From Actinoalloteichus hoggarensis (GTDB lineage: Bacteria > Actinomycetota > Actinomycetes > Mycobacteriales > Pseudonocardiaceae): a DNA stretch of 64,000 nucleotides. The notes under the pieces were generated by a model. It saw only the letters and a program-made list of their open reading frames with translations. It was not told the DNA's origin and searched no databases. Both the position numbers and the translations under genes were made by a program. The stretch is taken from contig NZ_CP022521.1 in the NCBI RefSeq assembly GCF_002234535.1, positions 4,960,001 through 5,024,000 on the forward strand. The letters run 5' to 3'. Shown one piece after another: positions 1-64,000 of this stretch (position 1 is the first letter of the stretch; every line of letters begins with the position of its first letter).

Positions 1-93
1 CCGATACGGTGATCCCTCCGCCATGCGGAACCGGTGCAGCCGGTCGAGCAGGCGGCGTACCCATGAACGAGCGTGCCAGCCAGGAGGCCGAAG

Positions 94-909
94 ATGTCCG
101 ACCAGGAAGAGCCGCTGCTCGGGATCGATCTGGACTGGCCCAACCCGGCGAGGATGTACGACTACGCGCTGGGCGGGGCACACAACTTCGCCGTCGATCG
201 CGAAGCATTCGACAAGCTGCTGACCATCGACGCCGACGCCGCGCTGGTCGGCCAGACCAACCGGGCGTTCCTGCGTCGGGCGGTGCGGTACTGCGTCGAT
301 CAGGGCATCCGGCAGTTCCTCGATCTCGGCTCGGGAATCCCCACCCAGGGCCATGCCCACGAGATCGCCCGGTCGGTGGACCCGACCGTGCGGGTGGTCT
401 ACGTGGACAACGAGCCGGTCGCGGTCGCGCACTCGCGGCGGCTGCTCAACGCGATCGACGGCGTCGAGATGGTCGCCGCCGACATCCGGGACCCGGAGTC
501 GGTGCTCGGTGCGCCCGAGACGGCGATGCTCGATCTCTCGCAGCCCGTCGGCCTGCTCGCGGTGGCCGTCCTGCACTACGTCTCGCCCGACGACGACCCG
601 GCCGGGCTGCTCGCGCGGTATCTGGGCCCGCTCGCGCCGGGCAGCCTGCTGGCCGTCTCCCACACCACCGTGGACGCCGTCGATCCGGTGCAGGCCGCCG
701 AGATGCGGAAGCTCTTCGATTCGACGTCCAGCCCGGTGACCCACCGCAGCCGGGCGGAACTGACCTCGCTGCTGTCGGAGCAGGTGGACCTGGTCGAGCC
801 GGGCATCGTCTGGACGCCGCAGTGGCGCCCGGACGGCCCGGAGGAGCTGCTCAGCGACGAACCGGAACGGTCCGGCACCTATGCCGCCCTGGGACGCAAG
901 CGCGACTGA
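94..909 (+). CDS. SAM-dependent methyltransferase, DUF574 family
   Basis: The 271-residue protein opens with the signature of the actinobacterial S-adenosyl methyltransferase family PF04672/DUF574: DLDWPNPARMYDYALGG, then the acceptor-site segment GGAHNFAVDREAF. A Rossmann motif I, FLDLGSGIPTQG, follows near residue 80, and VVYVDNEPVAVAHSR contains the acidic ribose-binding residue. I chose the ATG at 94 because AGGAGG lies seven bases upstream (82-87); a GTG at 73 is in frame but has no such site. Length matches the family, which is highly multiplied in actinomycetes. The substrate is unknown and nothing nearby suggests one. A hairpin just downstream probably ends the transcript. Confidence 0.9.
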   Translation: MSDQEEPLLGIDLDWPNPARMYDYALGGAHNFAVDREAFDKLLTIDADAALVGQTNRAFLRRAVRYCVDQGIRQFLDLGSGIPTQGHAHEIARSVDPTVRVVYVDNEPVAVAHSRRLLNAIDGVEMVAADIRDPESVLGAPETAMLDLSQPVGLLAVAVLHYVSPDDDPAGLLARYLGPLAPGSLLAVSHTTVDAVDPVQAAEMRKLFDSTSSPVTHRSRAELTSLLSEQVDLVEPGIVWTPQWRPDGPEELLSDEPERSGTYAALGRKRD

Positions 910-915
910 CTCGAC

Positions 916-948
916 CGGCCCGCCTCGGATGCCGATCGGGGCGGGCCG
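916..948 (+). terminator. Hairpin terminator after DUF574 methyltransferase gene
   Basis: Perfect 9-bp arms CGGCCCGCC (916-924) and GGCGGGCCG (940-948) with a 15-nt loop begin seven bases after the stop codon. There is no T-run, as is common for high-G+C actinomycete terminators. Confidence 0.45.
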
Positions 949-2510
949 CCCGCCGGAGGACACGCCGCCACCTCGTGGCGGCGGATCACCGACGTCGGGA
1001 GGTGCGACGGGGATCTCCGAGAAAGAGCACGGCCCCGACACGAATGGACAGTGCCGGGGCCGGTAAGGAGGTACCCAGTAGATCGGCGCGCCTTTCCGTC
1101 ACCTGACTACGCCGTTAGGGTGAGGTTCGACGCCGACGACGGAGCGACGCCGAGCGCTCCGCGTGGGCACCTGCCAAGGCCGTCGCGACAGGACCATCGC
1201 GGCAGGACGTCGCCCCCGGCAGCGGCGCCGCGACGGAGACGCCCCCGACGGAGACACCCCAGGACGACCCGCGAGCACGGTTCGCCTGTCGCGCCGTCGA
1301 CGGCCCGGGGCAGCGGATCAACGTGCGGAGGAACTCCCGGACCCCGACGCGGCGCCGTCGGGGATCACGCCACGCCCCGAAACAGGCAGAGCGACGGAAT
1401 CTCACCTAATCGGGTGATGTCTGCCGAAGCTGCTGCATCTTGTGAGCACAGTGAACAAGCTGTGTGCGGGGAGATGGATGAGCAGGGTGGAGTCACCGTG
1501 AGTCTGGAGACAGAGGCAGCCCTCTGGTCGCGAGCGAGAGTGTCCGAGTCGGCCGGTCTCCTTCGCGCCCCACTGGGGCCGGGCCGAGTCATGGTCGCCG
1601 TCGAGCCGACATCCGTCGACGGGTCTCGGCCGATCGTGACGCCGTCGAACCACATGCGCCGACCTGCCGCCGTCCTCGAACCCGTCCCCCGCCGTCCCCC
1701 CACCTCGGCGGGGAACGTCGGAACCGCGGCCGGTGCCGCGGCGAGGCTGCCTCGGCTCCATCGGGGACCGAGCGGCAGGCGCTCCCGGCCCGACGTCCTC
1801 GCCCGCGTCGTCGAGCCCGCGGCCGACTCGCGCTCGGCGCCCCGCCACTCCTCGGTGAACGGCGACGTCGACCGCGCCGGGTCCGCGGGCACTCGGCCGT
1901 CGAACGATCGGCGGGGCGCGGCCGGGCCGGACGCAGGCACGAAGCGTCGCGGCGTCCCGACGCACTCGGAGCCCGACCCGGTCGACCACGTTCGCGGCCC
2001 AGCCGACCACCGCCCCGCGGATGCCGGCCGCGTCGATCCCGACCCCGCCGGCCGCTGCCGCTTCGCGATCGATCTGTCGCTGATCGGCGCCGTCGTGTCC
2101 GGACGGCACCTGGACGTCGGCCTGCCCGGCCGGCGGACGGTGCGGGGCCGGGAGGACCTTGAGACGACGGGTTCCCACCCGAGCGCGCCTGCCGCACGGC
2201 CTGTCATTCCGGCCCGGTTCCCTCGGCCGAGGAGCATCGAGACCGAGCCTGCCCGGCAGCGCGGTCACGGCCGCACCACCACGGGCGAGGCGGCCGACGA
2301 GGGCAGCCGTTAGAGCCGTCGCCGCAGTTCACGTCGCGGACGAACCACGAATAATCGGCCCACGGCCAAAAGCTCGTGGCCGAATTGGCGGCGACAAAAG
2401 CCCCGGTCGGGCAATCACCCGTACGCCGTAACGGGGTCGCGCAGACGGACGATGCTCGAACAGAATGTACCGTGCCGACCTGACGGCACGCAGTGAACAG
2501 GAGTCGAGTA
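949..2510. other. Gene-poor interval upstream of the cas operon
   Basis: No convincing gene in 1.56 kb. Long open frames on both strands are Arg/Pro/Ala-rich, mutually overlapping and lack domain signatures. The least G+C-biased spot is around 1417-1520, where an in-frame ATG at 1420 could encode a peptide beginning MSAEAAASCEHSEQAV; I cannot confirm it. In canonical type I-E loci cas3 lies just upstream of casA; I found no HD-nuclease, Walker A or DEAD-box remnant here. The casA promoter probably lies in the relatively A+T-rich stretch 2340-2500. Confidence 0.5.
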
Positions 2511-4052
2511 ATGGTCGACAACCGGTCGACTTTCAACCTGACCGAACAACCCTGGATTCCGGTACGTACCGGTGCGGCGGTACGCCACATCGGTTTACGA
2601 GAGTTGTTCGAGAAAGCCCACGAGATCGAGGATCTGGCGGTGCCCATCCCACCCGCCGCCGCGGCGCTCTGGCGGGTGCTCTATGCGATCACGGCACAGA
2701 TAACCGGGCTGAACAGGGCGTTAACCGGCTCCGATCCCGGCGATGATGTCTGGACGGACGCCAGGAACGCCGTGCTGGCACGGGGTGCGCTGAGCGCGGA
2801 CCTCGTCGCGGAGCACTTCGCGGCACATCGTTCAAAGTTCTACCTCTTTCACGGGGACCGGCCCTGGATGCAAGAACCTCGCCTCGTCGAGGAATGCTTA
2901 GTTGCGTCCGGTGTCAACAAGCTCGTCGCAGGCAGGCCCGCGGGCAACAATCAGGTCTGGTTCGGGCACTTCAGCGATGTCGAGCCACAACCGATACCAG
3001 CGGGCGAAGCGGCCTTACACCTGCTGGTACAGCTTTATTACGGGCCGGCGGGAAAGTGCACCGCCCGCCGCATCGCGGGCCACGCCGAATCGAACAGCAC
3101 CAAAGGCATCCTGCGCTCGACCACCTCTTTTCATCCCATCGGGGCGAACCTCTTCGAGTCCCTCGTCGCCGGTGTGCCCGGCCCGCCGCCGAATTCGAAC
3201 GACGATCACGATCGCTGTGGCTGGGAACAGCCGCTCCTCGATCCGCTCGGCCGGCCGCCGGAGCCGACCTGGCCCGGCGGGCTCTTGACGGGCCGCACTC
3301 GCCACGCCGTCCTGCTCGTCCCCGACGTCACCGGCACCCTGGTCACCGACGCCTACCTCACGTGGGCTTGGCGAACCCCCTCCACCGAGGCCCGCGATCC
3401 CTACCTCGTCTACGACGTCAGCCGCGAGGGCCGGGCCTACCCCAGGCCGGCCTCCAGCGATCGCGCGGTGTGGCGTGACCTGGACTCCCTGCTGCTGCGC
3501 AACGCGGTCGACTCCGGAGCGACCCCACGCAGGCCCGCCGTCTTCGACGGGCTGGCGACGCTGCCCGCGGAGGTACGCGATCGGCTGCGGCTCTCCGCCT
3601 ACGGCTTCGATCAGGACGGCCAGACGCGAGACCGGCAGTGGTTCTCCGCCTCGATACCGCCCGTCCTGCGTCATCTGGAGGAGCACGACCCGATCACGGC
3701 GGTCCACATCGGCGAGCTGCGCCGAAGCGCCGAGGCCGTGGGCCGCAGGCTCCAGCACTGTCTCGCCGACGCCTGGCGCGACGTCACGTCGGCGGCGTCG
3801 CGGGAGAAGGATCGCGGCGGCCCCTGGCCGGTGCGTGCCGCGCAGCACTACTGGCCCGCGGCGGAACGCGAGTTCTGGACCCGGCTGCGCACCGGAGACG
3901 TGGACGCCGACCCGTGGGTCTTCCAGCAGCTCGCTCATCGGGCGATCGACGCGGCGCTCAGCCCCACCGACGAGGCGGATCTGCGCATCGCGCGTGCGGT
4001 CGAGGCCGCCCGCCGCAGGCTGAGCCGAGCCCTGACGAAGGAGACCCGGTGA
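2511..4052 (+). CDS. casA: Type I-E Cascade large subunit CasA/Cse1 (Cas8e)
   Basis: 513 residues, normal for Cse1. The N-terminus (FNLTEQPWIPV, then IGLRELFEKAHEIEDLA) is the typical Cse1 opening, and the motif LFHGDRPWMQEP near residue 120 is also conserved in the family. Cse1 is the large subunit of Cascade that reads the PAM and recruits Cas3. The ATG at 2511 is chosen for AGGAG at 2499-2503; an in-frame GTG at 2493 is less likely. It is the first gene of casA-B-C-D-E, with every junction a 4-nt overlap. No cas3 precedes it, so the complex it nucleates has no partner nuclease encoded in this window. Cse1 assignment is firm; activity is inference. Confidence 0.93.
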   Translation: MVDNRSTFNLTEQPWIPVRTGAAVRHIGLRELFEKAHEIEDLAVPIPPAAAALWRVLYAITAQITGLNRALTGSDPGDDVWTDARNAVLARGALSADLVAEHFAAHRSKFYLFHGDRPWMQEPRLVEECLVASGVNKLVAGRPAGNNQVWFGHFSDVEPQPIPAGEAALHLLVQLYYGPAGKCTARRIAGHAESNSTKGILRSTTSFHPIGANLFESLVAGVPGPPPNSNDDHDRCGWEQPLLDPLGRPPEPTWPGGLLTGRTRHAVLLVPDVTGTLVTDAYLTWAWRTPSTEARDPYLVYDVSREGRAYPRPASSDRAVWRDLDSLLLRNAVDSGATPRRPAVFDGLATLPAEVRDRLRLSAYGFDQDGQTRDRQWFSASIPPVLRHLEEHDPITAVHIGELRRSAEAVGRRLQHCLADAWRDVTSAASREKDRGGPWPVRAAQHYWPAAEREFWTRLRTGDVDADPWVFQQLAHRAIDAALSPTDEADLRIARAVEAARRRLSRALTKETR

Positions 4053-4942
4053 CCCGAGCCCAGCCCAGTCGCGAGATGCGAGAGGAGTTCGTCGCGCACG
4101 TGATGCGCCTGTGCTCGGAGTCGACACGGGTTCGGTCCGCCCTGCGCGCGGGCATCGGCCGCAGGCCGGAGCGCATGGCCCCCGAGGTGCACGCCGCCGT
4201 GACGAGCAGTCTCCCTCCGGACGTCTCACCCGGCACCGAGCAGGCGTTCTACACGATCGCGGGTCTGATCGCCGCCCGTCCCTGGCCGCCGAGCGAGCAA
4301 GCGGGCAGGCAGGACGGTGCGGACGCCGACCACGCGGATCCGGACCGAGGCGAGCCGCCCGGCCTGGACGTCCGCATCGTCGAGACACGGGTGGCCGACG
4401 CGACGGCGAGTGCCCGGCAGCCGGTCGCGAGTCCGGCCTGTCCGGTTCCCGTGTCGCTCGATCCGGCGGCCCTGGATCCGACACCGCATGGTCCGACACC
4501 GCTCGACGAGGCCGCGGCCGGACCGGCGCCCTTCGATCCGACCGCGTTCCACGGGCACGTGACGCCGTCGACGGCCGCACCTCCGAGGTCGCTTCATCCG
4601 GCGGACCGGCGTCCGGCCGCGCCGCACCAGCCCGACCTCGGCCACGTCCTGGCCAGAGCCACCGTGGCCCACCGAGGCGAGCGGCGACCGATGCCGGTGA
4701 GCAACGCGGAGAAGCACCTGCACCTGCTGGCCCGGCAGGGCCTCACCGGTATTCACCGTCACCTGCCCGCCGTGGTGCGACGGCTGCACGACCTCGATCA
4801 GCAGATCGACTGGTCACGACTGCTCGGCGACCTGCTCACCTGGGAGGACGAGCCGCGCACGGTGGCACGTCAGTGGCTCCAGTCGTTCTACCGGACCCTC
4901 CCCCGCGACATCCACCCCGCTACCCAGGAGGCAGAGCGATGA
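4049..4942 (+). CDS. casB: Type I-E Cascade small subunit CasB/Cse2 with long internal insertion
   Basis: Starts at GTG 4049, overlapping the casA stop as GTGA. Cse2 is the helical small subunit that forms a dimer along the Cascade belly and stabilises the R-loop. The two halves of the fold are recognisable: residues 1-81 (HVMRLC, TEQAFYTIAGLIAARPWP) and about 197-297 (KHLHLLARQGLTGIHRHL, QIDWSRLLGDL, ARQWLQSFYR). Between them lies a segment of about 115 residues rich in Pro, Asp, Ala and Thr with DPT/LDP-type repeats. The protein is therefore 297 residues where about 160-200 is usual. The insertion keeps frame and codon usage, so it is an expanded disordered loop rather than an assembly error. 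It sits between helices and could protrude from Cascade. Confidence 0.85.
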   Translation: MTRAQPSREMREEFVAHVMRLCSESTRVRSALRAGIGRRPERMAPEVHAAVTSSLPPDVSPGTEQAFYTIAGLIAARPWPPSEQAGRQDGADADHADPDRGEPPGLDVRIVETRVADATASARQPVASPACPVPVSLDPAALDPTPHGPTPLDEAAAGPAPFDPTAFHGHVTPSTAAPPRSLHPADRRPAAPHQPDLGHVLARATVAHRGERRPMPVSNAEKHLHLLARQGLTGIHRHLPAVVRRLHDLDQQIDWSRLLGDLLTWEDEPRTVARQWLQSFYRTLPRDIHPATQEAER

Positions 4943-6084
4943 CCACGCCCGCTCCCCGTCATCTCGACATCCACATCCTGCACACGCTGCCGTACTCGAA
5001 TCTGAACCGCGACGACCTCGGCTCGCCGAAGTCGCTGCTCTTCGGCGGCACGCCCCGCACCAGGGTGTCCAGTCAATGTTGGAAGCGCGCGGTGCGGCTG
5101 GCGGTGGAGAGCGGCGTCGGAGAGTCGGCGGTCCGCACCCGCAGGCTTCCCGTCGAGGTCGCCAGGGAGCTGGCCGACCGACACGGCTGGCCAGCGGAAC
5201 TCGCCGAGTTCGCCGGTCGACACGTCGCCGCGGCGGCGGGTCTCGGCGTCGACAAGGACGATCTGACGGTGCTCGTCTTCCTGCCCGCCAAGGCCGTCGA
5301 CGAGCTGGTCGAACTGTGCGTCGGTCACCGCGGCGAGCTGGACGCCGCGTTGGTCGCGCTCAGAGGCCGGGCACGACCGCAGGCCAAGAAGGGTGAGAGC
5401 GTCCTGCCCGCCGCCCGGGTGAAGGAGCTGATCGGCGGGCGCAACAGCATCACCGCGTTGTTCGGCCGCATGCTCGCCGAGCTGCCGGAGTCCAAGGTGG
5501 ACGGCGCGGTGCAGCTCGCGCACGCCTTCACCACGCACGCCACGGAACCCGAGATCGACTTCTTCACCGCGGTGGACGACCTCAATCCCGTGGAGGCGAC
5601 CGGCGGCGGGCACCTGAACACCGCCGAGTTCAGCTCCGGGGTGTTCTATCGCTATGCCAGCCTCAACCTCGCGGACCTGAGCAGGAACCTCGGCGGTGAC
5701 CGGGCGGAGGTCGCCGCCGTGACGGAGGCCTTCGTGACGGCCTTCCTGAGCGCGCTGCCGAATGCGAAGAAGACCAGCACCGCGCCGTTCACCGTCCCGG
5801 ACCTCGCCTATGTCGCGGTGCGCGGCGACCGGCCCGTGTCGTTGGCCGCCGCCTTCGAGGACGCGGTGGCCGCCCGCGACGGAGCGGGGTTCGCCACCGC
5901 CTCCCGGCATCGGTTGAACGACTACAACGCGAAGATCGGCCTGCTGCTCGGCGACGTCGCCCTCGCGTTCCACGGGCACGCCACCCTGGACGACGGGCCG
6001 TTCGACGCCCTGGGCGAGCGGCGGCGCAGCTTCCCCGAGCTGGTCTCGGAGGCGTTGAGTGCGGTGAACGGGCTGCCGGGATGA
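4939..6084 (+). CDS. casC: Type I-E Cascade backbone subunit CasC/Cas7e (Cse4)
   Basis: 381 residues, typical length. The N-terminus (HLDIHILHTLPYSNLNRDD, GSPKSLLFGGTPRTRVSSQ, WKRAVR) is diagnostic of Cas7e, the RAMP-fold protein that polymerises along the crRNA as the Cascade backbone. A conserved NTAEFSSGVFYRYASLNL segment occurs around residues 230-250 and the C-terminal YNAKIGLLLGDVALAF is present. The ATG at 4939 overlaps the casB stop by 4 nt, and the stop overlaps casD, implying translational coupling of all five subunits. Nothing suggests inactivation. Confidence 0.95.
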   Translation: MTTPAPRHLDIHILHTLPYSNLNRDDLGSPKSLLFGGTPRTRVSSQCWKRAVRLAVESGVGESAVRTRRLPVEVARELADRHGWPAELAEFAGRHVAAAAGLGVDKDDLTVLVFLPAKAVDELVELCVGHRGELDAALVALRGRARPQAKKGESVLPAARVKELIGGRNSITALFGRMLAELPESKVDGAVQLAHAFTTHATEPEIDFFTAVDDLNPVEATGGGHLNTAEFSSGVFYRYASLNLADLSRNLGGDRAEVAAVTEAFVTAFLSALPNAKKTSTAPFTVPDLAYVAVRGDRPVSLAAAFEDAVAARDGAGFATASRHRLNDYNAKIGLLLGDVALAFHGHATLDDGPFDALGERRRSFPELVSEALSAVNGLPG

Positions 6085-6848
6085 GCGGTGTGCTGCTCCG
6101 ACTCGCCGGCCCGTTGCAGGCCTGGGGCACGGCGGCGGCGTTCGCCGAGCGCGACACCCGCAGTCATCCGACCCGATCGGCCCTGCTCGGCATGATCCTG
6201 GCCGCCGAGGGGCGCTCCCGTGACGACGATCTCGATCCCGCCTGGGGTGCCGTGGAGTTCACCGTGCGCGTCGATCGGCCCGGCACGCGGCTGGTCGACT
6301 TCCACACCGTCGGCGGCGGTTATCCGCGCGGCCGGACCGTGCCGACCTCGGAGGGCAGGCGGCGGTCCGAGGCCACCGCCACGCTGGTCTCCCGACGGCA
6401 CTATCTGAGCGACGCGGCGTTCGTCGTGGCCGCCCACGGCCCCGACGAGCTTCTCGACCGGGCCGCCGCCGCGCTGCGGGCGCCGCACTGGGCGCCCTAC
6501 CTCGGCAGGCGGTCCTGCCCGGCCGATCAGCCGATGCTGCTCACCAGCGAACCGATCGACGACGCCGAGGCGCAGCTGTACCGGGTGCCGCTGGCGCGTC
6601 CGCGTCCCGACCGGCCGTGCGATCGGGTCGACGTCGACTTCATCCGCTCCGCGCACGGCGGTCCGACCGGGTCGGACCACGGCGAGGAGCTGGACGACAT
6701 CCCGATCTCGTTCCATCCGCATCGACGGACCTACCACACCAGACGAGTCGTGGTCCGTACCGAGGCGCTGCCCGCCGGCCTGTGCGGCGGCATCGGCGCC
6801 GACTATCTCGACACCCTGGCCGCCTACCTTGGGATCTCCGCACCATGA
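6081..6848 (+). CDS. casD: Type I-E Cascade subunit CasD/Cas5e
   Basis: 255 residues. The start VLLRLAGPLQAWGTAAAFAERDTRSHPTRSALLG matches Cas5e, which caps the 5' handle of the crRNA. The arginine/serine-rich R..S.PT.SALLGM region and HYLSDAAFVV near residue 110 are family features. The C-terminal half carries the usual insertion before the final beta strands. The ATG overlaps the casC stop (ATGA) and the stop overlaps casE. No sign of frameshift. Confidence 0.93.
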   Translation: MSGVLLRLAGPLQAWGTAAAFAERDTRSHPTRSALLGMILAAEGRSRDDDLDPAWGAVEFTVRVDRPGTRLVDFHTVGGGYPRGRTVPTSEGRRRSEATATLVSRRHYLSDAAFVVAAHGPDELLDRAAAALRAPHWAPYLGRRSCPADQPMLLTSEPIDDAEAQLYRVPLARPRPDRPCDRVDVDFIRSAHGGPTGSDHGEELDDIPISFHPHRRTYHTRRVVVRTEALPAGLCGGIGADYLDTLAAYLGISAP

Positions 6849-7486
6849 CCACATGGCTCACCCGTATTCAGCCGAACCTGAGCAATTCGCGCAGCCGGGC
6901 GGATCTGCACGATTTCGTCGGGCTGCACCGGACCGTCATGTCGTTGTTCCCCGCGAAACTGGGCGACACACCGCGCAGGCAGGCAGGCGCGTTGTTCCGC
7001 GTCGACTCCGGCCCGGCCGGTGACCAGCTGCTGGTGCAGAGCAGCCTGCGCCCGGAGCCTGCCCGGCTGCCGCCGGACTACGGCACGCTGCGGACCACCG
7101 AGCTGACCACGCTGCTCGACACACTGGAGAACACCATGGTCGTGCACTACCGGCTGGTCGCCAACACCAGCAAGCGACTGGCCAAGGACACCGATCGCCA
7201 TCGTCGAGGGCAGCTCGTCTCTCTCAAGGGCGAGGAGATCCTGGACTGGTGGCATCGACGCAGTGCCGAGCACGGCCTCGCGCTGGCGTCGGTGGAGGCG
7301 ACGGCGGTGACGGCGCCGCGCAGCAGGGATCGGGCGGCGATCCGCCATGCCCGCACCCGGTTCCAGGGGGTCGCCACCGTGGTGGACGCCGAGCGGCTGC
7401 GCGACGCGGTGCTCTCCGGCATCGGCCGGGCGCGCGCCTACGGCTGCGGGCTCCTCAGCGTGGTTCCCGCCAGAGCGCGGGCGTGA
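6845..7486 (+). CDS. casE: CRISPR pre-crRNA endoribonuclease CasE/Cas6e
   Basis: 213 residues, the normal size. Cas6e cleaves type I-E repeats below the stem and stays bound to the 3' hairpin. Visible family features: W..R...NL N-terminus, the DFVGLHRTVMSLFP segment with the catalytic-region His near residue 28, and a C-terminal Gly-rich loop GIGRARAYGCGLLSVVP. The ATG overlaps the casD stop. The operon ends here; cas1 and cas2, which normally follow casE, are absent. The sequence moves within about 110 bases into a decayed CRISPR array and then a truncated, unrelated gene, so 3' loss by deletion is plausible. Confidence 0.93.
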   Translation: MTTWLTRIQPNLSNSRSRADLHDFVGLHRTVMSLFPAKLGDTPRRQAGALFRVDSGPAGDQLLVQSSLRPEPARLPPDYGTLRTTELTTLLDTLENTMVVHYRLVANTSKRLAKDTDRHRRGQLVSLKGEEILDWWHRRSAEHGLALASVEATAVTAPRSRDRAAIRHARTRFQGVATVVDAERLRDAVLSGIGRARAYGCGLLSVVPARARA

Positions 7487-7594
7487 TCTCGGTGGCCGTT
7501 CGGCGGCTGACGGCCGGCCGGCGGGTCGCATCGCCGGGCTTGACGAACCGGCCGGTCTCCCGGCGGTGTGGGCAGTCCTGCCGGGCGCGTCCGC

Positions 7595-8080
7595 GTCGCT
7601 CCCCACAGCGGTGGGGGTGCACCCCAGTCCGCATCGGCGACCAGCGTCGGGCGAGGTCTTCTCCTCACCTCCGTGAGGGTTCTCCCTCTCGATACCGGTT
7701 CCGCCGCGACGCGACGGCGGCGGAACGGAGATCGCGCGAGTTCTCCGGTCGAAACCGCGTCACGCCCGAGGACGTGGCGCGTCTCCTCACTGTCGTCTCC
7801 ATCCGAGTGGAGGTGCCACGGAGGTACACAGCAAGATCGACGGCCGGCTCGCCGTTCCCCACGTCCGTGGGGGTGTTCCGCACGGCGGGAGCGTGAGTTC
7901 CCCGGAACGACACCATCTCCTCACGACCGTGGGGGTCTACCGGGGTCGGCCGTCGGCACCGCATCACCGGTCCGGCCGATGCCGGTCTCCTCACGACCAC
8001 GGTGGGGGTGAGTCCGAGGGTGCGGCTCGACCGCCGCGGCCGCGGCCGTTCTCCCCACCCTCGTGGGGGTGTCCGCTGGT
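7595..8080 (+). CRISPR. Degenerate type I-E CRISPR array next to casE
   Basis: Seven recognisable, mutually diverged repeats begin near 7597, 7659, 7781, 7853, 7915, 7985 and 8049. Each keeps the core CTCC(C/T)CAC followed, after a few bases, by GTG(G/A)GGGT, the hairpin of actinomycete I-E repeats. Spacing is about 62, 122 (one unit lost or unreadable near 7722), 72, 62, 70 and 64 nt, fitting 28-29-nt repeats with 32-33-nt spacers plus indels. The third copy has about 12 extra bases in its loop and the sixth has two. Polarity is plus, with the leader side towards casE. Because repeats differ from one another, the array looks no longer maintained. The repeat stem differs from that of the 40.4 kb array. 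Confidence 0.6.
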
Positions 8081-8111
8081 TCGGCGGCGCGGGCGGTGAC
8101 CGGGGTAGTGC

Positions 8112-8330
8112 TTCGACGACGAGTACCTGGTCGACTCGCTCGGGCAGGAGAACATCCATATCCGCCTGCACGAGGTCGGCCACACGTTCGGACTGGACGA
8201 CTCCTACGACTCGCCCACCGGTGTCGGCGGCTTCCTGGTGAAGGCGGGCACGGCCTCGCACGTCACCGAGTTCGACGCCTCGGTGGCCAAGGACTTCTGG
8301 CGACAGCCTCGCAGCCGCTACGGCCTCTGA
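8112..8330 (+). pseudogene. 3' remnant of a secreted zinc metallopeptidase gene
   Basis: In the frame starting TTC at 8112 the DNA encodes 72 residues ending at the TGA of 8328-8330. They include LHEVGHTFGLDDSYD, a HExGHxxGLDD zinc-binding/Met-zincin-like motif, and the C-terminus FWRQPRSRYGL. This is the end of an actinomycete extracellular metallopeptidase or cellulose-binding-protein-like family. There is an in-frame TAG at 8106-8108 and CRISPR sequence immediately upstream, with no start codon, so only the 3' end survives. The junction between the array and this remnant marks a deletion or rearrangement. Confidence 0.7.
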
Positions 8331-8355
8331 CGTCCTCCTCGGTGTCGAGCCGCAC

Positions 8356-8420
8356 GCGGGTGCCGACGTGCCGGCGGGTGCCGACGTGCACGCGGGTGCC
8401 GGCGGGTGCCGACGTGCCGC
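8356..8420. repeat. Short tandem repeats GCGGGTGCC(GACGTGC)
   Basis: Four GCGGGTGCC units begin at 8356, 8374, 8392 and 8402, three of them followed by GACGTGC. The repeats lie between the metallopeptidase remnant and the convergent gene ending at 8423. Confidence 0.6.
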
Positions 8421-8422
8421 GG

Positions 8423-9016
8423 TCAGCAGCGAGCGGCGCGGCCGAGCCGGTCGGCGGTCGCCTGCTGCGCGGCGGGCGTCTCCGCGGCCAGCAGGCAGGC
8501 GGTGCAGGGCATGCCCTCGCCCGCGTCGACCGTCTCGATCTCGTCGACGGGGAGATCGATTCCGCAGCGCGTCGTCACCGTCACGCCGTCGGGTTCGGTG
8601 AGCGAGCACAGATGCACTACCCAGCGGGCGGTCCCGACGACGTCGAATCGACCGGACAGGCGGGCTGGCAGCAGCGGCGGGGCGCCGCGATCGGACAGCG
8701 CCTCGCGCGGCGTGCCGCGGAGCACGTCCTGGCAGTCGAGACAGTCGCGAGCGCCGACGGCGGGCACTCCCGGTTCGATCTCCAGCGGTGCGGGCCGGAT
8801 CGTCACGTTCCGCCCGCACACCGTGGTCGCCTCGGCGCCGGGCGGCGGTCTGCCGCCGATGAGGACATGGCGGTCGAGCAGCAGGCCGAAGTCCGGAAGC
8901 GTGTCCTGGTGGTACCGCTCGGCCTCCTGGTGCCGTCCCGCCGCAGGCGGAGCGACGGTGCCCCGGCCCGACTGCCGGAACGTCTCCGGTCCTCTGGCGT
9001 CCCCCCGTGATCGCAT
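8423..9016 (-). CDS. Cys-motif (putative zinc-binding) protein of unknown function
   Basis: 197 residues, not assignable to a named family. Two similar cysteine clusters are visible: VCGRNV followed 28 residues later by CLDC (about 70-105), and RCGIDL followed by CTAC (about 145-170). This CG-x(n)-CxxC pattern recurs in the proteins encoded at 9031-9435, 25821-26075 and 26072-26632, so these are probably small structural zinc-ribbon proteins of one actinomycete family. Start ATG at 9016 is chosen for GAGGAG 6-10 bases upstream; longer frames upstream are implausible. It lies 14 bases after the stop of the next gene in the same direction, suggesting one transcript with the genes at 9031-9680. 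Confidence 0.65.
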   Translation of the reverse strand: MRSRGDARGPETFRQSGRGTVAPPAAGRHQEAERYHQDTLPDFGLLLDRHVLIGGRPPPGAEATTVCGRNVTIRPAPLEIEPGVPAVGARDCLDCQDVLRGTPREALSDRGAPPLLPARLSGRFDVVGTARWVVHLCSLTEPDGVTVTTRCGIDLPVDEIETVDAGEGMPCTACLLAAETPAAQQATADRLGRAARC

Positions 9017-9030
9017 GTCGTCTCCTCTGC

Positions 9031-9435
9031 TCAGCGGCCCGCCATCGACACCGGCGCGGCCGGGCGGGCCTGCACCGGCCGGACGTCGTCGATGATCGGC
9101 GCGGCTCGGCGGATCGGAGTCGATCGCGGCGGCCCGCCGCCGGTCGACGGCGGGGGAGGCGCCTCGGGACGCGGCGCCGAGGGGCGCTCCCGCCCCCGTT
9201 CGGGCCCCGGTCGCACCGCGTCGGTCCGAGACTCCGCCGCGGGCGGCGTCGGAGGGAAGCACAGTGGACACGGCGACATCGGGGTCGCCGCGTCCGCCGG
9301 ACGCAATGCCGCACCACAGACCGCCACGGTCACCGAATGGTAATGGGGGTCCATCCGGTGTTCCAGACGTCGGAACACCCCGATCCAACGACGACCGCCC
9401 GCCGCCGTCGGCTCGGAGCCGCCGTCCGCCGTCAT
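9031..9435 (-). CDS. Small protein with VCGAAL...CPLCF motif, Pro-rich tail
   Basis: 134 residues. The N-terminal third (GVFRRLEHRMDPHYHSVTVAVCGAAL...CPLCF) closely matches the C-terminal domain of the protein at 26072-26632 (RFRRLEHRRDDTYRSLDVAVCGAAL...CPACF), so the two are paralogues. The remainder is a Pro/Arg/Ala-rich, probably disordered tail. Its ATG overlaps the preceding gene's stop by 4 nt. The conserved Cys pair plus CPxC suggests metal binding; function is unknown. Confidence 0.65.
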   Translation of the reverse strand: MTADGGSEPTAAGGRRWIGVFRRLEHRMDPHYHSVTVAVCGAALRPADAATPMSPCPLCFPPTPPAAESRTDAVRPGPERGRERPSAPRPEAPPPPSTGGGPPRSTPIRRAAPIIDDVRPVQARPAAPVSMAGR

Positions 9436-9680
9436 CGCCGGCCACGCACGGCGGGGCGAGGGAGCCCGCGAACCGGTGTGCCGTGCAGGCGGGGCGCGGT
9501 GTGGCGGCCGATCGGCGGCACCGGTCTGCCGCGTCGGTCGGCTCCCGCCCGCCGGCCGTCGGCATGGCGATGCGCCGCCCCGGACGGCGTGGCAGGACGT
9601 CGGGGCCGGTTCGCGCCGTGGGCGGGTGACGCGGGGTGCCCCGTGGTCGGCGAGACCGTCGGATGCGGAGACCAGGACAT
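9432..9680 (-). CDS. Small basic Pro/Arg/His-rich protein, unknown
   Basis: 82 residues beginning MSWSPHPTVSPTTGHPASP and ending in Arg/Pro-rich sequence. Support is mainly structural: GAGGGGAG lies eight bases upstream of the ATG, and its stop overlaps the next gene's ATG as ATGA, just as in the paralogous operon at 25.8-28.1 kb. I recognise no domain. Composition is typical of G+C-driven open frames, so this is a moderate-to-weak call resting on gene packing. Confidence 0.4.
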   Translation of the reverse strand: MSWSPHPTVSPTTGHPASPAHGANRPRRPATPSGAAHRHADGRRAGADRRGRPVPPIGRHTAPRLHGTPVRGLPRPAVRGRR

Positions 9681-9872
9681 CTCGAACACTCCCCTCGCTG
9701 GGCGGACGCCTTCAGGGTGGCGGCCGACCACCCGAACGAGCGAGGAGCGAAGCCGATAGTCCCGACCCAACCAGCGCGACCCCGGGGGTCCGCCGAGGCG
9801 GCGGCACGCCCGCGTCCGAAGGGGATCCGACGGGGTGTCACGGGGGTCTCCGGCGAGGTCTCAGGCGAGGTC

Positions 9873-11225
9873 TCAGGCGGAACGGAGCCGCGAGACCTGT
9901 TCGGCCAGGTCCCGGGCGTCGGACCGACCCGCGTGCAGTTCGGCGGCCTGCTGCACCCAGCCCAGCCGGTCGACCAGCCGGGAGGATCGCACGCCGCTCA
10001 TCCGTTCCAGCACCTCGGCGCCCGCTCGGACCCCGCCCGCGACCTCGCCCGCGCGCAGTCGGTTGACGGCGATCGCGATGAGGTCGGAGGTCCGGGAGCG
10101 CGCGTCGGTCTCCGCCCGCATGTCGAAGGAGCGGGTGGCGTGTTCGAGGCCTGCCTCGGCGAACGAGCGGTCCCGGGCGGACAGCGCGGTGTACGCCATG
10201 CCCGCGATGCCCTCGATCTCGGCCTGGCTCATGAAGGCCAGCCAGGACGGCACATCCTGATCGGTGTCCCTGGTCAGCTCCTCGGCCGCCCTGGTGAGCT
10301 GCACCCTCGTCTGCTGCGCGTTGCCCAGCTCCGCGTAGGCCCATGCCTCGTTGAGGTGCAGCAGGGCGACCGCGCGGGGGGAGTTCGCGTCCTGCGCCGA
10401 CATCTGCCCGAGCTGGAAGACCTTCAGGGCGTTGTCCGGCTCGCCGTCGTGCAGGTAGACCCGTCCCATCTGGAAGAGCACCTTCGCGGCCAGCGCGTGT
10501 TCGCGGCTGTCCTTCGCCAGCACCAGCGCGTTGGCGAGGTGCCGCACGGCCTGTCGGGTCGAGCCGAGGTCGAAGGAGACCCATCCGGCCAGGGAGTGCA
10601 GGTCGGCGAGGGTCTGCTGTAATCGGGTGCGCACCACGTCGCTCGCGGCGGCCTCCAGGAGTCCGTCCGCCCAGTTCAGGTGTGCGGTGACGGCCGATCG
10701 GACGGAACCACCGCCGTATCTGTCGTCCTGGGCGCGGAAGAAGCCGATGGTCGCCTCCAGATTGGCGACGTCCTGCATTCCGACGCGACTCGGTCTGGGT
10801 CCAGGTTCCGGGAGCACGCGAATACTCTCGAGTTCACTGGCGCTCAAACCCACGACGGCGGCCTTGGCTACCAGGCCGAGAAAGCCTCGACGCTCCATGT
10901 CGCTGTCTCCTTCCGTCTGTTCTCGCAGATCGACGGCCTGTGCACCGTCATATGCCAGACCCATCAATCCACGTGGCACACCCAGACCGTCGGCGATACG
11001 AGACAGCACGTCATAAGCCATCACCTGTCGGCCGTTCATGATCTCGGAGATCTCCGGCTGCGCCTGGCCGGTGAGACCCGCGATCCTGCGCTGCGAGACG
11101 CCGCGTCGCTTGAGCTGCCGATAGACCGCACCGATATCGCGGACCGCCAGACACGCACGCATCTCCGGTTCGTGCCACACGGCCGGATCAACGGGTGCCT
11201 TCGGGCTGTCACCGGCTGTGTTCAT
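9873..11225 (-). CDS. XRE-type helix-turn-helix regulator with TPR-like C-terminal domain
   Basis: 450 residues. Residues about 30-95 form an XRE helix-turn-helix (RQLKRRGVSQRRIAGLTGQAQ, EISEIMNGRQVMAYDVLSRIADGLGVPRG). After a linker containing an MERRGFLGLVAKAAVVG motif, residues about 165-445 are alpha-helical TPR repeats (AVRHLANALVLA, MGRVYLHDGEPDNALKVFQLG). This architecture is common in actinomycetes, where the TPR part is thought to sense a peptide or partner. ATG 11225 is chosen for the GGGGGCGG run upstream; an upstream in-frame ATG at 11297 gives a dubious extension. It lies 190 bases upstream of, and in the same orientation as, the Cys-motif gene cluster ending at 8423 and may regulate it. 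Confidence 0.85.
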   Translation of the reverse strand: MNTAGDSPKAPVDPAVWHEPEMRACLAVRDIGAVYRQLKRRGVSQRRIAGLTGQAQPEISEIMNGRQVMAYDVLSRIADGLGVPRGLMGLAYDGAQAVDLREQTEGDSDMERRGFLGLVAKAAVVGLSASELESIRVLPEPGPRPSRVGMQDVANLEATIGFFRAQDDRYGGGSVRSAVTAHLNWADGLLEAAASDVVRTRLQQTLADLHSLAGWVSFDLGSTRQAVRHLANALVLAKDSREHALAAKVLFQMGRVYLHDGEPDNALKVFQLGQMSAQDANSPRAVALLHLNEAWAYAELGNAQQTRVQLTRAAEELTRDTDQDVPSWLAFMSQAEIEGIAGMAYTALSARDRSFAEAGLEHATRSFDMRAETDARSRTSDLIAIAVNRLRAGEVAGGVRAGAEVLERMSGVRSSRLVDRLGWVQQAAELHAGRSDARDLAEQVSRLRSA

Positions 11226-11643
11226 TCCGCCCCCTTTACCACTCCCCCGCCGATCAACGTATCCGATCGCGGGTAGCGAAGGAGCATTTCGGAGCAAGGT
11301 GATAGGCCAAGCAGATCACCCGCGGGGATCACGGCCCGGGAGAACCGTTCGAGTGATCTTCGTCGACTTCCCCGCGGCGGCTTAAGACGAGGATATCGGG
11401 TGGGTCCGAAGCGGATCCGGGAATCGGCGACGCATTCCTAGATCGACTTCTGTTCTTGCCGACGCACCGATCCGGCGGGAAATGCGCCGCATTCCCCGCC
11501 GTCGCAGGCGGAACGCCCGGTCGGACGTCGAGAGTCGACCCGCCGGCCGGCGTCGACGGCCCGAGCGAGTACGGCACGGTCTCGCCGCTGCGATCGGCTC
11601 GTCCGGCGAGGCTGCCCGCCCCGGAGCCGGGTCGGGCACGCGG
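11226..11643. other. Intergenic region between XRE regulator and metX
   Basis: No convincing gene. Short minus-strand frames here are shadow-like. The first 100 bases upstream of the regulator are somewhat A+T-richer and should hold its promoter. Confidence 0.5.
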
Positions 11644-12789
11644 TCAGCGCGGGGCGGGCAGCAGGTCGCGCACCAGGACGCCCAACTGCTCCGTCTCCAG
11701 TAGGAAGCCGTCGTGTCCGTAGCGCGACCGGATCAGCCGGAGGGGGCCCGCGCCGGGAATGCCCTCGGCCAGCTCCCGCTGCTGGGCGAGCGGGTAGAGC
11801 GCGTCGGAGTCCACGCCCGCCACCAGCGTGCGGGCCGTGATGCGGCGCAGCGCGGCGGCGACCCCGCCCCGGCCGCGTCCGACGTCGTGGGAGTTCATCG
11901 CCTCGGCGAGCACCACGTAGCTGCCCGCGTCGAAGCGGCGCACCAGTTTGGCGGCCTGGTGGTCGAGATAGGACTCGACGGCGAACCGGCCGCCCCGGCT
12001 CGGCTCCTCCCCGTCCTGCACCCGTCTGCCGAACCGCTCGCCCAGTTCGCCCTCGCTGCGATAGGTGGCGTGGGCGATGCGTCGCGCGACGCCGAGGCCG
12101 ACGTCGGGGCTGGTGCCGTGGCGGTGGTAGTCGCCGCCGTGCCAGTGCGGGTCGGCGCGGACGGCGTGCAGCTGCGTCGACGTCCAGGCGATCTGTTGCG
12201 CGGAGGACGCCGCCGGGCACGCCAGTGCCAGGAGTGCGCGGACCCGGTCGGGTCTGCCGACGGCCCATTCGAGGGCGCGCATCCCGCCCATGGAGCCGCC
12301 GAGGACGGCCGCCCAGGTGTCGATGCCGAGCGTGTCGGCCAGCCGCGCCTCGGCGGCGACCTGGTCGCGGACGGTGATCCGGGGGAAGCGGGCGGCCCAG
12401 AGCGCGCCGTCGGGGGCCGGCGACGCGGGTCCGGTGCTGCCCTGGCAGCCGCCCAGGACGTTGGGGGCGACGACGAACCAGTGGTCGGTGTCCAGCGGGC
12501 GGCCGGGGCCGACGAGCCCTTCCCACCAGCCCGGCGTGGGGTGTCCCGGCCCGGCGGGGCCGACGACGTGGCTGTCGCCGGTGAGTCCGTGCAGGACGAG
12601 CACGGCGTTGGACTTGGCGGCGTCGAGCGTGCCCCAGGTCTCGTAGGCGAGCCGAACGCCGGGGAGCGACGTCCCGGACTCCAGCCGCAGCGGCGAGTCG
12701 AGCGCCGCCCACCGCCGGTCGCCGGGATCGTCGCCGTCCCGCCAGAACCGGCCGACCGGGGTGGGCGGCCCGCTGGGCGCAGGGATCAC
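11644..12789 (-). CDS. metX: Homoserine O-acetyltransferase MetX
   Basis: 381 residues, an alpha/beta-hydrolase-fold acyltransferase that transfers acetyl from acetyl-CoA to L-homoserine, the activation step of methionine synthesis. The nucleophile elbow GGSMGGMRALEWA is near residue 155-165, with the acid-histidine part in AGVDSDALYPLAQQ and RSRYGHDGFLLE. The substrate-site segments VLHGLTGDSHV and NVLGGCQGSTGP are canonical. The GTG start at 12789 overlaps the metY stop as GTGA, so it is the second gene of a metY-metX operon. Specificity for acetyl rather than succinyl is inferred from partnership with an OAH sulfhydrylase. Confidence 0.95.
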   Translation of the reverse strand: MIPAPSGPPTPVGRFWRDGDDPGDRRWAALDSPLRLESGTSLPGVRLAYETWGTLDAAKSNAVLVLHGLTGDSHVVGPAGPGHPTPGWWEGLVGPGRPLDTDHWFVVAPNVLGGCQGSTGPASPAPDGALWAARFPRITVRDQVAAEARLADTLGIDTWAAVLGGSMGGMRALEWAVGRPDRVRALLALACPAASSAQQIAWTSTQLHAVRADPHWHGGDYHRHGTSPDVGLGVARRIAHATYRSEGELGERFGRRVQDGEEPSRGGRFAVESYLDHQAAKLVRRFDAGSYVVLAEAMNSHDVGRGRGGVAAALRRITARTLVAGVDSDALYPLAQQRELAEGIPGAGPLRLIRSRYGHDGFLLETEQLGVLVRDLLPAPR

Positions 12790-14132
12790 TGGTGGGCCTT
12801 GGCCGCCCGGAAGCCCGCTTCGAGGTCGGCCCGCAGGTCGTCGACGCCCTCCAGCCCGACGGCCAGCCGCACCAGGCCGGGGGTGACGCCGGAGGAGCGC
12901 TGCTCCGCCTCGGTCAGCTGGCTGTGCGTCGTGCTGGCCGGGTGGACGATGAGGCTGCGCACGTCGCCGATGTTGACGAGCTGGCTGAACAGCTCGGTGC
13001 CGTCGACGAAGGCCCGGCCCGCGTCGACGCCGCCCCGCAGTTCGAAGGAGACGACGGCGCCCGCACCCTTGGGCAGGTACTTCCGCGCGGCGGCGTGGAA
13101 GGGGCTGCTGGGCAGGCCCGCGTAGTGGACGACCTCGACCTCGTCGCGCGACTCCAGCCATTCGGCGAGGGCCTGCGCGTTGGCGACGTGCCGTTCCAGC
13201 CGCAGCGACAGCGTCTCGATGCCCTGGAGGATGAGGAAGGCGTTCAGCGGGGCGAGGGCGGCGCCGGTGTCGCGGAGCAGCTGCACGCGCAGTTTCGCGG
13301 CGAAGGCGCCGGGCCCGAGCGCCTCCCAGTACTTCAGGCCGTGGTAGCTGGGGTCGGGCTCGACGAAGCCGGGGAACCGGTCGCCCGCGCCGAAGTCGAA
13401 GGTGCCGCCGTCGACGACCACGCCCGCGATGGTCGTCCCGTGCCCGCCGAGGTACTTGGTCGCCGAGTGCACCACGATGTCGGCGCCGTGTTCGAGCGGC
13501 CGCAGCAGGTAGGGCGTGGGCACGGTGTTGTCGACCACCAGCGGCACCCCGACCTCGTGGGCGAGGTCGGCGACCGCGCGGATGTCGAGCACGTTGCTGC
13601 CGGGATTGGCCAGCGACTCGGCGAAGAACAGCTTGGTGTTCGGCCGGGCGGCGGCCCGCCAGGCGTCGAGGTCGTCCTGGTCGTCGACGAAGGTGACCTC
13701 GATGCCGAGCTTGGGCAGCGTGTAGTGGAACAGGTTGTAGGTGCCGCCGTAGAGCGACGGGCTGGAGACGAGGTGATCACCAGCGTTGACCAGGTTGAGG
13801 ATCGCGCCCGTGGTCGCCGCCGAGCCGGAGGCGAAGGCGACCGCCGCGACGCCGCCTTCCAGGGCGGCGAGCCGCTGTTCGAGGACGTCCTGGGTCGGGT
13901 TCATGATGCGCGAGTAGATGTTGCCGGGTTCGGCGAGGCTGAACAGGTCGGCGCCGTGCTGGGTGTCGCGGAAGACGAAGGACGTCGTCTGGTAGATCGG
14001 GGTCGCCCGCGCCCCGGTGGCCGGGTCCGGGGCGGCGCCCGCGTGCACCTGCTTGGTCTCGAAGGACCAGCCCGAGGTGTCCGGTGCCGACGGCTCGGGA
14101 ACGGGGGTCGTGTCGGGTGCCTCGACGGTCAT
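12786..14132 (-). CDS. metY: O-acetylhomoserine sulfhydrylase (bifunctional OAH/OAS) MetY
   Basis: 448 residues of the Cys/Met PLP-dependent family. The PLP lysine is in [12 protein letters not shown], preceded by [24 protein letters not shown]; substrate-site segments [15 protein letters not shown] and [14 protein letters not shown] are present, as is SLGxE-like [10 protein letters not shown]. It makes homocysteine from O-acetylhomoserine and sulfide using the product of the adjacent metX. ATG 14132 has GAGGAGGA upstream and gives MTVEAPDTT; an in-frame ATG at 14267 would add 45 Arg/Pro-rich residues and, 10 bases from a TAGCCT, could be an alternative leaderless start. First gene of the operon. 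Confidence 0.95.
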
Positions 14133-14299
14133 CGGTGGACTCCTCCTCGCGGGACTGCCTCGACGCCGGGTCGAGGCGGACGCCGGTTCGACCGGTGCCC
14201 GACCTGCCTCGACGCGCGGCCGGAAACGGCGGCGGTCGGACGTCACCGGTGGTGATGTCGTCGCCATCCTGTCGGCGAGGCTAGGTTGCTCCCAATGGC

Positions 14300-14327
14300 C
14301 GGTCCACCGTGTCCACCATGTGGACCG
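14300..14327 (-). promoter_or_regulatory. Candidate operator upstream of metY (GTCCAC/GTGGAC repeats)
   Basis: Between metY and the next gene a 28-bp element has outer inverted arms GGTCCAC (14301-14307) and GTGGACC (14321-14327), with a further GTCCACC unit inside. It lies about 170-195 bp upstream of the metY ATG and about 35 bp upstream of the TAGCCT that could be a -10 on the minus strand. A metabolite-responsive repressor site is plausible; the regulator is unknown. I do not see the conserved core of a SAM riboswitch in this leader. Confidence 0.35.
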
Positions 14328-14445
14328 ATCTCCACTCGTTCGGGGGAAACCAAAGCGAGTAAGTCGGCCCGAGCGTCGCCGGGACGCCGTCGGTCTCGAG
14401 GCCCGTCGGGGGATCGACCGGACGAATCGAGGGTCACGGGGGGCA

Positions 14446-15552
14446 TCAGAACGTCAAGGACCACCGTCGGTCGGCGGCGGGCGCGTCGATCCACACTTCG
14501 TGGGTTCCGTCCGGGGTGACGGTCAGCCCGTAGCGGTCCGGGGTCGGCCTGCCCGCCTCCTGCCACCAGGAGTGGGCGGCGGCGACCTCGTTCCACAGGC
14601 GACGCGGCCCGAGCTGGTGGACCGTCCACGGATCTCGTCCGCGTACGAGCGTGACCCGTGCCCATGATCGTGACCGCACGTCGTGCAGTTCGATCAGCCG
14701 GCGGTCGTCGGTGACGTCCTCCACGGTGAGGTAGCAGGCAGGCACCCGCAGGCCGATCGTGAACGCGGCACGGGCGAAGGCGACCATCTCGAACAGTTCC
14801 CGGCCGCTGTGTGCGGTCTGGGTCGTGTCGGCGTCGTTCACCTCGTCGGCGGTCGGTTCGAGGAAGTCCCGACGCTGGTGGCGTACCCGCATGAACGCCA
14901 GGTCGATTCCGCACCGGCCTGCGGCCGAACCGTCCTCGCGCACCTCCAGGCGGGTGAGCGCGTCGTCTCCGTAGTCGGTGCCCCACGGGGCGACGATCAC
15001 GCCGCCGGGCCGGGTCTGGTCGACCCACGACCGGGGGATCGTCCTGACGGACGCGGTGCAGACGACCCGGTCGTAGGGCGCGTCGGCCGCGTAGCCCTTG
15101 GTGCCGTCGCTGGTGACCACCAGCGGCGCGCAGCCGAGGGCGGCCAGCGCGCGGCGGGCGTCGTCGGCCACGGCCGGGTCCACTTCGACCGACACGACAT
15201 GTCCGCTCCTGCCCGCCCGCCGGGACAGCTCGGCGGCGTTCCACCCGGTTCCCGTCCCGATCTCCAGGACACGGTGTCCCTCGCGCACGTCCAGCGCGAT
15301 CAGCATGGCCGCGACCAACGATGGTCGGCTACAGGAGCTGGACGGCCGCCGCCCGGTCTCGCCTGGTCTCGTCGTGCCGTCGTCCACCTGGGTGATGATC
15401 GGTTCGTCTTCCTCGACCAGCGCACGCCAGCGCGGTTCGTCGTCGTCGCGCGACAGCGCGACGAACCCGTCGCCTGCCGGGTCGTCGACCCACACGACGG
15501 CCGGGATGAACGGCGCACGCGGCACGGCGAGTTGTTCGTGCCAGCCAGTCAC
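14446..15552 (-). CDS. PIMT-like O-methyltransferase, candidate imiditide-type RiPP maturase (module 1)
   Basis: 368 residues. Central SAM fold of the protein-L-isoaspartate methyltransferase class: Ser-rich loop PSSSCSRPSLVAAMLIALD, motif I VLEIGTGTGWNAAELS near residue 97, VVSVEVDPAVADDARRAL, and the post-I segment PYDRVVCTASVRTIPRSWVDQTRPGG. A C-terminal extension (HQLGPRRLWNEV..WW, then LTVTPDGTHEVWIDAP) is shared with the enzymes at 19481-20628 and 30518-31684 and is absent from housekeeping PIMT. GTG 15552 lies 12 bases after the stop of a 37-residue Asp-rich peptide. By analogy with imiditide loci the enzyme would methylate an Asp of that peptide, which then closes to an aspartimide. 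Family placement is firm; the RiPP role is inference. Confidence 0.85.
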   Translation of the reverse strand: MTGWHEQLAVPRAPFIPAVVWVDDPAGDGFVALSRDDDEPRWRALVEEDEPIITQVDDGTTRPGETGRRPSSSCSRPSLVAAMLIALDVREGHRVLEIGTGTGWNAAELSRRAGRSGHVVSVEVDPAVADDARRALAALGCAPLVVTSDGTKGYAADAPYDRVVCTASVRTIPRSWVDQTRPGGVIVAPWGTDYGDDALTRLEVREDGSAAGRCGIDLAFMRVRHQRRDFLEPTADEVNDADTTQTAHSGRELFEMVAFARAAFTIGLRVPACYLTVEDVTDDRRLIELHDVRSRSWARVTLVRGRDPWTVHQLGPRRLWNEVAAAHSWWQEAGRPTPDRYGLTVTPDGTHEVWIDAPAADRRWSLTF

Positions 15553-15564
15553 GACGGTGCCGCC

Positions 15565-15678
15565 CTACTTGTCGTCGTCGCCTTCGTGCTTGTTCTGGTC
15601 GTCCTTGCTGCCCCGGTTCTCCCACTTGTCCGGCTGCGCCTCGCCCTGACCGTCGCGGTCGACGTCCTTCTCACCCAT
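15565..15678 (-). CDS. Candidate precursor peptide of PIMT-like methyltransferase (module 1)
   Basis: 37 residues starting MGEKDVDRDGQGEAQ and ending NKHEGDDDK. No Cys, Ser or Thr pattern for lanthionines; it has nine Asp, including a DG near the N-terminus (D9-G10), and several Lys/Arg. It lies 12 bases upstream of the methyltransferase gene on the same strand. Its C-terminus and position resemble those of the peptide at 20629-20806 (EDKGEDK end abutting a homologous methyltransferase), the main reason to regard it as real. No strong Shine-Dalgarno site precedes the ATG. It is too short for most automatic gene finders. Confidence 0.55.
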   Translation of the reverse strand: MGEKDVDRDGQGEAQPDKWENRGSKDDQNKHEGDDDK

Positions 15679-15970
15679 CGTCGGGACCCCCGTCGTCTCG
15701 TGTGCCGCGGAATCTCCCACACGTCCTGACTACGGCACCCACGACCGAAACACAACTGTCAGCAACACGAGAATCACAAAGTGTGGTCGACTGGCGTTCA
15801 TTCGGCGTCTGCGGCCACAGCCCGTGCGGTGTGGGCCCGGGCCGTCGGGGCGGCGCTCCCGGACCACGCCGTTCCGGCAGCGGAGAAGCAGCCCGGCGCC
15901 CGCCGTCCCGGTCCGACGTCTCGCGCCGAGCGGCCGGATGAGCGCGGCGCGGACGCCGACCCGCCGACGA
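15679..15970. other. Intergenic region between precursor peptide 1 and tex terminator
   Basis: No gene seen. A relatively A+T-rich patch around 15730-15790 should contain the minus-strand promoter of the peptide/methyltransferase module. Confidence 0.4.
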
Positions 15971-16020
15971 CGGACGGGCCGCGCCGAGCCCGACCGAATC
16001 GGATCGACGCGGCCCGTCCG
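15971..16020 (-). terminator. Strong hairpin terminator downstream of tex
   Basis: Perfect 13-bp inverted repeat CGGACGGGCCGCG (15971-15983) and CGCGGCCCGTCCG (16008-16020) with a 24-nt loop begins 16 bases beyond the tex stop codon. No T-run; typical of actinomycetes. Confidence 0.6.
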
Positions 16021-16036
16021 GCACGCTCGCGGAGGA

Positions 16037-18469
16037 TCAGCGCCCGCCGAGCCCCTTGTCGAGCCCGGCCCGCCGCAGGGCGTCGGCCATCGCGCCGCCG
16101 CCGGAGCCGACGCGGTCTCGGTCGCGGCCGTTGCCCCCGCGACCGGCGTTGCCGCCGCCGCCCCCGCCGGACCGGCCGCGTCCACCGCCGCCGCGCCTGC
16201 CCTCGCCGCCGTTGCGGCCGCCGCCGGACTCCCGCCTGCCGTTGCCGCCCGAGCCGTTGCCGCCCCGCTTGTCGACCTCGTCCTGCAACCGCAGGGTCAG
16301 GGAGATCCGCTGCCGGGGCACGTCCACCGAGAGGACCTTGACCCGCACCACGTCGCCGGACTTGACGACCTCGCGGGGGTCGCTGACGAAGTCGTTCGAC
16401 ATCGCCGAGACGTGGACCAGCCCGTCCTGGTGGACGCCGACGTCGACGAACGCGCCGAAGGCCGCGACGTTGGTCACCACGCCCTCCAGGAGCATGCCCG
16501 GCTCCAGGTCGCCGATCTTGTCCACGCCCTCCTTGAAGGTGGCGGTGACGAAGGCGGGCCGAGGGTCACGACCCGGCTTCTCCAACTCCTTCAGGACGTC
16601 GGTGACCGTCGGCAGGCCGAACTTCTCGTCGACGAACTGCTCCGGGGAGAAGCCCGCGAGGACCCGCCCGTTGCCCAGCACGGCGCCGATCTCGGTCTTG
16701 CCCGCGTCGAGGATGCGGCGGACCAGCGGATACGCCTCCGGGTGAACGCTGGTGGTGTCGAGCGGATCGTCACCGCCGGAGATGCGCAGGAAGCCCGCGC
16801 ACTGTTCGAAGGCCTTCGGGCCGAGGCGGGCGACGTCCTTCAGCGCGGTGCGCGAGCGGAACGGCCCGTTGCCGTCGCGATGGGCGACGATGTTCTCCGC
16901 CAGGCCCTCCCCGATGCCGGACACCCTGGTGAGCAGCGGCGCCGACGCGGTGTTGACGTCGACGCCGACGGCGTTCACGCAGTCCTCCACCACGGCGTCC
17001 AGCGATCGGGACAGCCGGGCCTCGGCGAGGTCGTGCTGGTACTGCCCGACGCCGATGGACTTCGGGTCGATCTTGACCAGTTCGGCGAGGGGGTCCTGAA
17101 GCCGTCGCGCGATGGACACCGCGCCGCGGAGCGACACGTCCATGCCGGGGAGTTCCTGCGCGGCGTAGGCCGAGGCCGAGTACACCGAGGCGCCCGCCTC
17201 GGACACGACGGCCTTGGTCAGCTTCAGCTCGGGGTGCTTCGCGATCAGTTCGGCGGCGAGCTTGTCGGTCTCGCGCGAGGCCGTGCCGTTGCCGATGGCG
17301 ACGAGGTCCACGGCGTGGCGCTGCGCGAGGCGGGCCAGGACGGCCAGCGACTCGTCCCACTTCCTGGCGGGCACGTGCGGGTAGATCGTCTCCGTGGCGA
17401 CGACCTTGCCGGTGCCGTCGACGACGGCGACCTTCACTCCGGTGCGGAAGCCGGGGTCCAGTCCCATCGTCGCCCTGCTGCCCGCGGGCGCGGCGAGCAG
17501 CAGATCCCGCAGGTTGGCGGCGAACACGCGCACCGCCTCCTCCTCGGCCGCCTGGCGGAGCCGGGTCCGCAGGTCGATGCCGAGGTGGGTGAGGATGCGG
17601 GTCCGCCAGGCCCAGCGCACGGCGTCGCCCAGCCAGCGGTCGGCCGGTCGGCCCTGGTCGGCGATGCCGAAGCGGGCCGCGATCCGCGTCTCGTATTCGG
17701 TGGGGGCGGGCCGTGTTCCGGGCTGGGCCTCGCCGCCCTCCTGGGGTGCGGGGTCGACGACGAGGTCGAGGATCTCCTCCTTCTCGCCGCGGAACATCGC
17801 GAGGATGCGGTGGGAGGGCAGCCGGGTGAGCGGCTCGGAGAAGTCGAAGTAGTCGGAGAACTTGGCGCCCGCCTCCTCCTTGCCCTCGCGGACCCGGGCG
17901 GTGAGTCGACCCTGCGTCCACATCTGCTCGCGCAGTCCGCCGATGAGGTCGGCGTCCTCGGCGAAGCGCTCCACGAGGATCGAACGGGCGCCGTCCAGCG
18001 CGCCCTGGACGTCGGCGACGCCCTTGTCGGCGTCGACGAAGCCCGCCGCCTCGGCCTGCGGGTCGTGCGTCGGGTCCCCGAGCAGGCGGTCGGCCAGCGG
18101 TTCCAGCCCGGCTTCGCGGGCGATCTGCGCCTTGGTGCGCCGCTTGGGCTTGTACGGGAGGTAGACGTCCTCCAGCCGTGCCTTGGAGTCCGCCGCCATG
18201 ATGCTGGCCTCAAGCGCCTCGTCGAGCTTGCCCTGCGATCGGATGGAATCCAGGATCGCGGTGCGGCGCTCCTCCAGTTCACGCAGGTAGCGGAGCCGTT
18301 CCTCCAGGGTCCGCAGCTGCACGTCGTCGAGGGTGCCGGTCACCTCCTTGCGGTATCGGGCGATGAAGGGCACCGTCGCCCCGCCGTCGAGCAGCTCGAC
18401 CGCCGAGCGCACCTGGGTCTCCCGTACACCCAGCTCGTCGGCGATCTTGGAATGAATGGACGTCGTCAC
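16037..18469 (-). CDS. tex: Tex-family S1 RNA-binding transcription accessory protein
   Basis: 810 residues. Domain order is that of Tex: N-terminal helical region ([38 protein letters not shown]), YqgF/RNase H-like domain around residue 340 ([22 protein letters not shown]), a helix-hairpin-helix region ([40 protein letters not shown]) and an S1 domain ([32 protein letters not shown]). An additional Gly/Arg-rich RGG-like tail of about 75 residues follows and should bind nucleic acid. Tex associates with RNA polymerase and RNA. Start GTG 18469 gives the usual N-terminus; longer in-frame starts are unlikely. Confidence 0.95.
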
Positions 18470-18596
18470 TGTTAGGGCCCGCCTCCATTGCGTCACGGTC
18501 GCCGTGCATTCTGCCGCGCCACGGCCCGTCTCCGGTGCGCCGCCCGTCTGCGGCGCGTCCCGGTCGCGGGACCGGTCCACGAGGCCGATTCCGGGG

Positions 18597-18989
18597 TCAG
18601 TGCGCTTCGCCCGCGAGCAGCCAGCGGGTCACCGGGACTTCGACGAGCACGCTCGCGCCCGAGCCGTAGCCGGGTTCGGTGAGGTCCCAGCCGTCGTACT
18701 TCTCGGCGAAGGCCGCGACGATCTCGGGGTGGAGTTCGCGGTGCACCACGGCCCGGCCCTCGGCGACCAGCGGGGCGTCGCCGTCCGGCAGGGCCAGCGA
18801 CACGCGGGGTTCGGCGATCAGATTGCGGGTCTTGCGGTTGCCTTCCTGGGTGCTGATCCACCAGGTGTCGTCCCGGTAGACGAACCAGACGGGCGTGACA
18901 TGCGGTGATCCGTCGGGGCGGACCGTGCACAGCCAGGTGGTGCGCTCGGTGGTCAGGCGCTTCGACGCCGCATCGCTCAGTTCGGCCAT
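18597..18989 (-). CDS. PPOX-class F420/FMN-dependent flavin-binding protein
   Basis: 130 residues with the split-barrel fold of the pyridoxamine 5'-phosphate oxidase-like family: [32 protein letters not shown] then [18 protein letters not shown]. Such small single-domain proteins in actinomycetes usually bind F420 or FMN and act as reductases or oxidases of unknown substrates. ATG 18989 gives the expected N-terminus ([13 protein letters not shown]). It lies downstream of no obvious operon partner; tex follows on the same strand after about 130 bases. Confidence 0.85.
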
Positions 18990-19480
18990 CGCCCCATCCC
19001 ACCAGTACGGCGGGAAAGCCGGGCAGCCGGATTCGGTCGGACGAGGCGAAAGCGGGTGTGCGCGAGGACGGTCGCGGCGGCCGGGGCGCGGGGCGGGCGG
19101 GCCTGCCGTGGGGGCCTGCGGACTCGGGGCGTCGGCCTGCGGTGGTGTTTGTCCTGGGACGGTGTTTGTCCTGCGACGGTGTCGATCGACTACAGCGTCG
19201 ATCGGCGACGGCGTCGGCCTGCGACGGGGCCGGCCTGCGGTGGTCTCCGATCCGGCTGTGTCTTGTCCGCCTGCCGCGTCCCGGCACGGTCGGCGCCCTG
19301 GTCGGTCATCGCAGGCGGCGTGGCCATGACGTCCACCGTCCTGGTCCGACGAACCCGCGCGAACACCGTTCGACACTGTGGAAGGCGAGCCACGACTGGT
19401 CCGGAGCGGCGACGCCGCCGGTTCCCGCGTCGCGCTTCACGCCTGGCCCACCGCCGAGCGGGTCGGGATCGACGAGGAGA
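18990..19480. other. Intergenic region with short GTGTTTGTCCTG and GTCGATCG repeats
   Basis: No convincing gene. Between 19140 and 19220 the motif CGGTGTTTGTCCTG is repeated, followed by short CGACGGCGTCGG-type repeats, so the region resembles expanding low-complexity DNA. Confidence 0.4.
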
Positions 19481-20628
19481 TCACCGGCGCCGCTCGGCGG
19501 CCTGCGGCCACGTGCGCAGGACGGTCTCGGGGGTGTCGAGCCACACGGTCTGGGCATCGCCGGTGATGGTGAGGCCGAGCCGGTCGGGGCCGGGCCTGCC
19601 GTTCTCGTACCACCAGTCGTAGGCGTCGACGGCTTCGTCCCACAGCCGGCGTGGCCCGAGCTGACGGACGGTGAACGGGGCCGGGTCGGTCACGTCGGCG
19701 TCGAGCCGGGCATAGGAGCGGGTGGCCAGGTCGTCGAGCTCGAGAACGTGTCGGCCGGGACCGTTCGCGTCCCAGTCGACGACCAGCGCGACGCCGGGCA
19801 GCCGGGTACCGATGGCGAAGCGGCCCTTCTCCGGGTTGAGCATCATGTCCAGGTCCTTGCCACGGACATCGGTCGTGGTGACCTCGGCGGCGGCGACGGT
19901 GTCCGGATCGGGTTCCCAGCCGAAAAGGCTGCGCTGATGGCTTCGCAGCCGCAGGAACGCGAGGTTGCCTGCGAACCGCCCGGCCGCGGTGCCGTCGAGG
20001 TCGAGGGTGAGCAGCGCGCCGTTGCCGTAGTCGGTGCCCCACGGGGTCACCAGCCGCCCGCCGGGCCGCAGCTGGGCCGGCCACGCAGGCGGCACGGTCT
20101 CCCGCACCGACGCGGTCGCGATGATCCGGTCATACGGCGCGCCCGCAGGCCAACCCGCGGTACCGTCCGCGGTCACGACCTCCGCCGCGACGTCAGCCGC
20201 GGCGAGTGCCCGACGGGCGCTCTCGGCGAGACCGGGGTCGACCTCGATGGTGGTGACACGCCCGGCCGCGCCGACCCGATGCCGAAGCAGGGCGGCGTTC
20301 CACCCGGTTCCGGTGCCGATCTCCAACACCCGATCACCCGGCTGCGGGTCGAGAGCGGCGAGCATGTCCGCGACGATGCTCGGCTGCGAGACGAGCTGGA
20401 CGGGAAGTTCTCCCCACCGTCGCGGTGCGGGTCGCCGAGGTTGATCTGGGTGATCACCGGCGCGTTCGCCGCGACCGCGACATCCCAGGATTCGGGGTCG
20501 GTGTGGCGGGATACCGCGGTGAATCCCGGCCCGTCGGGGTCGTCGACCCAGATGGTGTCCGGGATGAACCCGGCCCTCGGGACCTGTTCGAACAGGATTC
20601 GCCAGGCCGGGGCGGTATCGGCGGTCAT
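19481..20628 (-). pseudogene. PIMT-like O-methyltransferase, frameshifted (module 2)
   Basis: Homologue of the enzyme at 14446-15552. The N-terminal part, from ATG 20628 (MTADTAPAWRILFEQVPRA, FIPDTIWVDDPDGPGF, ENFPSSSS), is in one frame. The rest, from SQPSIVADMLAALD through motif I VLEIGTGTGWNAALL to the C-terminal LTITGDAQTVWLDTP, is in another. The switch falls in the Ser-rich loop at about 20385-20402, where one base appears to be missing relative to the homologues. It may be a true pseudogene, a sequencing error, or slippage in the repetitive TCC/AGC/TCG stretch. The ATG directly abuts the stop of the upstream peptide (TAGATG). The shared C-terminal domain and gene order mark it as a second copy of the module. 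Confidence 0.75.
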
Positions 20629-20806
20629 CTACTTGTCCTCGCCCTTGTCCTCGAAAGTCGTGGCGGCCGCTACCGGAGTCGTCGACGTCCTTGGTCTTCG
20701 ACAGGTCGAAGGTGCCATGCCCGTCGCCTTCGGCCTCGTTCTCGTGCTCGGCCAGGCTGACCCGGCCGTCCCGCTCGTCAGTCGATGTCGCGTTGGACTC
20801 CTCCAT
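20629..20806 (-). pseudogene. Candidate precursor peptide with apparent frameshift (module 2)
   Basis: From ATG 20806 one frame encodes an acidic, clearly non-random peptide: MEESNATSTDERDGRVSLAE, then HENEAEGDGHG, TFDLSKTKDVDDSG. The reading frame that stops exactly at the methyltransferase start (TAG 20631-20629) ends TTFEDKGEDK, resembling the HEGDDDK end of the module 1 peptide. Start and stop are 178 nt apart, one base out of frame, so a single-base indel in the CGACTTTCGAGGAC stretch would join them. With the frameshift in the methyltransferase this suggests decay of the module or two local sequence errors. DG and DS dipeptides are present as possible aspartimide sites. Confidence 0.5.
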
Positions 20807-21550
20807 CCTGGGGAGCGCGGGTTGATCGGCGCAAGATCCCGAACGAGCGAAGAAGACTGGCCACCGCCACCAGCGTGGCGGCGTCGGATCGCGGGCGCGG
20901 CGCGATGCCGCCGGGGGTGTCGCGGTCGAAGACCCGCCCCCGATGTGGTCTTCCACGTCGCAGCCGGCGGCGTCGCGCAGCGGCCACGGCCGTGCCCGGC
21001 CGCCGATGGGGTGTCCGGTGCGCCGTATGGTCCGAGACCCGGACTCCGATCAGGACCGTCGGCCGCTGATCGACTGGGACGGCACCTGCCGTGGCCCCCG
21101 TGAACTGAACCTCGGCACCGGCGTCTCTGATCACCTCCCCGAACCCGAGGCGGACGGAAGCCGATTCCTGACCGTCTACGGCTACGACAAGCCCGGCCGG
21201 CCGCTGTCGCCTGACATCACCGAGCCGCACACTCTCGGCGCCTCCATCCGCCTCACCCTCGGCAGACCCGCCGCCCTCACCGAATCCCGCCACCACGTCC
21301 GGCCGTCTACCGCACCGGTGACAGGTCGGACCGCCGGCCCGCCCTTCCCTGAAGCGGCGCCGGTCCTCCCAGGCGGAGAATCCACGGTGTCGGCGAGGCC
21401 GGGTGTGGGCGAGCATCGAGGTGCGGCCTCCGCTCGCCGACGGTGCGATGCCGTCGGCGTCCGAGGCCTCCGCTCGTTCCTCGAACGACGGCGGGCCGGC
21501 CCGTCCCGCCGAGTCTCGCCGAGGGTTCGGGCGGGGCGTCGCCGACCGTG
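20807..21550. other. Gene-poor interval with possible coding remnant
   Basis: No complete gene. On the plus strand about 21045-21300 has codon bias like real genes and reads LIDWDGTCRGPRELNLGTG, then FLTVYGYDKPGRPLSPDI. No start, domain or homologue is recognised, so it may be an orphan gene remnant or chance. Confidence 0.3.
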
Positions 21551-22516
21551 TCACTCCGCCAGCAGCGCCGCCTGGATGCGGTCGAGCACGGCGGGCGCGT
21601 CGACGGCGGTGGCGATGCGGACGGCGCGGCGGTTCGGGCCGGGGTCGACCTCGGTGGTGTAGCCGCGCCGGTCGATCAGCGTGGCGCCGCGCGTCCGGCT
21701 GCCCGTCTGCTCCACGACGACCGGGTGTTCCTCGTACTCGGCGAGGTCCGGTTCCAACAGCAGCACGGCGGCCAGCGGGTCGTGCATGACGGTGCCCAGC
21801 TCGCCCTTGCCCTCGTACACCGCGTAGGCCTCGCGGTAGCGGCGGGCCCAGGCCGTCATGGCGCGGGCGCGGGCGCCGGGGCCCGCGGCGACGGCCTCCC
21901 ACCACGGCGCACCGGCCCACACCTGGAGTGTGACGTCCACGGGCACGATCGTCAGCGGGAAGCCCGCGCTCAGCACCTGGTCGGCGGCCTGGGCGTCGTG
22001 GGCGGCGTTGGCCTCGGAGTGGGCCGTGATGTTGCCGGGGCGATGGAACGCGCCGCCCATCCACATCACCGAGCGGACCAGCCGGGGCAGGGCCGGTTCG
22101 AGGTGCAGGGCGAGCGCGAGGTTGGTCAGCGGCCCGAGCGCGAGGATCGACAGCTCGCCGGGGTTCTCGCGGCAGAGCCGGGCCAGTCGGACGGCGGCGT
22201 GCTCGTCGACCGGCCGTGCGGTGGCGGCGGGTCCGGCGGCGCCGGAGAGCCCGTCGTCGCCGTGGACGAATCCGCCCGCGGGCAGCGCCGAGCGGTCCAG
22301 CGGAAGTTCGGCGCCGACGGCGACCGGCACCGCGCCGAGGCCGCCGACCTCCAGGATGCGCAGGGCGTTCTCGGCGGCGGGTCGGGCGGCGAGGTTGCCG
22401 TGCACGCTGCCGACCGAGACGATCTCCGCCCGCTCACGCTGGGCGGCCAGGTAGAGCAGCGCGACGGCGTCGTCCACTCCGGGGTCGGCATCCACGATCA
22501 CGCGAATCGGTGTCAT
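21551..22516 (-). CDS. Inosine/uridine-preferring nucleoside hydrolase
   Basis: 321 residues, usual length. The Ca2+-binding Asp cluster characteristic of the family is at the N-terminus: VIVDADPGVDDAVALL (residues 5-20). Further family segments are HGNLAARPAAENALRIL, ELSILALGPLTNLALAL, WMGGAFHRPGNITAHSEANAAHD and MHDPLAAVLLL. It hydrolyses the N-glycosidic bond of ribonucleosides for base salvage. ATG 22516 has a GAAGGGA site upstream. It appears monocistronic. Exact nucleoside preference cannot be read. Confidence 0.93.
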   Translation of the reverse strand: MTPIRVIVDADPGVDDAVALLYLAAQRERAEIVSVGSVHGNLAARPAAENALRILEVGGLGAVPVAVGAELPLDRSALPAGGFVHGDDGLSGAAGPAATARPVDEHAAVRLARLCRENPGELSILALGPLTNLALALHLEPALPRLVRSVMWMGGAFHRPGNITAHSEANAAHDAQAADQVLSAGFPLTIVPVDVTLQVWAGAPWWEAVAAGPGARARAMTAWARRYREAYAVYEGKGELGTVMHDPLAAVLLLEPDLAEYEEHPVVVEQTGSRTRGATLIDRRGYTTEVDPGPNRRAVRIATAVDAPAVLDRIQAALLAE

Positions 22517-22881
22517 CGGGCGGGCTCCCTTCTCCTGTCGCCGTCGCGGGCCGGGCGGCGGTCCGCAGTAGACCATGCGCAGGCGGGCGCCGGGCGGATG
22601 GTCGGGCGGGGTGCACGCCGGGGGTCGGGGCGGGTGGTCGGGCCGGGTGGTCGCATCGAGTGGTCGCGTCAGGTGGTCAGGCCGGCGAATCGCGCCGGAT
22701 GACCGCGCCGGGTGGTCAGGCCGGGTGGTCGCGCCCCGATGACCACGCCGGACGGTCATGCCCGATGACCACGCCGGACGACCACCCCGGATGGTCGGAC
22801 CGGGCGCGATATCCGGATGCGGGCGGGCGGCGGCGCGGCTACGGTTCCGGCGGAGTCGATCGCCGACGACGAGGAGCCAGG

Positions 22882-23799
22882 GTGCGGACCGACGACGGGG
22901 CGACGCGGGTCGTCATCGAGGAGTTCCCGGTCTCGGCGTCGGCGGCGGGCCCGTACGGCGTGGCCGCCGGGCCGGACGGGGCACTGTGGACCACGTTGGT
23001 CCACGCGGGCGCCGTCGCGAGGGTGACGACCGACGGCGAGGTCCGGGTGCATCCGCTGTCCTCGGCGACGGGCGGCCCCACGGTCATCGTCCCCGGCCCG
23101 GACGGCGCGTTGTGGTTCAGCGAGTACCGAGGCCATCGGCTCGGCCGGATCACCACCGACGGCGAGGTCGTCGGGTTCGAGCTGCCGACGCCGGAGTCGG
23201 GCCCGTACGGCGTGGCCGCCGGACCCGACGGGGCGGTGTGGTTCACGGAGCTGGCGGCGAACCGCGTCGGTCGCTGCACCGTCGACGGCGAGGTGACCGA
23301 GTTCCCGCTGCCCGTCCCCGACGCCATGCCGTCGGCGATCACGGCTGGCCCCGACGACGCGCTGTGGTTCACGCTGAATCAGGCGAACGCCGTCGGCCGC
23401 GTCGATCTGGGCGGCGCGGTGACGCTTCATCGGCTGCCGACGCCCGACGCCGCGCCGGTCGGCATCACCCTGGGCGGCGACGGTGCCCTGTGGTTCGTGG
23501 AGATCGGGGCGAGCGCCGTCGGCCGGATCACCGTCGGCGGCGAGATCACCGAGTTCCCGCTGCCCGATTCGGGCGCCCGTCCCCATGCCGTCGTCGCGGG
23601 TCCGGACGGCGCCTGCTGGTTCACCGAGTGGGGCGGCAACGGGATCGGGCGTATCGAGCAGGACGGCCGGACCGAGCGGTTCCCGCTGCCGACGCCCGGT
23701 TCGGAGCCGCACGGCATCACCGCCGGTCCGGACGGGGCGCTGTGGGCGGCGTTGGAGTCCGGGGCGCTCGCACGCATCGCCGTCGGCACGGGCGGCTGA
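22882..23799 (+). CDS. Virginiamycin B lyase (Vgb)-like beta-propeller protein
   Basis: 305 residues forming seven repeats of the type PYGVAAGPDGALWFTE-x-GRITTDGEV, the blades of the streptogramin B lyase propeller. Vgb linearises streptogramin B antibiotics at the ester bond in a metal-dependent elimination. The catalytic Glu-x-His is matched by SEPHG near residues 275-277, in the last repeat. The second metal-site Glu expected shortly after is not aligned (WAALES), so activity is uncertain. Many actinomycete homologues have unknown substrates. GTG 22882 has GAGGAG five bases upstream. Faces away from the nucleoside hydrolase gene. Confidence 0.85.
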   Translation: MRTDDGATRVVIEEFPVSASAAGPYGVAAGPDGALWTTLVHAGAVARVTTDGEVRVHPLSSATGGPTVIVPGPDGALWFSEYRGHRLGRITTDGEVVGFELPTPESGPYGVAAGPDGAVWFTELAANRVGRCTVDGEVTEFPLPVPDAMPSAITAGPDDALWFTLNQANAVGRVDLGGAVTLHRLPTPDAAPVGITLGGDGALWFVEIGASAVGRITVGGEITEFPLPDSGARPHAVVAGPDGACWFTEWGGNGIGRIEQDGRTERFPLPTPGSEPHGITAGPDGALWAALESGALARIAVGTGG

Positions 23800-23920
23800 T
23801 CGGTTCCACGCGGCGCGTCGGTGCGGCGGGCGCCTGGCGGACGGGTACCGAACGGGCCGTCTCCCGTGGCCGTTCTCCGTCGCCCGGCGCCTGTCTTCCG
23901 TGGCCTGTCGCCCGACCGCT

Positions 23921-24154
23921 GTCGCCCGTGGCCCGTGGCCCGTGGCCCGTGGCCCGTGGCCCGTGGCCCGTCGCCCGTCGCCCGTCGCCCGTCGCCCGTC
24001 GCCCGTCGCCCGTCGCCCGTCGCCCGTCGCCCGTCGCCCGTCGCCCGTCGCCCGTCGCCCGTCGCCCGTCGCCCGTCATCGAGCATCGAGCATCGAGCAT
24101 CGAGCATCGAGCATCGAGCATCGAGCATCGAGCATCGAGCATCGAGCATGCCGC
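23921..24154. repeat. Composite heptanucleotide satellite (GTGGCCC, GTCGCCC, ATCGAGC)
   Basis: Three adjoining arrays, all with period 7: GTGGCCC x6 (23928-23969), GTCGCCC x15 (23970-24074) and ATCGAGC x11 (24078-24154), preceded by one GTCGCCC. The unit changes but the 7-bp phase is nearly kept across the boundaries, implying slippage expansion with successive unit replacement. Period 7 shifts frame at each unit, so the long frames through it on both strands are not genes. Confidence 0.95.
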
Positions 24155-24299
24155 TGCCGTCCGTATCGCAGCCGGGCGGGCAGCCTGCTGACCAATCGCC
24201 GAGACACCGGCCGCCGGGCCGGGCACCGCGAGGCCGGGTTCGCGGGCGGCGACGATCCGCACGCCGACCGACCGCACGGGCGGGGGCTGCGGGTGGGGG

Positions 24300-25103
24300 T
24301 CAGCGGCGTAGTCGGTTGAGCAGGGTGATCAGCACCGCCCGATCCCCCGGCGCCAACGACGTCCCCGCCAACCCCTCAGCCGTCGCCGCCCGCAACGTCT
24401 CCACCACCGCCTCCAGAAACTCGATCCCGAAATCCGTCAACGCCAACCGCTTCTCACCACCCCGACCCGCCACCACCACATAACCCCGATCCGCCAACCG
24501 CACCACACTGTGATCCAGACTCCGAGGCGGCAGATCCAACGCCGTGTTCGCGATCGCCTTCCGCACCGGATGCGGCGACCGCGCCAACAACCGCAACAAC
24601 CGAAAGTCATACACCGAAATCCCATGATCATGACGCAACACATCCGCGGGCCGCACCGTCCACCGCTGCACCGCCGCGATCAACGTCTCCCACATCACCC
24701 ACGGCTCCGCCGACACCGCACCCGCCCCCACCGCCACGTCCAGGGGAACCGGCCGAACCGACCGCCGGGCGCCTGCGGCGACCGGCACACCCGGCGACCT
24801 CGACGTCCGTGCGGACTTCGACCCCGCCGAGGACGTCCGCCCCGATGAGGGATTCGGCGACGCCGTGGTGTTCGGCCCCGCCGACGAATTCCGCTCCACC
24901 GAGGACTTCGGGTCCGATGAACGATTCACCGGCGCCGAACCGGTCGGCTTCGCCGACGAATTCCGTCCCACCGAGAGATTCGGCTCCGGCGAGGAATTCG
25001 GCTTTGATGCGGGAGCCGACTCCGGGGAACACGGTTCGGCGAACCGAGCACTCGGCGACGCCGGAACGGATCGGGGATGAACGGTCGGAGTGTTGTCGGA
25101 CAT
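24300..25103 (-). CDS. MarR-like winged-helix regulator with long disordered N-terminus
   Basis: 267 residues. The C-terminal 130 residues form a MarR-type domain: helices EPWVMWETLIAAVQRW, then VYDFRLLRLLARSPHPVRKAI, recognition-helix region LDLPPRSLDHSVVRLADRGYV and wing GRGGEKRLALTDFGIEFLE. The first 120 residues are low complexity, with repeated NSS, PNSS and SVGRNSS-like units. ATG 25103 (MSDNTPTVHP) has GAGGAG upstream; earlier starts run into repeat-derived sequence. The N-terminal repeats are echoed by direct repeats in the DNA. Target genes unknown. Confidence 0.65.
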   Translation of the reverse strand: MSDNTPTVHPRSVPASPSARFAEPCSPESAPASKPNSSPEPNLSVGRNSSAKPTGSAPVNRSSDPKSSVERNSSAGPNTTASPNPSSGRTSSAGSKSARTSRSPGVPVAAGARRSVRPVPLDVAVGAGAVSAEPWVMWETLIAAVQRWTVRPADVLRHDHGISVYDFRLLRLLARSPHPVRKAIANTALDLPPRSLDHSVVRLADRGYVVVAGRGGEKRLALTDFGIEFLEAVVETLRAATAEGLAGTSLAPGDRAVLITLLNRLRR

Positions 25104-25820
25104 GCGTTGGTTCTCTCCTCGAATCGATCGATGTCGGGGACCGACGGCGGGCGCCCCGCTGGTGTGCTCGTGCCGCCGGGGATCTCGGCGGTCCGGCGGT
25201 GTAGTCCGGCGGGACTCGGGTCGGCGGTGTCGGAATCGGGCGGGTTGGGCCGGGCGGGTCGGGCTGGGCGGGTCAGGCCGGGTGGTGTCGGAATCGGCGC
25301 GTCTGGCGCGGGGTGTCAGGCTCGGCGGGGTCGGGCCATGCGATGTCGGGCCGGCGGTGTCGGAATCGGCCCGTCCGGCGCGGGGTGTCAGGCTCGGCGG
25401 GGTGGGAATCAAGCGGTGCTGGACCCGGCGGTGCCGGAGTCACACGGCGTCGGGCTCGGCGGTGTCGGAATCAGCCGTGTTGGAATCAGCGGTGTCGGGA
25501 TCAGCGGTATCGGGATCAGCGGTATCGGGATCAGCGGTATCGGGATCAGCGGTATCGGGATCAGCGGTATCGGAATCAGCGGCGTCGGGATCAGCGGCGT
25601 CGGGCTCGGCGCACCGCGCGGCGCAGCCGGAGACCTGGCGATTTCCGGACGGGCCGGAGCTATCAGGGCAGGAAGGCAGCTCGGAACGACTCGGCGTCGG
25701 CTCCCCCGAGCCGACGGCCGGGGCGGGGCACGGGGTCAGGGTGCTGCCGAACGCCGGCGGTCGGTGTGCGGCGGCCGGGTCGGGTGTGCGGCAGCCGGAT
25801 CGACGCGGCCTGGGCGTCGT
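25104..25820. other. Repeat-rich intergenic region
   Basis: No convincing gene. It holds a long direct repeat (copies beginning at about 25284 and 25356, around 48 bp each, nearly identical) and the 15-bp tandem array at 25461-25610, and is dominated by GGTGTCGG/GGGATCAG-type sequence. Confidence 0.6.
25461..25610. repeat. Ten tandem copies of a 15-bp repeat
   Basis: Unit GGTATCGGGATCAGC, ten copies in exact 15-bp register. Units 4-7 are identical, while the outer units carry GGTGTC, GGCGTC or GGAATC variants, the pattern expected from internal expansion. On the plus strand it would read (GIGIS)n, but no start or ribosome-binding site supports translation. Confidence 0.95.
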
Positions 25821-26075
25821 TCATCTCGGGTCGTCGGTGTTCCCGGCGGGAACGGCCGCCCGCAGGACGGGCGGTGAGGGCGCGGCGTGCCCGAGGCACA
25901 GCGGGCAGCGTTGTTCGTCGTAGAAGCAGACCCGCATGGGGCGTCGGTTCATGGGTCGGTACTGGACGTCGGGCGCGCAGAGCGGGCGGATCGGGTCGGA
26001 GCCGTTCCAGTCGGCGGCGGCGAGATGGGTGTCGCCGGTGCGCACGGTGCGCACGAACCAGGCCCGCGCCGTCAT
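25821..26075 (-). CDS. Small Cys-motif (putative zinc-binding) protein
   Basis: 84 residues beginning MTARAWFVRTVRTGDTHLAAA. It has PLCAPDVQYRP then VCFYDEQRCPLCLG, a C-x(n)-C-x(n)-CPxC arrangement like the proteins at 8423, 9031 and 26072. Its ATG overlaps the upstream gene's stop as ATGA, making it the last of a chain of overlapping genes running from 28112. Likely a small zinc-ribbon protein; role unknown. Confidence 0.65.
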   Translation of the reverse strand: MTARAWFVRTVRTGDTHLAAADWNGSDPIRPLCAPDVQYRPMNRRPMRVCFYDEQRCPLCLGHAAPSPPVLRAAVPAGNTDDPR

Positions 26076-26632
26076 GGCTCGGCCGCCGTCGGTGCGGGAT
26101 CGGCCTGCGACCCGGCCTGTTCGCTCGCCGGGAAGCAGGCCGGGCAGCGGAGTAACCGCACCCATTCCTGTACCGACACCAGGGCCGCCCCGCACACCGC
26201 CACGTCAAGGGATCGGTAGGTGTCGTCCCGGCGGTGTTCCAGCCGCCGGAAGCGGCCCGCCCAGCGCTGCGGGGCGGCGGGCACGGGCAGCCGACCCCAG
26301 CCTCCCGAGAACGGGTCGTTCTCGGCAAGACGCTCGCGCAGCGGATTCACGGCGCGGGCCGTCTCAGAAGGACGCTCGCGTAGCGGAATCACCGCGTCGG
26401 CCGTCTCGGCGGAACTCTCGCGCAGCGGTATCACCGCGCAGGCCGTCGCGGCGAGACGCGGATACAGCAGGGTCACCACGCCGGCCGCCCCGGCGGGACG
26501 CTCGCGCAGCGGTATCACCACGCGAGCCGTGCCGGTGGGACGCGCACGCGGCGGGATCACCGCGCGGGCCGCCTCGGCGGGACGCTCGCGCTGCGGTGTC
26601 ACCAGGCCGACCGTCTCGGCGACGCCGCTCAT
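26072..26632 (-). CDS. Protein with seven 14-residue repeats and C-terminal Cys-motif domain
   Basis: 186 residues. Residues 9-106 are seven tandem 14-residue repeats with consensus (R/D)AVIPLRERPAETA (DNA 26315-26608, 42-bp unit). Then follows a domain RFRRLEHRRDDTYRSLDVAVCGAAL...CPACFPASE paralogous to the protein at 9031-9435. The repeat region is Arg/Pro-rich and amphipathic; it could be a binding surface or simply an expanded linker. ATG overlaps the preceding stop (ATGA) and the stop overlaps the next ATG. Function unknown; metal binding by the Cys set is likely. Confidence 0.65.
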   Translation of the reverse strand: MSGVAETVGLVTPQRERPAEAARAVIPPRARPTGTARVVIPLRERPAGAAGVVTLLYPRLAATACAVIPLRESSAETADAVIPLRERPSETARAVNPLRERLAENDPFSGGWGRLPVPAAPQRWAGRFRRLEHRRDDTYRSLDVAVCGAALVSVQEWVRLLRCPACFPASEQAGSQADPAPTAAEP

Positions 26633-27273
26633 GTGTCCACCGTCCGCATTCGTCCGATGAGGACGAACGGCCGGACCCGCGCGGCGAGGGCCGCCCGAGG
26701 TACCCGTGCCGCACCACTCCGGCCGCGCGGACCGGGGCCGCACATGCCCTGGCCGCGCGGCGGTTCGCCGGGCACGGCCCGGACGTGTCGTTCCTGCCGG
26801 TGGCCGATCGCAGCGGGCCGGGTAGCGCGCAGGGCCGGAGCAGACAGGGCCGCAACACGCCGCGCCGCCGGACGCAGGGCCGCAGCGCCCAGGGCCGCAG
26901 CGCGCAGGGCGGGCAGGGCCGCACCGCACCCGGCCCGCCGACGCGCGCCCCTGACGCGGTCGGCAGCGACGCGAGCCGGTGTGCCGGACCCGCTTGGAGA
27001 CGGAGACGGCGCCGACGAGGCCAGCGCCGACGTGGAAGCCAGAGCCGAACCCGAGCCCGACGCCGAAACCAGAGCCGAGGCCCGAGCCGACGCCGAAGCC
27101 CGCGCCGAGCCCGAGGCCACCTGTCCGAGCAGATCGCGCGGGATGCGGACGAGTCGGGAGAGCAGCCGGCCGGCGACGGCGACCCCGGCCCGCCGACGCC
27201 GGCGAGCGCCCAGACCCGGCGGCGACGCTGTCGCCCGTCGCGGCCTACGACGGTTGGCGCGCTGCCCGGTCAC
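26629..27273 (-). CDS. Low-complexity Ala/Arg/Ser-rich protein, unknown
   Basis: 214 residues from GTG 27273, which overlaps the upstream stop as GTGA. The middle is a Ser/Ala repeat (SARASASARASALVSASGSGSA is approximate in pattern), followed by Arg/Ala-rich sequence and a C-terminus ending ARVRPFVLIGRMRTVDT. No recognisable domain. The call rests on the 4-nt overlaps at both ends and on position in the chain; the sequence alone could be spurious. Confidence 0.45.
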   Translation of the reverse strand: MTGQRANRRRPRRATASPPGLGARRRRRAGVAVAGRLLSRLVRIPRDLLGQVASGSARASASARASALVSASGSGSALASTSALASSAPSPSPSGSGTPARVAADRVRGARRRAGCGAALPALRAAALGAAALRPAARRVAALSAPALRATRPAAIGHRQERHVRAVPGEPPRGQGMCGPGPRGRSGAARVPRAALAARVRPFVLIGRMRTVDT

Positions 27274-27668
27274 GTCAGCGTCCCCGAGATCGCCCGTGTC
27301 CAGCCGGGCGGCGGCCCGTCCGGCGGCGCGGCGGGCCGGGTCCGGGCCGCCGAACGGCACTGGTCGGCGACCACCGCGAGCCGCCGCCGCACCGCAGCAC
27401 GCCGGGCCCGCAACCGCCGCCGCGCCTCGGCGTCGCCGTCGGCTGCGGCCGCCGACCGCACGGCGGGTTTCGGGTCACGCGCCGACGTCGAGCGTCGTGC
27501 CTCGGCGGCCCGCTCGTCGGCGCGACGCAGCCGAGCCCAGTCCGCCCGCGAGGGCGCCCGCCGAGCCGGATGCGCGGTGCGCCACCGGCGCCAGACGACG
27601 TCCAGCACCGGCAGGCCGATGCAGAGGGCGAGGAGCACGGCGAACAGCCCGTCGGCCACGGTGGTCAT
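27270..27668 (-). CDS. Small membrane-anchored basic protein
   Basis: 132 residues. The N-terminus MTTVADGLFAVLLALCIGLPVLDVVW is one transmembrane helix or an uncleaved signal anchor, followed by a highly Arg-rich cytoplasmic segment (RRWRTAHPARRAPSRADWARLRRAD, helical RRRLRARRAAVRRRL). ATG 27668 overlaps the upstream stop and its stop overlaps the next GTG. It suggests that the gene chain has a membrane component. No family recognised. Confidence 0.6.
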   Translation of the reverse strand: MTTVADGLFAVLLALCIGLPVLDVVWRRWRTAHPARRAPSRADWARLRRADERAAEARRSTSARDPKPAVRSAAAADGDAEARRRLRARRAAVRRRLAVVADQCRSAARTRPAAPPDGPPPGWTRAISGTLT

Positions 27669-27913
27669 GAGTCACCGCCGACGGCACCCGAGCACGCGGC
27701 GTTCGGCGAAGCCAGAACGAGCGGAACGGCGGCGACCGGAACAGCAGCGGGCAGGACAGCGGCGAGCGGAACAGCGGCGGGCGGAACAGCGGCGGGCGGA
27801 ACAGCGGCCGGGAGAGCCCCGACCCGTTCGCGCCGGCCGAAGCGGGAGTCCGGGACGAGCGGAGTTCTCGTGATTCCGGTGTCCCGCCGAGGATCAGCCA
27901 ATGCCGTCGTCAT
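27665..27913 (-). CDS. Small Pro/Ala/Val-repeat protein
   Basis: 82 residues. After MTTALADPRRDTGITRTPLVPDSRFGRRE comes a short hydrophobic repeat (AAVPPAAVPPAAVPL and variants, six-residue period) and a C-terminus with a single Cys. ATG 27913 has GAGG five bases upstream, and the stop overlaps the next ATG (ATGA). Could be a Pro/Ala-rich spacer or membrane-associated peptide; function unknown. Confidence 0.5.
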   Translation of the reverse strand: MTTALADPRRDTGITRTPLVPDSRFGRRERVGALPAAVPPAAVPPAAVPLAAVLPAAVPVAAVPLVLASPNAACSGAVGGDS

Positions 27914-28112
27914 CACACCTCGATTCGCGCGTAGTCGGTGCGGGGGCGACGGATCGACGCCCCCGATCGGGCTTGAAGGAACAGTCGGTCTCATGGGCAT
28001 CGGAGGTCGGAAAGTCCACGTCCTCCCGCCCACACCAACAACAGGTCCGCGCCAGCCGCCCGCCGCGCGCACGCTCGGTCTCGCCCTGCCGAGGGCGCAT
28101 CCAGGGCTTCAT
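27894..28112 (-). CDS. Small protein with CCWCGREDVDF zinc-finger-like motif
   Basis: 72 residues. The core LARTCCWCGREDVDFPTSDAHETDC holds CxxC plus His and Cys, consistent with a small zinc finger. Its stop lies inside the start of the next gene (20-nt overlap). No clear Shine-Dalgarno site; a start further in is possible. It is the promoter-proximal gene of the minus-strand chain, divergent from the XRE regulator at 28472. Confidence 0.5.
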   Translation of the reverse strand: MKPWMRPRQGETERARGGRLARTCCWCGREDVDFPTSDAHETDCSFKPDRGRRSVAPAPTTRESRCDDDGIG

Positions 28113-28471
28113 CGGGCGTCCGTGAGATGGCGGTTTGGCGGTCCGCTGGAGTGGTTCTTAAGTAGCGCCGAGCCACATGCTGCGACGCCGGGCAAGCAAA
28201 CGATGGGATCAGGGCGGTCACCGAGTCCAGGATGACGGGCTCCCGCCGAAGCAAGACGAGCGACAACGTTCCCCTCTGCCACCATCGGGCACAACCTGGC
28301 CACGAATGGATCAACGAACCCGGAGATGAACGCGGCACAACTTGAGGCAATGAACATGAATATTCTCCCGATTCTTGCAGCTCAGCCCCGTTGCCAACAC
28401 TTTATCCACAACGAACTTTTGAGGCAACATTGGGTTGTCAATCGCCGGGACGCCGCCCTAGAATTCATTGC

Positions 28472-29323
28472 ATGGCTGGCAACACTGGCAATCCGGCAAC
28501 CAGGGCACTAGGCGACGAAATTGCCGCACGGCGAGAAGAAGTCGGTATGAGCGCGCGGCAACTTGCCCTCCGATCGGGGTTCCATCCGAGCACCGTCTCC
28601 AGGATCGAGTCAGGGAAACGCACACCGACACCGACGGTCCTGGCGACCCTTCTAGCAACGCTCGGCGTGGTAGGTGAGGACCGCGACCGACTCCTACGGA
28701 TGGTCGACACCGCCGCTGCACCGCAGTGGGCCGCGACCGGGGCGGGTCTCCCCCATCAGCTCACAGCGCTGCTGCGGTGGGAACGACGCGCTACCCGTGT
28801 GATGGAGGTGCAACCGCTCTTGATTCCCGGACTGCTCCAGACCTCCGAGTACGCCGAGGAGGTGATGCGGGTTTCCGGCAACGCGGAAGAGTCCATCGAG
28901 GCGATGGTCGCCGTCAGGCTCGGACGTCAGAAACTCCTCGACAAAGGCTTGAAGTTCGAGGTGATCATCGACGAGTCAGTGCTGATGCGACCGCTCGGCG
29001 GTGCGGCGGCCATGGCCGATCAGTGCGGGCACCTGTCGCAGGAGGCCGGAAGGAAGAACGTCATCGTGCGTGTTGTACCGGTCACACGGTCGAACATCGC
29101 GATCAACGGCCCCTTCTCGACGTTTGAGTTCGCCGAAGATGACCCGATCGTCCATCTGGAGCACCTGAGCAGCGGCTTGTTCGTAGACGACACATCCGAG
29201 GTCAACGTGTTCTTCCGAGCGATCGATAGTCTCCGTGAGGTCGCGATGAGCCCACAGGATTCGGTCAGGCTCATCGCGACCTATCAGGACCAGCACCGCC
29301 AGACAGCAGTCACTGAGAGGTAG
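28472..29323 (+). CDS. XRE-family regulator with DUF5753 domain (Scr1-like)
   Basis: 283 residues. N-terminal XRE helix-turn-helix (ARREEVGMSARQLALRSGFH, STVSRIESGKRTPTPTVLATLLATLG) followed by the DUF5753 sensory domain (QPLLIPGLLQTSEYAEEVMR, FEVIIDESVLMRPLGG, IVRVVPVTRSNIAINGPF). Actinomycetes carry dozens of such regulators, typically followed by a small DUF397 partner; in Streptomyces coelicolor the Scr1/Scr2 pair influences antibiotic production. Here two DUF397 genes follow directly. ATG 28472 gives the usual length. The upstream region is unusually A+T-rich for the window (28320-28470) and should carry divergent promoters for this gene and the minus-strand small-gene chain. Confidence 0.93.
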   Translation: MAGNTGNPATRALGDEIAARREEVGMSARQLALRSGFHPSTVSRIESGKRTPTPTVLATLLATLGVVGEDRDRLLRMVDTAAAPQWAATGAGLPHQLTALLRWERRATRVMEVQPLLIPGLLQTSEYAEEVMRVSGNAEESIEAMVAVRLGRQKLLDKGLKFEVIIDESVLMRPLGGAAAMADQCGHLSQEAGRKNVIVRVVPVTRSNIAINGPFSTFEFAEDDPIVHLEHLSSGLFVDDTSEVNVFFRAIDSLREVAMSPQDSVRLIATYQDQHRQTAVTER

Positions 29324-29329
29324 CGCACG

Positions 29330-29518
29330 ATGACGGTACTCCACAATTGGAAGAAGAGCAGTCGATCCGGCGGGCAGAGCCAGTGTGTCGAGATCGGCCA
29401 GGCCCCCGGCCTCGTCGGCATCCGGGACACCAAGAACCGCCACGGCGGCACCCTCCTCGTCACCCACGCGGCCTTCGACGCACTCCTCACCTCCATCCGC
29501 ACCGACCGACTCCGCTGA
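29330..29518 (+). CDS. DUF397 protein, copy 1
   Basis: 62 residues: N-terminal WKKSSRSGGQSQCVEIGQAPG and C-terminal IRDTKNRHGGTLLVTHAAFDALL are the DUF397 signature (W.KSS.S...G.CVE.A, V.VRDSK.P.G..L.F). Begins six bases after the regulator stop; co-transcribed and probably binds it. Its last 43 codons are nearly identical in DNA to those of copy 2, unlike the first part. Confidence 0.92.
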   Translation: MTVLHNWKKSSRSGGQSQCVEIGQAPGLVGIRDTKNRHGGTLLVTHAAFDALLTSIRTDRLR

Positions 29519-29608
29519 CCCCGTGGCGGCCACCGCGTCAGCCGGTGGCCGCCACCCCGACGGCAACCCGACCATGTGAGGCACCACCCGACGAATCGAG
29601 ACAGCACC

Positions 29609-29797
29609 ATGACCAAGCTGCGCAACTGGAAGAAGTCCTCGCGGAGCGGCGCAGAGTCGTCGTGCGTCGAGATCGGCCAGGCCCCCGGCCTTGTCGGCAT
29701 CCGCGACACCAAGAACCGCCACGGCGGCACCCTCCTCGTCACCCACGCGGCCTTCGACGCGCTCCTCACCTCCATCCGCGCCGACCGACTCCGCTGA
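29609..29797 (+). CDS. DUF397 protein, copy 2
   Basis: 62 residues, MTKLRNWKKSSRSGAESSCVEIG then the same C-terminus as copy 1 with a single substitution (T/A). It follows copy 1 by 90 bases. ATG 29609 aligns with the start of copy 1; an upstream ATG at 29576 would add 11 residues without homology. Tandem duplication with conversion of the 3' two thirds is the simplest origin. Confidence 0.9.
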   Translation: MTKLRNWKKSSRSGAESSCVEIGQAPGLVGIRDTKNRHGGTLLVTHAAFDALLTSIRADRLR

Positions 29798-29914
29798 CGA
29801 CATCAACGGCGACCCGCCGGCCCGTGGGCCGATTTCTCGATGGCCGTCGATCGTCGAGATCTCGCCGAGGCGCTGTCTGTCTCGCCGAGGCCTGTCTACC
29901 TCGCCGACCGCCGA

Positions 29915-29945
29915 GCGCCAGTCGGTGTGAAACGCCGACTGGCGC
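29915..29945 (+). terminator. Hairpin terminator after XRE-DUF397 operon
   Basis: Perfect 11-bp arms GCGCCAGTCGG (29915-29925) and CCGACTGGCGC (29935-29945) with a 9-nt A-containing loop, 118 bases after the second DUF397 stop. No T-run. Confidence 0.5.
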
Positions 29946-30032
29946 CGCAGGCACCTCGCACCGTGGCCGCCCCGTCGCCGCTGCGAACGCCCGTTGATCA
30001 ACAAGCGTTCACCGGCCACTCCCTCGACGAGA

Positions 30033-30330
30033 AGCGGGCACTTCTTCAGCGTGTACTGGAACGCCAACGCGTTCGGGCTCGTCACCGAAGCGAAAGACGG
30101 CGACATCGTCGCGCGGTTCGAGACGCTCTACCCCGTCGCGACGAGTCAGGAACCGGGCGAGATCCGCCCGCCTGGGCCGTCGGACCGGAACAGGACACGG
30201 CTGTCGTCCGTCAGACCTGTTTCGCGCTCATGGAGCAACAGACCGGCATGGAGTTTGATCCCTACTGGCTCGGGCGACGATATCCGACGTATCGGATTCC
30301 TGACGCGCACACGCTGTACGGGGATGTCGA
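30033..30330 (+). pseudogene. DUF6461 remnant (frameshifted, 5' truncated)
   Basis: One frame (30033 to about 30165) reads SGHFFSVYWNANAFGLVTE, then DGDIVARFETLYP, and a second frame (about 30165-30330) reads QTCFALMEQQTGMEFDPYWLG. Together they match the middle and end of DUF6461 proteins, common in actinomycetes, which have ..NVNA..RF....DG....FEPL.. and later FALAERLTGVRLTP. The N-terminal half is missing and the two parts are out of frame, so it is a decayed gene. It lies between the DUF397 operon and the third methyltransferase module. Confidence 0.6.
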
Positions 30331-30419
30331 GAACGCCGACGCGGTGGACGGGAGTTTTGACCCGACCGGAGAGCCCTGGAGCACGGACCGGACGGGCCTG
30401 GACAGACACCCGGCGCCCC

Positions 30420-30521
30420 ATGGCGAGAAAGGGCGGTCCACCCGACGCCGACAGCACCAGCCCCGCGCCCGGCTCCATGGTCGGCGCGATGGCACGCCTA
30501 CTGACGAAAGGGCTCACGTGA
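30420..30521 (+). CDS. Candidate precursor peptide of PIMT-like methyltransferase (module 3)
   Basis: 33 residues, MARKGGPPDADSTSPAPGSM ending VGAMARLLTKGLT. Its TGA overlaps the GTG of the methyltransferase (GTGA), implying coupled translation. Two Asp residues (D9, D11, the second in a DS dipeptide) are possible modification sites, and basic residues flank the peptide. No good ribosome-binding site is visible and the same frame is open further upstream, so the start is uncertain; it may be the end of a longer peptide or chance. Confidence 0.4.
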   Translation: MARKGGPPDADSTSPAPGSMVGAMARLLTKGLT

Positions 30522-31684
30522 CGGTCCCAGCATGGCCGCGTCTCGCCGACGACCTGGTGAACGAACTCGTGGCACAGGGCAAGGTCGCCGCGCCGGAATG
30601 GCAGGCCGCGTTCCGAGCGGTTCCCCGGCACGAGTTCGTGTCGCGGTTCTACGAGCAGCGCGACGACCGACGATGGCAGGCGGTCACCGCCGACTCGGAC
30701 CCGGAACACTGGTTGACGCGGATCTACACGAATCGGCCGCTGGTGACCCGGCTCGGCACCCTGCATCACGGCGGCGTGGGGCCGACCTCGTCATCCTCGT
30801 CGCCCGCGCTCATGGCGCGAATGCTGGAGGCACTCGACATCCACGATGGACATCGGGTGTGCGAGATCGGCACGGGGACCGGGTGGAACTACGCCCTGCT
30901 CGCGCATCGCCTCGGTGCCGAGAACGTGTTCTCCGTGGATCTGGAGGACGAACTCGTCGAACAGGCCGCCGCCGGTCTTCGCCGCGTCGGCCACGAACCG
31001 AACCTCGCGCGGGCCGACGGCGTCGCGGGCTGGCCCGGCGGCGGGCCGTTCGACCGGTTCATCGCCACCTGCGCCGTGAGCCGCATACCGACGGCATGGC
31101 TCGAACAGACTCGCGACGGCGGGATCATCCTCGCGGACCTCAAGATCGGGACCAGCACGGGGAACCTCGTCCGCCTGCGCCGGACCGCGCACGGCGCCGA
31201 GGGCACCTTCCTGGACGGGTACTCGGCGTTCATGCTCATGCGCGGCGAGGCGCACCCACCGGTCACCGGGTATCCGGAGCGGGATCGCGGTCGGGCACGC
31301 CGCAGGCACACGGCGGTGCGGGAGGAACGGCCATGGGAATCCCCGGTGTGGTGGTTCCTCGCCTGTCTGTCGATGCCCTCGGGCGTGCGCTTCGGCTACA
31401 CCCTGCATCCGGAGACGGGCCGCCCGGACGCCGTGTCGTTGAGCTGCCCCGACGGCTCGTGGTGCGAGGTCGCTCTCGACGTCTCCCGCGACGGTCGGCA
31501 GGTGTGGGAGGGCGGCCCCGCGGCACTGTGGTCCGCCGTCGAACGGAGTCACGAGATCTGGACAGCACGCGGCAGGCCGACCTGGTCGCGGCTCGGGCTC
31601 ACCGTGACCGGCCGGACCCATGTGGTGTGGATCGACGATCCCGCCGGACCGGCCTGGACGCTCCACGACCCGCACCCCACGTAG
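30518..31684 (+). CDS. PIMT-like O-methyltransferase, candidate RiPP maturase (module 3)
   Basis: 388 residues from GTG 30518. The N-terminus (WPRLADDLVNELVAQGKVA, WQAAFRAVPRHEFVSRFY, then IYTNRPLVTRLG) is the helical lid of the PIMT fold as found in peptide-maturase methyltransferases (TgmC-like). Then come the Ser loop PTSSSSSPALMARMLEALD, motif I VCEIGTGTGWNYALLA near residue 125, and PFDRFIATCAVSRIP. The C-terminal domain (RLGLTVTGRTHVVWIDDPAG) is shared with modules 1 and 2. No ATP-grasp peptide ligase is adjacent, which argues against a graspetide cluster and for an imiditide-like two-gene system. Complete and apparently functional. Confidence 0.85.
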   Translation: MTVPAWPRLADDLVNELVAQGKVAAPEWQAAFRAVPRHEFVSRFYEQRDDRRWQAVTADSDPEHWLTRIYTNRPLVTRLGTLHHGGVGPTSSSSSPALMARMLEALDIHDGHRVCEIGTGTGWNYALLAHRLGAENVFSVDLEDELVEQAAAGLRRVGHEPNLARADGVAGWPGGGPFDRFIATCAVSRIPTAWLEQTRDGGIILADLKIGTSTGNLVRLRRTAHGAEGTFLDGYSAFMLMRGEAHPPVTGYPERDRGRARRRHTAVREERPWESPVWWFLACLSMPSGVRFGYTLHPETGRPDAVSLSCPDGSWCEVALDVSRDGRQVWEGGPAALWSAVERSHEIWTARGRPTWSRLGLTVTGRTHVVWIDDPAGPAWTLHDPHPT

Positions 31685-31703
31685 CCCTGATCGGAGCCGA
31701 CGG

Positions 31704-32480
31704 CTACGGCGACGACGCCCAGAACGACCGCAGCGCCGTCACCGCCGCGTCCGGGTCCTCCATCATCCACCAGTGGCCGAGCCTCGCCAGCTCCGCCGTG
31801 CGCGCGCCGAGCCCGCGCGCCATCTCGGCGGACCGGGCCGGGTCGTCGGAGTCGTCGGCGGTCGCCCGCAGGACGAGGCCGGGCGCCGACGTGGGCCGGG
31901 ACAGCTCGGCGCCCCAGTCGGCGAAGATGTTCGGGGTCGCCGACCGGTAGAGGGCGAGAATGCACTCGCCCATCGTGGAGTCGAGGTCCTTCTCGATCTG
32001 TGCCGCGTCCCCCGGCGTCGGGCACGACGCCAGCAGCGCGGTCTTCATCCAGCCCGGTTCACCGGGGCGACCGCCCGCATCGGCGGACGCGGCCACGAAC
32101 TCCGCCATCCAGTCCTCGCCGCGACCGGGAGTGCGCCAGATCCGCGCCATGTCGTGCCAGACGACGTCGCGATGCGTCACCGAGGCGCAGTCCACCGCCC
32201 AGCTGCGGACCGGGACGTCGAACGCGGTGACCACGCGCAGCACGATGCCCGCTCCCCAGTCGTGCCCGACGAGGTCGACCGGGCCGTCGAAGCCCCGCAG
32301 CTCGGCGGCCAGCCACTGCGCGTACTCCTCCTTCGTGGCGCCGAAGCCTGCGGGCCTCGGCGACCCGAAACCAGGCAGGTCGAGGGCCACGCTCGGCACC
32401 TCGGCGTCCGCCAGCCGCAGACGCACGCCATTCCAGATCGCGCCCGTCTCCGGGACCCCGTGCAGGAACACCGCAGTCAC
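31704..32480 (-). CDS. Alpha/beta hydrolase (haloalkane dehalogenase/epoxide hydrolase-like)
   Basis: 258 residues. Oxyanion motif VFLHGVPETGAIW at the N-terminus, nucleophile elbow VGHDWGAGIVL near residue 93 with Asp as nucleophile, and final His in ARLGHWWMMEDP. An Asp nucleophile followed by W is typical of epoxide hydrolases and dehalogenases rather than Ser esterases. GTG 32480 is the chosen start. It converges with the methyltransferase of module 3, 19 bases apart. Substrate unknown. Confidence 0.88.
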   Translation of the reverse strand: MTAVFLHGVPETGAIWNGVRLRLADAEVPSVALDLPGFGSPRPAGFGATKEEYAQWLAAELRGFDGPVDLVGHDWGAGIVLRVVTAFDVPVRSWAVDCASVTHRDVVWHDMARIWRTPGRGEDWMAEFVAASADAGGRPGEPGWMKTALLASCPTPGDAAQIEKDLDSTMGECILALYRSATPNIFADWGAELSRPTSAPGLVLRATADDSDDPARSAEMARGLGARTAELARLGHWWMMEDPDAAVTALRSFWASSP

Positions 32481-32958
32481 ATCCGACTCCTCTTCGATAT
32501 TCGCTCTTCGTCGATCACGTCATCGAGAAGAATGAACGACTCCCGGATCAGCTCGACGGCGACGTCCGCGCTCGATGACGGACATCACGCCTATCACGTG
32601 ATTCGTGCGATCCGCGGTTCACTCGCCGACCAATGGTGCACGACCAGACGGGTAGTCCTCCCTGCCCGAACAGACCCGAAATTCACTTGACGACTTCTCC
32701 TATTCGACCGAACGGACATATTCCCGTGCCCGAACGGACTCGACGATTCGCTCACCGAACCACGGCAGCCGGAAGAACGGCGTCCTCGGCCGCACATTCC
32801 GAGGCTCGGCACCGAGATTCCGGGCGCTCGTCGATCGATCACCCGTCGGCGCGTCGCGTCCGGCACCGTCGACGGCGGGGACGGCATCGACGGCGGGGAC
32901 GGCGGGGACGGCGGGGACGGCGCGAGGTGCGCAGGCATCGCGTTCGTCGACTCCGACG
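32481..32958. other. Intergenic region, no gene seen
   Basis: About 480 bases with no supported gene. A+T-richer patch at 32490-32720; the GACGGCGGG triplet-type repeats at 32870-32925 (GGGGACGGC units) are low complexity. Confidence 0.5.
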
Positions 32959-33648
32959 TCAGCCCGGCAGCTCGGACGGCACCACCTCGCGGTACCACCG
33001 GAAGACCGCGGTCCGCAGGCCGCCCGCCCCCTCGATCGCGTCGACCGCGGGGAGAGCTGCCCGCGGCTCCGCGTGCAAGGCGTCGCGCGCCGCCTCGTCG
33101 GAGAAGTGCGAGCAGGCCAGCACCCGGGTGCCGTCCACGCTGCGGTGCAGGTAGAACGCGGTCCGGCCCGCCACCGGCCGGGCGGCCGCGCCGGCCCACG
33201 CGGTGAGCAGCCGCGCCTGCGCCTCGGCGTCCTCGGTGTCGGCCGTGCTGATCTCGATGACCGCCGCCGCCCGATGATCGACACGGCCCGCCGCCGCGCC
33301 CGCGCCGACGACGCCGTGCAGGCGATATCGGACGACCCCCGGACGTTCGATGTCCGGGACGTCCTCATCGATACCGCGGACCATGGCCGGGCGCCGAGTC
33401 CGCACGAACTCGAGATGGTCGGCGTCACTCCGCCACTGCGCATAGTTGAGCACCGTGGTGCCGTCGACGCTCAACAGGCAGGTCAAGGCCTGGAATCCGG
33501 CGGGCCACGGCGGGCGTTCCCATTCGCCGATCAACGAGTCCGCCGCGGCACGCTGCCGTGGAGGCGTGCCGACGATCCACGGACTGATCAGGATCGTGCC
33601 TGCTTCGCGGGGTGTCTCATCACGCCGCTCCGGGACAGTGGTGGTCAT
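32959..33648 (-). CDS. Tandem ABM-like (antibiotic biosynthesis monooxygenase fold) protein
   Basis: 229 residues with two dimeric alpha-beta-barrel-like halves: ALTCLLSVDGTTVLNYAQWRSDADHLEFVRT near residue 60-90, and RTAFYLHRSVDGTRVLACSHFSDEAARDAL in the second half. This S.DG..VLNY.QW pattern is typical of ABM-domain proteins that dimerise or, here, are fused in tandem. Heme- and cofactor-free monooxygenases and lyases use this fold, often in aromatic polyketide pathways, but no such pathway is nearby. A homologue is encoded at 39520-40194. ATG 33648 with CGGAG upstream. Confidence 0.75.
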   Translation of the reverse strand: MTTTVPERRDETPREAGTILISPWIVGTPPRQRAAADSLIGEWERPPWPAGFQALTCLLSVDGTTVLNYAQWRSDADHLEFVRTRRPAMVRGIDEDVPDIERPGVVRYRLHGVVGAGAAAGRVDHRAAAVIEISTADTEDAEAQARLLTAWAGAAARPVAGRTAFYLHRSVDGTRVLACSHFSDEAARDALHAEPRAALPAVDAIEGAGGLRTAVFRWYREVVPSELPG

Positions 33649-34302
33649 CGCCGAGGACTCCGATCATCGTGCCGTCAGATCGAGACCATCCTGCAAACCG
33701 AACTAAGGTTCAGGTCAACACTCCTCGTCACCCCGGCAGCAGAACGGCCCGCCCGGCCACGGCCGAGGTGCGCCACGTCGAACTCAGCGATCGACGACCA
33801 GCCCGGCGCGGTGACGCCGCCACCGGCGAGACGGCCGCGCGTCGCGCGCAGCAGCCCCCGGTTCGGCGGGTCTGTCCCCCTCGGCCCGCGCCACGCCCGG
33901 GCCTCCTGGGCGTCCGCCGCCGAGGATCGGCCCGACGGCACACCCTCGTGCCTCGGACGATCGACGGCGTCTCCCCGCGTGTCGGCCACGACCGGCAGCC
34001 GTCCGCCGTGCGGCGGTGGGGAGGTCGGCGAGGTCGACGCCCTCCTTGCCCGGCCATGATCGGAGCGCCGACGTGGACCGGCCGCCCGTGAACGGCAGGG
34101 CGGTCCGCCGACGGCCGCCGAACCGGGCACGGTCCGACGCCGCCGACGACAGCCCGGCCCTGCGTGCTCCGGCACCGAACACTCCGGCACCGACGCTCCC
34201 GAGGCCGCCGACGAGGGCTAACCCGACACCGACACCGGCACCCCGCTCCCGATCGTCGAAACCCCGCCCGTCCGCGCGGGCAGGGCTTCGACGACCTCGG
34301 AA
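33649..34302. other. Intergenic region with GAAC-CTTA-GTTC palindrome near 33700
   Basis: No supported gene in about 650 bases. At the start, on the minus strand, a palindrome GAACCTTAGTTC lies about 52-63 bases upstream of the ABM-like gene, where a MerR- or TetR-type operator would sit. The rest is high-G+C sequence with only shadow-like frames. Confidence 0.4.
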
Positions 34303-34659
34303 CTACGTCTCCCCGGCCTCCCAGGCGTCGATCTCCGCGTCCAGATCCGCGTCGGTGTAGACGGGCGGATTGGCGACGGCCTCGTCGATCCACTGCCGCA
34401 GCACCGGAGCCGCCGCCTGCACCGTCTCGTCCGAGATCGTCTCGTGCACCGTGAAGAACGCGATGACGCCCATCGCGCCGGGGTCGTCCCGATCGCAGCG
34501 AGCGCACAGCGGCACGGTCCGCCGCCCCCGCACCTCGAACCGCTCCCCGCCGCCACCGCGACCGGTGATCGAATGCGGGATCCGCACGGACAACAACAGC
34601 GGGCCACCACACCGATGGCACGTGTCGCGCGTCGGATCGACCTCGACACCATCGGTCAC
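34303..34659 (-). CDS. DUF6300 family protein
   Basis: 118 residues. Two CxxC pairs, [14 protein letters not shown] and [12 protein letters not shown], define a zinc ribbon, followed by a helical C-terminus ([33 protein letters not shown]). This matches actinomycete DUF6300 proteins of unknown role. ATG 34659 overlaps the dnaE stop by 4 nt, so it is translated from the dnaE transcript. Zinc binding is a safe inference. Confidence 0.82.
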
Positions 34660-37600
34660 GAGACGACGGTCAACCCCGGGATGGCCTTCAACTCGGCGGC
34701 GAACGCGGGCGACCCCGAGACCGGATAGCGGTCGACCGTGTACGTCTCCTCCACCCCGTCGTGCGCGAGCACCAGGCGCAGCGGAGCGTCCCCCGCGTGA
34801 GCCAGCAGCGCACTCCGCAGCTCGGCGACCGCGTCCCTGGTCAGTCGCTCCGCCTCGGCCCGCAGCACCACGGCAGGCGCCACGCCCGGGTTCGTCTCCG
34901 CCTCGCTGATGTCGAGCGGGATCACCCCCGAACCGAAGACCGACATCCGGTCGTCACGCCAGTTCACCCGGCCCTTCACCGCGACGGCGGAGTCGGCGAC
35001 GAGGTCGGCGTGGAGCACGCTGTAGCTCTTGGCGAAGAACAGCACCTCCACCGCCGCGTCCAGGTCCTCGATCGTGACGATCGCCCACGGCTCGCCCTGC
35101 TTGTTCACCCGCCGGTCGACGCTGGAGATCATCCCCGCGATGACGATCTCGCCCTCCTTCGGCGCCTCGTGGAGGACGGCGGCGATGGTCTTCGGCGCGT
35201 GCTTGCGCAGGATGCGCTCCGCGCCGTCCAACGGATGAGCCGAGACGTACAGACCCAGCATCTCCCGCTCGTAGGCCAGCAGCTGCTTACGCGGCCACTC
35301 CTCCGGCGCGAAGGTCAGATGAGCCAGCGGCGACGCGTCGGGAGACTTCTCCCCGTCCTCGTCACCCCCGCCGAAGAGATCGAACTGGCCCAGGGCCTCC
35401 TGGCGTTTGAGGCCGATCACCGCGTCGACCGCCGCCTCATGATGCTCGAACAGCGACCGCCGCGAATGACCGAACGAGTCGAAGCCGCCCGCCTTGATCA
35501 GCGACTCCACCACCCGCTTGTTGCAGGTCACGATCTCGGCCTTGTCCAGGAAGTCGGTGAAGGACGTGTAGCCGCCCTTCTCCTTACGCCGGGACACGAT
35601 GGACTGGACGACGTTCGCACCCACGTTGCGCACGGCACCCAGCCCGAAGCGGATGTCGCTGCCGACGGCGGCGAAATGCAGGCCGGAGTCGTTGACGTCC
35701 GGGGCGAGGACCTTGATGCCCAGGCGCCTGCACTCGGCGAGATAGATCGCGGACTTGTCCTTGTCGCCGCCGATCGAGGTGAGCTGGGCCGCCATGAACT
35801 CGGCCGGATAGTTCGCCTTGAGATACGCGGTCCAATACGCGACGAGGCCGTAACCGGCGGTGTGGGACTTGTTGAACGCATAACCCGCGAAGGGCAGCAT
35901 GACGTCCCAGAGAGTCTGGATCGCCTCCGCGGAATAGCCGTTGCCCGCCATCCCGGAGCGGAACTTCTCGAACTCCTGCTCCAGGACCTCCTTCTTCTTC
36001 TTACCCATGGCGCGACGCAGCAGGTCCGCGCCGCCCAGGGTGTAGCCGGCGAGCTGCTGGGCGATCGCCATGACCTGCTCCTGATAGACCAGCAGGTGGT
36101 AGGTCTCGCCGAGGATCGGCTCCAGCGCGTCCTTCAACTCGGGATGAATCGGGGAGATCTTCTGCCGACCGTTCGAACGCTCGGCGTAGTCCAGGTGCGC
36201 GTTGGCCGCCATCGGACCGGGCCGGTACAACGCGATGGCGGCGGCGATGTCACCGAAGTGGGTCGGCTGCATGCGGCGCAGCAGATCCCGCATGCCGCCG
36301 CCGTCCAGTTGGAAGACGCCCAGGGTGTCGCCTCGGCTCAACAGCTCGTACGACGCGGTGTCGTCCAACCCCAGGGTGGCCGTGTCGATCACCCGGCCGT
36401 GGTTGCGTTCGACCTCCTTGACGGTGTCGTCGATGACCGTCAACGTCCGCAACCCGAGGAAGTCCATCTTCAACAGCCCGATGTCCTCACACGCCGGGAA
36501 GTCCCAGCCTGTGATGATCGAACCGTCGTCCCGCTTCCACAACGGGATGACGTCCAGCAGCGGCTGCGAGGAGAGGATCACCGCGCAGGCGTGGACGCCC
36601 GCGTTGCGGGTCAGCCCCTCCAGACCTCGGGCGGTCTCGAAGATCGTCGAGACCTCCTGGTCGTTCTGGATCAGCGTGCGGATCTCCGCCGCCTCGGCGT
36701 AACGCTCGTGGGAGGAGTCGACGATGCCCGCCAACGGGATGTCCTTGGCCGCGACCGGCGGCGGCAACGCCTTGGAGATCCGGTCGGCGATCGAGAAGCC
36801 GGGCTGCCCGAAGTGCACCCGCGCGGCGTCCTTGATGGCCGCCTTCGTCTTGATCGTGCCGTAGGTGATGACCTGCGCGACGTTCTCCGCGCCCCACTTG
36901 TTGACCGTGTAGTCCATGACCTCGCCCCGACGACGCTCGTCGAAGTCGAGGTCGATGTCGGGCATGGAGATGCGCTCGGGATTCAGGAACCGCTCGAACA
37001 GCAGCGAATGCTCGATGGGGTCGAGATCGGTGATGTGCAGGATGTAGGCCACCAGTGACCCGGTCGCCGAACCACGGCCGGGGCCGACGGCGATCTTCTG
37101 TTCCTTGGCCCAGCGCACCAGGTCGCCGACCACGAGGAAGTACGCCGGGAAGCCCATGTTGGCGATGACGCCGAGTTCACGGTCGATACGGTCCTGATAC
37201 TCCTGGGTCAGGCCGTCCGGGAAACGGGTCGGCGTGTAGTGCTCGACCTCGGCGCGCAGCAGACCGTTCTCCGTCTCGCCTTCCTTCAGCGGGAACCGAG
37301 GCATCCGGTCGACGTGGGCGTAGACCTCGTCGTAGGACTCGATGCGCTCCGCGATGAGCAGCGTGTTGTCGGCCGCGCCGGGCACCTCGGCGTCCCAGTA
37401 GGCGCGCATCTCCTCGGCCGACTTCAGGTAGTAGCCGTCGCCGTCGAACTTGAACCGCGTCGGGTCGCTCAGCGTCTTGCCCGACTGGACGCACAGCAAC
37501 GCCGAGTGCGCCGCGGCCTGGTCCCTGGTCACGTAGTGCGAGTCGTTGGTGGCCAGCGGACGCAGGTTCAGCTCCCGGCCGATGCGCAGCAGCCCCTCAC

Positions 37601-38222
37601 GAACCGAACGTTCGATGGGCAGCCCGTGGTCCATCAACTCCAGGAAGAAGTTGTCCGCGCCGAAGATGTCCTTGTAATCCGAGGCCGCCTGCATCGCCGC
37701 CTCCGGCTGCCCCAGCCGCAGCCGCGTCTGCACCTCGCCCGACGGACACCCCGTCGTCGCGATGATCCCCTCGGCGTACTCCGAGATCAGCTCGCGGTCC
37801 ATCCGAGGCTTCCGGTAGTAGCCCTCGAAGCTCGCCCGGCTCGACAACGCGAAGAGGTTGCGCAGCCCGGTGGCGTTGCCCGCCAGCATCGTCATGTGCG
37901 TGTAGGCGCCTGCACCGGAGACGTCGCCGCCCTCACCGGACTGGTCGCTGGACCGCTGCCCCGACTCGCCCCAGAACACCGGCTTCTTGTGGAACCGGCT
38001 GCCCGGCGCGATGTAGGCCTCGATGCCGATGATCGGCTTGATGCCCGCCTTCTTCGACTGTCGGTAGAACTCCGCCGAGCCGTACATGTTGCCGTGGTCC
38101 GTCATGCCCACGGCGGGCATCCCGAGCCTGGCGGCCTCGGCGAACAGGGGAGCGACCTTCGCCGCCCCGTCGAGCATCGAGTACTCGGTGTGTACGTGCA
38201 GGTGGACGAACTGATCCGACAC
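34656..38222 (-). CDS. dnaE: DNA polymerase III subunit alpha (DnaE1)
   Basis: 1188 residues, the size of actinobacterial DnaE1, the main replicative polymerase. N-terminal PHP domain ([34 protein letters not shown]), polymerase active-site motifs ([17 protein letters not shown] and [18 protein letters not shown] with catalytic Asp residues), the beta-clamp/HhH region ([20 protein letters not shown]) and a C-terminal OB domain ([20 protein letters not shown]). The GTG start at 38222 ([11 protein letters not shown]) is the canonical N-terminus; longer frames upstream are spurious. Followed by an overlapping DUF6300 gene. Confidence 0.97.
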
Positions 38223-39519
38223 AGCGCTCTCTTCCCCGGCCGGAGGGTGACTGCACGGCACCTCACCATCCACGCCCCTGGGGCCGTCGCCCCCGCCCGC
38301 GCGGTGCCCGGACCGGGCACTCTCACCAGGCGACCTCGGCGACGAGCCGCCGGCCGCCCGCGGCGCCGGACTCGCGTACCGCGCGCCCGGCGCCGAGCCG
38401 CCTCGCCCTCGGCCCTCGGGCACGGAGATCACACGCCCCGCCTTCACGACCCCGAAACGGTCGGCGGTGCGGCATCCCTCGGGCGCCCGCGAGCCGCGCG
38501 TCACGTCGTGCCCGCCCGGCCGTCGCTCGCCGCCGAGACGGGCCGGCATCGCCGAAACAGCGCCCGTGCCGCGGCTTACGTGGAAGATGATCGTGTCAGC
38601 GGTGCACCCTCACCAATCGAACATAGTCACATACCGTGAGTAAAATCCAGTGAAATTCCCAGTGAGTCCTTCTCGACGACCCGCCATCGAGAGACACCAC
38701 AATAGCCCAGGGATCACCTGGCGCCAGATCCCCCTTGAACTGCGGTTTCACCGAAGGATGCCGTCGACGACACGGTAGGCGACCCGGCCGCCGCCCGCCT
38801 GACGGGCGGCCACCGGGACCACCCCGCAACCAATACTCTCCGTGATCAACCTCGCCCGTACCGGGGACGTCGGATTCCCGGCGGAATGATGCGGTCAGCA
38901 GCGGTGCGGGAGCCCCCGCGGCACGTGTCGGCGGTGCAGGCCGCCCCGCGTCGACGGGTCGGCGACCGCCTTCGCTGACGCTGTGTCAACAGCCGCCGCG
39001 CCGTGGCTCACCGACGCGGGGGCCACGAGCCGACGGTGCCTCGCCGAGCGAGCAGGCGGCGATCGGACGCGGCGACGCGACTCGATCGCCTGCGCCACCG
39101 AGGACGTCCCGACTGCCGTGCAGGCCGGGGATCGCCGCGGACACCCAAGGCGTCCTCCGCCCGCGTGGCGGCCGACCAGCCGGCGTCGACCTCCTCGGCC
39201 GATGAGCGGCCACCACCCGACCGGCGGCGATCTCGTCGCGTGCTCGCGCAGCGGGGCCGCTCAGACGCACCTGGCCGCGAACTCCGCAGGCCGACAGCGG
39301 CGACCGGCGAGGAGCGGCGGGCGTCACGGCGTCGGCGTCGGCGTCGGCGTCGGGAACCGAGAACTCCGCGAGCACCCGTGCCACGCCTCGGCTTCGGTGC
39401 CCCCGCCCGGCCGCAGCATGTGTGGCGGCGGCAGACCAGGACTGGCGTACGGCACCGGCAGGACCGCGTCCGGCGCGGAGGCGATGCACGCTGCATCAGC
39501 GGGCCGACGCCGTGCCCGG
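38223..39519. other. Gene-poor interval upstream of dnaE
   Basis: About 1.3 kb with no convincing gene on either strand. The A+T-richest part, about 38620-38680, contains spaced AGTGA repeats (TCACATACCGTGAGT, CCAGTGAAATTCCCAGTGAG) and may be a regulatory region. A GGCGTC hexamer is repeated at about 39330-39355. Several long frames are Arg-rich shadows. Confidence 0.5.
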
Positions 39520-40194
39520 TCAGCCCACCGTCTCGACGCCGCCCAGGAACCGGTACTGGCCGACCTCGATCAGCCAGGCACCGGGGAAGCGGGCGACCAT
39601 CCGCAGCTGCTCACGGTTGGCGTACATGCCGACGTACTCGTCGTAGGCGCCGTGCTCGGCCCACTCCATGTACTGGAACACCCGATGTCCGTCGAGGCTG
39701 ACGTGCATGTACACCGCGAGCAGGCCCGCCGGTCGGCTCGCGGCCAGCCCGTCGACGACGATGTCGGAGAACTCTCGCTGCTGCTCGTGCCCGGCCGTCT
39801 CGTAGACCGTGATGCTGATCCGCTCGAACGGCGGCCGATTCTCGTGCAGCACGGCCGCCCGATACACCCGATACGGGACGGCGCCCGGCCGTTCGATGCC
39901 CTGCACGATCCGGTCGACGAAGCGCAGCATCGACGGGCGCTCCACGGCGATGAAGTGCCGCAACGACGCCTCGTCCACCCATTGCGAGTAGGTGAGCATC
40001 CCCCGGCCGTCCAGGCCCGCGAAGCAGCTGATCGAGATCAGCCCCTCCAGCCACCCCCACCCGGACCGCTCGGCCAGCAGCGCGTCCGCCGCGCGGGCCT
40101 GCTTCTCCGGTCCGTCGACGAGCCAGCGGCCCATCAGGGCCAGGTCGGCGTCGGCACGGTCGATGGCGGGCGGATGGTCCCGACGACCGGACAC
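39520..40194 (-). CDS. Tandem ABM-like protein, paralogue of 32959-33648 product
   Basis: 224 residues from GTG 40194 with a GGAGG-rich leader. Two ABM-like halves: SISCFAGLDGRGMLTYSQWVDEASLRHFIAVERPSM and LLAVYMHVSLDGHRVFQYMEWAEHGAYDEYV. The ERPGAVPYRVYR segment aligns with ERPGVVRYRLHG of the paralogue. Function unknown. It lies 207 bases from the CRISPR array. Confidence 0.75.
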   Translation of the reverse strand: MSGRRDHPPAIDRADADLALMGRWLVDGPEKQARAADALLAERSGWGWLEGLISISCFAGLDGRGMLTYSQWVDEASLRHFIAVERPSMLRFVDRIVQGIERPGAVPYRVYRAAVLHENRPPFERISITVYETAGHEQQREFSDIVVDGLAASRPAGLLAVYMHVSLDGHRVFQYMEWAEHGAYDEYVGMYANREQLRMVARFPGAWLIEVGQYRFLGGVETVG

Positions 40195-40401
40195 CGGCCC
40201 TCCCCCTTCCTCCGGCCGCACGCCTGGCGGGGTCGACGCGCACTGCTGGCAGCCTGACACGGCCGGGCGCGGGCCGCCCGTCGCCCGCGACCATCGCGCG
40301 CCCGGCCGAGTGGCGAAGCGGAACCGTCGGGTGTCGCCCGGTCGGTCGAGAAGCCTGCCCGCCGGCCGCGCCACCGCGTTCCCACCAGGCTGGTGGCGGG
40401 C
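40195..40401. other. Intergenic region at the trailer end of the CRISPR array
   Basis: About 200 bases between the ABM-like gene start and the last (oldest) CRISPR repeat. No gene; should hold the promoter of the ABM-like gene on the minus strand. Confidence 0.4.
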
Positions 40402-40917
40402 GGCTCACCCCCGCTTGCGCGGGGCGTACGGAAGCGGCGGCTCGTGGATGTCCACGTCCGGGGGCTCACCCCCGCCTGCGCGGGGGATACATCTGGTTGT
40501 CGAGGATCGTCTCCATGAGGTGGGGCTCACCCCCGCCTGTGCGGGGAATACGCGGGGGAGCGCCAAACCGACGACCACCAGGCCGGCTCACCCCCGCCTG
40601 CGCGGGGAATACACCCGCCAACCGCCGACGCCATCGCCGCCCGCCGGCTCACCCCCGCCTGCGCGGGGAATACGCAACCTGCCGATCTCCCCCAGCCGGT
40701 CGTAGCGGCTCACCCCCGCCTGCGCGGGGAATACCTCAGCGTCAACGAGATCACCGACATCACGGCGGGCTCACCCCCGCCTGCGCGGGGAATACGAGTG
40801 CCCCGATTGCTGTCAGTGTCGTGGTGCAGGCTCACCCCCGCCTGCGCGGGGAATACTGCCGCCGGCGCGCGGCGGGCGCGACACCGGGCGGCTCACCCCC
40901 GCCTGCGCGGGGAATAC
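40402..40917 (-). CRISPR. Orphan type I-E CRISPR array, nine repeats, eight spacers
   Basis: 28-bp repeats start at 40402, 40463, 40524, 40585, 40646, 40707, 40768, 40829 and 40890, an exact 61-bp period, so all eight spacers are 33 bp. Read on the minus strand the repeat is GTATTCCCCGCGCAGG followed by CGGGGGTGAGCC, with hairpin CCCCGC-GCAG-GCGGGG, closely resembling the E. coli I-E repeat. Repeats 4-9 are identical; 40524 has one change, 40463 one and 40402 several. Degeneracy at the low-coordinate end places the leader at high coordinates, agreeing with the repeat's strand. No cas gene is adjacent; the only cas genes in the window are 33 kb away. Confidence 0.97.
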
Positions 40918-40990
40918 CCTTCGCCAACTGGGCTTTCAGTGGCGCGTTATCGTTTTGTGACTAGCCGTCGGGCCGGAGACCTGGAACACG
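40918..40990 (-). promoter_or_regulatory. Probable CRISPR leader/promoter
   Basis: Immediately upstream (minus-strand sense) of the newest repeat is a locally A+T-rich stretch including TAGTCACAAAACGATAACG, the expected position and composition of the leader. It is inferred from array polarity; no experimental -10/-35 can be assigned. Confidence 0.5.
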
Positions 40991-41067
40991 GGGTCACCGT
41001 ATCCCACCGTCCGAAGTCGACCCGCGCCGTCCGGTCGGCGGCTTGAGGCCGGTCGGGGGTGCCAGGC

Positions 41068-41436
41068 TCAGGCGAGGGCTGCCAGCCGCGCGTCCAGGGC
41101 GTCGAGGTCGGGCAGGAACCACACGTGACCCCCGCGGTTCGACTCGTGCACCAGGGAGCGCAGCGCCGAACTGGCCGCCAGGTGCGCGGAGATGTCGCCG
41201 ATGACGGCGAGCCGCAGGTCGTAGTTGACGAACTTCTGCATGACCTCGCCCGCGAAGCCGGTGCTCAGCGTGTAGAAGGCCTCGTCGAGCCTGCCGGCGG
41301 GGACGGCCACCGCCCTGGCGCCGAGGAACACCGCGCCCACCAGGTCCAGCGCGTCCTGGACCGTCGCCACGGTCGGCCCCTCGGGGTCGCAGACCAGCAC
41401 CGAGACGCCCGCCCGCTGCTCCAGCTCGTCAGCCAT
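41068..41436 (-). CDS. DUF4180 domain protein
   Basis: 122 residues. The segment LDEAFYTLSTGFAGEVMQKFVNYDLRLAVIGDISAH followed by SSALRSLVHESNRGGHVWFLPDLDALDARL is the DUF4180 signature. Its ATG lies inside the end of the HTH gene (8-nt overlap). HTH-DUF4180 pairs recur in actinomycetes; a role in stress sensing or as a regulator's partner is only a guess. Confidence 0.88.
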   Translation of the reverse strand: MADELEQRAGVSVLVCDPEGPTVATVQDALDLVGAVFLGARAVAVPAGRLDEAFYTLSTGFAGEVMQKFVNYDLRLAVIGDISAHLAASSALRSLVHESNRGGHVWFLPDLDALDARLAALA

Positions 41437-41890
41437 CGTGCGCCTCCGTGGTGGTCACCAGTCCGTTGTCCCCGTCGAGCACGCTGTCGAGCAGCGTCAG
41501 CACCCCGGCCGTCTCGGCCAGGCCGCCCAGTATCACGATCTTCATCCGCGCTCGTTCCTCCTCGTAGATCGTCTGCACCCGCAGGGGACGCCCGGGGGCT
41601 CGCGCGTGGTTCACCGAGGCCAGGACGAGCGTGGCGAGCCGATCCGCCGCACCCGACGTCAGCCCCTCGATCTGCACGATGCTCGACGCCTCCGGGTCGG
41701 CGGCCCGCGCGGGCCCCGACCGGTCCGGCGCGGCCCCTGTCAGCGCCTGGAAGTCGGCGTGCGCGACGCGGTACTGCTTGCCGATGCGCACGGCGGGGAG
41801 CCTGCCGGAGCGGATGTAGCCGCGCACGGTGCGAACGTGCAGCCCGAGTCGGTCCGCTACCTGCTCGACCGAGAGCATTTCCTCACTCAT
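41429..41890 (-). CDS. Helix-turn-helix (excisionase/MerR-type) regulator
   Basis: 153 residues. N-terminal HTH_17 domain: MLSVEQVADRLGLHVRTVRG, YIRSGRLPAVRIGKQYRVAHADF, with the classic winged-helix YRV wing. The C-terminal 90 residues (VQIEGLTSGAADRLATLVLAS, RVQTIYEEERARMKIVILGGL) form a separate effector domain. ATG 41890 is preceded by GAGGGA. Overlaps the DUF4180 gene. Probably autoregulatory through the GATAGG repeats just upstream. Confidence 0.85.
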   Translation of the reverse strand: MSEEMLSVEQVADRLGLHVRTVRGYIRSGRLPAVRIGKQYRVAHADFQALTGAAPDRSGPARAADPEASSIVQIEGLTSGAADRLATLVLASVNHARAPGRPLRVQTIYEEERARMKIVILGGLAETAGVLTLLDSVLDGDNGLVTTTEAHDG

Positions 41891-41908
41891 CGTTCCCTCA
41901 AGAACCCC

Positions 41909-41935
41909 TGATAGGTAATGATAGGGAACTATAGC
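41909..41935 (-). promoter_or_regulatory. A+T-rich promoter with GATAGG direct repeats
   Basis: Two GATAGG hexamers start at 41910 and 41920, exactly one helical turn apart, within ATAGGTAATGATAGGGAAC, 20-45 bases upstream of the HTH gene. Such phased repeats overlapping a promoter suit an autoregulator binding site. Confidence 0.45.
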
Positions 41936-42050
41936 GCAGGACTACGTCCTCTCGTTCCCCTCTCGATCACACGCCGCCGACCCGGCGGGCCGGACCCCGG
42001 CTCGTCATGAGCGACGAATCGAGGACGGCCGTCCTCGCACGGGCGGGTCC

Positions 42051-42064
42051 TAGACTTCCGCCCA
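42051..42064 (+). promoter_or_regulatory. -10 box for leaderless histidine kinase mRNA
   Basis: TAGACT at 42051-42056 is a good actinobacterial -10 (TANNNT), placing transcription initiation at or next to the ATG at 42064. No Shine-Dalgarno sequence precedes that ATG, consistent with a leaderless transcript and with choosing it as the start. Confidence 0.45.
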
Positions 42065-43230
42065 TGGCAGTCGTCGGCGGGAGACGCCGTGGGCAACGAA
42101 GCGGCGCGCACGACGACGGGCTGATCGCCCTCGCGGTGACGGCCGTCGTCGTCATCTGGACCCTGCTCGACGACCGCACCCCCGGCCATCCCGACGCCCT
42201 CCCCGGCTGGGGCTGGCTGCTGGTCGTGCTCGCCTGCGCCGCGCTGGCATTCCGCAGCCGGTTCCCCGTCGCGGTCGCCCTGGTCACCCTCGCCGTCTGC
42301 GGCGTGTACTACCCGCTGTTCGAGGTCGACGGGCCGGTGCTGGTCACCTTCGCCGTGAGCCTCTACACAGCCACCGCCCGAGGTCACGTCACGGCGGCCG
42401 TCCTCATGGCCGTCGGCACCATGCTCGCCGTCGGCTACGGCGAGGCCGGCGCGGAGCACCGCAACGTGGACGACGCCACGATGTTCCTCCTCGCGGGCTG
42501 GCTGGTGGCCGTCATCTCGATCGGCGCCGTCCAGCGGAATCGGCTCGCCTACCTCCACGAGGTCGAGCAGCGGGCGGCCGTCGCCGAGCACAGCCGGATC
42601 GAGGAGGCCCGGCGACAGACCAGCGAGGAACGACTGCGGATCGCCCGGGAGCTGCACGACGCGCTCGGGCACAACATCTCGTTGATCAACGTGCAGGCGA
42701 GCGCGGCGCTGCATCGCTTCGACGAGGACCCGGCCCAGGCCAGGGCGGCCCTCGGCGCCGTCAAACAGGCCAGCGGCTCGGCGTTACGGGAACTGCGCGC
42801 CACCCTCGGGATGCTGCGGCAGGTCGACGAGGCCGCGCCCGCGACGGCCCCGCCGGGCCTCGATCGACTCGACGAGCTCGCCGAACACGCCCGCTCGGCG
42901 GGGCTTGCCGTCACCGTGGAGACGACCGGCGTCGCACGGGAGCTGCCCGCCGAGGTGGACCGCGCCGCCTACCGGATCGTCCAAGAGGCGCTGACCAACG
43001 TGACCCGCCACGCGAAGGCGAGGACGGCTCACGTACGGATCGGCTACGAGGACGAGGATGTACGGGTGACGGTCGACGACGATGGACGCGGTGGCACCCC
43101 GGTGCCGGGCAACGGCCTGCGGGGCATGGACGAACGAGCACGGGCGCTCGGCGGCGAACTCGCCGTGGGCGGCAGGCGAGAGGGCGGCCTCCGCGTGACC
43201 GTGCTGCTGCCGACGGGAGACCGCCGATGA
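42064..43230 (+). CDS. Sensor histidine kinase, NarL/DesK-type (HisKA_3)
   Basis: 388 residues. N-terminal half has about five membrane helices (LIALAVTAVVVIWTLL, WGWLLVVLACAALAF, FPVAVALVTLAVCGVYYPLF, MFLLAGWLVAVISIGAV). The phosphoacceptor H-box is ERLRIARELHDALGHNISL near residue 200, followed by the HATPase domain (YRIVQEALTNVTRHAKA, VTVDDDGRGG, GLRGMDERARALGG). It phosphorylates the adjacent response regulator; the signal is unknown. Start 42064 is chosen over 42007 on promoter grounds. Confidence 0.92.
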   Translation: MAVVGGRRRGQRSGAHDDGLIALAVTAVVVIWTLLDDRTPGHPDALPGWGWLLVVLACAALAFRSRFPVAVALVTLAVCGVYYPLFEVDGPVLVTFAVSLYTATARGHVTAAVLMAVGTMLAVGYGEAGAEHRNVDDATMFLLAGWLVAVISIGAVQRNRLAYLHEVEQRAAVAEHSRIEEARRQTSEERLRIARELHDALGHNISLINVQASAALHRFDEDPAQARAALGAVKQASGSALRELRATLGMLRQVDEAAPATAPPGLDRLDELAEHARSAGLAVTVETTGVARELPAEVDRAAYRIVQEALTNVTRHAKARTAHVRIGYEDEDVRVTVDDDGRGGTPVPGNGLRGMDERARALGGELAVGGRREGGLRVTVLLPTGDRR

Positions 43231-43892
43231 TCCGCGTCCTGCTGGTCGACGACCAGACCCTCGTCCGCGCGGGCTTCCGCTCCATCCTCGACGGCGAACC
43301 CGACATCGAGGTGGTGGCCGAGGCCTCCGACGGGAACGGCGCGCTGCGGCTGGCCGCCGAGCACCGTCCCGACGTCGTGCTGATGGACGTCCGGATGCCC
43401 GAGATGGACGGGCTGGAGGCCACGAGGCGCCTCGCCGCCGATCCCCGGCTGGGCGGGGTCCGGGTGGTCATCCTCACGACCTTCGACCTCGACGACTACG
43501 TCTACGACGCCCTGCGATCCGGTGCGGCGGGTTTTCTCGTCAAGGACACCGAGCCGATGGAGCTGATCCACGCGGTGCGCGTGGTCGCCCGAGGCGATGC
43601 GCTGCTGGCCCCGGCGGTCACCCGCAGACTCATCGCCGAGATCGCCTGCCGCAGGCGGGCACCGGAGCCCAGCCCGCTGCTGAACGGACTCACCGACCGG
43701 GAACGGGAGGTGTTGGGGCTGGTGGCGGAGGGGCTCTCCAACGACGAGATCGCGGCCCGGCTGGTGCTGAGCCCCGCCACCGCGAAGACCCACGTCAGCC
43801 GGATCATGACCAAGCTGCGGTCCCGCGACCGCGCGCAGCTCGTCGTGACCGCCTACGAGTCGGGGATGATCACGCCGCGCTGGCTGGCCTGA
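43227..43892 (+). CDS. NarL-family response regulator
   Basis: 221 residues. Receiver domain with acidic pocket VLLVDDQTLVRAGF and phosphoacceptor Asp in VVLMDVRMPEMDG near residue 54, Thr in ILTTFD and Lys in FLVKDTEP. C-terminal LuxR-type HTH (LTDREREVLGLVAEGLSNDE, RLVLSPATAKTHVSRIMTKL). ATG overlaps the kinase stop (ATGA). Forms a two-component system with the preceding gene. Targets unknown; the gene-poor region after it contains no obvious regulon member. Confidence 0.95.
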   Translation: MIRVLLVDDQTLVRAGFRSILDGEPDIEVVAEASDGNGALRLAAEHRPDVVLMDVRMPEMDGLEATRRLAADPRLGGVRVVILTTFDLDDYVYDALRSGAAGFLVKDTEPMELIHAVRVVARGDALLAPAVTRRLIAEIACRRRAPEPSPLLNGLTDREREVLGLVAEGLSNDEIAARLVLSPATAKTHVSRIMTKLRSRDRAQLVVTAYESGMITPRWLA

Positions 43893-44790
43893 TCAGCGGC
43901 CCCGACCCCGGCCCCGGCCGCGTGCGGAGTGCGGAGTGCGGTGTGCGGTGTGCGTGCGTCCGCGATGCGGACGGACGGCACCGCGCCGCGACGTCCTCCC
44001 CGATCCGGCCGGGCGAGGGGATGCGGGCCGGCGGTGCGGCTCGCGGTGCGCCGATGTGCGGGCTTCCGGTGTGCCGGTCCGCAGCACGGGACTCGCCGTG
44101 TACGGGCTCCCGTGCGGGGGCACCAAGTGGGCGAGCGTCCGGTGTGCCGGTCCGCAGCACGGGACTCGCCGTGTACGGGCTCCCGTGCGGGGGCACCAAG
44201 TGGGCGAGCTTCCGGTGTGCGGCTCGTGCCGTGCGGCTTCGCGACGTACGGGCTGCGAGCCCTCGGTGTACGGGGTCGGGCTGTACGGGCTCCGGTGTGC
44301 AGGCTCCTAGGTGTACGGGCTCGGCCGTAGGGGCTCCGATTGCGCAGGCCTCGGTTGTACGGGCTCGCACGCCGCCCTCCGAGGTAACCGGCGCCCTCAA
44401 TCAGCCCGGGACCGCGCGGACCCGTCCCCGGAGCCGGAACGACCGCATCGACTGATCAGCCTCGGCCGCTCTCGGCGAACGGAACGCCGAAGCACGGGCC
44501 TGCCTGCCGCGGCGGTCCGCCCGCCGCGGCGGTCCGCCGCCCATGCCGTGGTGCGGAACAGGGAAGCACGCGCCCGCCGCGCCGCGACGGCCCGGGCCTC
44601 GGCGGATGCCGCCGACGATGCGCACCGGCGGCCCGCCCGGTCGACGGCCACCGCGGCGCGCCACACGTCAGCAGCTCTTCGACCCCCGCCGACGAATGCC
44701 CCCAAGACCGCTCGGCGCCCCGCCGTCGTTCCGGGGCCACCCTGAGCCGCCCCTCGGGGTAGGTCATCCGGAGTAGTCAGGGTCTCCGGG
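43893..44790. other. Gene-poor interval with GTGTGCGG-rich repeats
   Basis: About 900 bases without a supported gene. 43920-44370 is dominated by GTGTGCGG/GTACGGGCTC variants and a 73-bp tandem duplication; the rest is high-G+C with only shadow-like frames. Confidence 0.55.
44066..44220. repeat. Tandem 73-bp duplication with partial third copy
   Basis: Copies at 44066-44138 and 44139-44211, identical except near the junction (GCGAGCGT versus GCGAGCTT), then a third copy begins CCGGTGTGC at 44212-44220. Perfect identity implies recent duplication. Confidence 0.9.
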
Positions 44791-44814
44791 GTCGTACTCC
44801 CACAGGAGTACGAC
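44791..44814 (+). promoter_or_regulatory. Perfect palindrome/hairpin upstream of cydA
   Basis: Arms GTCGTACTC (44791-44799) and GAGTACGAC (44806-44814) around a 6-nt loop CCACAG, 17-40 bases upstream of the cydA GTG. It is either a repressor site or an mRNA hairpin that hides the AGGAG at 44804-44808. It does not match the Rex consensus usually seen at actinomycete cyd operons. Confidence 0.5.
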
Positions 44815-44830
44815 CGGTGCCCGCCGGCGG

Positions 44831-46144
44831 GTGACGACAGCGACCGAACGCCACGACGATCCTCAACGGGTGAATGCCGAGACCCTCGAACTCGCGCGCC
44901 TGCAGTTCGCACTCACCGCTGGCGCGCACTTCCTGTTCGTCGCGCTGACCCTCGGGCTGGCGACGATCGTCGCGTGCATCCAGACCAGGGCGACGTTCTC
45001 GCGCAGCGAGGTGCACGCCAGGATGACGCGGTTCTGGGGCCAGCTCTACGTCATCAACTACGCGGTCGGCATCGTCACCGGCCTGGTGATGGAGTTCCAG
45101 TTCGGCATGAGCTGGAGCGGGCTCACCCACTTCGCGGGCAACGTGTTCGGCGCGAGCCTGGCCATGGAGACGCTGGTGGCCTTCTTCATCGAATCCACCT
45201 TCCTCGGCCTCTGGATCTTCGGCTGGCATCGGCTGAACCGCTGGGCGCATCTGGCGTTGATCTGGATCGTCACCCTGACCGCCTATGCGTCGGCCTACTG
45301 GATCCTGGTCTCCAACGGCTTCCTCCAGAACCCCGTCGGCTATCGGGTCGACGGCGACACCCTGGTGCTGACCGACCTCGGCGCGCTGCTGACCAACCAC
45401 AGCACGATCCTGCCCTTCTGGCACATCCTGGGCGGGGCGCTGGTGACCGCGAGCTTCTTCATGGCCGGGATCAGCGCGTTCCACCTGTTCCGACGCACGC
45501 CCGAGCAGGAGTTCTTCCGCCGGTCGCTGCGGATCGGCGTCGCCACCAGCTTGCCCGCGCTGATGTTCACGGCATCGGTCGGCGGCTTCCAGTTCGGCCC
45601 CACGGGCGAGTCGCAGCCGATGAAGATCGCGGCCTACACCCGAGACCACGCCGAGATGGACCGGCTCCAGGCCGAGATGGTCGCCCAGTTCGGCCCCGGC
45701 GACTACCTGCCGCCGGTGGCGTGGGTGCAGGGCGGCGCCATCACCATGCTCGGCGTGTTCGGCCTCATGCTGATGCTCTCGGGAGCGAGCTTCCTGCTGA
45801 TGTGGTTCCGGCCGGTCGTCCTGCGGTTCCGGCTGTGGCACCTGCTGCTGATCGCGGCCATCCCGATGCCCTTCATCGCGATGATCGCGGGCTGGGTGTT
45901 CCGGGAGATGGGCAGGCAGCCCTGGGTGGTGACCGGGCTGCTGCGCGTCGAGGACGCCGTCTCCCCCGTGTCGTCCGGCGCGATGCTCGCGTCGCTGATC
46001 ACCTTCTCGGTGCTGTTCGGGGTGCTGATCCTCGTCAACTACTGGCTGCTGGCCCGGCAGGCCGCCCGCGGTCCGGACGAGGTCGCCCTCGGCAGGCCCG
46101 AGGCCGAGACCCGTCCCGAGCCCGCTCCGACCGCGACCTTCTGA
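44831..46144 (+). CDS. cydA: Cytochrome bd ubiquinol/menaquinol oxidase subunit I
   Basis: 437 residues, eight to nine membrane helices. Heme b595 axial His in RLQFALTAGAHFLFVALTLG near the N-terminus, quinol-binding Q-loop short form, and heme b558 ligands in the HILGGALVTASFF and related segments; GRQPWVVTGLLRV is the conserved GRQPW motif. Reduces oxygen to water at low oxygen tension in the membrane. GTG 44831 is used; an in-frame GTG at 44870 (VNAETLELARLQF) is a real alternative. First gene of cydABDC. Confidence 0.95.
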   Translation: MTTATERHDDPQRVNAETLELARLQFALTAGAHFLFVALTLGLATIVACIQTRATFSRSEVHARMTRFWGQLYVINYAVGIVTGLVMEFQFGMSWSGLTHFAGNVFGASLAMETLVAFFIESTFLGLWIFGWHRLNRWAHLALIWIVTLTAYASAYWILVSNGFLQNPVGYRVDGDTLVLTDLGALLTNHSTILPFWHILGGALVTASFFMAGISAFHLFRRTPEQEFFRRSLRIGVATSLPALMFTASVGGFQFGPTGESQPMKIAAYTRDHAEMDRLQAEMVAQFGPGDYLPPVAWVQGGAITMLGVFGLMLMLSGASFLLMWFRPVVLRFRLWHLLLIAAIPMPFIAMIAGWVFREMGRQPWVVTGLLRVEDAVSPVSSGAMLASLITFSVLFGVLILVNYWLLARQAARGPDEVALGRPEAETRPEPAPTATF

Positions 46145-46158
46145 AAGCAGAGCTGGTT

Positions 46159-46935
46159 ATGGAGATCATCGCCATCGCGGCCCTCGGCTTCTTCGCCGTC
46201 GGCTACTTCATCCTCGGCGGCGCCGACATCGGCGTGGGGATGCTGCTGCCCTTCCTCGGGCGGGACGCCGCGGAACGACGGGTGGGCATCGCGGCCATCG
46301 CGCCGTTCTTCCTCGGCAACGAGGTCTGGCTCGTCGCCACCGCCGGAATCCTGATCGGCGGCTTCCCCATCCTGGAGGGCGCGCTGCTCAGCAGTCTCTT
46401 CCCGGTGTTCGTCGCCCTGCTCGCGGGCTGGGTGATCCGGGACATGGGCCTGTGGCTGCGCGGCAGGGAGACCGGACGCGTCTGGTGGGCGCTCTGCGAC
46501 GGGGCGATCGTCGGCGGCAGCTGGACGATCGCACTGAGCTGGGGCTGGACGTTCGCGGGACTGCTGGCCGGCATCACCGACCGCCCGGTCGCCGGCGCGG
46601 GCGCGATGCTGGCCGCCGTCGGCATCGCCGCGTTGTTCGCCCTGCACGGGCTCGCCTTCGCCGCCCTGCGGCTGGCGGGCACCCAGCGCGAGCGGGCGCG
46701 CAGGCTGTCCGGCGAATCCGGCGAGGTGCGGACCTTCGTCCTGACCTCGGCGGCCATGACGGTGGCGGTGCTGGCCGTCGGCTGGCGTCTCCCGCTGGCC
46801 GAGTCCGCCGCCGACGCCGCCACCCTGGCGTTCCTGGTGCCGGTCCTGCTCGTCCTGACGCCCCTGCTGGTCGGCGCGCAGGCCTGGGTGTGGTGGCTGT
46901 TCCGCCACCGGGTGGACAGGCCCTCCTACCTGTGA
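46159..46935 (+). CDS. cydB: Cytochrome bd oxidase subunit II (short form)
   Basis: 258 residues with about seven hydrophobic helices; opens IAIAALGFFAVGYFILGGADIGVGMLLPFLG (the G-ADIGVG motif of CydB). At 258 residues it is much shorter than the about 340-380 of many CydB proteins; both the reading frame and the GTGA overlap with cydD are clean, so this seems a genuinely compact form. Forms the heterodimeric oxidase with CydA. Confidence 0.9.
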   Translation: MEIIAIAALGFFAVGYFILGGADIGVGMLLPFLGRDAAERRVGIAAIAPFFLGNEVWLVATAGILIGGFPILEGALLSSLFPVFVALLAGWVIRDMGLWLRGRETGRVWWALCDGAIVGGSWTIALSWGWTFAGLLAGITDRPVAGAGAMLAAVGIAALFALHGLAFAALRLAGTQRERARRLSGESGEVRTFVLTSAAMTVAVLAVGWRLPLAESAADAATLAFLVPVLLVLTPLLVGAQAWVWWLFRHRVDRPSYL

Positions 46936-49493
46936 GGACCCGGCCGGACGACCTGATGCCGCGCCGCGAGCGCGGCAGGTGGGCGCTGTACGCCCTCGCC
47001 CAGGCCCTGCTGATCATCGCGCAGGCCGAACTGCTGGCCAGGGTGATCGCCGGGCTGGACGCGGCACTGCTGCCCTGGCTCGTCGGCGCCGTCGCGCTGC
47101 GCGCGCTGGTGACGCGGACTTTCGGCGCGGCTGCGCGGCGCGCGAGCATCGCGGTCCGCCAGGACCTCGGCGGCAGGCTGATGCGGCGGGCGGACTCCCG
47201 GCCGAGGGGCGGGGAGTTCAGCACCCTGCTCACGCAGGGTCTCGCGGCGCTGGACCCGTACCTGAGCGGCTATCTTCCCCAGGTCGTCACGGCGATCGTC
47301 GTACCGCCGCTGGTACTGATCCGGATCGGCGTCGCCGACTGGATCTCGGCGGCGATCGTGGTGGCCGCGCTGCCGCTGATTCCGATCTTCGGCGCGTTGA
47401 TCGGCCTGCGCACCAGGGAGCTGACCGACCATCGCTGGCGGGAGCTGGCGCGGCTGGGCGGCCACTTCCGCGACGTCCTGGCGGGCCTGTCCACGCTGCG
47501 CGTCTTCGGCCGCACCGATCACCAGGCCGGGGTGATCCGCGACATGGCCGAGGGCCACCGCCGGGCGACGATGGGCACGCTGCGGGTGGCGTTCCTCTCC
47601 TCGCTGGTCCTGGAGCTGGTCTGCTCGATCACGGTCGCGCTGGTGGCCGTGCCGATCGGACTCCGCCTCATCGCGGGCGACGTCGACCTGGCGCCCGCGC
47701 TGGTGGTGCTGCTGCTCACCCCGGAGGCCCTGTCGCCGGTACGAGCGCTCGGCACCCGTTTCCACGCCGCGGCGGAGGGGGTCACGGTGGCCGAGGAGGT
47801 GCGGACCATCCTCGCCGAACCGTCCACCCGGGAGACCGGGCCGGCCGGCCGGGTCGGGGCCGAGTCGAGCCCGGCCGGCGCGGTGCCGACCGGCGCGGCG
47901 GCCGGCCGACGTCGGCGGGCACGACGGGGCGCCGACCGGGCGACGGACGCAGGCGGCCGGAGCGGCGGGGCCGCACCCGGTGGGACGACGAGCGGCGGAG
48001 TCGTGCACGGCGCGAGCGGCGGCGGTCGGGCCGTCGGATTCGACGACGCCGTCGAACCCTCACGGCAGGCGGATCGGTCCGAGGCGGGCGCGGTCGTCGA
48101 CGCGGGCCGGCTCGACGACGCGGGCCGGGCCGGATCAGGCGTGCCCGGCGGCGGGCCTGCGCATCGCAGCGCGCCGACCGGTGCCCGGAACCACGCCGCC
48201 CCGACCACGTCGAACACGGCCTCGCCCCGGCCCGCGCGGACCGCGACGCGGGCCGCCCGGCCTGCGAGCCACCCGGCCGGCGCGGACCCGCGAGACACTC
48301 CGGCGGACCCCGGCGCTCGGAGCCGCCCCGTCCCGCCGGAGATCAGGCTCGACGACGTCACCGTGCGATTCCCCGGCCGCGAGCGACCCGCCCTGGACCG
48401 GGTGTCGTTGACGATCGCCCCCGGTGAACGGCTGGCGCTCGTGGGCCCCAGCGGCGCGGGCAAGTCCACCCTGCTGCACCTGCTGCTGGGCTTCGTGAGG
48501 CCCGACGAGGGACGAGTGTCGATCGACGGGGTGGACCTGGCCGAACTGGACCTCCCCCGTTGGCGGGACCGCATCGCCTGGACGCCGCAGCAGCCGCACC
48601 TGTTCGCCACCTCCGTGGCCGACAACATCCGGCTCGGAAGTCCCGACGCCGGGGAGGACCGAGTCCGGGCGGCGGCGGCCACCGCCGAGGCCGCCGAGTT
48701 CATCGAGGCGCTGCCCGACGGATACGACACCGTGCTCGGCGAGCGGGGCGCGGGCGTCTCGGCCGGTCAACGGCAGCGGATCGCGCTGGCGCGGGCGTTC
48801 CTGCGCGCCGCGCCGGTCGTGCTGGCGGACGAGCCGACCGCGCGACTCGACCTGCGCAGCGAGGCGGCGGTGGTCACGGCGACCGACCGACTGCTCACCG
48901 ATCGCACGGCGCTGCTCGTCGCGCACCGACCCGCGATGGCGGGCATCGCCGATCGGGTCGTCACGGTGGCGAACGGCCGCATCGCCGACGGCGGGCCTCG
49001 CCCGGCACGGCAGGGCCCCCGCGTCGGGCCTGGCGGTGTCGGGCGAGGCGGTGTCGGGCGAGGCGGTGTCGGGCCGGGCGGCAGCGGGCCGGGCGGTGTC
49101 GGGCACGGCAGCAACGAGCCGAGCGATGTCGAACAAGACGGCAACGAGCCGAGCGATGTCGAGCAAGACGGCAACGAGCCGGGTAGCGCGGGCCAGGGCG
49201 GCAATGAGCAGCGCAGCGGCGGACGAGAAGTCGACGGACAGGGCGGCGACGGGCCGGGCGGCGCGGAAGAGTCGGTCGCCTGCGCGGGGACCGAGCGAGA
49301 CGCCGTCAAGGCCGACCGGCGCGGGACCGGCCCGCTCGGAGCGGACCCGCCCGAGATCGACCCGGCCGCAGCCGAACCGCCCGGAGCGGACCACCCCGAG
49401 ACCGACCCCGCCGCACCCGGCCCGGCCGGGTGCGGCCCGGTTCCGAAGAACAGCGGCCTCGGACGACCCGACCGAGCGGAGGCCCGCCCGTGA
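46932..49493 (+). CDS. cydD: ABC transporter CydD with long linker and C-terminal low-complexity tail
   Basis: 853 residues instead of about 550-580. Residues 1-296 are the six-helix transmembrane domain (AQALLIIAQAELLARVIAGL, STLRVFGRTDHQAGVI). Residues 297-468 are a Gly/Ala/Pro/Arg-rich linker. Residues about 470-690 are the ATPase domain with Walker A GPSGAGKST, signature VSAGQRQRIALARAF and Walker B VVLADEP. Residues 690-853 form a repetitive tail (VGRGGVGRGGVG, repeated NEPSDVEQDG). CydDC exports cysteine/glutathione and is needed for cytochrome bd assembly. GTG 46932 overlaps the cydB stop (GTGA). Confidence 0.92.
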   Translation: MRTRPDDLMPRRERGRWALYALAQALLIIAQAELLARVIAGLDAALLPWLVGAVALRALVTRTFGAAARRASIAVRQDLGGRLMRRADSRPRGGEFSTLLTQGLAALDPYLSGYLPQVVTAIVVPPLVLIRIGVADWISAAIVVAALPLIPIFGALIGLRTRELTDHRWRELARLGGHFRDVLAGLSTLRVFGRTDHQAGVIRDMAEGHRRATMGTLRVAFLSSLVLELVCSITVALVAVPIGLRLIAGDVDLAPALVVLLLTPEALSPVRALGTRFHAAAEGVTVAEEVRTILAEPSTRETGPAGRVGAESSPAGAVPTGAAAGRRRRARRGADRATDAGGRSGGAAPGGTTSGGVVHGASGGGRAVGFDDAVEPSRQADRSEAGAVVDAGRLDDAGRAGSGVPGGGPAHRSAPTGARNHAAPTTSNTASPRPARTATRAARPASHPAGADPRDTPADPGARSRPVPPEIRLDDVTVRFPGRERPALDRVSLTIAPGERLALVGPSGAGKSTLLHLLLGFVRPDEGRVSIDGVDLAELDLPRWRDRIAWTPQQPHLFATSVADNIRLGSPDAGEDRVRAAAATAEAAEFIEALPDGYDTVLGERGAGVSAGQRQRIALARAFLRAAPVVLADEPTARLDLRSEAAVVTATDRLLTDRTALLVAHRPAMAGIADRVVTVANGRIADGGPRPARQGPRVGPGGVGRGGVGRGGVGPGGSGPGGVGHGSNEPSDVEQDGNEPSDVEQDGNEPGSAGQGGNEQRSGGREVDGQGGDGPGGAEESVACAGTERDAVKADRRGTGPLGADPPEIDPAAAEPPGADHPETDPAAPGPAGCGPVPKNSGLGRPDRAEARP

Positions 49494-51133
49494 TCGAGAT
49501 CCTGCGTGCCGCCCGCTCCTGGCGACTGCTGTTCGCCGCGGCGGCGGGAATCGTCGCCGAGGTCTGCGCGGTGGCGCTGACCGGGACGGCGGCCTGGCTC
49601 ATCACCCGGGCCGCCGAGCAGCCGCCGCTGGCCGCGCTGGGAACCGTCATCGTCGCGGTCCGCGCGTTCGCGATCTTCCGGGGCGGATTCCGCTACGTGG
49701 AGCGGCTGGCCGGTCACGACGTGGCGCTGCGGGCGGTGGCCCGACTGCGCTCCCGCGTCTACCAGGCCGTGGTGCGCGGAGCCGGTCGTCGGGACGGTGA
49801 CGCGCTGACCACCATGGTCGCCGATGTGGACGGCGTACAGGATCTGCTGCTGCGGGTACTCCTCCCGGCGATCTCCGCGGCGGCGGTCGGCGGCGGCTCG
49901 ATCGTGGTGTTCCTCGTGCTGCTGCCCGCGGCCGCGTGGCCGCTGACGGCGGGACTGGTGCTGGCGGGGATCGTCATCCCGCTCTGCGCCGCGTCGGCGC
50001 TGCGCCGCGCGGGCGCCCGGGTGGCCAGGGCACGCGCCGCGCTGGCCGAGCACGCCCTGGACCTCGTCGACGGCGCGCGGGAGTTGGCCGCCTTCGGCGC
50101 GACCGACCGGGCGGACGCCGAAGCCGACCGCCGGCTGGCGCGGGTGGCCGCGCTGGAACGGCGGGCGGCGGCGGTGACGACGACGGCGAGCGCCGCGGGC
50201 CTGCTCGCGCAGGGTGCCACGACCGTGCTGGTCGCTTTCGTGGCGCTGCGATCCGGCGCGGACGAGGTGCTGGTCGCGGTGCTCGCCCTGACGACCCTGG
50301 CCGCCTTCGAGATGTTCGGCCCGCTGGTCGACGCCGCGCACCGGTTCGTCGAGCTGCTGCCGTCGACCCGACGAGTCGCCGCGTTGCTGCGGACGCCCGC
50401 CGCGGCGCCGTCGCGGCCCGCCGCGCCGCCCTCGTCGGGGGTGGCGGTCGCCGGGCTGTGGGCGAGGTATCCGGGCGGCACGCGGCACGCGCTGGCGGGC
50501 CTGGACCTGCACGTCGAACCGGGTTCCTCGACGGCCGTGGTCGGGGCCAGCGGAGCGGGCAAGAGCACCCTCCTCGACGTCCTCGCGGGTCACCGCGCCC
50601 CGACGGAGGGCTCCGTCACGGCCCCGAAGTCGCGATCGATGACCCAGGACGCGCACGTCTTCCACACGACGGTGCGCGCGAACCTGCTGCTGGCTCGCCC
50701 GGACGCCGATCAGGCGGCGTTGGAGTCCGCCGCGGCGCGGGCCGGGCTGCTTCCGGTGATCCACGCCCTGCCCGAAGGCTGGGACACCGTCGTCGGCGAA
50801 GGCGGACACGGGCTGTCCGGCGGCCAGCGGCAACGGCTGCTGTTGACCCGTGCGCTGTTGGCCGATCCACCGCTGCTGCTGCTCGACGAGCCGACGGAGG
50901 GACTCGATCCGTCGGCGGCCGACGCCGTGCTCGCGGCCGTGCTGGCCTCCCGACGGGGCCGGACGACGATCGTCGTGACCCATCGAGCCGAATGCCTGGA
51001 CCTGTTCGACACCGTGGCCGTTCTCGACGAGGGTGTTCTGGTCACACACGGACCACACGCGGAGCTGATCGAACGGGACCCGGCGTACCGCGAGGTGTTC
51101 GCCGGATTCGCACCGGCGGTCGCCGAGGCCTGA
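49490..51133 (+). CDS. cydC: ABC transporter CydC (cytochrome bd assembly)
   Basis: 547 residues. N-terminal transmembrane domain (LFAAAAGIVAEVCAVALTGTAAWLITRAAE, RGGFRYVERLAGHDVALR) and C-terminal ATPase domain with Walker A VVGASGAGKSTLLD (about residue 352), signature GLSGGQRQRLLLTRALL and Walker B LLLLDEPTEGLDP. GTG 49490 overlaps the cydD stop. Normal length, without the low-complexity additions of its partner. Confidence 0.94.
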   Translation: MIEILRAARSWRLLFAAAAGIVAEVCAVALTGTAAWLITRAAEQPPLAALGTVIVAVRAFAIFRGGFRYVERLAGHDVALRAVARLRSRVYQAVVRGAGRRDGDALTTMVADVDGVQDLLLRVLLPAISAAAVGGGSIVVFLVLLPAAAWPLTAGLVLAGIVIPLCAASALRRAGARVARARAALAEHALDLVDGARELAAFGATDRADAEADRRLARVAALERRAAAVTTTASAAGLLAQGATTVLVAFVALRSGADEVLVAVLALTTLAAFEMFGPLVDAAHRFVELLPSTRRVAALLRTPAAAPSRPAAPPSSGVAVAGLWARYPGGTRHALAGLDLHVEPGSSTAVVGASGAGKSTLLDVLAGHRAPTEGSVTAPKSRSMTQDAHVFHTTVRANLLLARPDADQAALESAAARAGLLPVIHALPEGWDTVVGEGGHGLSGGQRQRLLLTRALLADPPLLLLDEPTEGLDPSAADAVLAAVLASRRGRTTIVVTHRAECLDLFDTVAVLDEGVLVTHGPHAELIERDPAYREVFAGFAPAVAEA

Positions 51134-51169
51134 CCGAGGTCCGTCGCCGCCAGAAGGGAAGGCACGCCA

Positions 51170-51829
51170 GTGAGAACGGCCCTGACCGTCCTGATCGGCC
51201 TGTTCGTCGGCTTCCTCGCCGGTCTGCTGCTCGCCGGACTGGTGGACGCCGTCGCCCGCTCGGCCGCCGGCGCGCCGATCGACCCGTACGTCCTGCGTTA
51301 CCTTCCGCTGGGGCTGGCCCCGGTGGGCGCGGCCACCGGCGCGGTCGTCCTGTGGCTGCGGCCGCGCGTCGGACGCCGCGCGACCGGGGCTGACCGCGCC
51401 TCGCCTCGCGCCGCCGGGTCAGACGCCGAGGCCTGTGGATGTGCGGTCAGGCCTCGGCTCGACGTGACCCTGCCCGGCGTGTCCGCGGCCGACGACGGAC
51501 ACCCCGGTGTCCCCTGCCTGCGGCAGGTCGCCGACTCCGACGTCGCCGCGCCGTACACCACCGCGCCGGCCGCCGCGGCCCACGACGGCCGGGAGGCGCC
51601 CCTCCTGTCGGGTGCGCCCGCGCACCGAGGCACCCGGACGGTCCCGGCGCCCTGCCCGTCCGCGCCGCTGGAGCCCTCGACGCGACTGCTCACGACCCGC
51701 GACGCCCCGATCTGCCTGCCGACCGACTGTCCGCGGGCGCCGGAGCGGACATCGGTCGTCGCTCACACCAGATCCCGGGGCACCACGTGCTGCCAGTTCC
51801 GCGAGAAGACCCGTTCGTCGCCCTCATAG
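51170..51829 (+). CDS. Small membrane protein with hydrophilic tail
   Basis: 219 residues. Two N-terminal membrane helices (LTVLIGLFVGFLAGLLLAGLVDAV and YLPLGLAPVGAATGAVVLWL) precede a long hydrophilic tail of low conservation. GTG 51170 has GAAGGGAAGG upstream. It follows cydC by 36 bases and may belong to that operon. Its 3' end overlaps the convergent S15 hydrolase gene by 67 bases; a real stop earlier is impossible in this frame, but the tail may be poorly constrained. Confidence 0.6.
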   Translation: MRTALTVLIGLFVGFLAGLLLAGLVDAVARSAAGAPIDPYVLRYLPLGLAPVGAATGAVVLWLRPRVGRRATGADRASPRAAGSDAEACGCAVRPRLDVTLPGVSAADDGHPGVPCLRQVADSDVAAPYTTAPAAAAHDGREAPLLSGAPAHRGTRTVPAPCPSAPLEPSTRLLTTRDAPICLPTDCPRAPERTSVVAHTRSRGTTCCQFREKTRSSPS

Positions 51830-53811
51830 CCGTCGAGCCGGGCGTGCACCCGGAAGTCGTCCGGCGTGCAGGTGAGGATCGTTCGCGTGACGATCCGCAC
51901 GTGCCAGTCGCCCCGGCTGAACTCCATCGTCCACTCGGTCTCACCGCGCACCGAGGAGAAGTCGTCGGCCAGCCACTCGTAGCGCTCGAAGGCACGCTTG
52001 CCCACGTCGAGGTCGATGCCCTCGAAGTGGACGACCCCGATGTCCTTCACGACCTCCAGGGCCGAACGGTAGGTCACGAGGTCACGCGAGACGGTCCATC
52101 GCTGATCCGCGGGCCGCAGACTGGTGGTGTCGATCGGCGGAGCGCCCTCCGGCTGGTCGAAGGGCCGCGGCGACACGCCGTCCGGCTCGGCGATCGGCCG
52201 CACCGGCAGCAGCAGCCCGCTGGACCCGGTGTGCAGCCGCAGCAGCGCGGGCTCCGGCGGCGGCCAGGCGAGCGGCCAGTACGAGGTGGACAGCGACAGG
52301 CGGATGCGGTGCCCCGGCGGGAACGACTGCGCGACACCGTTGAGTGAGATCGACACCCGATAACGCCTGCCCGGTTCCAACGGCGTCGGCTCGTCGTGCC
52401 CGTCGCGGTGGGTCAGGTTCAACAGCCCGTAGGTGACGCGCGTGGCGCTGCCGTCCGGCGCCACGTCCGAGAGCCGGGCCGCGATCATGGCCACCGGCCG
52501 CGTCGCCGTGACGTCCAGCTCCGCGACCGGGGCGCCGAGGATCTCGCAGGCCTCCTGGAGCACGTCGCTGTCGAACACCAGCGACCCGCCGTCCTCCTCT
52601 CGCTGGTCGTACGGCAGGTCGGGCGGTGCGTTGTAGGAGCACCACTTGCCGGCGAACTGGCCGACCGACAACGGCGACTGCACCGTCAACTCGTGTTCCT
52701 CGGCCTCCGAGTCGGCCGAGAGGATGCGATGCGGCGCCAACAGGTACCGTTCCCGTCGAACGTGCGGCGACGGCCAGGACGGCTCGCCGACCCATCGGCC
52801 GGGTCGCTCCTCATAGGCCGTCGACGGCGGCACGCTGTCCTGCATCCACGTCCGCAGCATCGGCTCGCCGGGCAGCCCGGCACAGTCGAGGTCGTCGTTC
52901 CGCTCGGCATCGTGCTTCATCCAGTGGTCCCACCAGCACACCACCTCCTGGAGGAAGCCGATCGCCGGCCCCGGCTCGCCGAGGTGCGGATACTTGTGCG
53001 ACCAGGGGCCGATGAGTCCCTTTCTCGGCACGTCGAGGTTCTCCAGCATGCGGAACACCGCGTTCGAGTAGCCGTCGGCCCAGCCGCACACCGCGAAGAC
53101 CGGGCATCGCACGGCCGAATAGTCGCCGCACACCGACGCATGCCGCCAGTAGTCGTCCCGACGCTGATGCTCCAACCACCGCGCCACCCAGGGGCCGCTG
53201 TTGTCCAGGCGTTCCTGCCACATGTCCCGCCACCGGTCGCCGACCACGGCCGGGTCGGGCGGACAGGTGGCATAGGCGAACATCGTGGACGACTCGGCGA
53301 GATTATCCGAGAGCATGCACCCGCCCATGTAGTGCATGTCATCGCCGTAGCGGTCGTCGGTGAAGCTGGCGATGACCACGGCCCGCAGGCTCGGGGGCCG
53401 CCGCGCCGCCACCTGGAGCGCGGCGAAACCGCCCCAGGAGATGCCCATCATCCCGGTCTGCCCGTCACACCACGGCTGCTCGGACAGCCACGCCAGGACG
53501 TCCTCGGCGTCCCGCTGCTCCTGTTCCAGATACTCGTCGAGGAGCACGCCGTCGGAGTCGCCGGTGCCCCGGATGTCGACCCGGACGCAGGCGTAGCCGT
53601 GACCGGCGATGTAAGGATGGTTGACGGAGTCACGCAACGCCGTCAGATCGCGATGCCGGTAGGGGATGTACTCCAGGATCGCGGGGACCGGATCGCCGTC
53701 GGAGGACGTCGGCCGCCAGACCCGGCCGGAGAGCCTTGCCCCGTCCGACATCGGAATCCAGACGTGGTCGTCGAGCATGACCGTGGCCGGCAGTGAGGTG
53801 ACCGTCCGCAT
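51763..53811 (-). CDS. CocE/NonD-family hydrolase (peptidase S15-like acyl-peptidase)
   Basis: 682 residues. Alpha/beta hydrolase domain: YACVRVDIRGTGDSDG near residue 95, nucleophile elbow MGISWGGFAALQVAAR with Ser near residue 125, acid in CGWADGYSNAVF and His in GPWSHKYPHLGEPG. The C-terminal galactose-binding/jelly-roll domain of X-Pro dipeptidyl-peptidases follows (RVSISLNGVAQSFPPGHRIRLSLSTS). Hydrolyses acyl/peptide or ester bonds. Coupled by a 1-nt overlap (TGATG) to the upstream ATP-grasp gene, implying a joint pathway. Substrate unknown. Confidence 0.92.
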   Translation of the reverse strand: MRTVTSLPATVMLDDHVWIPMSDGARLSGRVWRPTSSDGDPVPAILEYIPYRHRDLTALRDSVNHPYIAGHGYACVRVDIRGTGDSDGVLLDEYLEQEQRDAEDVLAWLSEQPWCDGQTGMMGISWGGFAALQVAARRPPSLRAVVIASFTDDRYGDDMHYMGGCMLSDNLAESSTMFAYATCPPDPAVVGDRWRDMWQERLDNSGPWVARWLEHQRRDDYWRHASVCGDYSAVRCPVFAVCGWADGYSNAVFRMLENLDVPRKGLIGPWSHKYPHLGEPGPAIGFLQEVVCWWDHWMKHDAERNDDLDCAGLPGEPMLRTWMQDSVPPSTAYEERPGRWVGEPSWPSPHVRRERYLLAPHRILSADSEAEEHELTVQSPLSVGQFAGKWCSYNAPPDLPYDQREEDGGSLVFDSDVLQEACEILGAPVAELDVTATRPVAMIAARLSDVAPDGSATRVTYGLLNLTHRDGHDEPTPLEPGRRYRVSISLNGVAQSFPPGHRIRLSLSTSYWPLAWPPPEPALLRLHTGSSGLLLPVRPIAEPDGVSPRPFDQPEGAPPIDTTSLRPADQRWTVSRDLVTYRSALEVVKDIGVVHFEGIDLDVGKRAFERYEWLADDFSSVRGETEWTMEFSRGDWHVRIVTRTILTCTPDDFRVHARLDGYEGDERVFSRNWQHVVPRDLV

Positions 53812-55166
53812 CAGCGTTCAACGCCTTCCTGTTCCTGCGCCGTCTCTCGAATCAGGCCCGTCTCGCAGCCCGTGATCGTCTCCTGGACCTCGGCGACCTG
53901 GGCGGCCTCGTCGAACTCGAAGGTCAGCGCCGCGACACAGCGCTCGTACTTGTCGACCAGCTCCGCCTCGTCCCGCGCTCCGACGACGATCTCGGCGAGG
54001 GTGAAGCTGTAGCTGTCCTGGCCGACCTGCTCGGACAGCCGCGCCCCCTCCACCGCCGTCGGCCGCACGACGACGCCGGGGATCTCCTGTTCGACGCGGT
54101 CCAGCTCCTCGCGCGTGGGGCCGCGGCGGAGGACCCCGTCGGCGAACCGGCGGTGGTACCACTTCGCGGCGATGCCGTACTCGCCGAGGCCGCGAGGCAG
54201 CCGAGGATCCTCCCCGAGGGCCAACGCCAGCATGCAGTGATGGTTGGGCGCCCCGTCGACGTGGTCGAAGAGGACGGCATGCGACTGCGAGTGCCTACTG
54301 TTGATCTCCAACAGGCCGATCTCGTCCGTGTCGGGATCGTAGAAGTACTCGATGCTGAAGGTCGCGTTGTCCAGGCCGATGTGCCGCATCACCCGCGTGG
54401 AGATGTCGGCCAGTCGCCGCTGCACCGAGTCGGGCAGCTGCGACGGGTACTGGTGCCGCAGGAAGCAGGAGCTGTCGGGGTAGTCGACGGAGTCCAGCGT
54501 CCCGTAGATCACGACGTCGCCGCCGCACCCGTAACCCTCCACCGCCACCTGCACCCCGCGCAGCGCCTCCTCCGCCAGGATCGCCCGGCCCCCGACGGCG
54601 GCGATCTCCGGCGGCAGCGACACCTGCGCGAGGATGTGCTCGAAGGGTTCGCCCACCCGGCCGATGCCCCGGCCGATCCGCTCCACGGCCTGCCGGAACT
54701 CTGCGTCGTCGTCGACCTTGAAGGCGAGTTCGGAGGAGAAGGACTTCACCGGCTTCAACCACATCGGATATCGCAGCTCGGCGGGCGGACGGTCGTCCGA
54801 GGGCGAGACCAGGGCGAAACGCGGATGCTCGTCGATGACCTTCTGCTGCTCCAGCCTGCTCCAGTACTTGTGCTCGCACTTGAGCACCGAGGTGAGGTCG
54901 GCGCCGCGCGTGCCGAAACGCCTGGCGAGGATGGGGACCATGGTGCTCACGGGGAAGTCCCAGAACCCGACGATCGCGTCGATCGAGCCGTCGAACTCGG
55001 TCAGGACGCGCTCCGCCCTCGCGAGCAGGTCCGCGACGGGGATCTCACCGTGCTGCAACTCCTCGATGCACAGCAGCGGGTGAAACCGGTATCGCTCGGC
55101 GGAGGGAACCGCACGCAGCACGTCGTGGTTCTCCTCGTCGAGCCCGATGACGAAGATGTTCAGCAT
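53811..55166 (-). CDS. ATP-grasp ligase (L-amino acid ligase-like)
   Basis: 451 residues. ATP-grasp features: N-terminal pre-grasp domain MLNIFVIGLDEENHDVLRAV, LKCEHKYWSRLEQQKVIDEH near residue 100, MWLKPVKSFSSELAFKVDD with the ATP-Lys, VQVAVEGYGCGGDVVIYG, and FSIEYFYDPDTDEIGLLEINSRHSQSH with Mg2+-binding Glu and Asn. Such enzymes join a carboxylate to an amine through an acyl-phosphate. With the downstream S15 hydrolase it could form a dipeptide or amide-forming pathway. ATG 55166. No peptide precursor gene was found next to it. Confidence 0.92.
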   Translation of the reverse strand: MLNIFVIGLDEENHDVLRAVPSAERYRFHPLLCIEELQHGEIPVADLLARAERVLTEFDGSIDAIVGFWDFPVSTMVPILARRFGTRGADLTSVLKCEHKYWSRLEQQKVIDEHPRFALVSPSDDRPPAELRYPMWLKPVKSFSSELAFKVDDDAEFRQAVERIGRGIGRVGEPFEHILAQVSLPPEIAAVGGRAILAEEALRGVQVAVEGYGCGGDVVIYGTLDSVDYPDSSCFLRHQYPSQLPDSVQRRLADISTRVMRHIGLDNATFSIEYFYDPDTDEIGLLEINSRHSQSHAVLFDHVDGAPNHHCMLALALGEDPRLPRGLGEYGIAAKWYHRRFADGVLRRGPTREELDRVEQEIPGVVVRPTAVEGARLSEQVGQDSYSFTLAEIVVGARDEAELVDKYERCVAALTFEFDEAAQVAEVQETITGCETGLIRETAQEQEGVER

Positions 55167-55515
55167 GACCGCAGGCACCTGCCTCTCCGGGTTCGTCCTT
55201 GAAGAGTCCTCACCCGATGCGGTGGCTAAACCTGATCGGCCGATTCCGTCGCCGAGACCGCGGTGCCCGCCGGCCGGTCCAGCCGTGCGGACCGCCCGCG
55301 CATCCGACGTCACCACCGGCCCGACCCCGGGCCGCCCGCCTGCCGCCGAGGCCGGCCCCGACGGCTCTCCGGGCAGCGACGTCCCCTCGGCCCGATGACT
55401 CCCCGGCACCGACAGCCCTGGCGCCGCCGACCCTCGGGCCCCCGATGACCAGCGCGAACACAAGCCGACGGCCGGCGGGGGCGTGGACAGGCTCGAAGGC
55501 GGGAACCCCGCCGCC
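55167..55515. other. Divergent promoter region
   Basis: About 350 bases between the ATP-grasp gene (minus) and the MSMEG_6728-like gene (plus). No supported gene; the A+T-richer 55190-55235 stretch is the likely minus-strand promoter. Confidence 0.4.
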
Positions 55516-56817
55516 GTGCAGACCTTCCTGCCGTGTGTGGACTTCGACGACTGCGCCGCCGTGCTGGACACGCGACGGCTCGGCAGGCAGCGTGTCGAGG
55601 TGCTCCAGATCCTGCGGGCCCTGACCTGGCCGGGCTACGGCTGGAAGCACCACCCGGCGGTCGCGATGTGGCGGGGCTTCACCAGGGCACTGGTCTGCTA
55701 CGGCGTCACGGTCTGTGAGCACTGGCGGTCGCTCGGCGGGCGGGACACCGTGCTGCCGCAGCTGCTCAGATTCACCGGCGGCGTACGCGACGAGCAGTGG
55801 CGGCTGGCCGAGTCCGGCATGCTCCCGCCCTGGCTGGGCATGCCCGCGCTGCATGTCTCGCACCGCTCCGCGCTGGTCGGCAAGGACCCGGAGCACTACC
55901 GCCCGGTGTTCCCGGAGGCCGAGGCGGGCCTGCCCTACGTGTGGCCGCGCCCGCTCTTCCCACACTGGCCGCTGCGCCGCGGCCACGCCGACGCGGCGAC
56001 CCGCAGACAGGCCGCCGTCCTGCTCGCGGAGCCCGTGCTGCCCTTGGAGACGGACTGGATCGTCGCGCGGCTCGGCGCCCGGCGGGACGCGGACTTCGTC
56101 GGGTCGCCCGAGGACTGCGACCTGCTGGCGGTGTACGCGGGGCTGCGTACGGCGGGCCGGACGCTGTGGCTGTCCCGCCGGACCGGCGAGCCGGACTCCG
56201 TGGTGCCCGCGATCCGACCGCACCGCAGGCTGGCGGGCGACGCCGCGGGCTCCTCCCCCGCCGCCCGCGTCGGACGGCAGCCCGGCCCCGTCGAGCAGGC
56301 CGCCGAGGCCGCCGAGTGGCGCGAGCAGGTCGAGTTCCTGTTCCACACGCTGCCCGCCCGGCGCCCGCAGGCCGAACCCGCGCCGGGTGAGCTGACCCCG
56401 GTGGAGACGACGGCCTCGCTGATCGGCCCGGTGCCTCCCGACGTCGGACTGGTCGTGCTGGCCGACCCGCCGCATGTCTGGGCGGGCGAGACGTATCCGA
56501 CCCCGGAGCAGGCCCGCGCGCCCCGACGCGCCGCCGACACCCGCCCCCGAGCCGCCCGCCGCCGAGGCGAGCAGGGGGCCGCCGGGCGACCGCTGAGCCC
56601 CGTCGACGCGGGCGGCCCCGGCTCGCTGCGGGTCCTGGCCTCCCCCGAGGCTGATCACGACGAGCCCGCGACGGTCGAGCGCCCGCACCCCGGAGATCGA
56701 GAGGCGACGTCGGTCACCGCCCGGCGCGCGGACGTCGACGCCGTCGACCCGTCGGCTCCCGGCCGTCCGCCGGTGGACCTCCCGGTGCTGCGACTCCGGC
56801 CGGTGTCCGCCGACTGA
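55516..56817 (+). CDS. MSMEG_6728-family protein (pyrimidine-dimer glycosylase-like)
   Basis: 433 residues from GTG 55516. The N-terminus VQTFLPCVDFDDCAAVLDTRRLGRQRVEVLQILRAL and HHPAVAMWRGFTRALVCYG match MSMEG_6728-type proteins with a Pyr_excise-like (PF03013) fold; family members usually start MQTFLP, the reason for this start over GTG 55483. The conserved domain covers about 190 residues; the remaining 240 are an actinomycete-specific, partly disordered extension (RRPQAEPAPGEL, then VGLVVLADPPHVWAGETYP). Endonuclease activity is not established. Confidence 0.8.
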   Translation: MQTFLPCVDFDDCAAVLDTRRLGRQRVEVLQILRALTWPGYGWKHHPAVAMWRGFTRALVCYGVTVCEHWRSLGGRDTVLPQLLRFTGGVRDEQWRLAESGMLPPWLGMPALHVSHRSALVGKDPEHYRPVFPEAEAGLPYVWPRPLFPHWPLRRGHADAATRRQAAVLLAEPVLPLETDWIVARLGARRDADFVGSPEDCDLLAVYAGLRTAGRTLWLSRRTGEPDSVVPAIRPHRRLAGDAAGSSPAARVGRQPGPVEQAAEAAEWREQVEFLFHTLPARRPQAEPAPGELTPVETTASLIGPVPPDVGLVVLADPPHVWAGETYPTPEQARAPRRAADTRPRAARRRGEQGAAGRPLSPVDAGGPGSLRVLASPEADHDEPATVERPHPGDREATSVTARRADVDAVDPSAPGRPPVDLPVLRLRPVSAD

Positions 56818-57190
56818 GTCGGGGCACGAGAGCCCGCCGGCCTCCGCACCGAGCCGAACCTGGTGCCCGGCTCCGGCCGGTCGCCTCGGTGCCGTCGGCG
56901 ACTTGACGGCAGCGGGGACGTGGCCTGCCGGCCTCGGCGACGGTTCGGCGGACACCGGCAGGGTCGGAACGCAAGAGGGAGAACACCGGCTGGATCGCTC
57001 GACAGACGCCGACTTTAGTCAGGAAGCCTGCTCATGACACGAGCGCAGAAGACAGGCCGCTCGACCAGATATCCGACCTCAGGAGCCGCGAAACCGCGCC
57101 TGCCCGCTGCGCCTGTCCCCGCTGCGGCGGCGATTCGGCAGGCCGACGTGCCTGCGGGGCGTCCTGTCCATCGCCCAGACGCGGAAGCGC
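56818..57190. other. Intergenic region, no gene seen
   Basis: About 370 bases between two convergent genes. No gene recognised; CGGTGCCGTCGGCGAC-type inverted repeats may be terminators. Confidence 0.4.
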
Positions 57191-57950
57191 TCAGCAGGCG
57201 TCGACGACCGCGGACACGGCGGGCGGAATGTCGTGATCGAGCCGGAAGACGTTCTTCGGGCCGTAGACGGCCTTGATCTCGGCGAGTCGCCGAGAGGCCG
57301 CCGGGTCGTGGGCGGAGGGCACCTCGCTGCCCGCGTTCTCCCCGTTCATGAAGTTGCGCAGCCTGCCGCCGGTGCTCCACGGCGCGACCGCGTCGAAGAC
57401 GCGCCGGTGGGCGGGCCGGATGTCGGCGATGTCCGCGCGTTCCCGGCGGGAGACCACGTTGAACAGGAAGCGCGCGTCCCGGTTGCCCACCGCGTTGCCG
57501 CAGGCGGGCGGGTGCGCGAGCCGCCCGCCCAGGTGACGCAGCTCGAACAGGTGCGGTACCACTGTGTGCGGCGGCACCGCCCCGAGGATCGCGTGCACGG
57601 CGTCGGCGTCCAGGTCGCCGAGCAGGGCGGTGCCCGCCTCGATGGAGCCGGGGAACGGCGGATCGCCGTAGATGGAGCCCGCCTCGGTGAAGGGCAGTTC
57701 GCGGAGGGTGTCGTCGGCCGGGCCCAGTGCCCGCAGCGGGGCGACCAGCCGGTCGGCGTCGGCGAGGTCGTCCGCGGAGTGGGCGATGCGAATATGAACG
57801 GCCTCCCGGCCGCGCAGCTCCGCCGGGAACACGGGGGAGTCCGGGCAGGACAGCTGCGCGATCGACGAGCTGATCCCGTCCGGCACCGTGGCGGTCCAGC
57901 GGAGGTAGGCCGCCAGGGCGCCACCACGGGGATCAGCAGACGGCGCCGGA
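57191..57950 (-). pseudogene. 3' half of a berberine-bridge (FAD-binding) oxidoreductase gene
   Basis: About 245 residues with the C-terminal substrate domain and BBE motif of FAD-linked oxidoreductases: LRWTATVPDG, HIRIAHSADDLADADRLVAPLRAL, AVPPHTVVPHLFELRHLGGRLA, and the end KAVYGPKNVFRLDHDIPP. The N-terminal FAD-binding half (with the flavin-linking His and Cys) is absent: the frame is closed by an upstream TGA near 57953 and the MarR gene lies just beyond. A GTG inside could still initiate a shorter product from 57886, but an enzyme without its FAD domain should be inactive. Confidence 0.75.
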
Positions 57951-58020
57951 CCATCCCGCGGCGGTCACTTCGACCGGTGGGTGCGACGCCACACCGGGAG
58001 GGACGGGGACCACGCCGCCG

Positions 58021-58470
58021 CTACGACTCGCTGACGACTCCCTCCAACACGTGCCGTAGCGCGATGACCCGATCCCGGCCGAATCGAAGTACCCAGTCCC
58101 GTTCGATGTCGCCGAGGATGCGAGCGGCGGCGAGCCGACCCGCCCTGCCCCGCGCGGTGAGTCGGATGATCTTCGCGCGTCGGTCGTCCGGAGCGGGAAC
58201 CCGCTCGAGACAGCCGAGCTGTTCGAGCTCACCGATCATCTCACCGACGCCCTGTTTGGTGACTCCCGACCGGTCGGCGAGGTCGGTGAGCCTGCTCCCC
58301 TCGTCGTCGATGAGCCGGAAGATCTCGCCGTGCTTGTAGCGGAGGTCCCCGAAACCCTCGTCGGCCATGCGCTCGTGAAGGAGTCGCGACGTCCGGTCCT
58401 TGACCCCGGTGAGCAGGGACGGCAGCGGCGGACCGGGCACGGCGTCCGCGGCGCCCTCGGGTGCGCTCAT
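58021..58470 (-). CDS. MarR-family transcriptional regulator
   Basis: 149 residues. Winged helix: YKHGEIFRLIDDEGSRLTDLADRSGVTKQGVGEMIGELEQLGCLERVPAPDDRRAKIIRLT, including the DDRR wing signature. Only about 70 bases separate it from the truncated oxidoreductase gene downstream on the same strand, suggesting the regulator originally controlled that gene. ATG 58470. Confidence 0.92.
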   Translation of the reverse strand: MSAPEGAADAVPGPPLPSLLTGVKDRTSRLLHERMADEGFGDLRYKHGEIFRLIDDEGSRLTDLADRSGVTKQGVGEMIGELEQLGCLERVPAPDDRRAKIIRLTARGRAGRLAAARILGDIERDWVLRFGRDRVIALRHVLEGVVSES

Positions 58471-58718
58471 ACCGCTCGGTCTCCCTACACCGCCCGGGCC
58501 TTACATCCTACGCGCGCGATCACCGGGAACCGCGATGCCGAGACTCTCGGCAGGAGACGAACGAGCAGGACAGCGCCCGACCGAAGACGGCGACCGGCGG
58601 CGGCCGCCGTCCCGGCGAACACCGAGACACCGCGAGCACGCCCCCGCCCCGCTCGACCACCCTCCGGCGACGCCGTCGACGGGTCTTCGGCGACGGATCA
58701 CCCGGGCGTCACGGGTCG

Positions 58719-59561
58719 TCAGGTCGCGACGGTCCCCGCCCGCCGCATCGTCGCCTCGATGCCGTCGAGCAGGACGGCGAGCCCGGTCTCGACGCTCACG
58801 CGCGCCTCGGCCTCCAGGTACGGCATGTCCCCGGCGCCCGGGCCGGCCACCGGTCCCGACGCCCCCGCCTCCCGTGCGCTCGCGGCCTGGAACGCGGCGA
58901 GCGCGGGGAAGCGCTCGGCGAAGTCGGGGGCGAACTCGGGCAGCAGCGTCGAGCGATCGCGCCACCAGTCCTCGTCGGACACCCCGGTCGCCGCAGGCGC
59001 CTGCCGAGCCTCGGCGATCGTGTTCGCCGAACCCCGGACGAAGTGGAACAGCGTCGCCACGATCCCCTGCAGCTCGCGGGCGCCGAGGCCGGTCGGGGCC
59101 AGGCCGCGCAGCAGTGTCTCCAGCACGCGGTACTCGTTCGGCCCGAGCACCGGCCGCGCCTGCGAGACCCGCAGGGCCCAGGAGTGGCGGACGAGGCAGG
59201 CCAGGAGCTCGTCGACCCAGTCGACGACGGCGGATCGCCAACCGACGTCCGCCGGGTCCGGCACCGGGCCGGTGAACAGCTCGGCGAGCACCCGGTCGTA
59301 CATCAGGTCGACCAGTTCGCTCTTGTTGGGCACATAGGTGTAGAGCGCCATGGCCGTGCGGCCGAGTCGATTCCCGACCGAGCGCATCGACAGCGCCTGC
59401 ATCCCCTCGGCGTCGGCGACGGCGATCGCCGCGTCCACGATCGCGTCGACGCTCAACGCGGGCTTCGGCCCCGGTCCCGTCCTCGGCGACGGCTGGGCGT
59501 CGGTTCGCCACAGCAGCGCCATCGAGCGACGGGCGTCGCCCTGTCCGGCGTAGAACACCAC
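58719..59561 (-). CDS. TetR-family regulator (TetR_C, large form)
   Basis: 280 residues. N-terminal HTH: ALSVDAIVDAAIAVADAEGMQALSMRSVGNRLGRTAMALYTYVPNKSELVDLMYDRVL. The C-terminal domain (RVLETLLRGLAPTGLGARELQGIVATLFHFVRG) is of the TetR_C tetracycline-repressor-like group. GTG 59561 has AAGGAG six bases upstream; an ATG at 59522 without a Shine-Dalgarno site is the alternative. The promoter region contains two copies of a palindromic operator, one overlapping its own ribosome-binding site; likely autorepressor and repressor of the divergent SIP gene. Confidence 0.9.
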   Translation of the reverse strand: MVFYAGQGDARRSMALLWRTDAQPSPRTGPGPKPALSVDAIVDAAIAVADAEGMQALSMRSVGNRLGRTAMALYTYVPNKSELVDLMYDRVLAELFTGPVPDPADVGWRSAVVDWVDELLACLVRHSWALRVSQARPVLGPNEYRVLETLLRGLAPTGLGARELQGIVATLFHFVRGSANTIAEARQAPAATGVSDEDWWRDRSTLLPEFAPDFAERFPALAAFQAASAREAGASGPVAGPGAGDMPYLEAEARVSVETGLAVLLDGIEATMRRAGTVAT

Positions 59562-59569
59562 TTGCGACT

Positions 59570-59618
59570 CCTTACAGCATAAAGTAATCTTCGCCCGGCA
59601 TCTCTTTACAGCATAAAG
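59570..59618. promoter_or_regulatory. Two TetR-type operators (CTTTA-CAGCA-TAAAG)
   Basis: Perfect palindrome CTTTACAGCATAAAG at 59604-59618 and a one-mismatch copy CCTTACAGCATAAAG at 59570-59584, 34 bp centre to centre. The second overlaps the ribosome-binding region of the tetR gene; both lie in the A+T-rich divergent promoter before the siderophore-interacting protein gene. Confidence 0.75.
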
Positions 59619-59790
59619 CCATGGGTCGTGTCCGGAAGTCACTCCTCCCGGTGACCAGCAGAGTCCGGCGTCCGCCGCACAGCGGTCGACGTCGTGGAGC
59701 CACCGAGCAGGCATCACCCCGCCGAGCCGACCGGACGGCGCTCGCGGGCGCCCACGCGACCTCAGACCCCCGAAGCACTGGAGGCATCAC

Positions 59791-60675
59791 GTGACAGCAC
59801 TGCCGATCCGCCATGTCCACGTCACAGACGTGCGACGAATCACCCCTCGGCTGGTGCGCGTCACCTTCGGCGGCGACGACCTCGCCGACCTCGGCCCCGT
59901 CGAGCCCGACCAGCAGGTGAAGCTGTACTTCCCCAGGCCCGGCCAGACCGCGCCCCGGCTGCCGGCCTCGGGCGCCGACGGGGACTTCGTCCGCTGGTAC
60001 CAGGAGTTCACCGCCATCCCCGGGGACGAGCAGCCCTGGCAGCGCAGCTACACGCTGCGCGCCCACCATCCGGAGCGCCGTCGGGTGGACGTCGACTTCG
60101 TCCTGCACGAGCACGCGGGGCCCGCCACCCGCTGGGCGCGGTCCGCGCGGCCGGGCGATGCACTGGCCATGTTCGGCCCCTCGGCCGACTTCGCCCGGCC
60201 GATCCCACTGCGCACGGCCCTCGCCGAGGCCGACGCGGTGCTGCTGGCGGGCGACGAGACGGCCCTGCCCGCGATCGGCTCCCTGCTCGAGTCACTGCCC
60301 GAAGGCACCCGCGCCGTCGCGTATGTCGAGGTCGCCGACGCGGCCGAGGAGCAGCGATTCGACACCCTCGGCGCGGTGACGGTGCACTGGCTGCACCGAG
60401 GCGACGTCCCGCCGGGCCGAAGCGGGCTGCTGCTCGACGCGATCCGAGGCGCCGAGCTGCCCGCCGGTCGACTGCTCGCCTGGCTGGCCTGCGAGGCGAG
60501 CGAGGTGCGGGCACTGCGCAGGCACCTCGTCACCGAACGCGGGCTGCCGAGGCGGTCCGTCGAGTTCACCGGACACTGGCGGCTCGCCCGCACGCAGGAC
60601 GACGCCCCGACCGCGGAGGACCTCGCCGAGGCGCGGGAGAGGCTGGCCGACGCGCAGGCGGCGCGGACCGACTGA
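59791..60675 (+). CDS. Siderophore-interacting protein (FAD-binding ferric-siderophore reductase)
   Basis: 294 residues. FAD_binding_9 domain (RHVHVTDVRRITPRLVRVTF, QQVKLYFPRPG, QRSYTLRAHHPERRRVDVDFVLHEHAGPATRWA) then the SIP NAD(P)H domain (VLLAGDETALPAIGSLLESLP, CEASEVRALRRHLVTERGLPR, TGHWRLAR). Releases iron from ferric siderophores by reduction, in the cytoplasm. GTG 59791 has GGAGG seven bases upstream. Expression is probably controlled by the divergent TetR rather than by an iron box; no obvious DtxR/IdeR site was seen. Confidence 0.92.
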   Translation: MTALPIRHVHVTDVRRITPRLVRVTFGGDDLADLGPVEPDQQVKLYFPRPGQTAPRLPASGADGDFVRWYQEFTAIPGDEQPWQRSYTLRAHHPERRRVDVDFVLHEHAGPATRWARSARPGDALAMFGPSADFARPIPLRTALAEADAVLLAGDETALPAIGSLLESLPEGTRAVAYVEVADAAEEQRFDTLGAVTVHWLHRGDVPPGRSGLLLDAIRGAELPAGRLLAWLACEASEVRALRRHLVTERGLPRRSVEFTGHWRLARTQDDAPTAEDLAEARERLADAQAARTD

Positions 60676-60966
60676 GACGGCAGGCACACGGGCCGCGGGC
60701 CGCGCGTCGACGGCGGCCTCCACGCCCGCTGCTCGCCGCGGCGGCGGTCCGCGCTCGCTCCGGCCGAGACCACGAGCCGCGATGGCGGAAGCGCGACGGC
60801 CCGGCAGGCGGAAGCGTGACGGCCGAGGTGAGGCGTCCGATATGAGATGCGGCGAGGCCGGCGAGCCCCGCCCGCGCTCCCGGCGGCCGGGTCAGGGCGA
60901 CCGAATCGAGACCGCCGACCGGGCCGGGCGATCGACAAGGCCGGCCCGTCAAAATATATTGACCCC
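60676..60966. other. Intergenic region ahead of the small HTH gene
   Basis: About 290 bases with no supported gene; ends in the A+T-rich palindromic promoter at 60948-60963. Confidence 0.4.
60948..60963 (+). promoter_or_regulatory. Palindromic A+T-rich promoter GTCAA-AATATA-TTGAC
   Basis: 16-bp palindrome with arms GTCAA and TTGAC around AATATA; the TATATT inside (60955-60960) would serve as a -10 seven bases before the ATG at 60967. In this G+C-rich genome such a site stands out. It suggests a leaderless, autoregulated promoter for the small HTH protein. Confidence 0.6.
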
Positions 60967-61188
60967 ATGGACCTCGATCGGATCGCGTCGCTGTTGCGCC
61001 AGGCAGGCGAGGACGACCCGCTGGAGGCGCTGGCGGCGACGGCACAGGCCAGGCAGGAACTGGAACGGCTGGAAGCCGTGGAGGTACGGCGGGCCAGAGT
61101 CGCCGGGCGCACCTGGGCGGAGATCGCGGCCGCACTCGGAGTCAGCAAGCAGGCGGTGCACAAGAAGTACCGAGCCGGACTGTTCTGA
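60967..61188 (+). CDS. Small helix-turn-helix protein
   Basis: 73 residues. Helical N-terminus (LDRIASLLRQAGEDDPLEALAATAQARQELERLEAVEVR) and a C-terminal HTH AGRTWAEIAAALGVSKQAVHKKY, similar to sigma-70 region 4/AsnC-type small regulators common in actinomycetes. No Shine-Dalgarno site; leaderless transcription from the palindromic promoter is likely. Confidence 0.82.
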   Translation: MDLDRIASLLRQAGEDDPLEALAATAQARQELERLEAVEVRRARVAGRTWAEIAAALGVSKQAVHKKYRAGLF

Positions 61189-61420
61189 TCCGAGGGAACG
61201 CACGCGGGCGCCCGATCGTCCTGATCGAAAGGTGTCGGACGAACCGGGCGACGAGAAGGCCGGACCGCGTCCGGGCAGTGTGGGACGAAGAGCGACGAGG
61301 CGTGTCCAGGACGGCTGTCGGTACGCACACGAAAACCACGAGGAGTGCTGCTAAAATCTCTTCCCGGCCGCTCGCCGAAGCGCAATGAGGCGCGCAGAGT
61401 AATTTCGATCGTAGTAAGGG
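61189..61420. other. Leader region of helR
   Basis: About 230 bases, unusually A+T-rich near 61330-61420 (GCTAAAATCTC, AGTAATTTCGATCGTAGTAA), the promoter region of the HelR-like gene. I do not see the G-rich inverted repeat known as the rifamycin-associated element. Confidence 0.4.
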
Positions 61421-63751
61421 ATGGGCCCGTTGTCAAATTCTTCGCATGGTCCGAACGATGGCTCGCAATGCGAAGACATCCGCCGCGAACAGGACTACGT
61501 CTCGATGCTCTACGGCCGCGTCGACGAGCTGCGCAAGGAGACGACCGCCCGCCATGCCGCCGTGCTCGGCGAGGAGCACGCGGGAACGCCGCAGGCCTGG
61601 CTGGAGCGTGACATCGCCGCCGCCATGTACGCCGAGGAGCTGACCCGGCTCCGCGATGTCGAAGAGGGCCTCTACTTCGGCAGGCTCGACCTGGAGGGCG
61701 GCGGGCGACGACACATCGGCAGGCTGGGCCTCGCCGACGACAGCAACGACTACGAGCCGCTGCTGATGGACTGGCGGGCCCCGGCGGCCCGCCCGTTCTA
61801 CACGGCCACCGCCGCGTCTCCCGAGAACGTGCGGATGCGGCGCCACGTCCGCACCCGCGCACGCAAGGTCGTCACCCTCGACGACGAGGTGCTCGACCTG
61901 ACCGCCGCCGAGAACGCCGGCACGGGCTCCCTCACCGGAGAGGCCGCGCTGCTCGCCGCGATGAACCGCAGCCGGACCGGCCGGATGACCGACATCGTCG
62001 CCACCATCCAGCAGGAACAGGACCGGATCATCCGCTCGCCCCGGAGCGGGGTCCTCGTCGTCCAGGGCGGACCGGGTACCGGGAAGACCGCCGTCGCGCT
62101 GCACCGCACCGCCTACCTCCTCTACACCCATCGCGATCAGCTGGCCAAGCGCGGCACGCTGGTCATCGGACCGAATCCGACGTTTCTGCACTACATCAGC
62201 CAGGTCCTGCCCTCCCTCGGCGAGACCGGCGTGGTGCTCTCGACCGTCGCCGAGCTGTATCCGGGCATCACCGCGACCCGGCAGGAGCCCCCCGCCGTCG
62301 CCGCCCTGAAGGGCGACGCGGCGATGATCAAGCTGATGGCCGCCGCGGTGAAGGACCGGCAGAGCGTGCCGAGAAAGCCGATCGAGCTTCAGATCGATCG
62401 GGAGTCGGTCGTCATCGACCGCGCGATGGTCACCCAGGCACGCGGCCGGGCCAGACGCTCCCGACGCCCGCACAACGAGGCCAAGTCGATCTTCATCCGC
62501 GAGATGCTCGGCTCGATGACCCTGCAGATCGCCGACCGGCTCGGCAGGCACCTGCTCGACCGCGCCGACCTCGACGAGATCAGGGAGGAGCTGGCCTCGG
62601 ACGACGGCGTGCGCGCCACCCTCGACGAACTGTGGCCCACGTTGACGCCGGAACGGCTGCTGCGGGAGCTGTTCGACTCGCCCAAGCGACTGGCCACCGC
62701 GGCCCGACGGCTCTACACCGAGGAGCAGTGCGCGGCGATGCTGCGTTCGGACGGCGACGGCTGGACCCCCGCCGACATCCCGCTGCTCGACGAGGCGGCC
62801 GAACTGCTCGGCGAGGACACCAGGGCCGCCCGCAAGCAGGAGGAGCAGGCCCGACGCGCCGAGATCGCCTACGCGCAGGGGGTGCTGGACATCCTCGACA
62901 TGGAGGAGGACCTCGATCCCGAACTGCTGCGCGCGGTGGACATCGTCGACGCCCATCAGCTGGCCTCCCGCCAGGAGGAACGGCGGTACGAGACCACCGC
63001 GGCCCGCGCCGCCGCCGACCGGACCTGGACCTACGGGCACGTCGTCGTCGACGAGGCACAGGAACTGTCGGCGATGGCCTGGCGGGTGTTGATGCGTCGC
63101 TGCCCCAGCAAGTCGATGACCCTGGTCGGCGATGTCGCGCAGACCGGCTCCCAGGGCGGCGCCGACTCCTGGTCGCAGGTCCTCGGGCCCTACGTCGCCG
63201 AGCGTTGGCGCCTGGAGGAGCTGACGGTGAACTATCGGACTCCAGCCGAGATCATGACCGTCGCGGGCGACGTCGCCGCCGCGATCGACCCCGATCTCCG
63301 AGCGCCGCGATCGGTCCGGGAGACCGGGGTCCCGCCGTGGTCGCTGCGGGTTCCGGCGGGCACCACGGCCAAGGCGTTGGCGGACCTGGTGGCCGAGGAG
63401 GTCGCCGAGGTCGGCGACGGCCGGATCGCGGTGCTCGTCCCGGCGGCACGTCTCGACGAGCTCACCACCGCACTCGCCGACGAGCCGTCCTCGGTCGCGA
63501 CGCCGGGCGCGTCCGGCGATCTGACGGCGCAGACCACGGTGCTCACGGTCGGGCAGGCGAAGGGGCTGGAGTTCGACTCGGTCCTCGTCGTCGAGCCGCA
63601 GCTGATCGTCGACGAGTCCCCGCGCGGCCTCAACGACCTCTACGTCGCCGTCACCAGGACCACTCGCAGGCTCGGCGTGCTGCACACCGACGACCTGCCC
63701 GACGTGCTGTCCGGCCTGCATGCCAGGGACGCCGCCGACGACCTGGGCTGA
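61421..63751 (+). CDS. helR: RNA polymerase recycling motor ATPase HelR (HelD family)
   Basis: 776 residues, UvrD-like superfamily 1 ATPase. Walker A QGGPGTGKTAVALHRTAYLL near residue 216, motif II VVVDEAQELSAMAWRVL near 543, motif III LVGDVAQTGSQGGADSW, motif V/VI TVGQAKGLEFDSVLVVEP and LYVAVTRTTRRLGVLH. A long N-terminal coiled-coil arm (REQDYVSMLYGRVDELRKETTARH) precedes it, as in HelD proteins that clear RNA polymerase from DNA. Actinomycete HelR can confer rifampicin tolerance by displacing the drug. ATG 61421; a TTG at 61430 is possible. Confidence 0.9.
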   Translation: MGPLSNSSHGPNDGSQCEDIRREQDYVSMLYGRVDELRKETTARHAAVLGEEHAGTPQAWLERDIAAAMYAEELTRLRDVEEGLYFGRLDLEGGGRRHIGRLGLADDSNDYEPLLMDWRAPAARPFYTATAASPENVRMRRHVRTRARKVVTLDDEVLDLTAAENAGTGSLTGEAALLAAMNRSRTGRMTDIVATIQQEQDRIIRSPRSGVLVVQGGPGTGKTAVALHRTAYLLYTHRDQLAKRGTLVIGPNPTFLHYISQVLPSLGETGVVLSTVAELYPGITATRQEPPAVAALKGDAAMIKLMAAAVKDRQSVPRKPIELQIDRESVVIDRAMVTQARGRARRSRRPHNEAKSIFIREMLGSMTLQIADRLGRHLLDRADLDEIREELASDDGVRATLDELWPTLTPERLLRELFDSPKRLATAARRLYTEEQCAAMLRSDGDGWTPADIPLLDEAAELLGEDTRAARKQEEQARRAEIAYAQGVLDILDMEEDLDPELLRAVDIVDAHQLASRQEERRYETTAARAAADRTWTYGHVVVDEAQELSAMAWRVLMRRCPSKSMTLVGDVAQTGSQGGADSWSQVLGPYVAERWRLEELTVNYRTPAEIMTVAGDVAAAIDPDLRAPRSVRETGVPPWSLRVPAGTTAKALADLVAEEVAEVGDGRIAVLVPAARLDELTTALADEPSSVATPGASGDLTAQTTVLTVGQAKGLEFDSVLVVEPQLIVDESPRGLNDLYVAVTRTTRRLGVLHTDDLPDVLSGLHARDAADDLG

Positions 63752-64000
63752 GGACCCGCGTCCGCCCGCCGGGGTCGCCTGCCGGGGGTCGCCTGCCGGG
63801 GGTCGTCTGCCGGGGGCCGTCTGCTGCGATCGCCTGCCAAGGTCGCCGGGGTCGCCTGCCGGAGTCGCATGCCGCGCACGTCTGCCGCGGCCGCCTGCCG
63901 GGATCGGCTGCCGTGCTCGCCTGCTGTGGCCGCCTGCCGGAGTCGCATGCCGCGCACGCCTACCGCGGCCGCCTACCGCGGCCGCCTGCCGGGGTCGAGG
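63752..64000. repeat. Imperfect tandem repeats of about 12-13 bp (GGTCGCCTGCCGG)
   Basis: From 63770 to the end the DNA is built of variants of GTCGCCTGCCGG and GTCTGCCGC with rising divergence; no gene is supported. The window ends inside this array. Confidence 0.7.

Follow-up and report, generated by a model that had tools for sequence, protein, structure and literature searches.

Imiditides and type I pamtides (NmaA–NmaM and SpaA–SpaM; Cao et al. 2023, Lee et al. 2023) are made by two genes in actinomycete hosts, a short precursor and a homologue of protein-L-isoaspartate methyltransferase (PIMT) that carries a C-terminal domain and the WxxxGxP motif reported for RiPP-associated PIMTs (PMC13001092). 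Their precursors are linear peptides of about 45 aa, rich in Gly, Pro and Asp, with charged ends and a conserved Asp near Gly or Pro, and type I pamtide precursors contain 16.8% Pro (PMC10787088). Type II pamtides and cysimiditides likewise pair a PAMT with a short precursor, and a further group of methyltransferases, among them AmdM and SsfM as described in papers, is associated with graspetides (TIGR04188). The biological role of aspartimide-bearing RiPPs has been named as an open problem (PMC13001092 section 12).

We analysed a 64,000-nucleotide stretch of the Actinoalloteichus hoggarensis genome (the window), in which an original prediction had proposed three imiditide-type loci, each a methyltransferase directly preceded by a short ORF. 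All three methyltransferases (MT1, MT2 and MT3) lie where they had been placed: they are homologous, fall within 17 kb and contain a PIMT core (PF01135; E 2e-31 for MT1, 4e-30 for the longer piece of MT2 and 2e-28 for MT3), an EIGTGTG SAM motif and a W-x3-G-x-P motif. They also share R-x-G-L-T-x-T-x(5-6)-V-W-x-D-x-P; the earlier spacing, RxGLTxTxxxxxVWxDxP, fits MT2 and MT3 with their spacer of 5 residues but not MT1, whose spacer has 6. Sequence comparison makes it very likely that module 1 represents an imiditide/type I pamtide-like operon, module 2 a decayed sister and MT3 a graspetide-type methyltransferase for which the window shows no ATP-grasp partner. The findings add to an already known type of peptide system; no new one emerges. 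Module 1 comprises two genes:

15565..15678, stop codon included (−): 37-aa precursor of module 1, MGEKDVDRDGQGEAQPDKWENRGSKDDQNKHEGDDDK; identified by its sequence, its conservation upstream of MT1-clade methyltransferases and its third-codon-position bias
14446..15552 (−): MT1, module 1 methyltransferase, PAMT-like, with PIMT core and C-terminal domain, GTG start; identified by PF01135, TIGR04188 (308 bits) and an AlphaFold model

As first described, 12 nt separate the end of the 37-aa ORF from the start codon of MT1, a GTG, and the ORF proved to be conserved. A profile of the peptide (A3) gave 25 matches in 200 genomes of the family, 24 of them 2–71 nt upstream of an MT1-like methyltransferase on the same strand; 17 of the 25 are the profile's own rows. 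Seven of the eight non-row matches adjoin a methyltransferase (in G038, G119, G133, G079, G198 and G001, and as a second copy in G097), three of these peptides being identical to a profile row. The eighth, and the only non-adjacent match, is weak (G000:C1:3851603, E 1e-5) and was set aside when its frame failed the coding filter; it lies about 200 nt ahead of a weak PCMT match. The original prediction had named homologues lacking a conserved upstream peptide as its refutation. Run for module 1, this check came out in the prediction's favour: 24 of the 25 methyltransferase places listed for it carry the module 1 peptide, and a different peptide precedes the remaining one (G029). Tamaricihabitans halophyticus and Saccharopolyspora spinosa are among the hosts whose pair is intact. 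The peptide genes differ mostly at the third codon position, with 825, 716 and 2162 pairwise differences at positions 1, 2 and 3 (19 distinct genes, codons 2–32).

The module 1 peptides contain 14.2% Gly, 21.2% Asp and 5.0% Pro, are acidic (net −6 in module 1) and carry an N-terminal DxDxDG; two Trp are usual, with one in the 37-aa copy of the window. Asp is present at D5, D9 and D27 in 17 of 17 aligned peptides, and D9 is invariably followed by Gly (D9–G10). The Gly and Asp contents and this D9–G10 agree with the make-up of type I precursors; the Pro content does not, and the length is 37 aa. The peptide is about as conserved as its own methyltransferase, with a median of 0.70 at methyltransferase identity 0.6–0.7; by the same measure, three of four comparison sets gave 0.43–0.57 and one Streptomyces set gave 0.69, equal to module 1, the groups in this comparison being of our own choosing.

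Module 1 shares several features with the imiditide and type I pamtide systems: a PIMT homologue with an extra C-terminal domain and WxxxGxP, a conserved short gene directly upstream, a linear Gly- and Asp-rich peptide with charged ends (NmaA and SpaA being compared by description) and actinomycete hosts, including Streptomyces and Actinomadura relatives. The peptides differ in being low in Pro and acidic, with the N-terminal DxDxDG, where strong positive charge has been spoken of (PMC13001092 section 12). Compared with type II pamtides, whose precursors have two CxxCxGxG motifs, and cysimiditides, module 1 has no such motif and its peptide has no Cys.

For module 1, an ATP-grasp search of the clade loci and a scan of the window neighbours brought up no enzyme that carries out the primary modification in another RiPP class. 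Outside the window the search covered ATP-grasp enzymes only; it found none in 38 loci of the MT1 clade (from 22 distinct places, many of them including 1.5 kb flanks) and none in 17 MT2-related loci (12 distinct). Those window genes near module 1 that were scanned are unremarkable, comprising a Cys/Met PLP enzyme, an alpha/beta hydrolase, Tex and a PNPOx-like protein, and none of six neighbours recurs in 19 loci tested at E 1e-15. Six of 19 loci, two of them from one contig, have in common a divergent upstream protein, which by eye we take to be DUF6879.

MT1 scores 308 bits against TIGR04188, below the curated cut-off of 380. Its AlphaFold model (pLDDT 93) finds its best PDB match in 1dl5, the protein-L-isoaspartate methyltransferase of Thermotoga maritima, which also joins a PIMT core to a C-terminal extension. 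To our knowledge no peptide is paired with this PIMT. The predicted resemblance over the whole chain is modest: identity is 20%, TM is 0.51 (query length) and the domains are placed differently (rmsd 8.5). 1dl5 has itself been named as a PIMT whose C-terminal extension is similar (PMC13001092 section 11). By sequence, the assignment of module 1 as a two-gene imiditide/type I pamtide-like operon is well supported, and its peptide is probably modified by MT1.

Module 2 represents a sister lineage of this type and has probably decayed:

20654..20752 (−): module 2 precursor remnant (AEHENEAEGDGHGTFDLSKTKDVDDSGSGRHD...); its frame changes before the stop; matched by profile A5
20392..20628 (−): module 2 methyltransferase, N-terminal piece, in one frame; 80% identity to L149 and 71% to L076
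19481..20389 (−): module 2 methyltransferase, core and C-terminal piece, in another frame; 85% identity to L149 over 293 aa; PF01135 E 4e-30

The frameshifted acidic peptide reported earlier is present, but the earlier report had overlooked that MT2 is broken as well, its pieces (20628–20392 and 20389–19481) lying in different frames; neither precursor nor enzyme thus retains an intact frame. In addition, CTG stands at 20753–20755, where four relatives checked (the Amycolatopsis rubida relative L149, L076, L033 and L113) have ATG or GTG. L149 is open through both genes. Profile A5, built without module 2, recovers the module 2 peptide at E 5.2e-11 and matches 10 places, eight of which adjoin a methyltransferase (six of those eight are profile rows). 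Of the remaining two places, the peptide is broken in G070, and in G137 it precedes what by eye resembles the start of a methyltransferase; tblastn at E 1e-3 found no methyltransferase in either stretch. For modules 1 and 2 a short peptide is paired with the methyltransferase more than by chance, and an imiditide-type ancestor of module 2 is well supported.

Module 3 presents a different picture:

28391..29323 (+): DUF5753-containing helix-turn-helix regulator, lying upstream of MT3; PF19054 E 8e-49
29330..29518 (+): DUF397 small protein; PF04149 E 7e-18
29609..29797 (+): second DUF397 small protein; PF04149 E 2e-17
30420..30521 (+): 33-aa ORF, proposed module 3 precursor, unsupported; no similarity in other loci and no family for the longer frame
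30518..31684 (+): MT3, apparent orphan methyltransferase of the graspetide-associated clade; TIGR04188 359 bits, tree position, no ATP-grasp found in the window

MT3 falls inside the graspetide-methyltransferase clade (SH-aLRT 100), in which 26 of 30 rows (MT3 and its one close relative excluded) have an upstream ATP-grasp gene. It matches TIGR04188 nearly full length (positions 1–361 of 363) but below the cut-off of 380, and it has no ATP-grasp partner that we could find: three ATP-grasp proteins of the same genome, used as queries, detected none in the window (best E 0.84), in agreement with the original prediction. The 33-aa ORF does exist and overlaps the MT3 start by 4 nt, but nothing supports it as a precursor: two open frames over the region have no match in the other loci compared (E 0.01), the longer frame containing it belongs to no family in Pfam or NCBIfam, and there is no evidence that its pairing with MT3 exceeds chance. 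A DUF6461 gene remnant upstream of MT3, suspected by eye, was rejected, being unsupported by Pfam (two frames), NCBIfam (one frame) or locus similarity. Small DUF397 proteins, such as that at 29330..29518, are ordinary partners of HTH/DUF5753 regulators. MT3 does not group with the stand-alone PAMTs, and no conserved ORF was found ahead of it. Its tree position marks it as an enzyme of the graspetide-pathway type, and the imiditide assignment proposed for all three loci thus fails here; as judged from sequence, MT3 is a graspetide-type methyltransferase without an ATP-grasp partner.

The analysis itself establishes gene pairing, conservation, predicted fold and clade; the chemistry proposed for module 1 is drawn from the literature, and the target Asp and the use of the product are likewise inferred. 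MT1, which descends from PIMTs and has gained a C-terminal domain, would bind the linear 37-aa peptide and methylate the side chain of one Asp using SAM. Ring closure of the methyl ester would then give an aspartimide, from which isoAsp may form by hydrolysis. D9 (in DRDGQG) would be the likeliest target, followed by D27.

Among the wider relatives, 159 loci were examined, of which 11 had no ORF and 148 did; dropping 18 by hand as not precursor-like and merging duplicates left 114 peptides, a set in which the hand-dropping favours motifs and related sequences inflate their counts. G(x)[KR]H occurs in 84 of these 114 (shuffle mean 9.3) and Dx[DNS]xDG in 24 (4.8 in shuffles), most of the 24 being close kin. 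The Dx[DNS]xDG loop shape binds calcium in other proteins. It is conceivable, if a long shot, that the module 1 peptides constitute an imiditide branch of their own, which evolves slowly and in which the N-terminal Dx[DNS]xDG loop folds round a metal ion and offers D9 to the enzyme, much as with zinc in type II pamtides, the product being a conserved physiological peptide rather than a diversified antibiotic. The idea that an acidic peptide is read by a basic methyltransferase C-terminal domain was rejected across 113 loci (Spearman 0.04; contrasts r 0.10, p 0.29), which remained of the 148 after removal of 18 not precursor-like (by hand), 13 duplicates and 4 fragments or others. Peptide charge is weakly related to the N-terminal part of the methyltransferase (Spearman −0.27, p 0.004; contrasts r −0.19, p 0.04; uncorrected for multiple tests).

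Other explanations differ in their plausibility. MT1 might be an ordinary isoaspartyl-repair methyltransferase, the upstream peptide being a small protein that has some other role and simply accompanies the enzyme. MT1 has the PIMT core and fold, and the eight strong PCMT matches of the genome (nine weaker ones not included) are all 363–388 aa from the aligned start, with no plain short repair enzyme among them. This reading is nevertheless improbable in view of the tight one-to-one pairing with the peptide, the WxxxGxP motif of MT1 and a patchy distribution unlike that of housekeeping repair: the profile search found the peptide in 23 of 200 family genomes and, among 394 genomes drawn across the class, in none but the window's own (1/394). 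We give almost no credence to the proposal that local duplication of a single imiditide system produced the three as diversified copies, despite their homology and their crowding into 17 kb. In a tree of 119 rows, MT1 is nearest to L010–L012 and MT2 to L076 and L033, and by identity L149, outside that tree, is closer still to MT2; MT1 and MT2 are not recent local duplicates because the nearest kin of both lie in other genomes. MT3 sits in another clade, the strongly supported graspetide one, and is only 33% identical to the longer MT2 piece. The three methyltransferases are real but not three copies of one system.

Module 2 could still be intact in the living strain, its frame changes being sequencing errors in the published bases. 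The close identity of the longer MT2 piece to its unbroken relative fits this possibility, which we judge to be the minority case: two separate frame changes and the CTG replacing the start codon all fall within about 400 nt, and broken copies occur in other genomes as well (L028, L040, G198 and G070). It is unlikely, too, that MT3 still acts in trans on a graspetide from one of the three ATP-grasp clusters found at other sites in the genome (L004, L007 and L008). The full-length open frame of MT3, its intact motifs and its short end branch (0.075) would suit continued function, and the three other loci show graspetide pairs of an ATP-grasp gene and a methyltransferase in this genome; but each of those clusters has its own methyltransferase, the nearest relative of MT3 (L040, G144) is broken, and such methyltransferases have been stressed as highly specific (PMC13001092).

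These results caution that neighbouring PIMT homologues may come from different classes of RiPP, and that proximity by itself should not be taken for duplication. Across several genera the module 1 precursor evolves as slowly as its methyltransferase, beside which it was found in 24 of 25 places. This makes it a better starting point for knock-outs than faster-changing precursors.

The short ORF of module 1 encodes 37 aa, and its stop lies 12 nt ahead of the GTG start of MT1, one of three PIMT-like methyltransferases (MT1 to MT3) in the window. The features concerned are as follows:

15565-15678, minus strand: peptide gene of module 1
14446-15552, minus strand: MT1
20654-20752, minus strand: peptide remnant of module 2
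20392-20628 and 19481-20389, minus strand: the two pieces of MT2
30518-31684, plus strand: MT3 (module 3)

A search of 200 family genomes with MT1 gave a single match below 1e-100 in each of 23 genomes; G097 and G198 contain partial copies in addition. The stretches upstream of MT1-like loci have a peptide in common, MGKRDxDRDGQGxPQPDKWENWGSKDDGNKHE, and a profile built from 17 upstream peptides matched 25 places in 23 of the 200 genomes. Twenty-four of these matches precede an MT1-like methyltransferase on the same strand by 2-71 nt, measured from match end to match end, and the single match that does not adjoin one is weak. Seventeen of the 25 belong to the set from which the profile was built; of the eight others, seven adjoin a methyltransferase. 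The 71-nt gap occurs in G001 (locus L028) because the module 1-type peptide there is itself split into two frames; in G029 (L030), the methyltransferase is on the checked list and the upstream peptide is of another type. A class-wide draw of 394 genomes yielded one profile match, the window's own genome. Carriers of the pair include Tamaricihabitans, Herbihabitans, Actinopolyspora, Thermocrispum, Saccharopolyspora and Streptoalloteichus, among others; NCBI taxonomy assigns Tamaricihabitans, among the same-family relatives compared, to Pseudonocardiaceae and Actinopolyspora, also compared, to Actinopolysporaceae. The weak profile match mentioned above lies elsewhere in the host genome (G000:C1:3851603-3852089, E 1e-5) and precedes a weak PCMT match (E 2e-5) by about 200 nt on the same strand.

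Two-gene imiditide/type I pamtide systems are already known, the founding imiditide paper reportedly being that of Cao et al. 2023. Within the literature library searched, two carrier genera combined with RiPPs gave no paper on the module 1 pair. Type I pamtides number 1414 according to a review (PMC13001092). MT1 shares the architecture of SpaM and FcaM, enzymes that place a methyl group on a precursor Asp; the resulting ester gives an aspartimide that then opens, with opening to isoAsp shown for FcaA (PMC10787088). By analogy, MT1 would methylate an Asp of the module 1 peptide, and the ester would close to an aspartimide and later open. The predicted MT1 model (pLDDT 93) finds its best structural match in 1dl5, a modest one over the whole chain (TM 0.51, rmsd 8.5).

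In all 17 aligned module 1 peptides, D5, D9 and D27 are invariant and Gly directly follows D9; Glu never occurs at D5, D7, D9, D26, D27 or D34, and replaces D17 in six. Asp-Gly is the residue pair most prone to aspartimide formation, so that D9, always before Gly, is the first candidate target, followed by D27. In a wider set of 114 peptides, 84 contain G(x)[KR]H (shuffles, 9.3) and 75 contain DG[QHK] (shuffles, 23.4), counts that are inflated by related sequences; the enrichment suggests that both are shared recognition elements. Set against a simple match with published imiditides and type I pamtides are the low Pro content and acidic charge of module 1, and the failure of a charge test of peptide versus methyltransferase.

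Module 2 appears to be a decayed sister pair. Its peptide is recovered at E 5e-11 by a profile built from eight relatives outside the window. This peptide shifts frame ahead of its stop and has CTG at the start position; the corresponding codon is ATG in L149 and L113 and GTG in L076 and L033. MT2 lies in two frames split near 20390, and its pieces share 80% and 85% identity with L149 of Amycolatopsis rubida, in which a methyltransferase frame open for 377 codons directly follows the peptide's stop. We read module 2 as a decay product; sequencing error could conceivably account for its frame changes.

The window covers bases 4960001-5024000 of the 6.6 Mb, single-contig host genome. PCMT matches in this genome number 17, of which eight are strong; the window contains three of these eight. 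MT1, MT2 and MT3 all match PF01135, the PIMT family, and all contain WxxxGxP, a motif that the review (PMC13001092) describes in PIMT homologues of lasso, graspetide and imiditide systems. For TIGR04188, the graspetide-associated family, MT1 (308 bits), the longer MT2 piece (229 bits) and MT3 (359 bits) all score below the 380-bit cut-off. A quick-method tree of 119 methyltransferases (two fragments dropped from 121 rows; SH-aLRT support only) places MT3 and a broken relative, L040, in a 32-row clade (support 100), where 26 of the 30 other rows have an ATP-grasp gene upstream, and MT1 and MT2 in a separate 81-row clade (99). No ATP-grasp gene was found in the window, in 38 MT1-clade loci (22 distinct places) or in 17 MT2-related loci (12 distinct); among the 60 loci L069-L128, three have one (L117, L118 and L125), all outside the 81-row clade. 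Upstream of MT3 stand a DUF5753 regulator and two DUF397 proteins, an ordinary set. MT3's nearest relative at L123:7458-8986 (G144) is broken into frames, with an apparent partial self-duplicate ahead of it.

Other PIMT homologues were encountered. In the host genome, three further methyltransferase loci, L004, L007 and L008, resemble graspetide clusters, each with an ATP-grasp gene immediately ahead of the methyltransferase; L005 has small upstream frames that by eye resemble lasso-peptide B1/B2 parts; and L003 (G000:C1:3813014-3813598) has neither ATP-grasp nor recognisable precursor and lies near a CobW-kind GTPase and a helix-turn-helix regulator, both by eye. RiPP-type PIMT homologues are very numerous in the 3.7 Mb genome G179, with 48 matches if fragments and graspetide types are counted, followed by G071 (23), G137 (15), G153 (14) and G002 (12), all five genomes small and partly draft. 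Nine of ten G179 loci (L032, L069, L070, L072, L074, L075, L081, L082, L084 and L088) have very different upstream precursor-like ORFs. The window also carries tandem arrays at 23877-24149 (two adjoining, 7-bp units: about 29 x CCGTCGC and 10 perfect x CATCGAG), directly behind a virginiamycin-B-lyase-family gene (PF24684, 22216-23799), at 25445-25604 (15-bp unit, 10.7 copies, 90% matches) and at 26320-26621 (42-bp unit, 7.2 copies).

The genes scanned on either side of module 1 are of ordinary kinds. Six of its neighbours in the window were sought in 19 related loci and none was found there again; the peptide and MT1 therefore seem to travel as a unit. Six module 1 relatives (L131, L132, L133, L137, L138 and L201) have in common a divergent upstream gene, DUF6879 by eye, which is perhaps a regulator of the pair. 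Differences among 19 distinct module 1 peptide genes number 825, 716 and 2162 at codon positions 1, 2 and 3, as expected for a translated, constrained frame. At methyltransferase identities of 0.6-0.7, median peptide identity is 0.70 for module 1 (121 pairs), 0.48 for other family members (20 pairs), 0.43 (45 pairs) and 0.57 (3 pairs) in two further sets, and 0.69 (130 pairs) in one Streptomyces set. The module 1 peptide is thus about as conserved as its enzyme, and, given the Streptomyces value against 0.43-0.57 in the other sets, slow precursor change is uncommon without being unique to module 1.
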